64,000 bases of DNA from positions 68,220,672 to 68,284,671 of the forward strand of contig NC_088708.1 in NCBI RefSeq assembly GCF_963576615.1, in the 5' to 3' direction. Positions 1 through 64,000 of the stretch are shown piece after piece. The notes under the pieces are model-generated. The model was not told where the DNA came from. It saw nothing but the letters and a program-made list of their open reading frames with translations, and searched no databases. Position 1 is the first letter of the stretch. Every line of letters starts with the position of its first letter. Source of the stretch: Watersipora subatra (taxonomy: Eukaryota > Bryozoa > Gymnolaemata > Cheilostomatida > Watersiporidae). A program made the position numbers and the translations under genes.

Positions 1-2098
1 TTATGTTTAGAGGTAAATACTTTATGTTTAGAGGTAATTACTCTATGTTTAGAGGTAAATACTTTATGTTTAGAGGTAATTACTTTATGTTTAGAGGTAA
101 TTACTTTATGTTTAGAGGTAATTACTTTATGTTTAGAGGTAATTACTTTATGTTTAGAGGTAATTACTCTATGTTTAGAGATAATTACTTTATGTTTAGA
201 GGTAATTACTCTATGTTTAGAGGTAAATACTTTATGTTTAGAGGTAATTACTTTATGTTTAGAGGTAATTACTTTATGTTTAGAGGTAATTACTTTATGT
301 TTAGAGGTAATTACTCTATGTTTAGAGATAATTACTTTATGTTTAGAGGTAATTACTCTATGTTTAGAGGTAAATACTTTATGTTTAGAGGTAATTACTT
401 TATGTTTAGAGGTAATTACTTTATGTTTAGAGGTAATTACTTTATGTTTAGAGGTAATTACTTTATGTTTAGAGATAATTACTTTATGTTTAGAGGTAAA
501 TACTTTATGTTTAGAGGTAATTACTTTATGCTTAGAGGTTATTACTTTATGTTTAGAGGTAAATACTTTATGTTTAGAGGTAAATACTTTATGTTTAGAG
601 GTAATTACTTTATGTTTAGAGGTAATTACTTTATGTTTAGAGGTAAATACTTTATGTTTAGAGGTAATTACTTTATGTTTAGAGGTAATTACTTTATGTT
701 TAGAGATAATTACTTTATGTTTAGAGGTAATTACTCTATGTTTAGAGGTAAATACTTTATGTTTAGAGGTAATTACTTTATGTTTAGAGGTAATTACTTT
801 ATGTTTAGAGGTAAATACTTTATGTTTAGAGGTAATTACTTTATGTTTAGAGGTAATTACTTTATGTTTAGAGGTAATTACTTTATGTTTAGAGGTAAAT
901 ACTTTATGTTTAGAGGTAATTACTTTATGTTTAGAGGTAATTACTTTATGTTTAGAGGTAATTACTTTATGTTTAGAGGTAATTACTCTATGTTTAGAGA
1001 TAATTGCTTTATGTTTAGAGGTAATTACTCTATGTTTAGAGGTAAATACTTTATGTTTAGAGGTAATTAATTTATGTTTAGAGGTAATTACTCTATGTTT
1101 AGAGGTAAATACTTTATGTTTAGAGGTAATTAATTTATGTTTAGAGGTAAATACTTTATGTTTAGAGGTAATTACTGTATGTTTAGAGGTAATTACTGTA
1201 TGTTTAGAGGTAAATACTTTATGTTTAGAGGTAATTACTTTATGATTAGAGGTAATTACTTTATGTTTAGAGGTAACTACTCTATGTTTAGAGATAATTA
1301 CTTTATGTTTAGAGGTAATTACTCTATGTTTAGAGGTAAATACTCTATGTTTAGAGGTAATTACTTTATGTTTAGAGGTAATTACTTTATGTTTAGAGGT
1401 AATTACTCTATGTTTAGAGGTAAATACTTTATGTTTAGAGGTAATTACTTTATGTTTAGAGGTAATTACTCTATGTTTAGAGGTAAATACTTTATGTTTA
1501 GAGGTAATTACTTTATGTTTAGAGGTAATTACTTTATGTTTAGAGGTAATTACTTTATGTTTAGAGGTAATTACTTTATGTTTAGAGGTAATTACTCTAT
1601 GTTTAGAGATAATTACTTTATGTTTAGAGGTAATTACTCTATGTTTAGAGGTAAATACTTTATGTTTAGAGGTAATTACTTTATGTTTAGAGGTAATTAC
1701 TTTATGTTTAGAGGTAATTACTCTATGTTTAGAGGTAAATACTTTATGTTTAGAGGTAATTACTTTATGTTTAGAGGTAATTACTTTATGTTTAGAGGTA
1801 ATTACTTTATGTTTAGAGGTAATTACTTTATGTTTAGAGGTAATTACTTTATGTTTAGAGGTAATTACTCTATGTTTAGAGGTAAATACTTTATGTTTAG
1901 AGGTAATTACTTTATGTTTAGAGGTAATTACTTTATGATTAGAGGTAATTACTTTATGTTTAGAGGTAATTACTTTATGATTAGAGGTAATTACTTTATG
2001 TTTAGAGGTAACTACTGTATGTTTAGAGGTAATTACCTTATGTTTAGAGATAATTACTTCATGTTTAGAGGTAATTACTTTATGTTTAGAGGTATTTT
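1..2098 (+). repeat. 21-bp minisatellite array 1 (about 100 units, runs off the left edge)
   Basis: The stretch is a head-to-tail array of a 21-bp unit close to TTATGTTTAGAGGTAATTAC plus T. Because 21 is a multiple of three, one frame stays open and reads MFRGNYF over and over, with K, D and S variants. It is interrupted only where a unit carries TAATTAA (near 1069 and 1132). Variant units recur in blocks: a unit with AGAGATAATT sits between two CTCTATG units near 170, 320, 700, 990, 1290 and 1610, which suggests higher-order amplification. The array ends in divergent units and a T-run at about 2098. I regard the long open frames as by-products of the unit length, not a protein gene. Confidence 0.97.
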
Positions 2099-2107
2099 AT
2101 TTTTTTA

Positions 2108-3430
2108 ATGATTTTGTTGAGGATACTACGGCTGTGCCCAATATCACGGTACTGCCAAGCCATGGAGATATTGAGTTCCATAATTCTACATTTCATGTAT
2201 GTAGAGAACTATGGACTTAACACTTAACTATGGGCTCTCCACAAAAATTTAACCATTTTTGTGTAGAGTCGTTTATGTATAATAATGATACAAAACACAT
2301 ATAAACCTACTTAAATATGTTACCAAGTCTTTGAAAAGTTGAGACAATATCCTAAAACTTACCCATCTGATCGGATAATACATAAATAGACAGACTAATT
2401 TGGCCTAAAATCGCCATTAAAACCTGACAAGCCTTTTTTAATCAAAATTAAGACCGGCAAACAAAATGCCAATAAAGCCGTGCGACAGATAGTAGAACTA
2501 TTAAGCCGTGCGCATTTCACGAAAAAAACGTGCACATTTCACCAGTCTATGGCATTGTCCAATTGCCGAAGGTTTTTGTAATAAACGTAAAAGTACTGAA
2601 ATATAATCGTTTCTTTTTTGACGATTTCAAAGTAACTGAAATTTTGGACACTTATAATGAGTACTTTGGTATTCCAACTGATGTCCAAAGCAGTGAAAGT
2701 AAAGGAAATGACGATGATATTTTTCTAATGATTCTTATAAGATTATTACAATATTTAATTGTAAGAATAATTTTTCGATTTTATAAGATTATTATAAGAT
2801 TTAGAATAATTGAAATTTAGAATAAGCATTCGAATTTACAAGATCGAAGTATATAGTGACCGATGGTGTGCAATATGTTACTATTATTATTTTTCTAAAG
2901 ATTTTGTTGATGATACTGCGGCTGTGCCCAATATTGCGGTACTGCCAAGCCATTTTTAATATCTGCAAAATTAAGTAATAGGCCTACATTTTCTTATAGA
3001 TATACATCTATTTCTATGACAACCAGCTAAAATCTGTTTAGATTTTTAAATTGAGGATAATTGTTTAGATATAAATACAGAAATCTAGATAAATATTACA
3101 ACTTTTTGATACTGGTTGCTATGACCCATGATATATACAGCCCCCCAGCCTGTGTATATTACACAGCAGCTTGCCATTTTGCTTCTAATATTGCATTTCT
3201 CTCATTGCAGGGGAGAGATATAAACAAATAATATTTTCCTTTCATTATTGCTGTTTGTTGTATATAATAGCACCCAGTACATTACAGCTACCATTGTAGC
3301 TACCATTGCAGTTCTCCTATTGCACTGCAGTGCCATTTGACTGCTAATATTGCATTTCTCAACCGGCAGTACCTTTTCTTTTTCCATTATCCCTTTGGTT
3401 GTGGGCTGTATGACAGGGGAATTTTTAGTT
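2108..3430 (+). repeat. Dispersed repeat R2, copy 1, with a short conserved open frame
   Basis: This block shares long stretches with 11150-12120 in the same orientation, for example the runs around 2290/11190 and 3380/12060. Inside it, a segment of about 60 bp at 2110-2165 recurs at 2902-2956. An open frame at 2530-2820 starts at a GTG and reads VHISPVYGIVQLPKV, then a segment ending ESKGNDDDIF. The second copy of R2 keeps the same reading, with mostly single-residue changes, for about 60 residues. That may reflect an old coding region of an unidentified element, or simply recent duplication. I do not recognise the protein and see no start ATG. Confidence 0.55.
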
Positions 3431-4181
3431 TAAATATGATTTTCACAAAACTACTATATTACTAATGATATTTATTAGTATAAATCAACTTACCTATGTC
3501 AGTTTCTTCTCTCTCATGTTGTAAGGCAGCTATGTAACTATCTTAAGCACATCTACTAGTGTCAAAGAAAAAGTTATCTAGCCTAACTTTGCTATTTGAT
3601 AAAACTACTACCATAAGAAAGTTTCTTACTATTATGAATGTTTCTATTATTGTTCTACTATTATGAGTGCTGTTACTATGATTACTATTATTACTATTTC
3701 TACAAGCAATTAATCAACTGTTCTTTTACTAGTTAGTGTAATGATACATATATTTTATTTTGCTGCATTATCTCAAAAACTCATTTTCTATTATTTATGC
3801 TTTGTCTTTTTCTATCAACACAGACATATTATATCTCTATATGCATATCTACATGTATATACTTAACAAGGATGCTGATTCTGGATTAACTTTATCATTT
3901 ATTGAACAGTAATACTCATTCTTTAACATTGGCATAATATGGCAGTTGAGTTTATGCAAAAGTTAATTTTTCATTTTTGTTTGTTGTAAAAATTAAAATA
4001 AATTAAGAATAAATGTGAGGTTTATATCATCACAAAAAAATTAAACAGATTCTAGTCACAATATATAAGAAGTACCGTACATAGGCTGATAAAAGCTGAA
4101 CAGAGCTCTCTGGATAATAGTTGGTAGTCCTGAAAAGGACTGATTGTGTAAAATGGATTGTGAATAATGACTGAGGAATAC
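3431..4181. other. 3' flank of the first 98-aa gene (duplicated)
   Basis: No gene is visible. The part nearest the gene (4080-4181) is the conserved downstream block found after every complete member of the 98-aa family, with its AGTCCTTTTCAGGGCTACC core in the gene's orientation. The remainder (about 3740-4080) matches 48480-48730 in inverted orientation, which marks one end of the large inverted duplication. Confidence 0.6.
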
Positions 4182-4478
4182 TCAAGCATTGTTTCCACTC
4201 CTTGCCCTGAGCTCTTCGAACTGCTCACACTTCTCTAGTATGTAAACAAAGTAGACATTTTGAAGAGAGGTTATTATATCTTTCTGTAGCTGAAGAGTCA
4301 TAATCATGTGATGTTGGTTCTCTCTTGCCTCAGCTCTCTCTAGTCTTACTGAAACATCTCTTAACTTTCTACCAAGGCAATGGTATTGAGATGTTGCTTC
4401 ATACATTTGTTGTAGTACATGACATTCTTCATCACTGAAATCATAATCGTCTGTTTCATCAGCGCTGTCACCAGACAT
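4182..4478 (-). CDS. 98-aa acidic/helical protein, family A copy 1
   Basis: An intronless frame of 98 codons with its own ATG. The N-terminal 20 residues are very acidic (SADETDDYDFSDEE). From about residue 21 to 95 the sequence is rich in charged and leucine residues and free of proline (LGRKLRDVSVRLERAEARE), as expected for a helix or coiled coil. It ends RARSGNNA. There is no signal peptide or membrane segment. The start is supported by four other copies with the same ATG and length, and by a TATA box about 70 bp upstream. I do not recognise the family and assign no function. This copy differs from the others at a few residues only (for example YEATS against YAATS), which argues that the frame has been kept. 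Confidence 0.72.
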   Translation of the reverse strand: MSGDSADETDDYDFSDEECHVLQQMYEATSQYHCLGRKLRDVSVRLERAEARENQHHMIMTLQLQKDIITSLQNVYFVYILEKCEQFEELRARSGNNA

Positions 4479-4524
4479 TCTGAGTAGTGAGTATCTTCTA
4501 TGATATCAGATTGTGTTGTGTTTT

Positions 4525-4552
4525 ACTGGAACAGCGGAGACCAGTTTATATA
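4525..4552 (-). promoter_or_regulatory. TATA box and initiator of family A copy 1
   Basis: On the minus strand TATATAAA lies at 4552-4545. A CCAGTAAAA initiator-like motif follows, with its A at 4527, about 25 bp downstream: the usual spacing for a TATA/Inr core promoter. The predicted 5' UTR is about 49 nt. The block is nearly identical in front of copies at 6482, 52053, 55435 and 61197. Confidence 0.7.
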
Positions 4553-5855
4553 GTGAGTAACTGTATGACATGAGACAATATTTTAATCCCTTAAATTACT
4601 GTGTCGTACTCAGTACATGGTGAATAGAAACAGTAGAGTATTGGGGAGAGTAGAGATCAAACATCATCGATATTTTAATTACTCAAATGTCTAAATATAG
4701 AGTTAGTCTTTGATCCAGGTGTTCATAAAAAACATTAAAGTGATCTATTCTATCAACCAACTCATATACTCCAACATGTCTCTGCAGAAGATCATAAAGT
4801 TTTACAGAATTCATCATTCATTATTCATCTTTTAAATCTCCATGTTTACAGATTCATGCTAATGACCTATTATTTTTGTAGTTTCACACTCAGCTGTCAA
4901 CTGTATTTAACTGTCTAGTGGAGCAGCACAGTAACATGAAAGTAAAAGTTATGGGCTAGCACAGTATTCTAACAAATCGTTTAAATATGCAATACAAATC
5001 ATCCTCTGTAGATTTAAAAGCAATTTATTAGTCGGTTTATATAATACTAATTTATCAATACTCACAATTGATACATTTTGTAAAATCAAACTTGAATAAT
5101 GAAACACTTGTAGTTATCTTTTTAATTATATTGTTATATAAATATAACAACTGAAAATAACGCATTATTAGAATGAATTTCTTTAGAAAACAGAGTTTTT
5201 AATTATGAGTTGTCTGTCTCTAGGGAAGATAACTGACTGTACTGATTATAGATAAAAGTTGTCTCATCATGCTAAGAAATAAAGTTTTAACACAAGCCAA
5301 CTGACTGGCCACTATTTATAACTAGTTATAAAAATACCACTAAAATATATATGTAATTGAAGTTGTTGCCTTTTGTTACTAAAAACTCATGGAGCGTGTA
5401 TGAAAATGGTACATGAATTTATTCCGTTAAGCAAATTTAGAAATCCTATGCAGAGTGCGCACATGAACTTGTTGTAGTTTAGGCTGTCAATGCAACTTAC
5501 AAGAAGTACTACCAAACCTGTAGTCAGCTGTAAGAATATGGTAATGCTTGCAATAATTTAGTATTGATCAAGTAGAAGTATTTATAATTTGCTTGTATAC
5601 AGAATACAAATATAGAAACCAACTTGGTATCATTGCAAGTACAGAGTCTCCTATATTTGTTTGATATATTTAAGAGGTTTTAACAGTAAAACAGATGTTC
5701 TATTGCTAAACTGTTCTGAGCCATAACAACAATAACAAGTGTTTTTAATAGAGTTTAGCTAATTACATATAAATACATATTAGAGTTACATTGCCATGGC
5801 GATATAACTCTACTATGGTTATGTTGCTCATATGATCAATCTGCGAATAGATAAA
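4553..5855. other. Upstream flank of family A copy 1, no gene seen
   Basis: There is no coding frame of note. The sequence matches about 46830-48060 in inverted orientation, and more weakly the upstream flanks of the other 98-aa genes, including the block CTCAGTACATGGTGAATAGA. It is duplicated gene-flanking DNA. Confidence 0.6.
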
Positions 5856-6130
5856 TCCTGACATACATACATACGTACATAGATACATATGCACATACAT
5901 AAATATTTACGTACATATGTACATATGTGTATTCATATGTATGTACATATGTATGTACATATGTATGTACATATGTATGTACATATGTGCATACATATGT
6001 ATATACGTACATATGTATATACATACATGCGTACATAAGTACATACGTATATACATACGTATGTACACATGTATAACTAATCATCATGTACATCAATCAT
6101 ACGTATGTATGTACATACGTATGATTAATG
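5856..6130. repeat. ACGT-type tetramer/octamer array (a)
   Basis: A degenerate run of TACATACG/TACATATG units, almost purely alternating purine and pyrimidine. Open frames on both strands (MYVCTYV-type text) are artefacts of the repeat. A short related stretch sits at the mirror position, 46785-46825. Confidence 0.95.
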
Positions 6131-6135
6131 ATCAA

Positions 6136-6178
6136 TTTCCATACAGCTATGGTGTTGTTACACCATCGCTGTATGGAA
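6136..6178. repeat. Near-perfect hairpin at the end of array (a)
   Basis: TTTCCATACAGCTATGGTG and CACCATCGCTGTATGGAAA form 19-bp arms with one mismatch around a 5-nt loop. It lies exactly between the ACGT array and the truncated 3' end of the neighbouring 98-aa gene, and supplies that gene's new C-terminus and stop codon. Confidence 0.85.
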
Positions 6179-6482
6179 ACTTGTAGAACAATACTGTAGT
6201 TAATTTTAATGCGAGCTCTTCAAATTGCTCACTCTTGTTTAGTATGTAAGCATAATAGACATTTTGTACGGAGGTTATTGTTTCTTTCTGTAGCTGCAGA
6301 AACATAATCATGTGACATTGGTTCTCTCTTGTCTCAGCTCTCTCTAGTCTCACTGAGACATCTCTCAACTTTCTACCAAGGCAATGGTATTGAGATGTTG
6401 CTGCATACATTTGTTGTAGTACACGACATTCTTCATCACTGAAATCATAGTCGTCTGTTTCATCAGCGCTGCCACTAGACAT
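6147..6482 (-). CDS. 98-aa family copy 2 with replaced C-terminus (111 aa)
   Basis: The first 90 or so residues follow the family closely (MSSGSADETDDYDFSDEE at the start, SEQFEEL near the break). The usual ending RARSGNNA is then lost. The frame runs on through unrelated DNA and into the hairpin at 6136-6178, ending DGVTTP. The conserved 3' flank found after other copies is missing, so a rearrangement removed the last eight or so codons and everything downstream. The TATA box and initiator are intact. The product would have the acidic N-terminus and the helix but a foreign tail. Whether it is expressed or is a young pseudogene cannot be told. Confidence 0.55.
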   Translation of the reverse strand: MSSGSADETDDYDFSDEECRVLQQMYAATSQYHCLGRKLRDVSVRLERAETRENQCHMIMFLQLQKETITSVQNVYYAYILNKSEQFEELALKLTTVLFYKFPYSDGVTTP

Positions 6483-6528
6483 TCTGAGCAGGGAGTCTTT
6501 TCTCTGATATCAGATTGTGTTGTGTTTT

Positions 6529-6556
6529 ACTGGAACAGCTGGAACCAGTTTATATA
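6529..6556 (-). promoter_or_regulatory. TATA box and initiator of family A copy 2
   Basis: TATATAAA is at 6556-6549 on the minus strand and CCAGTAAAA follows with the same spacing as in the other copies. The sequence up to the ATG at 6482 is the family 5' UTR. Confidence 0.65.
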
Positions 6557-6965
6557 GTGAGTGACTGTTTGACATGAGACAATATTTTAATCCCTTCAAT
6601 AACTGTGTCATACTCAGTACATGGTGAATAAAAACAATAGAGTGTCGGGTACAGTAGAGATCAAACATCATTGACATCTTAATTACTCGAATGTCTAAAT
6701 ACAGTTAGTCTCTGATCCATGTGTTCTTAAGAAACTTCAAAGTATATTCATATAAGTCAATCTATCCTATCAGCCAACTCATATACTTGCGCATGTCTCT
6801 GCAGAAGATCATAAAGTTTTACAGAATTCATCATTTATTATTCATCTTTTAAATCTCCATATTTACAGATTCATGCTAATGACCTATTATTTTTGTAGTT
6901 TCACACTCAGCTGTAAACTGTTTTTAACTGTGTAGTTGAGCAGCACAGTAATAGTGAAGCAAAAG

Positions 6966-7530
6966 TTATGAACATATGTATGTACGCACAGATGTACATA
7001 CATACATACGTACGTACATACATACGTACATACGTACATATGTACATACATACGTATGTACATATGTACGTACATACATACGTACATACACACGCACATA
7101 CATACGTACATACATACGTACATACATACGTGCATGCATACGTACATACATACGTACATACATACATGCGTACGTACATACATACGTACGTACATACGTA
7201 CATACATACGTACATGCATACATACGTATGTACATACATACGTACATACGTATGTACATACGTACGTACATATGTACATACATACGTATGTATGTACATA
7301 CATATGTACATACATACATATGTACATACATACATACGTACATACATACATATGTACGTACATACATACGTACATACATACATCCGTATGTACATACATA
7401 CGTACATACATACGTAGGTACATACGTACATACCTATGTACGTACATACATACGTATGTACATATGTATGTAAATACGTACATATGTACATACATACGTA
7501 AATATGTACATATGTACATACGTACATGTA
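6966..7530. repeat. ACGT-type tetramer/octamer array (b)
   Basis: About 565 bp of TACG/TACA/TATG units with almost complete purine-pyrimidine alternation. Six overlapping open frames of 137-210 codons on both strands are repeat artefacts with only M, Y, V, C, T, H, I and R. Confidence 0.97.
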
Positions 7531-9256
7531 ACTTTAATATTACTAGAGTCGTGTTAGTATGTGTATCTATTTTAGTAAGCTATTTAAACTTTTTTCCTAT
7601 ATTTCTGGAAACCAACAAAACTTTAAGATAGTGAAATAGTCAAAATGAAGTAATAAAGATCCAAATTAAAGTATTATTATAGTGGTTCATTATACTTGTT
7701 ATAATAAAAAGTAAAGCAGCTGTATGAAACCATAACAAAATAATTTGATTAAACAGAAATTACAATAACAACTCTACATCTAAAATACTGACAGACAGTT
7801 TGGTTAGTCATATCAACTGGCTAGAAGTTTTAACAGAATATTGGCATGAGATGACTACTCCAAGAGAGCTGAGTAAACTGTAGGATCCTGAGCCTAGAGC
7901 TGCTAGTAAAAGTTAGCTAGCAATATAGACCTTGACATAATGTAGTCAAGTTTGAGTTTTCTCCTCAAATACATTATATCCTTTCACAGATCTTTTAGTT
8001 GGGCTTAATTCCATCAAATTTCAATAACATACTAAACATTATCGCATCGTGTTAAAAACAGCAAATCTTAGTTACTACTACTGCCACCATTTCCCGATGA
8101 TGCCAAAAAGCTGAACAGTAAGACTTGCTAACTATTGATATTTAGAAAGACGACTCCAAAGCAAATATTCATAGCATATTTACAGTGAAACCTAAAGCAA
8201 GTAATGCTGAGTTTGCCATCATAACAAAGCTAGGATGGAGATTCACTAAAATTTCATACAGTGATATCATACACATCACCACGTGGCGCTGCAATGCCAT
8301 CATGGAAACAGCCGTGTCTCTCTAATTCTGTCACAATTCAAGGTCAGTGCTTGGAAGAGAAACACCCATGCAATGCGCAATTTTCATACCATGGCAACAG
8401 CCTTAGCGACCAACAACATCACACTTGGTCATGTGCATAGGTCATGCTTTCCAGTTGCTTTGTAGCTCCATTTGTCCTTGACTTTTTAATGATACAACCT
8501 TGGCATAAGCCATTACATAATCATTGCTTTACTATAATAGCTCTTTATAGAAAAATGATCTGCTTGACAACAGAGCGAAGCAGTTTGGCACGGGCGGGCA
8601 TACTCATGTGTCACTACACTATCGCTCTATGGACACGCATTATTAGTTGAATCCAGTGATGAGGTCTATAAGCATCAGCAAGTTCTTAATCTATTCCATA
8701 TACAGAGAGAGTGCATTACCTCTGGTAAAATAGAGTAATAACTCTTTTGATCCCTCTATGAACCCCATCTATATAGTAAACATGAGGGCTGATGAGTTGG
8801 TTTAGAATAAGAGCATAGAGAGTTGAATGGTAATCATTCTAAAAATATGGGACATTTGACATACAACTCCATCTTCACTGTGTCTAAAAAGTTGTAGATT
8901 AATGTCTACAACTCCCTTTCACCAGTCTGATAAACAAATCTCTGAGAATGCCAGGAATGTATCTAATGACATTAAATGGCTTAGCAACCAAGGTTATAAT
9001 TTTGTTACCAGTTCCTCAATACTGTTACTAAACCACTAAAATGAGATTAATATGAAACACATTAATTTTATAGTTTTATCGATCTCAGACTGAGTTCTCA
9101 AGATTGAATTTGCAAGTTGTTAGTCTTACAATCCATGCATATATATAATATGCAGATACAAAATAACTCAGATGTAAGTCTGAGCTCAGTCTAGTTTAGT
9201 TTTGCTTGAAAAGTTTGATATAAAATAAATCATATGAAAGTATATTTGTTGCTCAG
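7531..9256. other. Non-coding flank; upper half resembles the family B upstream region
   Basis: No supported gene. The part near 7740-7830 (AAACAGAAATTACAATAACA) matches 58595-58680 directly and 54640-54720 inverted, which are the upstream regions of the decayed sister family B. The part from about 8920 to 9256 matches 46410-46780 inverted. The short open frames at 8283-8650 are unconvincing. Confidence 0.5.
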
Positions 9257-9362
9257 GTACTTCCTTGTATCATATTGTTTAACCTACTTTACTGTGACAC
9301 ATACAGAAGCAAGCACGCACCTGATTAACTTGGAAGATTATAGAGAGAAAGATAACAGAAAG
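9257..9362 (+). CDS. Candidate upstream exon of D8C gene 1
   Basis: A 106-bp block between a good acceptor (TTGCTCAG) and a donor (AAAG then GTAGGA). It reads YFLVSYCLTYFTVTHTEA, then charged residues ending DYREKDNRK, in phase 0 at its 3' end, which fits the phase-0 start of the exon at 12976. The mirror block at 46305-46410 has the same length, phase and open frame. That is the main evidence for an exon. An ATG at 9234 lies just upstream but is not conserved in the mirror copy, so I do not call it the start. The hydrophobic stretch could be a signal anchor. Confidence 0.4.
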
Positions 9363-9516
9363 GTAGGAAGGTTCCTTTGTTTACGATAGCTGTGTTTGGT
9401 GATTGCAAAATATATTATATATCTAATGTATGATATGTTGATGCTTCACTGAACAATAAAATTATATTTTCAAAATGACAATGATGTTGTCTTCTCTCTT
9501 TTAGTAAAAGCAGCAG

Positions 9517-9574
9517 GTTGGGCCAGCTAGAAAAAGCAGCACTTAGTACCAGCTCAATACATACACTACAAAAT
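9517..9574 (+). pseudogene. Degenerate cassette exon
   Basis: This 58-bp block corresponds to the 57-bp candidate exon at 46091-46147, which reads VGQLEKAALTTSSIHTLQK in phase 0. Here one T is inserted after the acceptor, shifting the frame, and the AAG before the donor has become AAT. If it was an exon, this copy has probably lost it. Confidence 0.35.
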
Positions 9575-9659
9575 GTTATAATTAAGATATTGATGTCAAC
9601 GTTACTCGTTATCATAAATACAAAAATGCATAAAAACTTTCATACATATGTGTATACAA

Positions 9660-10425
9660 TATATATAAACACCACTGACATAAACAATGTATACAAGCAC
9701 TATTGACATAGACAATGTATACAAACACTACTATCATAGACAATATATACAAACACTACTGACATAGACAATGTATACTAACACTACTAACATAGACATT
9801 ATATACAAACACTACTGATATAGGCAATATACACAAACGCTACTGACATAGGCAGTATATACCAATACTACTGACACAGACAATGTATACAAACACTACT
9901 GACATAGACAATGTATACAAACACTACTGACATAGACAATTTATACAAACACTACTGACATAGACAATGTATACAAACACTACTAACATAGACATTATAT
10001 ACAAACACTACTGATATAGACAATATACACAAACGCTACTGACATAGGCAATGTATACCAATACTATTGACACAGACAATGTATACAAACACTACTGACA
10101 TAGACAATGTGTACCAATACTACTGACATAGACAATATACACAAACGCTACTGACATAGACAATGTATACCAATACTACTGACATAGACAATGTATACAA
10201 ACACTACTGACATAGACAATGTATACAAACACTACTGATATAGACAATGTATACAAACACTACTGATATAGACAATGCATACAAACACTACTGAAATTGA
10301 CAATGTATACAAACACTACTGACATAGACAATATATACAGACACTACTGACATAGACCATGTATACAAACACTACTGATATAGACAATGTATACCAATGT
10401 ATAGACAATGAATAGCGTATAGTAG
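9660..10425 (+). repeat. 28-bp minisatellite (about 26 units)
   Basis: The unit is close to GACAATGTATACAAACACTA followed by CTGACATA. The same unit, inverted and with about 13 copies, lies at 45640-46020 in the mirrored intron. Array length therefore differs between the two duplicated arms. Confidence 0.93.
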
Positions 10426-10429
10426 CTGA

Positions 10430-10960
10430 ATGTCCGGCGTTGCGCAAGTAATGAAAAAGGTTTTAAATAGAAAATTTATCTTTAATAAACATATACAACA
10501 TTTATCATTCTAACTTTTAAATGAAGGTGTTTGTTTATTTCTGTTTGTCCAGCTAATGCATAATTCAAATGTTTGAAAGCTCGAAGTATAGATAAAACAA
10601 ATTGTTGAAAAACATTTCTTACTTTTTATGATACAGATTCGTTCAAGATTTAAAACAGCTTATAAACGGTCGCAGGCAATGTAGTTGACTAAGTTCTTTT
10701 ACTCAAGAAACTTGAGTAACTTAAGCTAGTAACTTGAGCTAGTTTAAATATTTAATATAATAAGAGCTGTGCTTATTATAATTGTGCAGATAATTTATTT
10801 AGTATTTTCGCAAGCGCTACAAGCATGCAGATTTTAACCAGTGTAATAAGTATGTGCACAATTATACCACAGTATGGCAAGTAGGTCTTGTGGCGTAATG
10901 GATAGCACACTTGCCTGCCAAACTAGAGTTTCCGAGTTGAGATTCAGTATGATGCATTTT
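10430..10960 (+). repeat. SINE-like dispersed repeat with a tRNA-like segment
   Basis: It begins with GAATGTCCGGCGTTGC and an A/T-rich run. It ends with a tRNA-like segment at about 10888-10955 (box A-like TGGCGTAATGGATAGCAC, weak box B). A copy with the same order is found inverted at 44440-44875, inside a different intron. This argues for a dispersed element and not simply part of the large duplication. Confidence 0.55.
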
Positions 10961-11149
10961 TTCCTTCCTAAAACCTATCGCTCCGACTAGACACACAAAT
11001 GACAGATAAAAAAACACTGAAATTTATCCCACGACCAAACGAGCGGAGCGAATGTTTAGGGGCTTTATGATAAATGCATGTGCACACAACTCACAAAAAT
11101 TATTCATCAACAACATCGCAAACCCTTGTACCAAAATCTCATCAACAAA

Positions 11150-12120
11150 TTTAACCATTTTTCTGTGGAGTTGTTTAAGTATAATAATGATACAAAACAC
11201 ATATAAACCTATTTAAATATATTACCAAGTCTTTGAAAAGTGTCAACAGCATCTTAAAACTTACCCATCTGAACGAATTGTACACAAATAGACAGATTAA
11301 TTTGGCCAAAAATTGTTATTAAAACTTGCCAAGCCTTACTTTTATCAAAATTAAGACTGGCAATTGAAACGCCAAGCGACAGAGAATAGAACCATTAAGT
11401 CGTGCACATTTCACCAGTCTATAGCATTGTCGAATTGCCGAAGGTTTCTGTAATTAACGTAGAAGTACTGAAATATAATCATTTCTTTTTTGCCGATTTC
11501 AAAGTAGCTGACATTTTAGACACTTTTGAGTACTTTGGTATTCTAACTGATGTCCAAAGCAGTGAAAGTAAAGGAAATGACGATGATATTTTTTTTAACG
11601 ATTCTTATGAGATTATTACAATATTTAATTATAAGTTTGGATGACTATTGAAGTGTTCTAGTCACACTAACAACATCGATGATGGGCAATATGTTACTGT
11701 TATTATTTTTTCTAAATAGTTTTGTTGAATAGATCTTCTAAAAATCTATATAAATATCACAACTTCTTGATATTGTTAGCTATGACGTTTTGAAATGTAA
11801 ACAAAATTGTGCATTGGTTTTCTATTATTACTATATTAATAATATTGGTTATTCTAATAATATCAGTGTATTTTACTTCTTATATTGCATTTCTCCTATG
11901 GCAGGGTGAGAGATATAAACATATAATCTTCTCCTTTCATTATTGCTGTTTGTTGTATATAATAACACCCACACCCAGTACATTACAGCTACCATTGCAG
12001 TTCTCCTATTGCACTGCAGTGCCATTTGACAGCTAATATTGCATTTCTCAACCATCAGTACCCTTTCTTTTTTCCAATATCACTTTGGTCGTGGGCTGTA
12101 TGACAGGAGAATTTCTAGTT
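11150..12120 (+). repeat. Dispersed repeat R2, copy 2
   Basis: It matches 2220-3430 in the same orientation with some internal loss. The open frame at 11402-11644 begins with GTG, as in copy 1, and keeps VHISPVYSIVELPKV and ESKGNDDDIF. The mirrored arm near 45.4-45.6 kb lacks this block, so it was inserted into, or lost from, one arm after the duplication. Confidence 0.55.
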
Positions 12121-12975
12121 TTAAAAATAGTTACCACATTTTGAAGCATTATAACATTCCCGATTTTTGTATCAATGTGATTCACATTAACTCTTTGTCT
12201 CTCGCAAAGTAAATGACTCAACAGACATCACACTAGTTGGTAAATTTGTATGTAAATTAAAAAGTATTGAAATACATTGTAGAAGCTCTTTGCTCAACTA
12301 AAATCAGCTATTAACCCAATTAGCTTAAAAGCATTTACATTTTGAAAGCCCACTTATAGCCCTTACAAACATAGAGCTTAGTTCCTTAAGTGGTGCTTGT
12401 CTACACCCTAGTGCATTTGCTAGAGATCCAAGGCCAGCTATGATTAGCTCCCTTTAGCAGCATGTAGTTGACACATGCAGCTTTTCACTTCTGTAGATGT
12501 ACATGTGAAAACCTACTTGGAAGCTAGTTGTTTTTTTGATCAGACTGTGTGAAGTAGACAAGCTGTAACAGCAGAACCAAAGCCAGTGAACGAATCACAG
12601 TTGAAATTGATTTTTACTTTTTTGAACTGAAGAATGCTAACATAATGAACACAATGGAACTGTTAAACCTTACTTGCAGAAAGAATCACATGCCTAAAAT
12701 TGTTGTACATTTGATATTACTGCAACACATTTATGACAGCACATCTATTTTATTTCTTCAACAATATAAACCAGGTTACAATAACCTGCTGATTAGAGTT
12801 GGGGATCCATAAGGTGTCAGTATTTCCATCCCACATTTCATTTGGGTCATTTAGTCAGTCTCTCTTAATGAAAGATTGTCATGATCAGTTGAACCAGATA
12901 TAGGCTGAAGATGCATAGACATTGAGGTGCGAATACAACAAAATAAGAGTGTATTAAATTCTACTTTAATTTCAG
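12121..12975. other. Intron or upstream DNA of D8C gene 1, no gene seen
   Basis: No coding frame. The part from about 12700 to 12975 matches 45324-45560 inverted. Confidence 0.5.
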
Positions 12976-15900
12976 ACTGTTGTCACGCAGTCAGATGACA
13001 ACAGAAACAAATCTCCAGGAGACACAACATATAACTATACTAGTATGTCTGGCCATCCCTTGATTCGGTAAAACCAAAAATACTAAAGTAAACCAATGTA
13101 AAGGCTTCACTTGTACAAGCATTGTTCAGTTGCCTGAGTTGCCCACTATATGAGAGCTGGTAGATGTTGTTTATATTTTTGATTTATATTGGTTCTGTAG
13201 ACCAGCAAGCGGAGGCTTTCAAAATATGGGGTTTGCAAGATCTCACAACCAGATTCATCAGTCTCAGAATGTTCCGGAGGTAAATACTTTATGTCTGCTA
13301 TTAAGTTAGTTGAGTGTCTTTACTAGGTATTCAGTTGGTGATAGTGGTGTTTGTTATAACGCAAGGTAAATGAGTTGCTGATGTAATAACCTTGCATATT
13401 GTTTTCAATTTTAGAGCTGTTCTGGTTATAGATGACTAACTGAATGCCCAACATTGCAAGGGTAACAACAAAGTTTTTGCACAGAAAGATTATTTTTAAT
13501 CAACACATACATATTTTAGATGGTATTCTGCAGAGCTTTAGTTTTCACGGTTTATTACTTTTAGATTAATGCCAGAAAGTGGTCTGGTAAAATTCTTGAA
13601 AACTTGTGACAAAGTTAATGTTTAGTTTTAACTTATAGCCGCAGAGCTATGCTTCACACGTGACTTTTTTCCTGCTCCATGGCATATTTAGTAATACGAA
13701 TACAGTAGTGATATGTTTGAGTCAAACTATTTATTCAGTTGCAAGGTCATCATTATGTATCTTACATCAATTGTAAATATCATCTCTTTTTGGTATTCTT
13801 TTGCAGATGTCCTCTCCTCAGTATGTGACTCCCGACTATATACAAATTCAACCTAACCCAGCTTCCGTACCTTCAACAACACCAGCAGGTTCCTGACATA
13901 ACTATCGTAAATGAAATATGAAGTTTGGTGCTGAGATATCATTGGTAGCGTCTGTATTTTTATGAGAATGCCTAAAAGTGAGATTAGTAAAAGTTCGGTC
14001 ACTCGTAGCCTAGCATATATAAAAACATGAGTTTTTTCCAAAACAACCTGTACTCTGCCTAACCAGTATTTAAGACAGTATCAACATAATGCTTTTCAAC
14101 GTACATGTGTTGCTCAAAGGAAGGCTTTTGTAAGAACTGTATTGGACCACAATGTTAAAGAGTGATATGTGATTGTGCATGGCATGTTGCATCTCCTATC
14201 TACACTGTTTCAGTGTTGCATACTATGATGCTTTTGTAGAACTCACATTTAAAAAGAAGAGATATATTACTGCCATTGTTATCTTTGCCTGCTTGTCTCT
14301 TCTGTGTATCATTGGTGGCTTCTTCTTTATGGGAAAATATCTATCAGGTTTGTGATTTGGATAATATTATATGTTTAGCATGTGTACAATAAGGATATAT
14401 AATATAAGATATGCACAGTTATATATAAGAATAATAACTGTGATGTTACTTTTACTAGTATATACTATCAATTAGTTGTACATATCCGAGCTGAAATAAT
14501 ATATAGTTATATATAAGGATAGTGACTGTGATGTTACCTTTACTAGTATATACTATTACCAATTGTACATATTAGCGCTGAAATAATATATAGCTTATAT
14601 ATAAGGATAGTGACTGTGATGTTACCTTTACTAGTATATACTATTAACTAGTTGTACATATCAGCGCTGAAATAATATATAGTTTATATATAAGGATAGT
14701 GACTGTGATGTTACTTTTAGAAGAGCAACACAGGGCATTTTCTTTTGTATCAACTGTCAAATGACAATATTTTCAATTTCTTATTGCAGAAAAAGCTGCC
14801 TCTGCTGACAAGAAACTAGGAGTCGCCTGTACTACATTGGCTGATTCTGAAAATGATTACTGGACAACTACCCCTTTAGTTTGGCTGGCCGGTGCTTCTC
14901 CAGAGCTTTCAGTCCCTGGCACCACTAGCACCCCTGGCACTCCTGGCACTCCTGGCACCCCTGGCTCCCTTGGCACCCCTGGCACAACCGGTACCCCTGG
15001 CACCCCTGACCCCCCTGGCACTCCTGGCACCCCTGACACCATTGACACCACTGGCACTCTTAGCACAACAACAGTTGACCCATTTAGGGCATGCCAAACT
15101 GCACAAAACTTAACACGTTATTGGAGACTGGATCACAATGGGTCTGACATAAGACCAGGAATTGGGCCACATTCCAATGAAGGATACGCTTGTGACTTTC
15201 ATGAAAACTTGGAATGGTTTCGTTTCACTGGAGCAGCAGGTAAGTCAAGAACAGATCAGCATGATCAAATATTTCAATCAACTTATAAGAGGCTTAACAT
15301 TACACCTTGGATTCATCTTATAGTTACATGCCTCTCTCCTGTATGGCTATAATTTTTCAGCCCGTTCTCATGAAAAACAACTTCCAATCTAAATTCTCAA
15401 CCCTTCATTCTCTTCTGCTGAAAATACTAGCAAACCATGTTTACACCAGACAGGCGCAAGAGCATCTGGGTCAAAATCGGCCTTTCAAAAGAATTATCAG
15501 ACCTTGTTGGTGTGGATTGGGAAAACAATTTTCCTTTGCCCAGTCTTTGTTTCTGCTTTCATGGGCAGCCAGTCTCATCGAAGTATTTGCTTCGCCTCTG
15601 AGCTTAAACTTTTTTATCATTGCCATTTATTAGGCTGTCTCTTGCTTTTCAAGCCAGCTCCAAACCCTAGTGATACTGCTGCTATATAAACCATCTGCTG
15701 ATTGTGTACTTCTTCATAACACTGGCCACAATTCATTTTACCCAGACTTCTCAATTTTTAGCAGACAATCTAGCAGATCAATTGATGAATGGATACACTG
15801 ACTATAAATTCATATGGTCAGTGAATGGTCAGTGTCTTATTCATACTTGTCACTCTATGAGTTTACCTGAATAGACTAACATGGCTACTACACAAGCAAT

Positions 15901-16511
15901 AGTCTGGTAACAACAACGTCAAAACAGTGTGCAAGTGTTTGACAGCTATCACATTTCTAAAAACAACCTTTGTGTAAAAAAATTTTCCAACCCATATATA
16001 ATTTTCTCATGTCTTAAAATTATATAGAATTTGAAAAGATGGATGAAGACTCAAAAAATAGAACTGACTTAACAACAGTTTACCAATATTATTAATATAC
16101 ATTTCAATAATAAGAGGCAAACAAAACAAAGACTAAACAAAGTCAGGTGTTGATGTTATTACTATCAAATAAAGCTTTGTTAGAGTTGATGTCACCTGTT
16201 ACCAATAGCAAACATAAACAAGGATACCAATAACTAACTTTATTTTAACAGGAAACCGTTTTCTAAGCACCTGCCCACCGTTGAAGAGTTGTGGAGGTCG
16301 GTACTCATTCTGGACTGATTCAGAGATGCCTTTGAGCGTAGGAGTTGTCACTCCAATATTTGTATACTCTAAACATGCCGACGATTGTAGACACTTAATT
16401 CGAAATGCAGATGTGATAAGGTGCTCATGGAGAACTGTATATGACTTTATATACAGAGTGCATGGCAGAAAATATGAGAAATGTGTAGCAACTTTCTGTG
16501 GTATGAATTAA
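12976..16511 (+). CDS. D8C-domain type II membrane protein, gene 1
   Basis: Six exons join in frame: 12976-13067, 13201-13279, 13807-13888, 14240-14347, 14790-15239 and 16252-16511, all with GT-AG introns. The predicted protein, about 356 residues without upstream exons, has a polar tail with YTSM and DYIQI, a KKKR stop-transfer-like cluster, a hydrophobic helix ([20 protein letters not shown]), and a Gly-Thr-Pro stalk. It ends in a Cys-rich domain with [32 protein letters not shown] and CSWRTVYDFIYRV. This order matches the D8C domain of uromodulin, GP2 and OIT3. The basic cluster before the helix suggests the C-terminus is outside. The start is unsettled: an in-frame ATG lies in the first listed exon (MSGHP), or an upstream exon supplies it. 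The mirrored gene at 37515-45323 keeps every exon and phase. Function is unknown; a surface receptor or lectin-like role is inference. Confidence 0.75.
14385..14720 (+). repeat. Intronic tandem repeat of about 90 bp
   Basis: Three to four units contain GTGACTGTGATGTTACCTTT, ACTAGTATATACTAT and a AGCGCTGAAATAATATATAG-type segment. The same units recur in the matching intron of gene 4 (38890-39110) and of copy 3 (about 25985-26076). Confidence 0.8.
14917..15075 (+). repeat. 9-bp coding repeat for the Gly-Thr-Pro stalk
   Basis: Units of GGCACCCCT and close variants encode GTP/GTT triplets between the membrane helix and the D8C domain. Gly at every third position is collagen-like. The high Thr and Pro content would also suit O-glycosylation. 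The stalk differs in length and purity between copies: long and interrupted here, nearly pure in gene 4, very short in copy 3. Confidence 0.85.
15240..16251 (+). other. Intron splitting the D8C domain of gene 1
   Basis: It lies between GCAG-GTAAGT and TTTTAACAG and is phase 1. The first 450 bp match the same intron of copy 3 (about 25100-25547) closely. The open frames inside it (15307-15689) are not supported as genes. Confidence 0.7.
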
Positions 16512-17480
16512 TCGTCAGTTTAAGAGGATTTACTTGACCTATCAGCAGTCTTATACATGTACTTTTGCAGTTTGATAGTATTTTATTACATATGTCAACT
16601 TGCTCCCTTTGTTACTCGTATACTCTTTATATATTTCTATGTTTGTCACAGACTAATGTATGATATATAGATATTATTTGTATATGGTGCAGTATATTTT
16701 AACAAGCTGATACTAATGACAACTAAATGATGCGTATACAAAAATTACTTGCCAGTTTGTGTCTTTATTTACCTTCTGCTACTAATGTTTTGTTTACTTG
16801 TGGTTCTGTTAACCTTCAACTGTTACCTTCCCTGAGGTTTATAAAAACAAATTTTTTGAAGATATCAGAGGGCATATAGAAAAACAAGCTAAGAAGTCTG
16901 AGTTCTTGTAAGTTATTAACTTGTAAGTCTGGTAACTTGTAAGTTTATATAATTATTTACCTTCTGATCCAACTGTTTTCAGTTGACTTGTGGTTCTGTT
17001 AACCTTCAACTGTTATTTATCTTCCATGGTGTTTTATTGGTCTAAAATATATTCATTTTGTAAATCACAATAAAAACAACTAAATCTGCAAGAAGTATGT
17101 TATAAAGAAGTCACTAGCCGTCACGGTAAAGGAATGCTCTTATGGAAGGCAGACTTCAACTGTACAATTAGGATCAGTTAAAGAACAACATGGTAAAATT
17201 GATGAGACGTTTATTTAGCATACCTTCATTTTGTTGGTTTTTACACGCATATTGACTCTTACTATAGGCATATTATTCGGATAATCAAAAGAAGACTTAG
17301 GATTATCAAAATATCAATTATTATCAATTACAAAATATTAATTGTCTGAATAATATATTCAGATAATTGTGCAGATAAAATTTTGGAAGCATAAACTTTT
17401 ATTCAGCTGGTAGTTTTTCAAGTATTAAGACCAACTATAGTCACTTGCTTACCAGAACAAACCTTCTAGCAAGATTTTTA
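16512..17480. other. 3' flank of D8C gene 1
   Basis: No gene. The block 17100-17230 with CTGTACAATTAGGATCAGTT recurs inverted at 19195-19270 and 37050-37130, so the same downstream DNA follows three D8C copies. Confidence 0.55.
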
Positions 17481-17640
17481 GTCTTAAAAAAGGACTGTAT
17501 GTTTGCAAAAAAATCATGGTAATGAACTGAACAACATTCATATATGTCTTTGCCTTCTCATCTCAATATTCCTCAAATTCCATTAAATCTTTAAAAATGC
17601 TCTTTGAAGGAAGTCCGTATTTGTTTCCAAGTTATCCTTC
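17340..17640 (-). pseudogene. 3' remnant of sister family B
   Basis: On the minus strand this carries GAGATGAGAAGGCAAAGACA and the downstream block of family B, similar to 35980-36260 on the plus strand. Only the last codons and the 3' flank remain, with no usable frame. It closes the first arm of the large inverted duplication. Confidence 0.5.
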
Positions 17641-18286
17641 GTCCTTACTCATTTGCTTTTTGAGTTCAAACAAATTCAGTTCCTAGTCGATATTTGCTTG
17701 GCTGTTATTATCAACAAAGCACAAAGTCCACCTGTGATTGTGGCTGGAATTAACTTGAGTCTGCTTGTTTTTCCCATGGTCAGTTTAATGTCTCCTGTCT
17801 ACAGTTTGAGTCTTTTTTCAAACTGCTTATTTATACACCCCAATGTAAAACAAAATGCTAATTTCAACATAAAGCATTTTCATGTGAAATTTACACGATT
17901 AGAAATATTACAGCCATATATTGACTAGTCTTTCAAGCAAACCCTTGAGTGCATGACTCAGAGTTGCAGGAAGAAGGAAATATGTAACATGCTAGTAGAA
18001 CCTATGTCTTATGCATATTCTAAATACCAAAGTCATAAAGTTATTCTACCTCTTAGTACTTGCTCAGACTCACTTTTCTAGCTTTCGAATAGTCAGATTT
18101 ATCTATACGTCAAAAAACAAGTCTCTTAACTATTTGCATACAAATATTAACATATTAGTATGTGTATACTAATACATATATAATACTATATATACATAGA
18201 TATTAGTATGAATCTTCATATTGCTGATGCTTTCCAAAAGCACATCTTTTGCGCAACAAATTGGGATAGAATGTATGTATTAGAAT
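17641..18286. other. No gene seen
   Basis: The open frame 17653-17928 has no recognisable domain, splice context or duplicate with a kept frame. A short stretch near 17945-18005 resembles 33650-33725 directly. Confidence 0.4.
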
Positions 18287-19132
18287 TGGCATACATATGC
18301 GCATACATATGTATGCAGATATGTATGCACGTACATATGCGCATATATATGCGCATACGTATGCACGTACGTATGCGCGTACGTTCGTGCATACGTATGC
18401 GTGTACATTTGTACATACATATGTACATGCGTATGTACATACGTACGTGTGTATGTATGTATGTACATACGTATGTATGCACGTATGTATGGATGTATGT
18501 ATGTATGTACGTATTTATGTATGTACGTATGTACGTACATACATGCGCACGTATGTATGTATGTACATATGTATGTACGTATGTACGTATGTATGTATGT
18601 ACGTATGTACGTATGTACGTATGTACATATGTACGTATGTATGTATGTACGAATGTATGTATGTACGTGCGTATGTATGTACGTATGTATGTATGTATGT
18701 ACATATGTATGTATGTACGTATGTATGTACATATGTATGTATATATGTATGTATGTACGTGCGTATGTATGTACGTATGTATGTACATACGTATGTATGT
18801 ACGTATGTATGTACGTACATATGTATGTACGTATGTATGTACGTATGTATGTACGTATGTATGTACGTATGTATGTATGTACGTATGTACGTACGTATGT
18901 ATGTATGTACATACGTACGTATGTACGTACGTACATACGTATGTATGTACATACGTATGTAAGTATGTACGTATGTATGTACATACGTATGTACGTACGT
19001 ACGTACATACGTACATTATGTACATACGTACGTACGTATGTACGTACGTATGTACATATGTATGTATGTACATAGGTACGTACATACATATGTATGTATG
19101 TATGTACATACATACATATGTACGTATGTATG
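18287..19132. repeat. ACGT-type tetramer/octamer array (c), the longest
   Basis: About 845 bp of TATG/TACG/TACA units. The left end is more variable (TATGCGCATA, TACGTATGCA), and the right part is more regular. Frames of 145-343 codons on both strands come from the repeat. Confidence 0.97.
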
Positions 19133-19765
19133 AACGTCTTGAATGAACATCGTCTTCGCTGAATGAACATCCTATCAATTTTATTAAGTTACTCTTTAAT
19201 TGATCCTGATTGTACAGTTGAAGTCTGCCTTCCATAACAACATTCATTTACCATGACGGCTAGTGACTTCTTTGTAAAACACTTTTTTGCAGATTTAGTT
19301 GTTTTTATTGTGATTTACAAAATGAATATATTTTAGACCAATAAAACACCATAGAAGATAAATAACAGCTTAAGGTTAACAGAACCACAAGTAAACTGAA
19401 AACAGTTGGATCAGAAGGTAAACAGTTATATAAACTTACAAGTTACTAGACTTACAAGTTAATAACTTACAAGAACTAAGACTTCTTAGCTTGTTTTTAT
19501 ATGCCTTCTGATATCTTTTTTCTTAAATTTTTTAAACACTTATAAGACAACATTAATTTACAAGTAATCTTTCTGTATGCATCATTTAATAGTCATTAGT
19601 ATCAGCTTCTAAAAATCTATTGTACCATATACAGATAATATCTATATATCATACAAGGAGACCACAACTAACAAAGACAGCACATTGTATATATAATAAA
19701 ATCAAACTACAAAAGTGTAAGTATAGGAATGCTGATAGGTTAAGTAACTCCTCTTAAACTCATGA

Positions 19766-20027
19766 TCAATTCATACCACAGAATTCTGCTACACATCTTT
19801 CAAGTTTTCTGCCATGAAATCTATATATAAAGTCATATTCAGTTTTCCATGAGCATGTTATCCCATCTGCATTTTGAATGAACTCTCTACAAATCTCCTC
19901 TGCTTATCTAGAATATACAATTATTGGAGTGACAACTCCTACTCTCAAATGCATCTCTGAATCAGTACAGAATGAGTAGCATCCTCCATACTATTCAATA
20001 ATGGGCAGGTGCTTAGAAAACGGTTTC
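19766..20027 (-). pseudogene. D8C copy 2: isolated, broken last exon
   Basis: The block begins after a CACAG acceptor with GNRFLSTCP, like the last exon of gene 1, but a one-base deletion shifts the frame after about 13 codons (AGTATGGAGG against AGTTGTGGAGG). A TAA also appears in the original frame later on. The final codons CGMN and a stop are still recognisable. The upstream intron is present to about 20350. After that the homology stops, and no stalk or membrane exon is found upstream. Confidence 0.75.
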
Positions 20028-20322
20028 CTGTGAAAATGAAGTTAATCATTGACATACTTGTTTATGGTTGCTATTGGTAACAGGTTAAATAAACTATAAC
20101 AAGGCTTTATTCATAAGTAATACAATCAATGGCTGACTTTGTGTATATATTTATTCTTACGGAGATAAATTATATAATCTTTGTTTTGTGTGCCTCATAT
20201 TGGCAAAATGTATATTATCAAAATGTATATTGTCAATATTGGTAAATTGTTATTAAGCCAGTTCTATTTTTATTTGGAGTTTTCCGCCATTTTTCAAATT
20301 TTAATGTAATTCTAAGACTTTA

Positions 20323-20592
20323 TTAAAAAGTTCTATCCGAGTTAGAAAAATTTATTTTATGCAAAGTTTGTTTTCTAGCAGTGATGGCTGTATCGAATGA
20401 ATTGTTCAGATTATAGTGTTTTAAATACTTTTCTCTGCTAAGAGAATGGATATTAGATGGAAGGTTTTTGAAGCAGCTAACAATGATGTTTTCAAAATAA
20501 TCATTAGGTATCGTATAGAATACATGTATGTTCATGTCATGTAATGTGAGATGTGTTGAAAGTCTGTAACTCTCATTTAAATAAGAGGACAC
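20323..20592 (-). other. Unidentified open frame near the break of copy 2
   Basis: A frame of about 89 codons reads NESYRLSTHLTLHDMNIHVF and ends KINFSNSDRTF. It begins where D8C intron homology ends. I recognise no family and see no promoter or splice support. It may be a piece of an inserted element. Confidence 0.2.
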
Positions 20593-20599
20593 AACTCAT

Positions 20600-21856
20600 A
20601 AAACAGCTTTAAACCTATAATTGACGTATAATAAAAATACCAGCATCTGTAATTTTTACTAGCTGTTTATGCGGTCAACAGCATGTTTGTTCTCTAGCTA
20701 CTTTATTGTGGTACAGGCATTCAACTCTATTGTACTTGTATGACTATGTAGGTAGAAAGCGTCATGCTTTATTTCCATTACCAATATGAACAGACCAATG
20801 ACTAAAACATGTCTTACCCTAAAAAATATATATACATGCGTAGACAAACAGACTAATGACTACAACATGTGTTACCATGAACAGATTGTTTCTGAATGTC
20901 AGCGAGTGTCCTAAATATGTTGTTTACTCAATTCAAGGGCCAATGACTCACCTGATACAAAGCCTCCGGCAGCCAATAATTGCTTATTCTTATATTTTAT
21001 ATATTTACTAAAAACTTCTATATAGTTGAATAAAAAGTGTTCTGTTCTTTATTTCCATAAAAGCTTTCACATTCCTAAAATGCACTACGATTTGAGTCAG
21101 CTAAAAGAGGAATTATCAAAATGAAATAGTCAAGTTTAGAAAGTCAACTTTAGCTTACAATCTGCTTTATGGTTTAGTCTGAGAGTGTCGGACTCAAGCT
21201 AAATGTTTAGCTCTTTATATCAAAAAGGTGTTCAAATTACTTTAGTAGATTTGATAAAGAACTGACACGCAAAGTGCGTCATAGATGTAAACCTATACAG
21301 TCATATGTTTATAACAATTTATGAGAAAGCCGGAAAACCAGCTAAATATAGCAAAGTTAGTATTAACAGTTTTAGATGAATGTAAATGTATCTGGTAATA
21401 CATCTTGTACATTAGTCAAAACAACTAGGTTTTGTATTACTCATAATCCTTCATATCTAACAGTTTTGTTTAATAAATTTTTGATTTAAATGTTTACATA
21501 GCCTTTAGTATTTCTTTTTATACAAATCACACAGTTGCAGTGTTGTACTGGAAAAGCTGCATGTTGTCTTGGTCATCACGTTATATGCTGTCAACGTACT
21601 TTTGTTCTTAAATCGTTCAGCTAACTCTGTGTAATTGAAATGGTTTCAGTGCCAAATCATTACCCTCTTGCATCATGGCAATACCTGTTTACTATAACTA
21701 CACCTTTTAGCTATATTATGAACTATTGTTTGTCAAACTTCGTTGCACTCCCATAACAGTTTTGAATATAATAATAATTAGCAGTCTGTATGTAGTAATT
21801 GTGAAATACAAATACACTGCAGCATGTAGATAGAACCAATATCTCTTAGCTTGTTC

Positions 21857-21858
<2 letters not shown>
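20600..21858. other. No gene or clear repeat seen
   Basis: A/T-rich unique-looking sequence without a frame over about 60 codons that I would support. Confidence 0.4.

Positions 21859-21906
<48 letters not shown>
21859..21906. repeat. (TA)n microsatellite next to a Penelope-like element
   Basis: A pure TA run of about 48 bp. A second (TA)n run flanks the other copy at 23916-24012. Confidence 0.97.
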
Positions 21907-21910
<4 letters not shown>

Positions 21911-22006
21911 TAGATGCAGTATGAACAGTCTCTTGCATGAAAGTGCTCAATATTAAAATAGAGCGATGTAAAATTGAGTAAAAATGAAAGTAAAAGTTAA
22001 GTTTAA

Positions 22007-22065
22007 AACAACTTTATTACTAATAGTTTCATATTGCCATGCAATAATCATCAGATAAAATTGTT
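22007..22065 (-). ncRNA. Hammerhead ribozyme motif of the left Penelope-like copy
   Basis: This is the exact reverse complement of the motif at 23824-23882, described there. Confidence 0.65.
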
Positions 22066-22203
22066 AGCACTGAAAACGACTTATATATATATAGATGGAA
22101 ATAAAAGCGTAGGTCTTAAAATACCTAAATACACCACTGATACGTAGGATTAAAATTAGCAAGCAACACGATTTAAAGCCTCAACAATGCAGAAGTTTAA
22201 AAG

Positions 22204-22921
22204 TTAAGTCTTAAAATTGCTTAAAAGGAATTTGCCAGCATGTCTACATGTTGAAACTAGTTCGCAGCGTTTGTTTAAGGTAGCAATGTTAGGATTGTAT
22301 ATAATATAAAATTTCTCATACAGACATAGGTTGCATCTGCCTGTGGTCTTGTTGTATGATGTAGCTCTTTTGACTATGCTCCACTTGATGTTATATTCTA
22401 TGCCTTGGTCTTTTAAGGTCCATATGTGCTTACTGAGCTCGGTGCTTGATCTTTTCTCTACATTTCTAAAGGTTGTCATATGATTGTAATAGCGTTGTTT
22501 GAATGTGGTGTCAGTCAATCCTATGTAATGTTCGTCCGCAGATTGATCATTGGTGGTGACTGTCGCCTTATATATAATTGACTTGCTCAGGCACTTTCCT
22601 TGTAGTGGGCAGCCATTCTTATGTCGGCAGTTGCATTCTCTTGGTTCTGTAGTTATAGGGGTCTCATTGTGATGCTGCAGCAATCTGGTATTATGAGCGC
22701 TAATGATACTGCTCACATTGTTCATACAGCTGTAGCTTAATTTCACAAAGTTTCTATTGAAGATCTTACGAAGAGCGTGTGATTTAGGGAACTCTGTGTC
22801 CAGGATATTAAAGAAAATCTTACCGATGTTATTGGCTACATTTTTGCTGAATGGCGGGTTGTACCATAGTATCGGTCTTCGTCTGGTATTCTTGTCTCTG
22901 TTTTGCGCATTGTTTGTCGGG
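22204..22921 (-). pseudogene. GIY-YIG endonuclease part of a Penelope-like element (left)
   Basis: The frame carries the features of the C-terminal endonuclease of Penelope-like elements. First comes a Cys-rich patch CNCRHKNGCPLQGKC, then the GIY-YIG core (IIYKATV ... HYIGLT), then FKQRYYNH with the conserved Arg and His, and later CLYEKFY with a Glu. It ends LLSNFKT. The frame continues a little into the spacer, to 22986, but element sequence stops at 22921. Without the reverse transcriptase it cannot be autonomous. It is identical in protein to the right copy over 180 residues. Confidence 0.8.
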
Positions 22922-22967
22922 GCAGGCTGAAACACAAGCTTGTGTTTGTGTCCGCTTAGATTGAGTG
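22922..22967. other. Spacer of the Penelope-like palindrome
   Basis: The only unpaired bases between the two 953-bp arms number 46. They include a small palindrome, AACACAAGCTTGTGTT. They may be leftover target DNA or a filler formed when the two truncated copies were joined head to head. Confidence 0.75.
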
Positions 22968-23142
22968 CCCGACAAACAATGCGCAAAACAGAGACAAGAA
23001 TACCAGACGAAGACCGATACTATGGTACAACCCGCCATTCAGCAAAAATGTAGCCAATAACATCGGTAAGATTTTCTTTAATATCCTGGACACAGAGTTC
23101 CCTAAATCACACGCTCTTCGTAAGATCTTCAATAGAAACTTT

Positions 23143-23685
23143 GTGAAATTAAGCTACAGCTGTATGAACAATGTGAGCAGTATCATTAGCGCTCATAATA
23201 CCAGATTGCTGCAGCATCACAATGAGACCCCTATAACTACAGAACCAAGAGAATGCAACTGCCGACATAAGAATGGCTGCCCACTACAAGGAAAGTGCCT
23301 GAGCAAGTCAATTATATATAAGGCGACAGTCACCACCAATGATCAATCTGCGGACGAACATTACATAGGATTGACTGACACCACATTCAAACAACGCTAT
23401 TACAATCATATGACAACCTTTAGAAATGTAGAGAAAAGATCAAGCACCGAGCTCAGTAAGCACATATGGACCTTAAAAGACCAAGGCATAGAATATAACA
23501 TCAAGTGGAGCATAGTCAAAAGAGCTACATCATACAACAAGACCACAGGCAGATGCAACCTATGTCTGTATGAGAAATTTTATATTATATACAATCCTAA
23601 CATTGCTACCTTAAACAAACGCTGCGAACTAGTTTCAACATGTAGACATGCTGGCAAATTCCTTTTAAGCAATTTTAAGACTTAA
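23143..23685 (+). pseudogene. GIY-YIG endonuclease part of a Penelope-like element (right)
   Basis: Same protein as the left copy: Cys patch, GIY-YIG core, FKQRYYNH, CLYEKFY, ending LLSNFKT at 23685. The first Met used here (MKLSYSCMNN in this reading) is internal to the family. The frame is open further upstream to the palindrome spacer. Confidence 0.8.
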
Positions 23686-23823
23686 CTTTTAAACTTCTGC
23701 ATTGTTGAGGCTTTAAATCGTGTTGCTTGCTAATTTTAATCCTACGTATCAGTGGTGTATTTAGGTATTTTAAGACCTACGCTTTTATTTCCATCTATAT
23801 ATATATAAGTCGTTTTCAGTGCT

Positions 23824-23882
23824 AACAATTTTATCTGATGATTATTGCATGGCAATATGAAACTATTAGTAATAAAGTTGTT
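23824..23882 (+). ncRNA. Hammerhead ribozyme motif in the Penelope-like 3' region
   Basis: All parts of a type I hammerhead are present in order. Stem I 5' strand is AACAATTTTAT (23824-23834). The core CTGATGA follows (23835-23841). Stem II is TATTGC/GCAATA with loop ATG, closed by a U-U mismatch. GAA is at 23859-23861. A minimal 3-bp stem III is ACT-ATT-AGT (23862-23870), and the cleavage base A is at 23871. Stem I 3' strand ATAAAGTTGTT (23872-23882) pairs over 11 positions with one G-U. Penelope-like elements are known to carry hammerheads with very short stem III. The U-U pair at the base of stem II may lower activity. Confidence 0.72.
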
Positions 23883-23913
23883 TTAAACTTAACTTTTACT
23901 TTCATTTTTACTC

Positions 23914-23915
<2 letters not shown>

Positions 23916-24007
<92 letters not shown>

Positions 24008-24012
24008 ATATG
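23916..24012. repeat. (TA)n microsatellite with TACATA interruptions
   Basis: About 95 bp of TA, starting within the last bases of the right Penelope-like copy. Confidence 0.95.
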
Positions 24013-24375
24013 CCTTCTTATATCTGACTTTATTAATACTCAGTGCTTAGTACCCAGTAGCTTTTCACATGCTCTTTTCTAAATGATCTTTTTATCTTAA
24101 TCAAATGCTTTGGTAAAATGATTTTCACAGGTTTGACTATGTGATTTTATTGTGATTAGTAAACTGATCAATTTTAAAGCAATAACAACACATCATAAAA
24201 GGTCAGTAACAGTTGAAGTTTAACAGAACTACAAGTAAACTTAAAACAGTTGAAGCAGGTGAATAATGACATTAGCTTAGAAGTAAACGCTCTATATGCT
24301 TCGTCTAGCTTTCATAAGTTTCAGCTTGTTAAAATATATATTACTATATATGGGTATTGTCTGTATGCAGGTATT

Positions 24376-25884
24376 GTCTACAATCGTCTGCATGTTTTGA
24401 GTATACAAATATTGGAGTGACAACTCCTACGCTCAAAGGCATCTCTGAATCAGTACAGAATGAGTACCGACCTCTACAACTCTTCAACGGTGGGCAGGTG
24501 TTTAGAAACCGGTTTCCTGTCAAAATAAAGTTAGTTATTGGCATACTTGTTAATGGTTGCTATTGGTAACAAGTGAAATCAACTCTCACAAGGCTTTTTT
24601 AATAGTAATATTATCAGTGGGTGACTTTGTGTATATATTTATTCTTATGAAGATAGCATATATAATCTCTGTTTTGTATGCCTCGTATTGTCAAAATGTA
24701 TATTGATAATATAATGTAAATAATACAATGTAAATTGTTATTAAGCCAGTTTTATATTTATTTTGAGTCTCCAACCATCTTTTCAAATTCTTTATAATTG
24801 TAAGACATAAAAATCTCATCTGAGTTGAAAAGATTCTTTTACGTAAATGTTGTTTTAGAAGTGCCAGCTGTCAAACACTTGCGCACTGTTTTGACGTCGA
24901 GATTACTAGACTATTTCATGTCTAGTAGCCATGTTAGTCTATTCTGGTAGACTCATAGTGTGACAAACCTACATATGAATTTATGGTCAGTGTATCCTTT
25001 TACCAATTGATCTGCTAGCATGTCTGCTAAAATTAAAGAAAAGTTTGGGTAAAATGACTTGTGGCCAGTTTTATGAAGGAGTACACAATCAGCAGATGGT
25101 TTATATAGCAGCAGTATCACCTGGGTTTGGAGATGGCTTGAAAAGCGAGAGACAGCTTAATAAATGGTAGAGAAATGTATAACTCAGAGGCAAAGCAAAT
25201 ACTTTGATGAGACTTGCTGACCATGAAAACCGATACAGATGCAGAGAGTAAATGAAAATGGTTCTTTCTTTCCATACCATTAAGGGTTGATAATTCTTTT
25301 GGAGGGTCGATTCTGACACAGATGCTTTTGCACCTACCTAGTGTGAACATAGCTTAGTAGTATTTTCAGCAGAAGAGAATGAAGGGTTGAGAATTTAGAT
25401 TGGAAGTTGTTTTTCATGAGAACGGGCTGAAAAATTATAGCCATACAGGAGAGAGGCATGTAACTATAAAATGAATCCAAGGTGTAATGTTAAGCCTCTT
25501 ATAAGTTGATTGAAATATTTGATCATGCTGATCTGTTCTTGACTTACCTGCTGCTCCAGTGAAACGAAACCATTCCAAGTTTTCATGAAAGTCACAAGCG
25601 TATCCTTCATTGGAATGTGTCCCAAATCCTGATCTTATGTCAGACCCATTGTGATCCAGTCTCCAATAACGTGTTAAGTTTTGTGCAGTTTGGCATGCCC
25701 TAAATGGGTCAACTGTTGTGGTGCCAGGATTGCCGGTTGTGCCAGTGGTTCCATGCATCTCAGTGGTGCCAGTGGTGCCAGGTGCTGAAGGCTTTGGAAA
25801 AGAACTGGTCGGCCAGACAGAAGGGTTAGTTGTCCAGTGATCATTTGTGAATCCTAGTTTTTTTATCAGTATACTCGGCTTTTT
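24376..25884 (-). pseudogene. D8C copy 3: truncated and frameshifted
   Basis: Two exons remain: 25884-25548 (stalk and first half of D8C, with [17 protein letters not shown]) and 24516 to about 24376 ([14 protein letters not shown] onward). The last exon is cut after HADDCR by a deletion that joins it to downstream DNA; in gene 4 the same points are about 290 bp apart. In the stalk exon an extra A in an A-run (25860-25868 region) shifts the frame before the Trp-Thr-Thr segment. The stalk is very short. No membrane exon lies upstream, where the Helitron-like insertion begins at 26077. It is a pseudogene. Confidence 0.78.
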
Positions 25885-26539
25885 CTGTCATAAGTAATTG
25901 AAAATATTAAAATATGCAAATTTATCCAAGAGCAAATTCGTTGTGTCACTTTTTTTAAAAGTACCTTAAAGGTTACTAACTTTACATAGATTTATATATT
26001 ATTTTAGCTCTGATATGTACAACTAATTGATAGTATATACTAGTAAAGGTAACATCACAGTTACTATCCTTATATATCTACTATATAAACGGCAATCGTT
26101 GTCTGTCTATCTATCTGTCCATCTGTCTGTCCGCTTTATAGAGTACCGTACTTTTCGGACTATTACCTGCTACTAGGTATCGAGGCGCATTAACGGGAAT
26201 CGAGGGTTAATACACGCCTCTATTAATACATAACCTATTCATCGGTTTTACACAAAACACGTCATCTCCGGCTAGCGCCCGCCTCTTTACGGCGCCCAAC
26301 GACACTGGAGCGTTTGAAACAGCAAATTTGCTGCCATGTTAAAAAGCACCGTCTTGAGTTCGCCGGCCTATACAGCTATGCAAATGTACTAATCATTAAA
26401 TAAAGTAAATTAATGAATAGTAATTTACATGCGATTAATTTTTACTGCCAACGTGTACCGAGACGGTCACTCGAACGTTGGTTTCTTGCGGTCACTGGAA
26501 AACGCAGTTCTCTCCTACTAAATTTCTACATAAAAAAGG

Positions 26540-27227
26540 TAAGTATTTCTTAATCAATGTTGTATTGTCTATGAGTTGCCACACTTCCACTACATAACCC
26601 TTTCACTTGCGTTCGTGTATAAATTTAGCTATCGGCCTACTGCCAGCCATTTTGCCGATATTGGTTAATATGTATACATTATTTTTTCAATTTCAAACTC
26701 GATCTAGAACGTTTGTTTTGGTTATATATTTCATTTTGCCAACATGTTAACAAACACTGCTATACAAAAAATTTGTTGTGTCTATACTTTGTGCGTTTTA
26801 ATTATCTGTGTAATCACAAAATTCTGAATCGTCAATGATTTCATCAACATAAGTAGTTATTTGTTTTTTTAACTCGAATGCATTTATTGAACTCGCACAA
26901 AAAATCTTCGTTTTCAAGTTGGAAATTCTCAAACGAAGATTTAAAATTAAATTTTAGGCTAATTTTATAGAGAAATCTTTGGACAACACTGTCACTACTA
27001 TAAAAGTCTTAAAGATCATTGGTTATGTTATCAACGAATAATAAAATTCAGTTGCTAGCAATTGCTGGGAAAGTCGCAAATATGCGTCTACGGCGGTCGA
27101 CCATAAAAAATGCATAAATGAGTAGTCTACTTTGGTGAAACGGGTGAAAGCGTTGGATTTGCCACTATTTGTGATAGTAAACATGTTCATTTTCTTCCGC
27201 AGCTGAGTTACTTTTACTTTTTTTCAG
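26540..27227 (+). other. Predicted 5' UTR intron of the Helitron-like gene
   Basis: A strong donor (AAAAAAG then GTAAGTATTT) at 26540 and a strong acceptor (CTTTTTTTCAG) ending at 27227 frame a 688-bp segment without coding signs. Splicing would bring a short leader next to the frame at 27376. Confidence 0.45.
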
Positions 27228-27375
27228 CTACGAGTACTACAGGACTACAGCTACTACAGAACTTGCGCGGGCACTGCGAGCGTTGCGATAGGCGACGGTG
27301 AGAAAAAAGTGAGCAGTGTATATTACAAAAAAGCACACCATCTCATTCAATTTTATAAATTCTTGAAGCAGTGCA

Positions 27376-28059
27376 ATGCCTTCCAAAAAGCCTACTGCCC
27401 AAACGCAAGAACAGATTGATTCCCGTAGAGGAAGAGACCGAATTCGCAAAGCAGCAGCTAGAGGAGCAGAAACTGCAGAGCAAACACAGCTACGCCCACA
27501 ACGAAGCGGAACTGCTACTGCAGCTGCTAGAAGTGCAGAAACTGCAGAGCAAACACAGCTACGCCTACAACAAAACAGAATAGCTACTGCATCTGCTAGA
27601 AGTGCAGAAACTGCAGAGCAAACACAGCTACGCCTACAACGAAACAGAATAGCAGCTGCTAGAAGAGCAGAAACCGCCAAACAAACACAGGTACATCGAG
27701 AGCAGGCCAGAATAGATGCTGCAGTCGCTAGAAGTGCAGAGACTACTGAACCGACCCAGCAGCGACTCAAACGGCTCAGAGCAGCCGCTACTTCGGCCAG
27801 ACGTGCAGAAACCTCCGAGCAGATGCAGCGGCAACAAGAACATGATGCACTTGCTACAACAGCTGCTCGGCAAGCTGCATTTTTTGAGCAGATGAAACGG
27901 CAACAACAGCGAGATGCACTAACTAGAGCAGCTGCTACCAGGCGACGCGTATGGACAGAAAACTTCGCACTTGACTACAGTCCTGCAACACAGTATAGGG
28001 CCAAATTTTTCTATGGGACGAATGTCCCAAAATGCTCCAGATGTAACGCCTTACGTTGA
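27376..28059 (+). CDS. Helitron-like N-terminal protein with tandem AETAEQ repeats
   Basis: A 227-codon frame with an ATG. After a basic start it contains about seven copies of a roughly 22-residue motif built on R-x-AE-T-x-EQ-x-Q (for example AETAEQTQLRLQ, AETSEQMQRQQ). It ends in NFALDYSPATQYRAK and CSRCNALR. Such Arg/Ala/Glu/Gln repeats followed by a short Cys pair are common at the N-terminus of Helitron Rep-helicase proteins of animals. Here the stop comes just after the CxxC, so only the N-terminal piece is left. It may be a truncated relic or a domesticated small protein. The reverse-strand frame is a shadow. Confidence 0.5.
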   Translation: MPSKKPTAQTQEQIDSRRGRDRIRKAAARGAETAEQTQLRPQRSGTATAAARSAETAEQTQLRLQQNRIATASARSAETAEQTQLRLQRNRIAAARRAETAKQTQVHREQARIDAAVARSAETTEPTQQRLKRLRAAATSARRAETSEQMQRQQEHDALATTAARQAAFFEQMKRQQQRDALTRAAATRRRVWTENFALDYSPATQYRAKFFYGTNVPKCSRCNALR

Positions 28060-28502
28060 AAAGGCGAGAGGCCATATATGTAGTTTATATAGTAGATTTT
28101 ATTGATAATAAATTTTATCAATACGACCACATTACTGCTGCACACTTTGTATATACCATGTCAAAACACAGGCTATAGATGAAGAACTGGTGAGTCATGA
28201 TTAGTGTTTCAAGCATGTAGAAGTCTCAATTCAATAAATGCTGGCGATAGCTAAGCAGTGCAATAGCAAAATATTTTCTATAATTTCTTAAAATATGTAA
28301 AACTTTTCATACTGCCAGTTTGAAGAACTTCAGTTTGCCTAGCAATGTCAATTTCATTATCAGTTCTGTGTACAAAATTAGGACAATTCCGATTTGATTG
28401 GTTCGAGACTGATGCATTGTAGACTAGCTGTAAAACCCATTGCATATTTCCATTGGTCTTTCCAACATTATTGGCTTGTATAACTGCATATGTGTATGCA
28501 CT

Positions 28503-28553
28503 ATTTTTGTGTTGATCTGACTGCATAGTATGCAGTCAGATCAGCACAAAAAT
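28503..28553. repeat. 51-bp near-perfect palindrome
   Basis: Arms ATTTTTGTG-TGATCTGACTGCATA and its complement (25 bp) surround a single G, with one T/C mismatch. It lies between the Helitron-like element and the hAT element. The origin is unclear; it could be a remnant of a foldback element. Confidence 0.85.
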
Positions 28554-28652
28554 TTCATTAGATTGCATATTTGGAGTTGTTTTACAGTATGAAAGACAAC
28601 GCTCAATAAAACTATTGCTTTACGTAAATCTGTTCCCGAACTTGGGTAATGC

Positions 28653-31250
28653 AGCTAGTTCAGGGGTGCTCAACCTTTTCATAGTGAGGGCCAATATGAA
28701 AAATTATCTGTAGGCAGGGGGCTGAGATTACATCTACATAAGTTAGGTCAAAGTTGCTATACTCCTTGTTTGCACACAGAGTTCCGTGAACTGATCAATT
28801 AAGATTTACAGTGCTATTTACAGTAAACTTTATTTAGGTTAGTAAAATAAATTGTACAACTAAAGTAAATGAGATATACATGTACAGGTACATAAATTGA
28901 ACATTTCATGGACAGTAACAAACACTAAAACATGTAATTAGATATTTCAGTGTGATACTTGGCATTGCTTTTCTCTGACTATTCTATCAATGTCAGGCTG
29001 AGTAGCTGAGAAAGCCCGTCTTAGTTTCTGGGTCAAGTGTTCATCAGTGATAGTTGTCCTGTATTTATTTTTGGTATGCTTCATACGGCTGAAGAACTGC
29101 TCGCATAGATAAGTCGAGCCAAACAAACTGCCCATGAGTAAAGCGTGTTTGTATAGGCCTGGAAATCTTTGTTTTGGAAGAAAATCACGGTAAAATTCTA
29201 CAAGTTCATGGCTGTTGTGATGCTGGCTCAGCCTTTTATCAGCTGGAATATTAATCAGTTCCATTTGTAGAGGAGCAGATGCTTCTTCTGCGTCAACTGA
29301 GAATGGGTCTTCAAAGATGTTGATATGCATGCAAGTGCCATCAAATTGAGCAAACCTTCTGCCAAATTCAGCAGCAAGGCCAGTCAGGAGCTTTGCATAT
29401 GGCTCTGCACTGACATGATTTTCAACACTCTGTTGTCGCTCCAGCAGACTCTTAAAATGTGTGCAGTTTCCATTTTGAAGTTGACCGACCCACAGATTTA
29501 ATTTACACCGGAAAGCTGTTATATGGCTCCACAGAGATGATACATGCTGCTGCTTTCCCTGTAGTTTGCAGTTGAGATCCGCCATATGCTCAGTAATGTC
29601 TGCCAGGAAAGCAAATCATTTATCCATGCCACATTTCTGAATTCTTCATGGTTACGTCCTTTGCCTCTCATGAAAGTTTCGATGGGATCTAAAAGACTGA
29701 GAAACCGACGAAGTGTTTTTGCACTACTGAGCCATCTCACTTTACAATAATATGTCACGTCTTGAAATTCTGCTTCAATCTCCTTCAGCATCTCTTTGAA
29801 CTGGCGGTGGCTCAAAGCTCGAGCCCTTATGTAGTTTACTGTGGATACAACCAATTCCATGACATGTCCCATCTTAAGGTGCTGTGCTCCTAAATTTTCC
29901 TGGTGAATGATGCAGTGGTACATGATAGGAGGGACATTCCACACTCTGGATTTCAACAGCAAGCCAATTAAGCCTGTGTGTTCTCCAGTCATTGCCGGCG
30001 CACCATCAGTGCATATCCCTGATAACTTCTCAAGTGGTAGATCGAAATCTTTAAGTTCTTTGAGCAGGTTGTCGAATATGTCTTGACCAGTTGTGGTGCC
30101 GTGAAGGCTGCTCATTGTGAGAAAATCCTCTGTGATGCTGAACTGATCATCAATACCTCTGACCATGATGGCAAGTTGTGCTATGTCTGAATTATCTGTA
30201 CTCTCATCAAGCGCAATGCTAAAGTAGATAGAATTGCTTGCAACCTCTTTGAGTTTGCGCTCAAAGTCCTTACTCAATGTTTTAATCCGTCTAATTACTG
30301 TGTGTCTTGATAAAGAGATGCTCTCCAGTGCTTCTTTCTTGTCGAGGCAAAACTCTTCCACAAATGCTGTCAGTACCTACAATACAATAGTCAATAACAA
30401 TACTTTCATGTGCTGTTGAATATGCTGATAAATTTAAATAAAACATAAAATGCATGCAAATATAATACACATATAAATGGTACCCAAACAAGAACCGGTA
30501 ATATTCAGCATATTGATGAAATAGAGATAAACTTACCTCTTTTGCGAATTCTCCATGTTGAAATGGCAGCTGCCTCTGGCCAATTTTGTTAGCTATCACC
30601 AAACTACACTTTGTAGCCTTTTCACTGATTTCAGTGTAGCGGGTGAACAAGCGCTGCTGTGATGCGAGATTTTTTGACAGTGTTTCATACTTCTCTGCTC
30701 TCTCTCGGCCACTGTGCTGGTCATACTGTTGTGCATGGCGAGTAGTATAATGCCGTCGAATATTATATTCTTTGAGAACTGCTATAATTTGGTTGCAAAT
30801 TACGCAGACAGCCTGATTTACAGAGTGGTGTTTCACAAAATAGCTTAATTTCCAATCGTTATTAAATTCTCTGCCCTCTTTGTCTATCTTCCTTTTACTT
30901 GCCATGCTTGTGTTTAAATGAATGAACCGATTTATAAACCAACAGTTAGCAGGTCAGTTAGGGAAATTCCCTAAAAACTGGGGATTTTACCCACATGTGC
31001 AGTAATATCAGACAGGAAGAAAAAAGTGATGCAAGGGAAGGGGATTTCCAAGAGTCATAGCATAGCTGTTAACATGGTCAGAAAGTGTGGTTACAATTGG
31101 CCTACATTTCCGCTAAGTTAGGGCCTGAACTTGGGCAGAAAATTCAGTATAAAAATTTTAAATTGGTAAAGTCTCTGGGGGGCCGCATAAAATCAGGCTG
31201 AGGGCCACATCCGGCCCCAGGGCCGCCTGTTGAGCGCCCCTGAGCTAGTT
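28653..31250 (-). mobile_element. hAT (Buster-like) transposon with 8-bp target duplication
   Basis: The element spans 28661-31242 (2582 bp). Its ends are imperfect inverted repeats beginning CAGGGGTGCTCAACC at the left and CAGGGGCGCTCAACAGG at the right (reverse strand). It is flanked on both sides by the exact 8-bp duplication AGCTAGTT (28653-28660 and 31243-31250). That fits the nnnTAnnn preference of the Buster group of hAT elements. One transposase gene lies inside on the minus strand. Confidence 0.93.
28947..30905 (-). pseudogene. hAT transposase (BED finger, two exons, one frameshift)
   Basis: Exon 1 (30905-30537) has an ATG and a BED-type zinc finger (CVICNQII ... RRHYTTRH). A 160-bp intron (30377-30536, GTAAGT to TTGTAG) leads in phase 0 to exon 2 (30376-28947). 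Exon 2 shows the hAT catalytic segments IALDESTD and CTDGAPAMTG, the CKVRWLSS region, and near the C-terminus the dimerisation motif EQFFSRMKHTKNKYR. Length is about 599 residues, normal for the ZBED5/FAM200-like group. A single missing base near 29611 (GCAAATC where the family needs one more C) shifts the frame between SW and LADITEHM. This copy is therefore probably dead, although its ends are intact. Confidence 0.88.
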
Positions 31251-33862
31251 CATCTCTATAGGAGTTTGTAGTAAATACATAAAATATTGAAGTAGGCAGT
31301 CATTGAGTGCCGAAGGCATTACATCAAGTGAGTCATTAGTCCTTGAATTAAGTCAACAACATGATGAGGATATGCGATGACATATGACATTCAGAAACAA
31401 TCTTTTCAGAGTAGTAAATTTTGTACTTTTTAGCCTTTTTATCTATACATGTATATATTCGTTCAGGGTAATGCATGTTGTAGTCATTGGTCTGTTTATA
31501 TTGGTGATACAAATAAAATATGACACTCTCTGGCTACATAGTCATACAAATATGATAGAGTTGGATGCCTGCATCACAATAGAGTAGCTAGAGGACAAAC
31601 ATGCTGTTGACATCATAAGCAGCTGGTGAGAATCACCAATGCTGGTATGTAATGCAACTAGCTTTAGAAATTATACTCTGGTATTACCTTACCTGGTTAA
31701 TTTGGTTGTCCACTCTAATTGACTGACATTAATCTATGTTTTAACAGATTTGTTACATAAATATATGAAGAGATGAACAAAAGTGTCAAGTTATAGATTG
31801 TAACCAGTCTTGTACTGTTAAGTTTTTGTAACATATTGCACGCTTCATATAACTTTAACACGTTCTTCCAAAGAAGCTCACATAGTCCACCAACTAAAAT
31901 ACGTAAGCTATTTACCACACATGCAGTGTTAGCTTTCTTCCAGAAACTTCTTGCTACATGCTACTCTGAGCAGACTTGAATGCAACCGTATCAATCCATG
32001 CAGTAAACAACATAACTGTCTGTCATTATTCACAATTCTTAATAAATAAAGTTTTTACTGTATTGGCACTAATTCAGAGAACAATATTTTATAAAAAAAA
32101 AAAGTTTTCCTCATCAACTGTCATGGTATGCTTAATGACATATTTTTTGGGTGTAGATCAAATCAGCGTAACGAGGCACTCAGTTTTGCTACAAATAAGG
32201 AAATGCTGAGCTATTATACTGCTCTCTCATAGGGAACTACTTTTAATACCACTTGTTGACACAAAATACTTTTATTACATTTTTGACTCAGCTTCATAAC
32301 AGGAACTAAGGAGCCTTCATCTAACCGGTTCTGACAAGAATCGCAGGTCAAATTATGAAGTACTGAATTAGTGCGAGTGATGAGAGCCAGATCGGCCTAT
32401 CCCATGAGGTCTTAATTGGAAAAAAACAGCAAGATTCGAGATGTTTAAAAAGTGATAGTTAAGATAATTAGACTGAAACCTACTAAATGTACCCTGCTAA
32501 GCAATAGGCTTCCTCTATCTCTAGCAACTTTGGCCATATTGTTGTTAGAAATATCAAAACATATAAAAATGCCCCAACATTGTACAAGCAGATTTTTGTG
32601 TGGTTTAGGCAGGTTGTTCAACTTTAAATATTCAAACAAGTAATCTTTAGATTAAAAACAAAATTTACATTTTCACTATAAAATTCATGTCATCTAACAA
32701 GACTGCATGATACTCTAATGGAAAATTGATAGTGCAAGCAATGCAGCCTTATTGTGAAAAATACTAAGAAAATGTTGGTTATATAATAATACAGAACATA
32801 CAGAAATTACAATAACAAATATGCCAGGACATGTTATGCAAAGAAAAGAAAATGTAATTTCTAAAATGTCATGAAGTAGTTTTAACAACTCGTGCTTCTC
32901 ACGAAGTCTATAAAAGGGTTACGGACTTTTTTAAAGAGTGCCTCAACAAAGCGATTCTGTAGCGTAGGAAGAGATGAGCCATTTCCAAATTTTTAACACA
33001 GTTGTCCTCTCAATGCTACATCACAAATACTAAAAGCTCAACAGTAAGACTTGCTTGTAGTCCACATGATCCAACAATAAGCTAGTAAAATTATCTGGTT
33101 CAGATGAGCCCAAGTAAAATTTGCTTTCAGTCCTTTTCAAGATAATTGAGCTGAAAGTTTTTTATTTGTTGTCTTTGCAGATGAAGTAATAAAAAGTATT
33201 TTAAATGCGTATTTATGGAGTGGTTTAGAAAAAGCTCACCATGATACTGACTTTAGCGACACTCCATTTATCAATCACATCACAGCTCGGTAAAATTGAG
33301 AAACTGTTCAATCATCGAGTCACCTCCTATTGCTATGCTCTATGTTAGACTATACCATTAACTTATCTTATGTTTACGAAACAATACAAATTTATAAAAG
33401 GAAGACTTGGAGTCAGAGCTAAGATTAATAACTTGCGGAATAATTTGGATGCCTTAGCAAATAAAGAGTGACAATTGAGGTTGAACTCCTCTAAGTATAA
33501 GCTAGCAGCCACCAATGGCTCATTCACCTGTGCCTGTCTATTTATGTATTTAACAGCTATGTTAATACCTTTAACGATTTCCTATTAGTGTTATGTGTAT
33601 GCCACTGTTAGTAACATTATATAAATATGTTCATAAAAAATTCGTTCAAATAATTGAGTGCACGATTCAGAGTTTTAGGCATTGGAAAAGTTCACTTTAA
33701 TATTACGTGCTAGAGAAATATAGAACCAATAACTAACATCCTCAACTCATCCTCAATATTATTATGTGAATCTTTCATGTTATCTCTGCAGAACAGCTAA
33801 AAGTTATTTTAATAATGTGAGATTCATAAAAAAAACGAAAGCCAGTATAATGGTCGTCGAAT
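31251..33862. other. No gene seen
   Basis: A/T-rich DNA with short open frames only (for example 31384-31587 and 31976-32209) that lack domain, duplicate or splice support. The stretch 33050-33070 (CAACAGTAAGACTTGCTT) resembles 8115-8130, and 33650-33725 resembles 17945-18005. Old duplicated pieces are therefore present. Confidence 0.45.
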
Positions 33863-35280
33863 TTGTTTAAAGATAATTACTTTATGTTGAGAGGTAATTA
33901 CTTTATGTTGAGAGGTTATTACTTTATGTTGAGAGGTAATTACTTTATGTTGAGAGGTTATTACTTTATGTTTAGTGGTAATTACTTTATGTTGAGAGGT
34001 AATTACTTTATGTTGAGAGGTTATTACTTTATGTTTAGTGGTAATTACTTTATGTTTAGAGGTAATTACTTTATGTTGAGAGGTAATTACTTTATGTTGA
34101 GAGGTTATTACTTTATGTTGAGAGGTAATTACTTTATGTTTAGAGGTAATTACTTTATGTTGAGAGGTAATTACTTTATGTTTAGTGGTAATTACTTTAT
34201 GTTTAGAGGTAATTACTTTATGTTGAGAGGTAATTACTTTATGTTGAGAGGTTATTACTTTATGTTGAGAGGTAATTACTTTATGTTTAGAGGTAATTAC
34301 TTTATGTTGAGAGGTTATTACTTTATGTTTAGAGGTAATTACTTTATGTTGAGAGGTTATTACTTTATGTTGAGAGGTAATTACTTTATGTTGAGAGGTT
34401 ATTACTTTATGTTTAGTGGTAATTACTTTATGTTTAGAGGTAATTACTTTATGTTGAGAGGTAATTACTTTATGTTGAGAGGTTATTACTTTATGTTGAG
34501 AGGTAATTACTTTATGTTTAGAGGTAATTACTTTATGTTGAGAGGTTATTACTTTATGTTTAGAGGTAATTACTTTATGTTGAGAGGTTATTACTTTATG
34601 TTGAGAGGTAATTACTTTATGTTTAGAGGTAATTACTTTATGTTGAGAGGTTATTACTTTATGTTTAGTGGTAATTACTTTATGTTTAGAGGTAATTACT
34701 TTATGCTGAGAGGTTATTACTTTATGTTTAGTGGTATATACTTTGTGTTTAGAGGTAATTACTTTATGTTGAGAGGTTATTACTTTATGTTGAGAGGTTA
34801 TTACTTTATGTTTAGTGGTAATTACTTTATGTTGAGAGGTAATTACTTTATGTTGAGAGGTTATTACTTTATGTTTAGTGGTAATTACTTTGTGTTTAGA
34901 GGTAATTACTTTATGCTGAGAGGTAATTACTTTATGTTTAGTGGTAATTACTTTATGTTTAGAGGTAATTACTTTATGTTGAGAGGTTGTTACTTTATGT
35001 TTAGTGGTAATTACTTTATGTTGAGAGGAAATTACTTTATGTTGAGAGGTTATTACTTTATGTTGAGAGGTAATTACTTTATGTTGAGAGGTTATTACTT
35101 TATGTTTAGTGGTAATTACTTTATGTTGAGAGGTAATTACTTTATGTTGAGAGGTTATTACTTTATGTTTAGTGGTAATTACTTTATGTTTAGAGGTAAT
35201 TACTTTATGTTGAGAGGTAATTACTTTATGTTTGGTGGTAATTACTTTATGTTTAGAGGTAATTACTTTATGTTTAGACA
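33863..35280 (+). repeat. 21-bp minisatellite array 2 (about 67 units)
   Basis: Same 21-bp unit as array 1 but with other variants: TTGAGAGG, TTTAGTGG and GGTTATTAC. It reads MLRGNYF/MFSGNYF/MLRGYYF on the plus strand and KHKVITS on the minus strand, both without a stop for nearly 500 codons. Blocks of variant units recur in order, so it grew by higher-order steps. These are not genes. Confidence 0.97.
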
Positions 35281-35439
35281 AACTCACAGGATGATTCTGC
35301 GCTTTGCTGATAATAATAGAAAGCAAATCTTGACTAGGCGCTGAACTTACGTGAACCCAAACAGCAAGTAAGTAGGGAGAAAGGGTATTTTAGCAACAAA
35401 CACAGGCTCCCCTTCATAAATCATTTTCAAAAATTTAAT

Positions 35440-35700
35440 AGAATTTGAGGCGTTGAGGCAAGGACATATATGAATGTTGTCCAGTTCCTTACCATGGTTA
35501 TTTGCATACATCCAGCTCATTTTAGGGCTTCAAAATCTTGCTGAAAGAGTTTTTTCTGGTAACCTAGTTTTTAATTTAGCTGGAAAACTACTGATATTTA
35601 AGTAAGTGTTATCTAAAAATCTAGCTGGTCATCCATGAGTAATAAATTCCCATAACTATCACGATATCAAGTTATCAATATCTGGATAATATCAGTTTAT
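35440..35700 (+). pseudogene. 3' remnant of sister family B
   Basis: Starts with GAGGCAAGGACATATATGAA and continues through the family B downstream block (CAGCTCATTTTAGGGCTTC). It is most like the minus-strand remnant at 17340-17640. No usable frame. Confidence 0.5.
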
Positions 35701-35766
35701 AGAATCATAAAAACTTGACACATTCAACTACACATTCAGTGTTTATCAAGTAAACAAAGATATCTC

Positions 35767-36016
35767 TGACGATTTGGCCAATGAGACATGTCAACAAAGG
35801 GAAATTGGAGGAGTCAATATGATATATTGGAGGAAGTCTTAGATATGTCTCAGACTAGAAAAAGCTAAGGCTAGAAAGAGTCAGCGTCACATGGTAGTGA
35901 GCTTTCAGTTACAAAGAGATACAATATCTTCTGTCCTTCAAGACTACAGATTGTATATGTTTCTCAAGTCTGGCTATCTCCGAGGTATTAAGATGAGAAC
36001 GCAAGGACATGCTTGA
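35767..36016 (+). pseudogene. Sister family B copy 3, 5' part decayed
   Basis: From about 35860 the frame reads ARKSQRHMVVSFQLQRD, then LKSGYLRGIKMRTQGHA with a TGA at 36014. This parallels the C-terminal helix of the 98-aa family (ARENQHHMIMTLQLQKD). Upstream, TAG and frame breaks destroy the N-terminal part and no ATG is left. The C-terminal part is intact in this copy, while in copies at 58963 and 54045 it is broken. Confidence 0.55.
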
Positions 36017-36269
36017 ATGTTGTCTAGTTGATTTCCATGATTCTTTGTAAATATCTATCCATTTTTAAGCTACCAAATTATCCTAAAAGAGGTTTGTTCT
36101 GGTAACTGAGTGTATAGTTGATCTTGACAACTGACAATACTTGAAAAATAGTAGCTGAATAAATGTTTGCGCTTCTAAAAATGTTTGGCACATATATTTG
36201 GATATATTATTCAGATAATTGACATTCAGCTTGATTTTCTGAATAAAATGTTTATAGTAAGAGTCAATA

Positions 36270-36995
36270 TGTATATATATGTATTTGCGTATGTATGTAT
36301 ATATGTATATATGTATGTACATATGCATATATGTATGTACATATATGCATATGTACATACATATATACAAGTGTACATATGCACTTACCTAAATACAAGT
36401 ATACATACGTATGTACATACATAAATATGTAAATATGTACCTACATATGTAAGTATTTCATGCACATACATATATACATACATATGAATGTATGTATGTA
36501 GGTGTGTACATCTGTACATACATACATACATTCATATATACATACGTACATACGTACATATGTAAATGCACACATACATGAGTACATACATACATACATA
36601 TGTACATGCATACGTACATACATACATACATCTATACATACATAAGTATGTATGCACATATGTACACATATGTGTACATACGTATGTATGAATGTGTGTA
36701 TATACATATGTGCGTTGGTATGTATGAATGTATGTGCATATGTATGTTGTTAATATGTATGAATGCATGCATGTACATATGTACGTATGTACGTATGTAC
36801 GTATGTACGTATGTACGTATGTACGTATGTACGTATGTACGTATGTACGTATGTACGTATGTACGTATGTACGTATGTACGTATGTACGTATGTACGTAT
36901 GTACGTATGTACGTATGTACGTATGTATGTATGTACGTACATACATATGTATATAGGTGTGTAAGTATGTAATTATGAGTGTACGTACTCATATA
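36270..36995. repeat. ACGT-type array (d) with a perfect octamer core
   Basis: The edges are degenerate TATG/TACA units. The core, about 36780-36925, is about 18 perfect copies of ACGTATGT, strictly alternating purine and pyrimidine. Open frames on both strands are artefacts. Confidence 0.97.
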
Positions 36996-37514
36996 TGTAG
37001 AAACCAACAAAATGAAGGTATGCTGAACAAACGTCTCACCAATTTTAACATGTTGTTCTTTAACTGATCCTGATTGTACAGTTGAAGTCTGCCTTCCACA
37101 ACGGCATTCATTGGCCATGACAGCTAATAACTTCTTTATAAAATACTTCTTCCAGATTTGGTTGTTTTTATTGTGATTAATAAAATGAATATATTTCAGA
37201 GCAATAAAACGCCATAGGAAATAAACAACAGTTGAAGTTTTGAAGCAGGTGAATAATGACATTAACTTACAAGTACTTGTTCTATATGCTTCGTCTAGCT
37301 GTCATTAGTTTCAGCGTATTAAAATATATATTACTATATATGGGTATTATTTATATATGATACATTAGTCTTTGATAAACACCTCAATGTATATGTATAA
37401 GGAGAATACAAGTAACAAAAGCAGCAAGTTTTATATGTAATAAAATACTATCAAGCTACAAAAATATCTGTATAATACTACTGATAGGTCAAGCAACTCC
37501 TCCTAAACTGATTA

Positions 37515-40500
37515 CTAGTTCATACCACAGAATGTTGCTACACATTTCTCAAATTTTCTGCCATGAACTCTGTATATAAAGTCATATTCAGTTCTCCATG
37601 AACACCTTATCACATCTGCATTTCGTATTAACCCTCTACATGCCTCATCTGCATATCCTGAGTATACAAATATTGGAGTGATAACTCCTACATTCAAAGG
37701 CATCTCTGCATCCGTCCAGTATGAATAATGTCCTCCGCAACTCTTCAATGGTGGGCAGGTGCTTAGAAAATGATTTCCTGTTAAAATAAAGTTAGTTATT
37801 GACGTCCTTGTTTATGATTGCTATTGGTAACAGGTGAAATCAACTCCAGCAAGGCTTTATTTGACAGTAATACAATCGATAGTTGACTTTATGTATATAT
37901 TCTCTCTTAAGGAAATAGAATATATAATCTTTGTTTTGTATGCCTCATAGTGTCAAAAGGTAAGTGTTGTTAAACCACTTTTACTCTTATTTCTAGAGCC
38001 ATCATACATCTTTTCAAGTTCGTAATAGTTTTGAGACATTACGAGAAAATTCTATACAAGTTACAAAGATTATTTTAGGTTGTTTCTTGGAGTGACAGCT
38101 GTTAAACACTGGCAGACCGTATTGATGTTGTGCTTAGGAAACTTACTTCATGTCTAGTAGCCATGCTAGTCTATTCTAGTAGACTCACGGAGAGACAAGC
38201 CTATGTATGAATTTATGTACAGCATATCTATTTACTAATTGATCTCCTAGAGTGTCAACTATATTTTGAAAAGTTTGGATAAAGTGAATTGAAGATTTAC
38301 AGGAGGAGTTATCTTTCCATGAAGCAGAACTGATTACTTAATGACAAAATAAGCAGATGAACCTAAGGTGTAATGCTGAACATTTACGATATGTTTATTA
38401 AAATATTTGATCCTGTTTATGCTTGCCTTACCTGCTGCTCCAGTGAAACGAAACCATTCCAAGTTTTCATGAAGATCACAAGCGTATCCCTGATTGGCAT
38501 GCGGCCCAATTCCTGGCCTTATGTCAGACCCATTGTGCTCCAGTCTCCAATAACGTGTTAAGTTTTGTGCGGTTTGGCATGCCCTAAATGGGTCAGTTGT
38601 TGTAGTGCCAGGGGTGCCAGGGGTGCCAGGGGTGCCAGGGGTGCCAGGGGTGCCAGGGGTGCCAGGGGTGCCAGGGGTGCCAGTGGTGCCAGGAGTCAAA
38701 AGGTCTGGGGAAGCGGTGGACGGCCAGAAAAAAGGGTGAGTTGTCCATTCATTGATTCCAAAATCAGCCAGTGTGGTGGAGGTGATTCCCAGTTTATTGC
38801 CAGCAGAATCAGCTTTTTCTGCAATAAGTAAATGAAAATATTAAACTTTGAAAGTTTATACAAAAGCAAATACACTACGTTATTTATTTAAAAGTAACTT
38901 CACCGTTACTATCCTTATACATAACCTATATATTATTTCAGCTCTGATATGCACAACTAGTTGATAGTATATACAAGTAAAGTTAACATAACAGTCACTA
39001 TCCTTATATATAACTATATATTATTCCAGCTCTGATATGTACAACTAGTTGATTGTATATACTAGTAAAGGTAACATGACAGTCACTATCGTTATATACA
39101 ACTGTTCATATCTTATATTATATATCCTTATTATACACACATTAAACATATAATATTATCCAAATCACAAACCTGATAGATATTTTCCCATAAAAAAGAA
39201 GCCACCGATGACACTCAGAAGAAACAAGCAGGCAAAGATAACAATGGCAGCAATACATCTCTTCTTTTTAAATGTGAGTTCTACAAAAGCATCATAGTAT
39301 GCAACACTGAAACAGTTTAGACAAGAGATGTAACATGCCACGCATGATCACCTCTTACTACTCAGCATTGTTTTCCAAAACAGTTTATCCCAAATCTTTC
39401 TTTTGAGTGACAAATTAAAAAGCACGATGTTGGTACTGTCTTCAAACTTAGCTGAGTATAAGTTGTTTTGGAAAAATACACATTTTATATGTACACTAGA
39501 TTACAAGCAACTAAACTTTTACCAATCTTGCTTTTCAGCCTTGTCACAAAGATACAGAAGCTACTAATGATATCTCAGCACCGAACTTCATATTTCTTTT
39601 AAGACAATATTGCTATGAAACCTGCAGGTGTTGCTGAAGGTGCCGAAGCTGGTGTAGGTTGAGCCTGTATATAATCAGAAGTCACATACTGAAGAGAGAA
39701 CGTCTGCAAAAGAATAACCAAAAGAGACGATATCTAAAAATTGACTCAAGCTACATAACGATGACCTTGCAACTGAATAAACAGCAATGACTCAAATGCA
39801 CCACTACAGTATTTATATTACTAGAAATACTATGAAACAGGAGAAAGTCTCTTGTGAACGATAAGCTTTGAAGCTATAAGCTAAAATTAAATAATAGTTT
39901 TGGCATAAGCTTTAAGAATTTTACAAAACCACTTTGTGGTGTCAATCTAAAAAGCAATAAACCGTGAAAATTAAAGCTCAGCCAAATACCATTTAAAATA
40001 TGCCAGTTCCTTTAAAGCCTGCAACTGAACCAGATTGATTTTGGTGCATGGAATATTCTAGAAGTGTACCGTAGGGTGAAAACGAATACATCACACTTGT
40101 GAGTGAGTTGAAACCATAGATATATAAACCTAAATACGTACGTACGTACATACGTTCGTACATACATACGTACATACGTACGTACATATGTACATATGTA
40201 CGTACGTACATATGTACGTACATACGTACGTACATACGTATGTACGTATGTACATACGTATGTACGTACATATGTACATACGTACATACGTATGTACATA
40301 CATACATACGTACATACGTACGTACATACGTACGTACATACGTGCGTACATACGTATGTATGTATGTACATACGCACATACGTACATACGTACAAACGTA
40401 CATATGTACATACGTACATACGTACATACGTACATACATACGTAGGTACATACGTACATACATACATACGTACATACATACGTACATACATACGTACATA

Positions 40501-43500
40501 CATATGTACGTACATACATACGTACATACATACGTACGTACATACATACGTACATACATACGTACGTACATACATACGTACATACATACAATAGGAAAAA
40601 AGCCTGTCAGACTTAAATAGCATGACGTAACGTCATTGTATTGTACCTCATGTTTGACTGCACTGTTGTTAACAATAAAGCTAATGAGGAGAAGGTGACA
40701 AAATCACATTTATTTTCACATAAAAACCTTCTTGGATACATAATCCAACAAACTAAAGCAATTCTGTGATAATATCTGATAATCACCATAGATAAAAAGT
40801 ATAAAAGCTATTAAATGTTGCACACAAATCATGAGCCATCAGGGCTTTATTTGCCTCCCTCTCCTATCCCCATTCTCTCTTTTTCCCTTCTCTAAAAAAG
40901 AAGTGAGAAGGGGGAAAGGAGAGGGGGGCAAATAGCCCACCCACCCGAAGAGCCAGACCCTGGCTAGGTAAAAGACTAATATCATGTTGAACTAAACATG
41001 ACTAATTAGGATGAGTCTGTAAAGTTTTGATCTGATCAGGGAAATGGAATCAATGGCTTTCTTAGCTAAAGCTGGAACGAGACCAAGGAATGCAGGGTCA
41101 GACCAGACTCAGGGTCAGCAATGAGGACCAAGATCGGGTCGGACCGGGTCAGCACGCGCGATTTTTTATTCGTTTACGGTTAAGAGATAGTTCTATTACA
41201 GCCTAATGTTGTGACATCAATAAACTAAGATAAAAGAAACCATTATCACACCAATCATTATATTTTGTGGCTTGGTTTATAGATGCAATCTACAATTTAT
41301 GGCTAGACATTGGTGGATCAATGCTATTCAATGGGTGATAGATTAATGGCATGATTTGGCTAATGTTTTTATTACAGATTTTATTTTCAACAGCTATTAT
41401 AATCAACAAGAGATTAGTTAAGAAATACTTTACAAATATGGAAATAGATAACCCAGCATAGTGGAAAGCAAAAATCCATCACTTCCCTAAAACTTCTGGT
41501 ATTAGTGAAAGAAACTAAAAATAAAATAAATTTGCTGGATTGAAGGTTCTTAGACGCGCTTTTAAGTTCCTCAGGAGGCCCTCGTTGTAAATGCCTCAAT
41601 AGTATTGAGGTGTACCCTTCTTTGTAGCTTAAAGGTTGACTTGCAACAAAATTCACATTACAGTTATTTGGTATCAAAAAATTCACCATGTCTTACTCTG
41701 TTGTGTTGTAGGTGCCAAATACGTGGAAATGTCATTATAAGCTCTTAAAAGCTCAAAAACGAAAAGCCGTCGTAGATTGGAATCTCTTTATTTCTCTGAC
41801 GTAGTCATTACAGTTTGGTTATCGTCTTGTCACGTGATGTTTTTACGTGAATTGAAAAGCCAATAAAAAGCTCAATATAAAACTTATCGTAGCACTAGTT
41901 TATGACAAACACTTTGGGTTTTACCGAATACTCCGTATCAAATATAGATGCTCGCTACTTTACAGTTTTGTTTCGGCGTTATTCAATCGTTAAGTTGTAA
42001 TCTGATCACGTGACCCATTACTTCGAAAATAATTTTTGCAGCACTTTTCGATTATCGCTGGTGACCAACAGGCTCGTCATGATTATCAGACAATGATATG
42101 TACTCCTTCGAGCTAAGGTTAAAAAGTTTAACGATTATTTACGGTAAGTTATAAGATATCAGTGCTAAAAGTGACAGCATTACAATGACGATACAACAGA
42201 CGCGTAAAAACAATAGACATGGTTTTATTGAATGCGTGAAGTATATTTGTGAAAATGTTTCGACGAATGAGGTTGCATAAAAGTGTAAACAGAAACTATC
42301 CTGTAACAACTACGTCCCATTTGTGACGTTTTGGAAAGCGAATCCAAACTACGGCGGTCTCGTGGGGCTACGATTAGCTGTTCGTTTTTTAGCTTTTAAG
42401 AGCTTGTAATCACATTCCCATATATTTCACACCTACAACACAACGGAGTAAGACATGGTGAATCTTATGATATCAAATAACTGTAATGTGAATTTTGTTG
42501 CAAGTCAACCTTTAACTTGCTTTTGCATATTGTACAAATAACTTGGTATTTTCCTTTCGTGACTGGCTTCTTCATGAACTCCCAGACCACCGACATGTTG
42601 ATTACTTCTTGCCGAAAAACATTGTGAAACCTATAGTCCAAAGACTATTGTCGCAGACGTAAAAATATAGTCTTTACTCACCTTGTTCTATTTCGCCTGA
42701 TCCTTCCCCGCTAGGACTATATGCGACTCCATTTCAATCGCACTTAAAAAGCGATATACAACCACTGTTGTTTAGCCATAAACCTACCCGTGTCTTTGTA
42801 TAGGAAGACCCGAGGGTCGAGTGGTCCGACCCGGGCACCTCTGACCCCGTGGGTCAAGACCAGACGAGCTACTCGTGCCAGCTCTATTTTTAGCTTCATA
42901 ATGCGCCCTAATCGAAATATATCTCTTTGCTATCCCACGAGCTAGGCTACTAGCTTGATGATTACACTTAAACAATAGCATGATGTTGAACCTCAGCAAT
43001 TTCTCCATGGTGGCAATTAGTGCTAGCCTGGGAAAGTTTTTCACCAATCCAGCACTACTAAGCAACACTCTCGTTGCTTTCTCACTGTGGTTGCAAACCT
43101 CAATCACCACAGGCGAAGACAAAGTCAAGCCACCACGATTCTTAACTGTGATTTGGGAACTCGTTGCTCGGTTTACATCATAGTTGGTAACATCCACGAT
43201 TTTAGTGATACAATCATTACACTTCAGCTTTGGTGACCTAGCCAGCTACATAGCCAGCTGTAAAATAATCATTCTGTCTCATTTTTGACTTAAGACATAC
43301 TTGCATACTCATCATATTTAGTCATGTTTAGTTCAGCATGATATTTGTCTATTTACCTCGCCTGGGTCTGGCTCTTTAAGTGGGTGGGCTATTTGCCCCC
43401 TCCCCCTTCTCCTTTCCTCTTTCTCTCTTTTCCCCTTCTCACTTCTTTTTTAGAGAAGGGGAAAGGAGAGAATGGGGATAGGAGAGGGTGGCAAATATAG

Positions 43501-44282
43501 CCCTGATGGCTCATGATTTGTGTGCAACAATTCATAGCTTTTATAGTTTTAATCTATGGTGGTTATCAGATATTATCACAGATTTGCTTTAGTTTACTGG
43601 ATTATGTATCCAAGAAGGTTTTATGTGAAAATAAATGTGATTTTGTCACATTCTTCTCATTAGCTCCATTGTTAACAACAGTGCAGTCAAGCATGAGGTA
43701 CAATACAATGACGTTACGTCATGCTATTTAAGTCTGACAAGGCAACCGATGGGAATAGCTATTATTGACCAGTCTAGATTTATATATCTATAGTTGAAAC
43801 TGCCCTGTGATATATGATACTCACCTAGTATTAAGGTATTGCAACTTATAATAACACTCAACTCGTGACACCAAGATCAATAATCTCAGACAAATTAATT
43901 TGAGTAGCTAAGTAAATTAATTTAAGATAAAGTTAATTACTCTTTTCAAAAAGTTGATACTATTAACATAGAGTTAGAGACTCTTTCTGAAAGTTGATAC
44001 TTTTAACATAGAGTATACAACTCATTTATAAAAAGTTGATACTTTTCAGCCGTGTCTATAGCGCAAGTTTCATTTAATTCTAATTAAAGCTTTTATCTAG
44101 ATAACCTTTTTATTAGTTACCATTATTTATCTGCAAAATGATATACAGAACTCTTTGAGTCAGATTGCTGGAGCACAAATTGTAAACTATTATACTGTAA
44201 TTTAAGCCTTACATTTTATTTCATTGGTATGTTTTATGATATATTACTTGATGCTGCATTACTTGAAGCAATGAAATACATA

Positions 44283-44367
<85 letters not shown>

Positions 44368-45323
44368 TTGTTTTACATTTGTCGCTTGCGAGTCCAGTTA
44401 TAGCTATAAAGTTTTTTTACAGAAATTCAACTCAATAACTCAGGTTCTGCCGACAGGCGTGTTATCCACAACGCCACTTGGCCTACTTTCTATACTATAA
44501 AATAATTGTGCACATTCTTATTATGCTTGCCAATTTGTAATGGTGATTGGTTAATATACTCACGCTTCACGATTCATCTTGCACACTTGAACTAATTTAC
44601 TAGAAATAAGTTTTGCTAATTTTACGCTTTAACTGATTAATTAAAAAGAAGTTTTACTAGAACAAAATGCATAGCCAGATTTACCCAAAACGCTATAAGT
44701 ATATGTCTATGTAGCATAAACATAACTAAACCTAAGTCACACACCAAAATAAATAAACACCTTCATTGAAATGTTAAAATGGTACATGTTGTATACGTTG
44801 ATTAAAAATTAATTTTTCGCGGAGAAACCTTTTTCATTACCCTTGCAACACCGGGCATTCAGTTAGTCATCTATAACCAGAACAGCTCTAAAATTGACAA
44901 CAATATGCAAGGTCATTACATCAGCAACTCATTTACTTTGTGCTGCAACAAACACCACTATCACCAACTAAATACCTAGTAAAGACAATCAATTAACATA
45001 ATAGCAGGCATAAAGTATTTACCTCCGGAACATTCTGAGACTGATGAATCTGGTTGTGAGATCTTGCGAACCCCACATTTTGAAAGCCTCTGTTTGCTGG
45101 TCTGCAGAACCAATATAAATAAAAAATATAAACAACATCTACCAGCTTCTATATAGTGGGCATCTCAGGTAACTGAATCATGCTTTTATAAGAGAAACTG
45201 TTACATTGGTTTACTTTAGTCTTTTTAGTTATACCTGGTCATGGGATGGCCAGACATACTAGTATAGTCATATGTGTCTCCTGGAGATTTGTTTCCGTTG
45301 TCATCTGGCTGTGTGACAGCTGT
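37515..45323 (-). CDS. D8C-domain type II membrane protein, gene 4
   Basis: Six exons on the minus strand, with the same phases as gene 1: 45323-45235, 45101-45023, 39703-39622, 39280-39173, 38818-38432 and 37777-37515. The protein has the tail motifs YTSM and DYIQA, the basic cluster KKKR, a helix ([20 protein letters not shown]), and an almost pure GTP stalk. The two D8C exons read [17 protein letters not shown] and [20 protein letters not shown], with one extra residue (DEAC). All joins are in frame and I see no stop. The intron between exons 2 and 3 is 4.9 kb against 0.5 kb in gene 1, because an ACGT array, a foldback element and a SINE-like repeat sit in it. Function is unknown, as for gene 1. 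Confidence 0.74.
38608..38695 (-). repeat. 9-bp stalk repeat of gene 4
   Basis: About nine nearly perfect units of GGGGTGCCA (plus strand reading) code for GTP triplets. The purity suggests recent expansion compared with gene 1. Confidence 0.9.
38890..39110 (-). repeat. Intronic tandem repeat of about 90 bp in gene 4
   Basis: Two to three units of the same repeat as 14385-14720, inverted, in the matching intron. Confidence 0.75.
40132..40588. repeat. ACGT-type tetramer/octamer array (e)
   Basis: A run of TACG/TACA units inside the long intron of gene 4, directly next to the foldback element. Gene 1 has no array at this intron. Frames on both strands are artefacts. Confidence 0.96.
40855..40950. 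repeat. Polypyrimidine-polypurine hairpin, left arm
   Basis: CCCTCTCCTATCCCCATTCT and onward pairs with GAGAAGGGGGAAAGGAGAGG around TAAAAAAGAAG. The mirror copy is at 43395-43490. Such purine/pyrimidine strands can fold as hairpins or triplexes. Confidence 0.7.
42870..43197 (-). pseudogene. Fragment resembling the C-terminus of P-element/THAP-type transposases
   Basis: The minus-strand frame reads [18 protein letters not shown], then [12 protein letters not shown], and near the end [15 protein letters not shown]. The NRGGL-x-xSP-x-VVxxC-x-x-xEK pattern and the later YxxIRxHxxAK are familiar from THAP/P-like transposases of animals. Only about 100 residues remain and the flanks have no frame. 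The last part of the open frame (to 42784) is repeat sequence. Identification rests on pattern memory and is moderate. Confidence 0.4.
44281..44357. repeat. (TA)n microsatellite with a short (TG)n end
   Basis: About 76 bp of TA followed by TGTGTGTG, inside the long intron of gene 4. Confidence 0.96.
44440..44875 (-). repeat. SINE-like dispersed repeat, inverted copy
   Basis: Order on the minus strand: GAATGCCCGGTGTTGCAAGG, an A/T-rich run, then the tRNA-like segment around 44450-44490 (AAGTGGCGTTGTGGATAACA). It matches 10430-10940. In gene 1 only the first 80 bp of this repeat (about 13440-13515) is found in the corresponding intron. Confidence 0.55.
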
Positions 45324-45639
45324 CTGAAATTAAGGTAGAACTTGGTACAACTTATATTGTTGTATTTGCACCTCAATGTCTATGCATCTTCAGCCTATAT
45401 CTGCTTCAACTGATCATGACAATCTTTCATAAAGAGACGAACTAAATGACCCAAATGTAGCATGGGATGCAAATACAGACACCTTGTGAATGCCCAACTC
45501 TAATCAGCAGGTTATTATATCCTGATTTCTAGTGTTGAAGAAATAAAATAGATGTGCTGTCATAAACGTGGTGTAGTAATATGAATATATATACACCTTG
45601 TGAATATGGGATAGAAAGACAGTATATATCGTATACAAA

Positions 45640-46020
45640 TTGTCTACGTCAGCAGTGTTTGTATTCATTGTCTATGTCAGCGGTGTTTGTATTCATTGTC
45701 TAGATCAGTAGTGTTTGTATACATTGTCTATGTCAGTATTGTTTGTATATATTGTCTATGTCAGTAGTGTTTGTATACACTGTCTATGTGAATAGTGTTT
45801 GTATACATTGTCTATGTCAGAAGAGTTTGTATACATTGTGTATGTCAGTAGTGTTTGTATACTTTGTCTATGTCAGTAGTGTTTGTATACATTGTTTATA
45901 TCAGTAGTGTTTCTATACATTGTATATATGTATGACTGTATACTTTGTCTATATCAGTAGTGTTTGCATACATTGTATATGTCAGTAATGTTTGTATACA
46001 TTGTATATATGTATGACTGT
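45640..46020 (-). repeat. 28-bp minisatellite in the mirrored intron (about 13 units)
   Basis: TTGTCTATGTCAGTAGTGTT TGTATACA-type units, the inverse of the array at 9660-10425. Confidence 0.93.
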
Positions 46021-46090
46021 CTTTATGTTCTCGTGTATTTATGATGGTGGGTAATGTTGACAACAGCATCTTATTTATAACATTGTTAAC

Positions 46091-46147
46091 CTTTTGTAGT
46101 GTATGTATTGAGCTGGTAGTAAGTGCTGCTTTTTCTAGCTGACCCAC
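46091..46147 (-). CDS. Candidate 57-bp cassette exon of D8C gene 4
   Basis: Between an acceptor (CTGCAG) and a donor (AAAG then GTTAAC) the block reads VGQLEKAALTTSSIHTLQK, phase 0 at both sides. It could be spliced between the exon at 46305-46410 and that at 45323 without changing frame. The corresponding block of gene 1 is frameshifted. The donor is not strong, so this remains a candidate. Confidence 0.3.
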
Positions 46148-46304
46148 CTGCAGTTTTTACTAAAAAGAGAAAACGACATCATTGTCACTCTGATGATAAA
46201 ATTCTACTGATGAGTAAATCAACAACATATTTATTATAGTTTTGATATATATTATATTTTGCCATCACCATACGCCGCTATCATAAACAAAGGAACCTTC
46301 TTAC

Positions 46305-46410
46305 CTTTCTTCTATCTTTCTCTCTATAATCTTCCAACTGACTCAAGTGCATTCTTGCTTCTGTACATGTCACAGTGAAGTAGGTTAAACAATATGATAC
46401 AAGGAAGTAC
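46305..46410 (-). CDS. Candidate upstream exon of D8C gene 4
   Basis: It has the same length and phase as 9257-9362 and reads YFLVSYCLTYFTVTCTEA and ending DYREKDRRK, between GTTCAG and GTAAGA. Substitutions between the copies leave the frame open, which suggests coding. The ATG just upstream in copy 1 is absent here. Confidence 0.4.
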
Positions 46411-48072
46411 CTGAACAACAAATATACTCTATTATGATTTATTTTATATCAAACTCTTCAAGCGTAACCAAACTAGACTGAGCTCACTTTACAGCTGAGT
46501 TATGTTATATCTGTGTATTATATGTATGCATGGATAGTAGGACTAACAACTTGTAACTGAATCTTGAGAACTTTATCTAAAAACTATAAAACTAATTTAA
46601 TCAATTAGTTTCTTTTTATTAATGTCATTTTAATGATTTAGTAATGGTATTAAAAACTGGTAACAAAATTATGAACTAGGCTGCAAAGCCATTTTATGTC
46701 ATTAAATACATTCCTGGCATTCTCAGAGAGTTGTTTATCAGAGTTGTAAAACAGAGTTGTAGCCATAAATCTACTACTTCTTTGTATGTACATACATACG
46801 TGCGTACGTATGTATGTACAAGTGTACACAAGATTTATCTATTTACAGATTGTTCATACGAGCAATGTAATTATATTAAAGTTATATAGCCATAGAAGTA
46901 TAACTCTAACATATATCTAGATGTAATTGGCTAAACTCTATTAAAAACATCTGTTATTGTTGTTATGGCTTAGAACAGCTTAGCAACATAACATGTGTTT
47001 CACTGTTAAACCTATTAAATATGTCAAACAAATATAGGAGACTCTGTACTTGCAATGATACCAAGTTGGTTTCTATATTTGTATTCTGTATACAAGCAAA
47101 TTATAAATACTTCTACTTGATCCATAGTAAATTATTGCAAGAATTACCATATTCTTACAGCTGACTACAGGTTTGCTAGTACTTCTTGCAAGTTGCATTG
47201 ACAGCCTAAATTACAACAAATTTGCATAACATTTTCACACACTGTAAGAGTTTTCAGTCACAAGAGGCAACAACTCGAATAACACAATTATCTCATCTGT
47301 ATTTTGTCATGACTAGTTATCAATAGCGATCAGTTTGTCAACTTGCGTTAAAAGATATTTCTTAGCATAATGAGGCAAATGGTACCTTTAACCAGTGCAT
47401 TCAGTTGTCCTCTCTAGAGACTGACAACTCACAGTTAGAAACTGTGATCGCTAAAGAAATGAGTCGTATAATTGAGCTATGATCATTTGTTATAGTTGTT
47501 AAACTATAAATATAGCTACAATTATAACTGCAGATATAGCTAAAAATGCTTCAATGTAATCAAAATTCAGACTTTACAAGATCTGTCAAATGTTGGTATT
47601 AATAAGCTAGCGGTATATAAAGCATTCAGTGTTTGTTTTTCAATATAAAAAATGATCCTTAAAGCATATTTAGAGCATTTGATAGTAAATAGTTGGCCGT
47701 TTTTTACTACATTAATAAACCATTGGAAACAAGTTATGAATTGGTTACATGTAATTCCACAAAATAAGAGCTCAGTGCAAAACATATATAGGACGTTATA
47801 AGTCATGATCACAAATCTGTGAGGTTCATAGTTGAGCAATAAATGGTCAAATCTGTAAAACCTCATGATGTTCTGTTGATAAATAAGCAAATATATGAGT
47901 TGAATGGTAAAAAATATTGACTCATATTAATATACTTTGAAGTTTCTTAAGAACATCTTGAATCAGAGACTAACTTTATATTTAGATATTTGAGTAATTA
48001 AGATATCAATGATGTTTGATCTCTAATTTCCCTAACACTCTTTTGTTTCTATTCACCATGTACTTTATGCAG
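46411..48072. other. Mirrored flank between D8C gene 4 and a 98-aa gene copy
   Basis: No gene. 46410-46780 matches 8920-9256 inverted, 46785-46825 is a short ACGT stretch, and 46830-48060 matches 4600-5860 inverted. Arm 1 has about 2 kb more at this place (arrays, copy 2 of the 98-aa family and family B flank). Confidence 0.55.
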
Positions 48073-48355
48073 CACTGATGAGACAGATGATTATGATTTC
48101 AGTGATGAAGAATGTCATGTACTACAATTAATGTATGCAACAACATCTCAATACCATCGCCTTGGTAGGAAGTTAAAAGATATTTCAGTGAGACTAGAGA
48201 GAGCTGAGGCAAGAGAGAATCAAAGCCACATGATTATGACTCTTCAGCTACAGAAAGATGCAATAGCCTCTACTCTAAATGTCTACTTTGCTTACATACT
48301 AGACAAGTGTGAGCAGTTTGAAGAGCTCAGAGCAAGGAGTGGAAACAATGCTTGA
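48073..48355 (+). pseudogene. 98-aa family copy 3, promoter and start codon deleted
   Basis: The frame is intact from the acidic segment (DETDDYDFSDEE) to RARSGNNA and the stop. The upstream sequence jumps from the far promoter block (CACCATGTACTT) directly into codon 6 or so. TATA box, 5' UTR and ATG, together about 140 bp, are missing. The first in-frame ATG is at 48131, within the helix. The 3' flank is normal. This is the mirror partner of the intact copy at 4182-4478. Confidence 0.7.
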
Positions 48356-49392
48356 GTATTCCTCAGTTTTTCTTTATAATCTATTTTACATAATCAGTCC
48401 TTTTTAGGGCTACCAACTATTATTCAAAACGGCTTTTCAGCTGTGATCATTATTTACAGTTCATGATGTACTTTGACTAAAATCTGTTTACTTTTGTGAG
48501 AACATAAATCTCACAGTTGCTTAGATTTATCTTAATTTGAAAAAAATCGAAGTTTAAAAATTAATGTTTACAGGAAATCGACTGCCATATTATATATTAT
48601 GTTAAAGATTTAGTATACTGTGTTGCTCAATAAACAGCAGAGATAATCTAGAATCAGCATTACCTTGTTTAGTATATACATGTAGATATACATATAGAGA
48701 TATAATATATCTGTGTTTATGGGAAGAAGAAAGTATAAATAATAGGTGCACGACTCTCATAAAAACCTATCCGTATTATAGCGAAAGGTTGTCTGATTCT
48801 GTTACATTGACAGGATCAAATTTTTGTTACATTGACATGAAATAGCTAACATTAAGTAATAAAGATAAAAGTTAAAGTTCTACAATGTTTTGTAAAATTT
48901 ATTTGTTATGTTAAATCAGAAAGCAACCGCTTGAATTTATCAGCATGAGTTTTAAGTAAGATTATGTATAGTTTAGAAAAAGTGTCAATTGCAAGTTTTG
49001 ATATTGCATCAGTCAGTTTTATTTGTTCTTATTGATTTTATTTTGAGTTTATTTTAATCTCAAATTCTACTAAAGTTTATCACAGAAACTGGTCTTTGGT
49101 TAAACGTTGTAATCTTGTTTTTTTTCTACATAAATTTTTGCGTGAAATCCGTTATGATTACCAATGGAGCGACCAACATAACATTGCCGCCAAGCCGCGT
49201 AGACGGAAGAGAACACCTCCCTATAAGTGCAGCTGATGCATCAGGTGCAGTACGTCTTGTGACAAGCTGTTGTTGCTCGCCGCTCGACGGGGGACAGCTA
49301 CACAAAAACAACAGCTTGTCAAGACAGGCTACATCCAACTATAAAATCACTTTCAATGGGAGCGAGTATAGCAAGATGAGTATTTGAATTAA
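48356..49392. other. 3' flank of copy 3 and an inserted G+C-richer block
   Basis: 48360-48730 is the duplicated 3' flank. A motif with CCTATCCGTATTATAG occurs at 48770 and again at 49420, and inverted near 63795. The block 49150-49340 is G+C richer and contains inverted halves around ACAAGCTGTTGTT / AACAACAGCTTGT (49262-49320). The short frames across it on both strands are not recognisable. Confidence 0.4.
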
Positions 49393-49639
49393 TAATACAG
49401 CAGAACCACTCTCATGAAGGCCTATCCGTATTATAGTGAAAGGTTGTCTGACACTGTTAAATTGACAGAAGAGAAGAGACAACTACAGGAAGATTAATGT
49501 TCCACTACAGTTTAATGTTATACAGGCTGTCCAACATTATACAGTTGATTGAAGCTTTGCTATCGTTTCTGCTAGTACCCTGGTAGTTCAGTATGCTGAT
49601 AAAGCGTGAGGGATAATTATTTGCACAAGTATCCAGAAA

Positions 49640-49850
49640 TGCTGGTAGGTTTGTATTGATGCTGGTGTTACACCATCGGTCTCTTAATCGGAAGGTTATG
49701 AATTCGAATCCTGCGTGACATAATCTTTTTCTCAACCTCTAGCCTTAGCTTTGAACAGAGGGATGGACAGCTATAGGTCTTATCATAGTGACGATATTAT
49801 TATTGATGTAGACTCTGAGCAATAAACGAAACTTACACGAACTTACATCA
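49640..49850 (+). repeat. tRNA-derived SINE
   Basis: A tRNA-like head has a box A-like TGGTGTTACACCATCGG and a good box B (GAATTCGAATCC). A tail with CCTTAGCTTTGAACAGAGGG follows and ends near TCTGAGCAATAAAC. Inverted copies are at 57640-57815 and 63405-63600. Confidence 0.65.
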
Positions 49851-50241
49851 CACATTCATAACATACTATTGTAGCTTTAGTTGTCTCTTTTTTGAGTTTT
49901 GATAACATTTGTAAACATGGTCAAGCTATCAAGGCAAGTAATAAAATAGAGATATACGACAGAGAACTAGCATTATGCAGCTTATACTTTCATGTACACT
50001 CCAGTCCGTGTATCAGTGGCATTAGGCAAGTTTAAAGAATAACATAGCCTTTGATCTTATACCTACAAAGGAACGCAATTATAAGCATTTAAATATAACA
50101 CATGCTATCATAAATTTAAAGTTTGTCGCGTCAGCCAAACTGAAAATAGTACGGATTACCTTTAGAGCTAAATATTTTGAGCGTGTAACAAACAAAGAAT
50201 AGGTTTGGTATATAATATCAAACAATTATGTACGTGAGACT

Positions 50242-51180
50242 ACTGTAAGCAACAATATGCACCAGAAATCACATCAAAACCTTTGACACTTCGACATCCA
50301 TTTGGAAGATTTGTTCCCTTACTGTTTTTATCGCCAAACTTTCTACGACTAACGGGAACCATCTTGCATTTCCTTCTTTGGAACCAAATAAAAAAGGCTA
50401 AAATCATAGTGAAAAAACAGATGTTCTTGGAATATATGAGGTGAATATGTTATTTGAAGGGCAGTCTATGAAGAGTCTTACATTTTTACTCACTAGCAAC
50501 ATATAAAAAACAACTCAGTTTATGATCTTTGACTTTTTCCTGCCTCTTCTCTGCTATGATCTGTTCAGAATGTGTTGTCATGTAGGGAAGGGAAATGTGC
50601 AAACTGTTTTCAGGATTGATGACATTACGGTATTTATTTTTGATGTATAAAAGGTATGAAGGTCCGGATTCACATAGGCGAGTAGTTATGACCCAGCCCT
50701 AAGAACAGCAGTTTCTTTTATCAGGAAGCCCAGCTTTAGAGAGTGTTGAGGTTATGACCTAATTTGAGTGAATACAGCTGCAAAGATTTTCAAATCCACA
50801 ATCCGGAGTACCTGCAATGGATCCACATTCAAGAATGAGAAACCAGCTATCAATTAGTAACTTTTGCTATCTGCATAATCTTTACACTTTCCAAGTACGC
50901 CATTAGATACCACCAAATACACAACACATATTTTTTGTCATCAAAACAAAACTTTATGTGATTTTAAAAACTTATCAATGACACAGTAAGAGAATCTGAA
51001 ATTTGATTGTATAAAGTGTTCTCTATGTTTAATAAAACTTCAATTTAATAAATTAAAATGGTAAAGTTTCTCTGATTGTTATGTATAAACACACACCAAC
51101 CTTGCTTGCAGAAATATCTTGCACCGGACTGAGATTAATGGGGACTCTGTGAGAGTCACAGTTTTGATGTTCTATTGTAA
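50242..51180 (-). other. Exon-like blocks of an unrecognised gene
   Basis: On the minus strand several blocks look coding. One near 51180-51108 reads CDSHRVPINLSPVQDISASK before GT. A block near 50810 after CATTGCAG reads TPDCGFENLCSCIHSN and a stop. Another near 50590 reads TTHSEQIIAEKRQEKVKDHK. One near 50420-50242 reads ICFFTMILAFFIWFQRRKCK, helix-like with a basic end, on to a stop. The Cys-containing block stays open in the copies at 56675 and 62445; the other blocks are broken in at least one copy. I recognise no family and the splicing does not connect cleanly. Treat it as a hypothesis. Confidence 0.25.
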
Positions 51181-51756
51181 AATATATGATAGTAAAACCT
51201 CTATATTATGATAAAATCTGAACAGACCTCTCAGTAAACCTCATCTTTTTTATACATTTTTTTTTTTATGCATTTATTGTATATTTTTTCTCTTAATGTA
51301 TTTGCACTGCACAAAACAATTTTTTCATAGTGTGAAGTTTAAAGGTTAGAATGGTAAATGTTGTATATATTAAATAAAAATAAGTTTTTTGTTCAAAGAC
51401 TTTTTTATTACACAGGCAACGTCAGGCATTTATCTGTGTATCTATATACTATCAAGGTAATGCTGTTATCTCTGCAACTTATTGAACAGTATTATTAAAT
51501 CTTTAGCATTGGTATAATAGGGCGTTTGATTTCCTGCCAAAAGTAATTTTTCAACCTTCATTTTTTAACAACAAAATTAAATCAAAAGAAACATAGGAGT
51601 ATTATATCATCACAAAACTGAACAGATTTCAGATAACACATATAAGATGAAATGTACATTATGATAACACCTGAACAGAGCTCTCTGGATAATAGTTGGT
51701 AGCCCTGAAAAGGACTGATTGTGTAAAATAGATTGTGAATAATGAATGAAGAATAC

Positions 51757-52053
51757 TCAAGCATTGTTTCCATTCCTTGCCCTGAGCTCTTCGAACTGCT
51801 CACACTTGTCTAGTATGTAAGCAAAGTAGACATTTTGAAGAGAGGTTATTGTTTCTTTCTGCAGCTGAAGAGTCATAATCATGTGGCTTTGGTTCTCTCT
51901 TGTCTCAGCTCTCTCTAGTCTCACTGAGACATCTCTTAACTTTCTACCAAGGCAATGGTATTGAGACGTTGCAGCATACATTAGTCGTAATACATGATAT
52001 TCTTCATCGCTGAAATCATAGTCGTCTGTTTCATCAGCGCTGTCACCAGACAT
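51757..52053 (-). CDS. 98-aa acidic/helical protein, family A copy 4
   Basis: An intact 98-codon frame with ATG, acidic N-terminus (SADETDDYDFSDEE), helical middle (LGRKLRDVSVRLERAETRE) and the ending RARNGNNA. It differs from copy 6 at 61197-61493 by a single residue (N against S near the end). Copies 4 and 6 are mirror partners in the two palindrome arms. A TATA box is about 70 bp upstream and the conserved 3' block with AGTCCTTTTCAGGGCTACC follows. Function unknown. Confidence 0.73.
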   Translation of the reverse strand: MSGDSADETDDYDFSDEEYHVLRLMYAATSQYHCLGRKLRDVSVRLERAETRENQSHMIMTLQLQKETITSLQNVYFAYILDKCEQFEELRARNGNNA

Positions 52054-52096
52054 TCTGAGGAGTGAGTATTTCTCTGATATCAGATTGTGTTGTGTT

Positions 52097-52126
52097 TTAC
52101 TGGAACAGCAAGGACCAGTTTATATA
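52097..52126 (-). promoter_or_regulatory. TATA box and initiator of family A copy 4
   Basis: TATATAAA is at 52126-52119 on the minus strand, followed by CCAGTAAAA at the family spacing. Confidence 0.7.
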
Positions 52127-54044
52127 GTGAGTGACTGTATGACATGAGACAATATTTTAATCTCTTTAATTACTGTGTCATACTCAGTACATGGTGAATA
52201 GAAACAATAGAGTGTTGGGGAGAGTAGAGATCAAACATCACTGACATCTTAATTACTCAAATCTTTAAATATAGACTTAGTCTCTTTGATCCATGTGTTC
52301 AAAGCGTATTCATATGTGTCTATCTATTCTATCAACCAACTCATATACTTACCCATGCCTCTACAGGACATCATAAGGTTTTACAGATTTGACCATTTAT
52401 TGTTCATCTGTAAAATTTCCAGCTTTACAGATTCATGTTAACAACCTATTAAATTTGTGGTTTCATATTCAGTTGTTCATCATATGGATATTTTTAACTG
52501 TTTAGTAGAACAGCGCAGTACTAATGAGTTCAAAGTTATGGACTAGCACAGTATTCAAACAGATCTTATAAATATGCAGTACAAATCATCCTCTCCAGAT
52601 TTTAATGAAATTTATTGGTGAGCTTATATAACACTAGCTTATCAGTACCCACAGTTCATACGTTTTGTAAAATCTGAGTGCGTTCCATAATGAAACATTT
52701 ATAGTTATATTTTTGGTTATATTTGTAGTTTAATTAATATAATAATAAATCATCACTCATTTATACGATGCTTCTTTAAAACAAACATAATTTCTAATTG
52801 TGAGTTGTCTGTCTGTAGAGAGAACAACTGACTGCTCCAATTAAAGATACCAGTAGTCTCATCATACTAGAAAATATATTTTTAATGCAAGTCAACTAAA
52901 CTTATTGATTTCTACTACCAACTAATCATAAAAAATGAAAATAAGAGCAATTTTTTATTGGAGTTGTTGCATCTTGTTACTGAAAACTCATGCAGAGCGT
53001 GTAAAGATGGTACATGAATATTTTGTAATTAAAGCTGTCATTATAACTTCGTGTTGTGAGAAGAATTAGCAAATCAGCAGTCAGGTGCGAATGTGGTGTT
53101 GCTAGCAATAATGTCGTATTGCTACGTACAACCAGTTCTAATTTGCTTGTAAGAATACAAATATGGAAACAAACTTGGTATCATTTCAAGTTCAGAGTCT
53201 ACTATATTTGCTTGATATATTTAGCAGGTTTCAACAATAAAACAGTTGTTATATTGCTAAACTGCTGTCACACAAAGCAATATTAACAAACTTTAATGAA
53301 CTAAATTTAGATACGTGTTTGTGTTACGTTGCTATGGCAATATAACTTTAATATTATTGTTGCACATACGCTCAATTCGTTGATAAACAAGAAGGTCACC
53401 TTAGTAATACTATGGTTGTGTTGCTATGTTTAGCTATCTCAGTATCTACATGTATATCTATCTCTACATCTATTTCAAGCCATTTAGATTGTCTCTTCCC
53501 TGCATTTCTAAAAATCAACAAAATTAAAATATTGGAATAGTTATAATTAGATATAAAGATGCAAAGTATACAATCTCAAATTAAGTAATACCAAACTCTC
53601 AGCAGACAATTAGTCATACTTGAACACACTCCAACTAGAAATATACATTACCCACAATGCTCCTCCACTACTTTTTTGTAAAATGACAACTGAGAGCAAC
53701 CAAAGATAATCTATAATAGATTTTTTACTGCTGAGCAGAAGTAAAATTAGCTGTTTTTTCATCAAAGAAAAATCCACTAAAAAACATAATTTTGTATGTT
53801 ACCTTTTAGCTATTTTTTATGTTTCTGTAAACGGATATCATCTAGATAATAGATATTGTCATAGTTATGTCAATCAAAAACTCATGGGTGAATAGGTGTA
53901 TTTTCAGATAACACTTGCTCAAATATCAGTAATTATCCAAATAAATTGTACACTAGGTAACAGAACAAAATTTTTGAGGAAGATTTGGTACCCCCAAAAA
54001 GGGCTGGATGTTTGAAAAAACCATGGAAATCAACTAAACAATAT

Positions 54045-54323
54045 TCAAGCATGTCCTTGCCTTCTCATCTCAATACCTCGAAGGATCTTAGTCTTGTGCA
54101 ATATGTACATTCTGTAAATGTGACGGACTGAAGATATTACATCTCTCTATAGCTGGAGGATCCCCAACCACCATGTGATGTTGGTTCTTTCTAACCCTAG
54201 CTCTTTCTAGTCTAACTGAGACATCTCTCAGCCTTCCTCTAATAATATCATGTTAACACACTCCAACTTCTATTTGTTGCCCTATATTGTATGCCAAATC
54301 ATCAAGAATCTGTAATCAGCCAT
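54045..54323 (-). pseudogene. Sister family B copy 2
   Basis: An ATG at 54323 starts MADYRF-like codons, but frameshifts and stops follow soon. The middle still reads RLRDVSVRLERARVRKNQHH in one frame, matching the 98-aa family core. The end carries RGIEMRRQGHA and a TGA at 54047-54045. A TATAAAA box lies about 70 bp upstream (54395-54389). It is a decayed relative of the 98-aa genes. Confidence 0.6.
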
Positions 54324-54720
54324 TTTATTCACTAAATTTCATATCAGATATCAGGTTGACAGGTGATTTACAGAAAAAGAAAAGAGCATTTTATACACCT
54401 TCCAATTGTGACATTTGAGGGGCATTTGAACTGTCTTAATGTGTGTTGAAAGTGTCAAATGGATAAATCTAAGATAGCATTATTAATAAAAGCTGAAGTA
54501 TTAGCTATTCATATTATTCAACATTCTACAGGTCATTTTGAAAACTATAATTATAGATTTTGCTGAAATTGAGCTGATCTGTTCAGTTTAAAAGATGAGA
54601 TGATTTAATCTATACTAATTACTATAACTAGCTGTATACTATGACTAGCCAAAATATCCATCAATATTTTAGAGTTGTTGTTGTAATTTCTGTTTAATCA
54701 AATTAATTTAGAATGGTGTT

Positions 54721-55434
54721 TACTAAAGAAACGCATAGCACAAACTACCAATGTAACTACAAAGATAACTATAAATAATTCATTATAAAATATATTCATA
54801 TTTTACAAGATGTATCAAGAGTGGGTATTGAATAGCTAGCGTTGTATGAAACCAGAGCCGTACAGCTTCACAGCTGGCTCTGTATGAATTGACAAATAAA
54901 ATTCTTTAAAACCTGAAGAGGACAATTTGCTCTACATATTTATAAGCTCTGTTCCAAGACTGTGTGAGTCCATAACTTTGAATTCATTAGCACTGTACTG
55001 CTTTACTAAACAGTTAAAACCATTCATATGATGACAACTAAATGTGAAACCATAATTTCATACGTTATTAACATGAATCTGTAAAGCTGGAAATTTTACA
55101 GATCAACCATAAATGGTCAAATATGTAAAACCTTGTGATGTTCTCGTTGTGAGATAGACTCATATCGATACACTTTGAAGTTTTTTAAGAACACCTGAAT
55201 CAGAGACAAAGTCTATATTTAGACATCTGAGTAATTAAGATACCAATGATGTTTGATCTCTACTCTCCCCAACACTCTACTGTTTCTATTCACCATGTAC
55301 TGAGTATGACACAGTAATTAAAGGGATTAAAATATTGTCTTATGTCATACAGTCACTCACTATATAAACTGGTTCTCGCTGTTTCAGTAAAACACAACAC
55401 AATCTGATATCAGAGAAGAGACTCACTGCTCAGA
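54721..55434. other. Palindrome loop: upstream flank of family A copy 5
   Basis: No gene before the promoter. From about 55200 the sequence runs parallel to 60960 onward. Confidence 0.5.
55361..55395 (+). promoter_or_regulatory. TATA box and initiator of family A copy 5
   Basis: TATATAAA is at 55361-55368 and TTTCAGTAAAA follows about 20-27 bp on. The ATG is at 55435. Confidence 0.7.
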
Positions 55435-55731
55435 ATGTCTGGTGACAGCACTGATGAAACAGACGACTATGATTTCAGTGATGAAGAATGTCGTGTACTA
55501 CAACAAATGTATGCAGCAACATCCCAATACCATTGCCTTGGTAGAAAGTTAAGAGATGTCTCAGTGAGACTAGAGAGAGCTGAGACAAGAGAGAACCAAC
55601 ACCACATGATTATGACTCTTCAGCTACAGAAAGATGCAATAGCCTCTCTTCAAAATGTCTATTTTGTTTACATACTAGACAAGAGTGAGCAGTTCGAAGA
55701 GCTCAGGGCAAAGAGTGAAAACAATGCTTGA
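55435..55731 (+). CDS. 98-aa acidic/helical protein, family A copy 5
   Basis: An intact frame of 98 codons: acidic N-terminus (STDETDDYDFSDEE), LGRKLRDVSVRLERAETRE, LQLQKDAIASLQNVYF, ending RAKSENNA. It lies in the loop between the palindrome arms, in tandem orientation with copy 6. The 2.2 kb after it also match the 3' flank of copy 6. Substitutions against copies 1, 4 and 6 do not break the frame. No function is assigned. Confidence 0.72.
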   Translation: MSGDSTDETDDYDFSDEECRVLQQMYAATSQYHCLGRKLRDVSVRLERAETRENQHHMIMTLQLQKDAIASLQNVYFVYILDKSEQFEELRAKSENNA

Positions 55732-57955
55732 GTATTTCTCAGTCATTATCCACAACCTATTTTACACAATCAGTCCTTTTCAGGGCTACCAACTATTATC
55801 CAGAGAGCTCTGTTCAGGTTTTAACATAATGTAGATGTCATCTTATATGTTTTGTCTACAATCTGTTCAGTTTTGTGATGACATAATACTCCTATGTTTC
55901 CTTTGTATTAATTTCATTGTTAAAAAATGAAGGTTGAAAGATTACTTTTGACAGGAAATCAAACGCCCTATTATACCAATGTTAAAGGTTTAATATTACT
56001 GTTCAATAAGTCGCAGAGATAACAGCATTACCTTGATAGTATATAGATACACAGATAAATGCCTGACGTTGCCTGTGTAATAAAAAAGTCTTTGAACAGA
56101 AAATATATTTTTATTTAACATATACAACATTTACCATTCTAACTTTCAAACTTCACATCATAAAAAAATGTTTTGTGCAGTTCGAATAAATTTATAGAAT
56201 AAATAAACAATGAGTACATGAAAGCGTGTATAAAAAAGATGGAATTTTCTGAGAGGTCCGTTCAGATTTTATCATAATAGAGAGTTCCTACTATCATATA
56301 TTTTACAATAGAATATGAAAACTGTGACTCTCACAGAGTACCCATTAATCTCAGTCCAGTGCAAGATATTTCTGCAAGCAAGGTTGATGTGTGTTTATAT
56401 ATAACAGTCAGAGAAACTTTACCATTTTAGTTTATTAAATTGAAGTTTTATTAAACATAGAGAACACTTTATACAATCAAATTTCAGATTCTCTTACTGT
56501 GTCATTGATAAGTTTTTAAAATCAAGTAAAGTTTTGTTTTGATGACAAAAAATAAGTATTGTGTATTTGGTGGTATCTAATGGCGTACTTGGAAAATGTA
56601 AAGATCCTGCAGGTAGCAAAAGTTACTACTTGATAGCTGGTTTCTCATTCTTGAATGTGGATCCGTAGCAGGTGCTCCGGGTTGTGGATTTGAAAATCTT
56701 TGCAGCTGCATTCACACAAGTTAGGTCATAACTTCAACACTCTCTAAAGCTGGGCTTCTTAATAAGAGAAACTGTTGATCTTAGGGCTGCAGGGTAACTA
56801 CACGCCTCTGTGAATCTAGATCTTCATACCTTCTATACATCAAAAATCAATATCGTAATGTCATCAATCCTGAAAATAATTTGCACATTTCACTTACCTA
56901 CAAGACAACACATTCTGAAGAGATAATAGCAGAGAAGAGACGGGAAAAAGTCAAAGATCATAAACAGCGTTATTTCTTATATGTTGCTGCTGAGTAAAAA
57001 CGTAAGATTCTTCTTAGACTGCCCTTCAAATAACATATTCATCTCATATTTTCCAAATACATCTGTTTTTTACTATGATTTGAGCCTTTATTATTTTGTT
57101 CCAAATGCAAGATGGCTCTCGTTAGTCGTAGGAAGCTTGGCGATAAAAACAAATAGGGAAGCACTGTTACAAACGGTTGTTGAAACGTCAAAAGTTTTGA
57201 TTTGACTTTTGGTGCACATTGTTGCTTACAGTGATCTCACACACAAAAAATGTTTGATACTATATACCAAACCTATTCTTTGTTTATTACACGCTCAAAA
57301 TATTTAGCTCTAAAGGTAATCTGTACTATTTTCAGTTTGGCTGATGCGACAAACTTTAATTTTATGATAGCGTGTGTTATATTTAAATGCTTTAATTCCT
57401 CTGTAATTATAAGATCAAAGGCTATGTTATTCTTTAAACTTGCCTAATGCCACTGATACACGGACTGGAGTGTACATGAAAGTATAAGCTGCATAATGCT
57501 AGCTCTCTTTTATATATCTCTATTTTATTACTTGCCTTGATAGCTTGACCATGTTTACAAATGTTATTGAAACTTTAAAAAGAGAGTACAAAAACTACAA
57601 TAGTAGGATATGAAAGTGGGGTGGGGATAAGTTTGGTTTATTGCTCAGAGTCTACGTCAATAATAATAATCTTTAATATAAAAAGACCTGTAGCTGCCCA
57701 ACCCTCTGTTCAAAGCTAAGGCTAGAGATTGAGAAAAAGATTATGTCATGCAGGATTCGAATTCCCAACCTTCCGATCTAACACCTGTACCAATAACGCA
57801 CCTTCCAGCATTTCTGGATACTTGTACAAATAGTTATCTTCGGTGCTTATCAGCGTACCGAACTACCAGGTTACTATAGATAGCAGAAATGATAGCAAAG
57901 CTACAATCAACTGTATAATGGTGGACAACCTGTATAGCATTAAACTGTAGTAAAG
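55732..57955 (+). other. 3' flank of copy 5, directly repeated at 61494-63720
   Basis: It contains the conserved 3' block, the 80-bp dispersed repeat (GCCTGACGTTGCCTGTGTAA at 56060), the degenerate exon-like blocks and an inverted SINE copy (57640-57815). The open frames 56981-57205 and 57250-57447 are not conserved in frame with the other copies. No gene is supported. Confidence 0.5.
57640..57815 (-). repeat. tRNA-derived SINE, copy 2
   Basis: The box B complement GGATTCGAATTC and the CCCTCTGTTCAAAGCTAAGG tail are recognisable. The tRNA-like head has lost several bases compared with 63500-63600. Confidence 0.6.
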
Positions 57956-57963
57956 CATCAATC

Positions 57964-58150
57964 TTGTGTTTTACTGGAACAGCGGAGACCAGTTTATATA
58001 GTGAGTGACTGTGTGACATGAGACAATATTTTAATCTCTTCAATTACTGTGTCATACTCAGTACATGGTGTATAGAAACAATAGAGTGTTGGGGAGAGTA
58101 GAGATCAAACATCATTGGCATCTTAATCACTCAAATGTCTAAATATAGAC
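57964..58150 (-). promoter_or_regulatory. Orphan 98-aa family promoter without its gene
   Basis: On the minus strand the upstream block (CTCAGTACATGG region), the TATATAAA (58000-57993) and the CCAGTAAAACACA initiator are all present. At about 57960 the sequence then changes to the end of the copy 5 flank (TAAAGCATCAATCTT). The coding region has been cut away at or just after the predicted transcription start. Confidence 0.75.
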
Positions 58151-58890
58151 TTAGTCTCTTTGATCCATGTGTTCAAAGCGTATTCATATGTGTCTATCTA
58201 TTCTATCAACCAACTCATATACTTACCCATGCCTCTACAGAACATCATAAGGTTTTACAGAGTTGACCATTTATGGTTCATCTGTAACATTTCCAGCTTT
58301 ACAGATTCTTGTTAATAACCTAGTAAATTTGTGGTTTCACACTCAGTTGTCATCATATGAATGGTTTTAACTGTTTAGTAGAGCAACTCAGTACTAATGA
58401 GTTCAAAGTTATTGACTAGATTAAATACATATGTATGTAGTACAAAGCATCCTCTTTTAAAGGTTTTAAAGAAATGTATTGGTCGGCTCATATAGAGCCT
58501 TATAGCTTCACAACTGTGAAACTATACAGCTAAATAACTCGTTTGTACAATGCATTTCTTTACTAAACATAAATCTAAATTAATTTGATTAAACAGAAAT
58601 TACAACAAAAACTCTAAAATACTGATGGATATCTTGGCTAGTCATAGTATACAGCTAGTTATAGTAATTAGTATAGATTAAATCATCTCATCTTTTAAAC
58701 TGAGCAGATCAGCTCAATGTCAGCAAAATCTATAATTATAGTTTTCAAATTGACCTGTAGAATGTTGAATAATGTGAATAGCTAATATTTCAGCTTTTAT
58801 TAATAATGCTATCATAGATTTATCCATTTGACACTTTCAACACACTTTAAGACAGCTCAAATGCCCCTCAAATGTGACACTTGGAAGGTG

Positions 58891-58922
58891 TATAAATTGC
58901 TCTATTCTTTTTCAGTAAATCA
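58891..58922 (+). promoter_or_regulatory. TATA box and initiator of family B copy 1
   Basis: TATAAAT at 58891 and TTTCAGTAAA at 58911-58920 give the same layout as in family A, followed by ACCTAATATCTG, which resembles the family A leader ACAATCTGATATC. The promoter outlived the coding frame. Confidence 0.5.
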
Positions 58923-58962
58923 CATGTCAACCTAATATCTGAAAAGAAATTCAGTGATTAGA

Positions 58963-59237
58963 ATGCCTGACTACAGATTATTGACGATTTGGCATACAAG
59001 ACACGTCAACAAATAGAAGTTGTAATGTGCCAATATGATATTATTAGAGAAAGGCTGAGAGATGTCTCAGTTAGACGAGAAAGAGCTAGGGTTAGAAAGA
59101 ACCAACATCACATGGTGGTGATCCTCTAGCTATAGAGAGATGTAATATCTTCTGTGCGTCACATTTACAGAATCTACATATTGCACAAGACTAAGATCCT
59201 CCGAGGTATTGAGATGAGAAGGCAAGGACATGCTTGA
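58963..59237 (+). pseudogene. Sister family B copy 1
   Basis: After an ATG the frame breaks. In the family frame it reads RERLRDVSVRRERARVRKNQ and HHMVVIL, then two TAG codons in place of the LQLQ region, then a C-terminal part with YILHKTKILRGIEMRRQ and GHA stop. It lines up along its whole length with the 98-aa family. It is clearly non-functional as a full protein. Confidence 0.62.
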
Positions 59238-61123
59238 AAATTGTTTAGTTGATTTCCATGGTTTTTTCAAACATCCAGCCCTTTTTAGGGCTACCAGGTC
59301 TTTTAAAAAAAATTTTTGTTCTGTTACCTAGTGTGTTATTTATCTGAATAATTACTGATATTTGAGTAAGTGTTATCTGAAGATAAACCTATTCATCCAT
59401 GAGTTTTTGATTGACATAACTATGACAATATCTATTATCTGGATAATATCCATTTATAGAAACATGAAAATAGCTAAAAAGTAAACTAAAAATTAGGTTT
59501 TCCAATTGAATTTTTTTTATGAAAAAAACCGCTAACTTTACTTCTGCTCAACAGTAAAAGATCTATTATAGATTAACTTTGGTTGCTCTCTGTTGTCATT
59601 TTACAAAAAGGCACTGAAGGAGCATTGTGGGTAATGTATATTTCTAGTTAGAGTGTCATCAAGTATGACTAATTATCTGCTGAGAGTTTGATATTACTTA
59701 ATTTGAGATTGTATACTTTGCATCTTTATATCTAGTTATAACTATTCCATTATATTTTAATTTTGTTGATTTTTAGAAATGCGGGGAATAGACAATGTAA
59801 ATGGCTTGAAATAGATGTAGAGATAGATATACATGTAGATACTGAGATAGATATACATAGCAACACAAACATAGTATTACTAAGGTGACCTTGATGTTTA
59901 TCAATGAATTGGGAATATGAACAACAATAATATTAAAGTTATATTGCCATAGCAACGTAACACAAACATGTATCTAAATTTAGTTTGTTGAAGTTTAGTA
60001 ATATAACAACTGTTTTGCTGTTAAAATCTATTAAATATATCAAGCAAATATAGTAGACCCTGGGCTTGATACCAAGTTTGTTTCCATATTTGTATTCTTA
60101 CAAGCAAATAATAACTACTTGTACGTAGCAATACTACATTATTGCAAGCGGCACCACATTCGCACCTGACTGCTGATTTGCTAATTCGTCTCATAGTACC
60201 AAGTTATAGTGATAGCTTCAATTACAAAATATTCATGTACCATCTTTACACACTCTGCATGAGCTTTCAGTAACAAGAAGCAACAACTCCAAAAACACAT
60301 TGCTATTATTGGCAGTTTTTATGATTAGTTGGTAGTAGAGATCAGTTAGTTTTGTTGACTTGCATTAAAAAAACATTTTCTATTATGGCGAGACTACTGG
60401 TATCTCTAATTGGAGCAGTCAGTTGTTCTCTCTACAGACAGACAACTCACAATTAGAAATTATGTTTGTTTTAAAGAAGCGTCGTATAAATGAGTGATGG
60501 TTTATTATTATATTAATTAAAATGCAAATATAAATAAAAATATAACTATAAATGTTTCATTATGGAACGCACTCAGATTTTACAAAACGTATGAACTGTG
60601 GGTACTGATAAGCTAGTGTTATATAAGCTCACCAATAAATTTCATTAAAATCTGGAGAGGATGATTTGTACTGCATATTTATAAGATCTGTTTGAATACT
60701 GTGCTAGTCCATAACTTTGAACTCATTAGTACTGCGCTGTTCTACTAAACAGTTAAAAATATCCATATGATGAACAACTGAATATGAAACCACAAATTTA
60801 ATAGGTTGTTAACATGAATCTGTAAAGCTGGAAATTTTACAGATGAACAATAAATGGTCAAATCTGTAAAACCTTATGATGTCCTGTAGAGGCATGGGTA
60901 AGTATATGAGTTGGTTGATAGAATAGATAGACACATATGAATACGCTTTGAACACATGGATCAAAGAGACTAAGTCTATATTTAAAGATTTGAGTAATTA
61001 AGATGTCAGTGATGTTTGATCTCTACTCTCCCCAACACTCTATTGTTTCTATTCACCATGTACTGAGTATGACACAGTAATTAAAGGGATTAAAATATTG
61101 TCTCATGTCATACAGTCACTCAC

Positions 61124-61155
61124 TATATAAACTGGTCCTTGCTGTTCCAGTAAAA
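61124..61155 (+). promoter_or_regulatory. TATA box and initiator of family A copy 6
   Basis: TATATAAA is at 61124-61131 and TTCCAGTAAAA at 61145-61155. The ATG is at 61197. Confidence 0.7.
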
Positions 61156-61196
61156 CACAACACAATCTGATATCAGAGAAATACTCACTCCTCAGA

Positions 61197-61493
61197 ATGT
61201 CTGGTGACAGCGCTGATGAAACAGACGACTATGATTTCAGCGATGAAGAATATCATGTATTACGACTAATGTATGCTGCAACGTCTCAATACCATTGCCT
61301 TGGTAGAAAGTTAAGAGATGTCTCAGTGAGACTAGAGAGAGCTGAGACAAGAGAGAACCAAAGCCACATGATTATGACTCTTCAGCTGCAGAAAGAAACA
61401 ATAACCTCTCTTCAAAATGTCTACTTTGCTTACATACTAGACAAGTGTGAGCAATTCGAAGAGCTCAGGGCAAGGAGTGGAAACAATGCTTGA
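61197..61493 (+). CDS. 98-aa acidic/helical protein, family A copy 6
   Basis: An intact 98-codon frame, the mirror partner of copy 4, from which it differs by one residue. N-terminus SGDSADETDDYDFSDEE, then YHVLRLMYAATSQYHCLGRK, a helical region with regularly spaced Leu/Val and many charges, and the ending RARSGNNA. There is one Cys in the middle and one near the C-terminus (DKCEQFEEL). Promoter and 3' block are as in the other copies. No known domain recognised; nuclear or cytosolic location is only likely from the lack of a signal peptide. Confidence 0.73.
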   Translation: MSGDSADETDDYDFSDEEYHVLRLMYAATSQYHCLGRKLRDVSVRLERAETRENQSHMIMTLQLQKETITSLQNVYFAYILDKCEQFEELRARSGNNA

Positions 61494-63404
61494 GTATTCC
61501 TCAGTCATTATTCACAATCTATTTTACACAATCAGTCCTTTTCAGGGCTACCAACTATTATTCAGAGAGCTCTGTTCATCAGTTATCATAATGTTCATTT
61601 CATCTTGTATATTTAATCTAAAATCTGTTCAGTTTTGTGTCGGCATAATACTCCTATGTTTCCTTTTATTTAACTTTATTGTTCAGAGAATCGAGATTGA
61701 AAAATTACTACCGGCAGGAAATCAACTGCCATATAATACCAATGATAAAGATTTAGTATTACTGTTCAATAAGTTGCAGAGACAGCATTACCTTGTTTAG
61801 TGTATAGATACACTAGATGCTTAGATGAAGGCCTAACGTTGTATGTGTAATAAAAAAGTCTTCGCACAGAAAAATTATTTTTATTTAACATACGCAACAT
61901 TTACCATTCTACCTTTCAAACTTCATATCATGAGAAAAATGTTTTGTGCAGTTCAAATGAATTAGAAAAAATAAACAATGAGTACAGCAAAGTGTGTATA
62001 AAAAAGACATGGGATTTTCTGAGAGGTCTGTTCAGATTTTATCACAGAGTTCCTACTATCGTATATTTTGCAATAGAACATCAAAACTTTGACTTTCATA
62101 AAGTCCCCAATAATCTCAGTCCGCGTCAAGATATTTCGGCAAGCAAGGTCGATGCGTGTTTATACATAGCAGTCGGAGAAACTTTATCATTTTAATTTAT
62201 TGGTTTGAAATTTTATAAAACATAGAGAACACTTTATACAATCAGATTTAAGATTATCTTATTGTGTCATTGATAAGTTTTTAAATTTACATAAGTTTTG
62301 CTTTGATGACAAAAAATAAGTATTGTATATTTGGTGGTATCTAATGGCACAATTAAAAATCGTAAAGATTACACAGGCAGCAAAAGTTACTACTTGATAG
62401 TTGGTTTCTCATCCTTGAATGTGGAACCGTAACAGGTGATCCGAGTTGTGAATTTGGAAATCTTTGCAGCTGCATTCATTCAAGTTAGGTCATAGCTTCA
62501 ACACTCTTCAAAGCTGGGCTTCTTGATAAGAGAAACTGTTGTTCTTAGGGCTGCAGCGTAACTACACGCCTCTGTGAATCTAGATCTCCATATCTTCTAT
62601 ACATCAAAAATAAATATTGTAATGTCATCAATCCTGAAATAATTTGCACATTTCACTTACTCACAAGACAACACATTCTGAACAGATAATAGCAAAAAAG
62701 GCAGGAAAAAATCAAAGATCATAAACTGAGTTGTTTTTTATATGTTGCTGCTGAGTAAAAACGTAAGACTCTTCATAGAATGTCCTTTCAATAACATATT
62801 GATCTCATATATTCCAAATACATTTGTTTTTCACTATGATTTGAGCTTTTTTGTTTTGCTCCAAATAAGGAAACACAAGATGGCCTCCCATTAGTCGTAG
62901 GAAGTTTGGCGATAAAAACAAATAGGGAAACGCTGTTCCAAACGAATTTTGAAACGTCAAATATTTTGATGTGATTTCTGGTGCATATTGTTGCTTACAA
63001 TGATCTCATACACAAAAATGTTTGATACTATATACTGAACCTATTCTTTGTTTATTACATGCTCAAAATATTTAGCTCTAAAAGTAATCTGTACTATTTT
63101 CAGTTTGGCTGATGCGACAAACTTTAAATTTATGATAGCGTGTGTTATATTTAAATGCTTTAATTCCTCTGTAATTATAAGATCAAAGGCTATGTTATTC
63201 TTTAAACTTGTCTAATGCCACTGATACATGGACTGGAGTGTGCATGAAAGTATAAGCTGCATAATGCTAGTTCTCTTTCATATATCTCTACTTTATTACC
63301 TACATTGACAGCTTGACCATGTTTACAGATGTTATTGAAACTTTAAAAAGAGAGAACAAAAGCTACAATAGTATGATATGATTGTGTGATGTGGGTAAGT
63401 TTCG
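61494..63404 (+). other. 3' flank of copy 6, no gene seen
   Basis: Parallel to 55732-57640 and inverse to 49860-51756. The frames 61447-61800 and 61944-62195 are read-through of flank sequence and are not kept in the other copies. Confidence 0.5.
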
Positions 63405-63600
63405 TTTATTGCTCAGAGTCTACGTCAATAATAATATCGTCACTATGATAAGACCTGTATCTGTCCATCCCTCTGTTCAAAGCTAAGGCTAGAGGTTGAG
63501 AAAAAGATTATGTCATGCAGGATTCGAATTCATAACCTTCCGATTCAGAGACCAATGATCTAACACCTGCACCAATACACACCTACCAGCATTTCTGGAT
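63405..63600 (-). repeat. tRNA-derived SINE, copy 3
   Basis: Reverse complement of the 49640 copy, with box B (GGATTCGAATTC on the plus strand) and a fuller tRNA-like head (ACCAATGATCTAACACCTGC). Confidence 0.65.
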
Positions 63601-63821
63601 ACTTGTACAGGTAGTTATCCCTCACACTTTATCAGCATACTGAACTACCAGAGTACTAGTAGAAATGATAACAAAGCTTCAACCAACTGTATAATGGTGG
63701 TCAACCTGTATAACATTAAACTGTAGTAAAGCATCAATCTTACTGTAGTTGTCTCCTCTCCTCTGTCAATTTAATAAGATCAGACAATCTTTGACTATAA
63801 TACGGATAGGCCTTCATGAGA

Positions 63822-64000
63822 GTGCAACGTGACATCAATGAGCACATAAATTGTTTAAATAACCAACTTCTTGCTATTAAAAACTGGTGCACTTCTAACA
63901 AACTCACCTTAAATGTTGATAAGACTAATTTTATGTTACTAAAAAAAACCCAAAATAAATTTCATCTAGCTTACACTCATCCCTTTTTCATTTTCAACAA
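63822..64000 (+). mobile_element. LINE reverse transcriptase fragment, runs off the right edge
   Basis: From 63822 the plus frame is open to the window end and reads INEHINCLNNQLLAIKNWC, then TSNKLTLNVDKTNFMLLKK. The L-x-x-W-x-x-x-N-K-L-x-L-N-x-x-K-T pattern is the well-known segment after the catalytic box of non-LTR reverse transcriptases (Jockey/CR1-like groups). Nothing upstream of it in this frame belongs to the element, so it is 5'-truncated here. The rest lies outside the window. Confidence 0.75.

Follow-up and report, generated by a model that had tools for sequence, protein, structure and literature searches.

A multicopy family of small single-exon genes

The window, by which we mean the whole 64-kb stretch of DNA analysed, contains four intact 98-codon open reading frames (ORFs) belonging to one single-exon gene family, which were established by tblastn, blastn, and subsequent alignment (Table 1). 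A sequence-only reading of the window had proposed such a family, with five open copies besides incomplete and decayed ones, all with the same TATA/initiator leader. The fifth, the 6213 copy, is open but not intact: because its own 3′ end is lost, its ORF extends to 111 residues. The promoter-less copy, the orphan promoter, and the three decayed sister copies of that reading were all recovered. All four intact copies share the leader with the 6213 copy and the orphan promoter; it is weaker in the 54234 and 59019 sisters and is missing from the 35843 sister and from the 48070 copy, which has lost it.

A whole-genome search found 11 family matches, all confined to the 68.20–68.95 Mb stretch of a single contig. 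Nine of them lie in the window, one is a truncated copy 17 kb outside it, and one is an intact but divergent copy 0.67 Mb away. This paralogue (L009) comprises 104 codons and encodes a protein 34–39% identical to those of the family. The stem-loop described below is lacking in L096, a putative paralogue that is more distant (28% identity).

Table 1. Positions of family copies, promoters, and 3′-end elements in the window. RF00032, Rfam Histone3; R1, covariance model of the host histone 3′ ends (see text).
Feature	Position	Strand	Evidence
Copy 1, intact 98-codon ORF	4182..4478	-	ORF list, tblastn/blastn, alignment
Copy 1, TATA box (TATATAAA), 74 nt upstream of ATG	4545..4552	-	
Copy 1, stem-loop AGTCCT TTTC AGGACT, then ACCA	4126..4141	-	RF00032 27.7 bits, E 1.9e-5; R1 30.5 bits, E 8.2e-6
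Copy 1, histone-downstream-element-like block CAGAGAGCTCTGTTC	4098..4112	-	position counted from sequence
6213 copy, 90 codons with promoter, lacking its own 3′ end and stem-loop; ORF continues to 6147	6213..6482	-	
Decayed sister 35843, stem-loop unrecognisable	35843..36016	+	blast, alignment
48070 copy, promoter-less, open from codon 5	48070..48355	+	tblastn/blastn, alignment
48070 copy, stem-loop AGTCCT TTTT AGGGCT	48396..48411	+	RF00032 18.6 bits, E 0.052; R1 19.4 bits, E 0.0085
Copy 2, intact 98-codon ORF	51757..52053	-	ORF list, tblastn/blastn
Copy 2, histone-type stem-loop	51701..51716	-	RF00032 22.2 bits; R1 25.4 bits, E 2e-4
Copy 2, downstream-element-like block	51673..51687	-	position counted from sequence
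Decayed sister 54234	54045..54323	-	blast in window
54234 sister, stem-loop, degraded, second stem pair broken	53990..54005	-	RF00032 15.1 bits, E 9; not among R1 matches
Copy 3, TATA box	55361..55368	+	
Copy 3, intact 98-codon ORF	55435..55731	+	ORF list, tblastn/blastn
Copy 3, histone-type stem-loop	55772..55787	+	RF00032 22.2 bits; R1 27.2 bits, E 6.5e-5
Copy 3, downstream-element-like block	55801..55815	+	position counted from sequence
Orphan promoter fragment	57964..58419	-	blast in window
Decayed sister 59019, in-frame stops	58963..59237	+	blast in window
59019 sister, stem-loop AGCCCT TTTT AGGGCT, still fully paired	59277..59292	+	RF00032 27.2 bits, E 2.7e-4; R1 20 bits, E 0.0059
Copy 4, TATA box	61124..61131	+	
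Copy 4, intact 98-codon ORF	61197..61493	+	ORF list, tblastn/blastn
Copy 4, histone-type stem-loop	61534..61549	+	RF00032 20.8 bits; R1 25.9 bits, E 1.5e-4
Copy 4, downstream-element-like block	61563..61577	+	position counted from sequence

The encoded protein

As the earlier reading had anticipated, the protein matches no recognized family: Pfam gave nothing above its cut-off for L009 and all intact copies but one (best E 0.015), a PDB sequence search with the 55435 copy gave no match (best E 0.46), and searches of viral and prokaryotic collections yielded no relative. A match to a transposon-encoded protein was not found either. The family protein is acidic (pI 4.7–4.8), and the AlphaFold model consists of an acidic tail and an antiparallel helical hairpin. 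The “long charged helix” that the earlier reading placed after the acidic N-terminus is more aptly called a predicted hairpin of two long helices. We may guess, tentatively, that the protein serves as a coiled-coil partner, the need for which follows DNA replication, and that it may be associated with chromatin. The genes of the IER (immediate early response) family, PF05760, resemble the present ones in being small, intronless, and equipped with a helical motif at the N-terminus. A relationship was not supported: the PF05760 profile matched only a C6 locus and not the family, and with the HMM of our family the C6-locus protein ranked 449th of 1654 reported, among that protein and 2000 shuffles.

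Constraint on the coding region and the transcription unit

The dN/dS ratios (Nei-Gojobori) were 0.20–0.51, i.e., below 1, in all 15 pairs of six copies. The synonymous excess over a neutral simulation gave P-values from 0.0135 to 0.315 (five of the 15 pairs, with transition biases of 2 and 4), and the transition bias in the coding pairs themselves is higher (~6), which would further weaken the support from the simulation. Coding constraint is therefore supported, but only weakly on its own.

In three pairs of copies, divergence is 6.0–6.4% within a core that reaches from the promoter to the 3′ end (−184 to about +382), compared with 13.6–25.7% in the flanks (Fisher P 4e-5 to 9e-20). Relative to the flanks, divergence of the core is lower by factors of 3.4 and 4.3 in the two pairs that include copy 4182 and by a factor of 2.2 in the remaining pair, and part of this conservation may come from gene conversion between copies. 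The family-bearing duplicated blocks range from <1 kb to 5.4 kb, and many are inverted. It had been proposed that the unit of duplication is the complete transcription unit; the duplicated blocks do not coincide with the gene, whereas the conserved core does coincide with the transcription unit. The several broken copies and the modest simulation P-values would suit dead or neutrally drifting local duplicates without a product. We consider such drift quite unlikely in view of the four intact ORFs, the low dN/dS in every pair, the 2.2- to 4.3-fold lower divergence of the core, and the existence of an intact paralogue at 34–39% identity.

A histone-type stem-loop at the 3′ end

The sequence-only reading had noted a constant 3′ block in the family, which is indeed present, but had not recognised it as a stem-loop of the kind that ends histone mRNAs, accompanied by a downstream element. 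The intact copies carry a 6-bp stem, a UUUC loop, and ACCA, followed by a downstream purine element, which is altered in the 48070 and 59019 copies. The distance from the stop codon to the stem is 40 nt in all four intact copies and 39 nt in L009. In a search by E-value, Rfam Histone3 (RF00032) gave matches at seven of the eight copies with an alignable 3′ region, from 27.7 bits down to 15.1 bits (E 9) on a broken stem, the eighth being the 35843 sister, which was not searched singly. All family copies score below the RF00032 gathering threshold of 34 bits (best 27.7 bits), and a whole-window Rfam scan at gathering scores returned nothing. A control stretch of 10.8 kb had no Histone3 among its 17 Rfam matches.

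In the 40-nt block comprising the stem-loop and the element, two of 120 compared positions differ, fewer than in any other block for which the data are complete. Across nine distinct rows the stem shows 100% pairing, and none of 500 shuffles reached this paired percentage or the covariation score, although two of five measures on the same row set did not exceed the shuffles (165 and 426 of 500 reached them). The A-U to G-C change in this larger set falls between the family and transposons described below, and covariation on the seven window rows alone was not above shuffles (348 of 500 reached it). The second stem pair, in which the stem-loop binding protein (SLBP) requires a guanine (PMC10388802), is G-C in all rows compared except the decayed sister 54234.

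Comparison with the host histone genes

In the host genome, 19 histone 3′ ends, each preceded by a histone ORF, read GGYCCT YTTY AGGRCC ACC, a spacer, and then AAGAGTTGTTC with small variants. We built a covariance model, R1, solely from these 19 sequences. In the window, R1 placed the four intact copies at the top (30.5, 27.2, 25.9, and 25.4 bits; E 8e-6 to 2e-4), followed by 59277 and 48391 (20.0 and 19.4 bits) and then by background, with the best unrelated match at 13.8 bits. L009 reached 34.4 bits (E 7e-7). Each of the four intact copies, as well as L009, matches R1 over its full length, including the ACC 3′ flank and the downstream element at histone spacing. The 6213 copy had no match to R1, and the decayed sister 35843 was not among the R1 matches in the window. 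The first stem pair is A-U in the family and G-C in all 19 histones. Directly 5′ of the stem, where human SLBP needs two adenines as a minimum (PMC10388802), the window copies have TC. This human rule does not transfer, because AC stands at this site in 15 of the 19 host histone genes.

The family resembles the replication-dependent histone genes (H2A, H2B, H3, and H4) in having a TATA promoter, one exon, several copies, and a short 3′ UTR, as well as a 6-bp/4-nt stem-loop with the ACC flank and the purine downstream element. It differs from them in its non-histone protein, its A-U first pair, its location outside the histone clusters found, and its promoter. Only TATA-type words are common to the family promoter and 21 histone promoters, and the commonest other words of the latter, e.g., CGCTCGCT or CCAATAA, are absent from the former. 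A highly diverged histone or histone variant could likewise be small, single-exon, and multicopy and bear a histone-type 3′ end, but is very improbable here: there was no histone Pfam match for L009 and the three intact copies scanned and no BLASTP match to H3 or H4 (H2A and H2B were not compared), the protein is acidic, and two long helices are predicted in place of the three-helix histone fold.

Processing factors and the presumable mode of mRNA formation

The SLBP RNA-binding domain was found above the cut-off at two loci of the genome, each with two matched stretches 2–5 kb apart. A U7 RNA was not securely identified in the genome by RF00066 and a pattern search: the RF00066 match shows no clear complementarity to the downstream element, and the pattern gave five matches versus four in the reversed control.

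As judged from sequence, we are probably dealing with a lineage-specific, multicopy, single-exon, non-histone gene family, the mRNAs of which most likely arise in the same manner as those of replication-dependent histones. The TATA promoter would give rise to a short intronless transcript, SLBP would occupy the hairpin 40 nt past the stop codon, and the U7 snRNP would pair with the purine element ~14 nt beyond the hairpin. The RNA would then be cut between the hairpin and the purine element, leaving a short mRNA without poly(A), the abundance of which would track DNA replication. For this scheme we infer cleavage, the absence of poly(A), S-phase expression, and a fitting U7 RNA.

The sub-threshold Rfam scores, the AATAAA-like words ~300 nt downstream, and the failure to find U7 could also be read as signs of an ordinary polyadenylated gene family, in which the hairpin is a relic or plays another role, e.g., in mRNA stability. 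We regard this as unlikely, since, of all full blocks, the one with the hairpin differs least between the copies, divergence climbs directly after it, and it fits the host histone ends with the downstream element included.

Mobile elements with the same 3′ end

The histone-type 3′ end was also found behind Tc1/mariner transposases and in copia-like elements of this genome, with R1 scores of 40–67 bits compared with 19–34 bits for the family. None of the 30 Histone3 loci fetched (of 75 scored) has a histone ORF match within its 3 kb, and 21 of the 30 show Tc1-type transposase homology on the same strand. Only nine of 85 strict matches to the stem-loop with its element lie inside histone clusters.

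Because mobile elements of the genome share the 3′ end of the family, its mobile-element origin is a live rival explanation. The family might have taken the stem-loop and downstream element from a Tc1/mariner or LTR element, or might be cargo of an unrecognised element, and the end may still work in either case. The loci without histone ORFs, the few strict matches in histone clusters, and the better fit of the element ends to the host histone model all favour this origin, which we nevertheless rate as rather doubtful. Tc1/mariner transposons carry the histone-type 3′ end behind the stop codon as the family does, but, unlike it, they encode a transposase and are scattered across many contigs. 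The family ORF has no transposase, gag, or similar domain (Pfam; L009 and the three intact copies scanned), and all 11 matches lie within 0.75 Mb. A paired A-U first pair occurs in none of the 19 histone and three Tc1 rows compared. The 3′ end is kept at about the same distance in the 34–39% identical paralogue, so it is old.

We lean towards the view that the histone 3′ end has escaped the histone genes in this genome, so that the host histone stem-loop and element mark the ends of a cellular non-histone family, of Tc1/mariner transposons from at least four sequence groups, and of LTR elements of the copia-like kind. By sharing this end, the mRNAs of the family and of both kinds of elements would be made and destroyed with DNA replication. 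This RNA hairpin is not otherwise known to end any but histone messages, a rule that may not hold given that a non-histone family and several kinds of jumping genes carry it. If our reading of the family is true, these non-histone genes, with their complete histone-type 3′ end, would break that rule and allow the contribution of the stem-loop by itself to be tested directly, and transposons with this end would tie their own expression to S phase. Weak Histone3 matches have also been discussed for a viral genome (PMC7786107).

Histone-type 3' ends of the family genes

Sequence evidence argues strongly that the family of 98-codon single-exon genes, which are not histone genes, carries a complete histone 3' end of the host type. 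The histone search of the genome gave 25 matches, with stem-loops at 16 of these loci; counted once per gene, 19 stem-loops lie behind H2A, H2B, H3, and H4 genes in five clusters and behind one further H2A gene, 23–67 nt from the end of the histone match. The host histone 3' end reads GGYCCT YTTY AGGRCC ACC, followed by a spacer and then AAGAGTTGTTC with small variants, and the family copies keeping the 3' block intact have the consensus AGYCCT TTTY AGGRCT ACCA. We built a covariance model (R1) from the 19 host histone 3' ends only, without using family sequences, and searched 80,142 bases, including the window. Three transposon loci ranked highest (43.7–51.4 bits), followed by the divergent paralogue L009 (34.4 bits, E 7e-7) and the four intact window copies (30.5, 27.2, 25.9, and 25.4 bits; E 8e-6 to 2e-4). 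Next came 59277 (20.0 bits) and 48391 (19.4 bits), and the best remaining window match scored 13.8 bits; the degraded 3' ends at 53990 and 35843 were absent from the match list. We infer that the histone-type 3' end of the family is used in the cell.

The Rfam scan of the whole window at gathering scores gave no match. Searched by E-value, Histone3 (RF00032, the histone 3' stem-loop) matched the family 3' ends listed in the table as well as L009 (24.3 bits, E 0.0023), all below the gathering score (34). In a 10.8-kb control stretch, none of the 17 hits was to Histone3. The pattern AGTCCTTTTCAGGACT with up to three mismatches occurs nine times in the window against 0.41 expected, and six of the nine are family 3' ends. 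Similarly, six of the eight hits of a relaxed paired-stem scan are family 3' ends, and ten shuffles gave zero or one hit each.

All six pairs of the stem are formed in each of nine distinct rows, which represent window copies, a sister copy, L009, and three transposon ends. For this set, the paired percentage, the cells changed on both sides, and the covariation score all exceeded 500 of 500 shuffles; the counts of pairs changed on both sides (165/500) and of pair types (426/500) were not above the shuffles, and neither was the covariation score of the seven window rows alone, including the broken sister (348/500). The stop codon and the stem are 40 nt apart in all four intact copies and 39 nt apart in L009.

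Copies 4182, 51757, and 55435 diverge by 6.0–6.4% between about −184 and +382, counted from the ATG, and their flanks by 13.6–25.7% (Fisher P 4e-5 to 9e-20). Among blocks with full data, divergence is lowest in the 40-nt block that spans the stem-loop and the first part of the purine-rich downstream element (1.7% differences, 120 comparisons); one end block with 64 comparisons shows 1.6%, and the block right after the stem-loop block diverges by 19%. Copies 51757 and 61197 show no difference over 431 compared upstream positions, yet their 3' UTR blocks differ by 5.7% and the DNA downstream by 16.6%, a pattern that looks like recent gene conversion, which may therefore account for part of the core conservation.

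Histone-type 3' ends on mobile elements

The transposons sharing the histone-type 3' end are the more surprising by-product of the family analysis. The genome search with Histone3 scored 75 of 137,633 candidates, 74 of them over the cut-off. For the first 30 of the 75 (L011–L040), none of the 3-kb locus sequences contains a histone ORF match. At 21 of the 30, a same-strand region homologous to Tc1-type transposases ends shortly before the stem-loop, with Pfam support at L013 and L035; the remaining nine have a 3' end of this kind but no transposase homology. Among these loci, Tc1/mariner elements of at least two sequence groups have a perfect histone-type stem-loop following the stop codon of the transposase.

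A strict pattern of stem-loop and downstream element gave 85 exact genome matches, nine of which lie by position inside histone clusters, and none in the reversed control. We read 30 of the 85 (L066–L095) and grouped them by shared adjoining sequence. Besides three histone genes, the 27 other loci form two further Tc1-like groups (nine and four loci), two LTR-like groups (four and nine loci), and one single locus. Pfam matches confirm a transposase for L076 and L081 and a gag of the copia type for L086; the other mobile-element assignments rest on shared sequence. Same-strand pairs of strict matches are 5,904–5,906 bp (four pairs) or 6,199–6,585 bp (three pairs) apart, as would be expected for long terminal repeats. 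In some LTR-like members, an open reading frame (MALN.KHC.FS..., about 150 codons) stops just before the stem-loop.

The mobile-element ends match R1 better (40–67 bits) than the family ends do, and the family 3' end possibly came from a mobile element. In the full-text literature, in which few subscription papers are covered, none of the matches listed describes a histone-type 3' end on a transposon or on a gene other than a histone gene, and none of them mentions the histone stem-loop together with Tc1, mariner, and transposase. One paper connects factors that process 3' ends with retrotransposon small RNAs (PMC5392987).

Promoter and processing machinery

The family promoter has its TATA box at −73 or −74, and in 18 of 21 histone promoters such a box lies between −40 and −92. 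A comparison of three family promoters shows no conservation of the other common histone-promoter words (CGCTCGCT, CCAATAA etc.). The RNA-binding domain of the stem-loop binding protein (SLBP) was found at two separate loci, each with two matched stretches 2–5 kb apart, which we take to be exons. SLBP, IER (immediate early response), and histone-type 3' ends indicate an animal genome. SLBP is described, in a passage of PMC2781718, as not implicated in the regulation of other genes; the layout of the downstream element is outlined in passages of PMC1924863 and PMC7026596. The sole U7 (RF00066) match over the cut-off is not clearly complementary to the downstream element. A site on contig C6 is a possible U7 snRNA candidate, the species-specific U7 pattern as a whole not rising above its control (five matches vs. 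four in the reversed control).

Family copies and the encoded protein

Four ORFs of 98 codons are intact in the window. A further copy has had its 3' end replaced and another lacks a promoter; the window also contains an orphan promoter and three decayed sister copies. A tblastn search of the genome (783.7 Mb, 239 contigs), whose counts are lower bounds, gave at least 11 family matches, all on a single contig at 68.20–68.95 Mb and nine of them inside the window; a truncated copy lies 17 kb beyond it (L010). L009 is 38–44% identical to the family over the aligned part in searches and 34–39% in the multiple alignment. As a query, it added only a doubtful locus on contig C3 (E 0.0017, 28% identity), whose ORF, lacking a histone stem-loop, may be a distant paralogue.

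All 15 pairs of copies have dN/dS of 0.20–0.51, and neutral simulation of five pairs gave P of 0.0135 to 0.315. The 11.5-kDa protein is acidic (pI 4.7–4.8), mostly in its first 18 residues. In two AlphaFold runs, based on 6 and 9 alignment rows (mean pLDDT 89.7 and 89.6, respectively), the predicted structure is a pair of long helices with an unordered tail. Pfam found no family above the cut-off for three of the four intact copies and L009, the PDB sequence search with copy 55435 no match, and the fold search no meaningful match; the viral contigs and prokaryotic genomes searched contain no relative.

Coordinates of the features (window positions unless a locus or contig is named)
Feature	Position	Strand	Remarks
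Histone3 match	4100-4146	-	27.7 bits, E 1.9e-5
Histone3 match, decayed sister 59019	59272	+	27.2 bits, E 2.7e-4
Histone3 match, copy 51757	51675	-	22.2 bits
Histone3 match, copy 55435	55767	+	22.2 bits
Histone3 match, copy 61197	61529	+	20.8 bits
Histone3 match, promoter-less copy	48391	+	18.6 bits, E 0.052
Histone3 match, sister with broken stem	53965	-	15.1 bits, E 9
Intact divergent paralogue	L009:1664-1978	-	104 aa, 0.67 Mb from window; genome tblastn
ORF with weak family similarity	L096:102-551 (C3:50.589 Mb)	+	149 aa, single exon
LTR-like loci with histone stem-loop and downstream element	L066, L070-L073, L077, L078, L082, L083, L085, L086, L089, L095		
SLBP RNA-binding domain	C4:7.381-7.384 Mb		
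SLBP RNA-binding domain	C1:5.039-5.044 Mb		
Candidate U7 snRNA	C6:20143341-20143363	-	complement of host downstream element, five bases before AATTTGTC site
173-aa ORF	22204-22725	-	
173-aa ORF	23164-23685	+	
hAT-like transposon	28947-30905	-	Spin-doc zinc finger (PF18658)
Inverted duplication	49407-54745 vs 63824-58541		90% identical
Inverted patches	~2.2-18 kb vs ~49-35 kb		roughly 75-90% identical
Minisatellite arrays, long, 21-bp period	3-2108 and 33884-35344		~91% alike

Other features of the window

Large inverted duplications make much of the window palindromic. An inverted pair of ORFs about 440 bp apart has identical 173-aa translations, which points to an inverted element of recent origin or to a fold-back in the assembly; the ORFs appear GIY-YIG-like by eye and have no Pfam match at E 1. 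The hAT-like transposon also shows a weak hAT dimerisation match below the cut-off, in a frame separate from that of the zinc finger. The minisatellite arrays translate as MFRGNYF / MLRGYYF.
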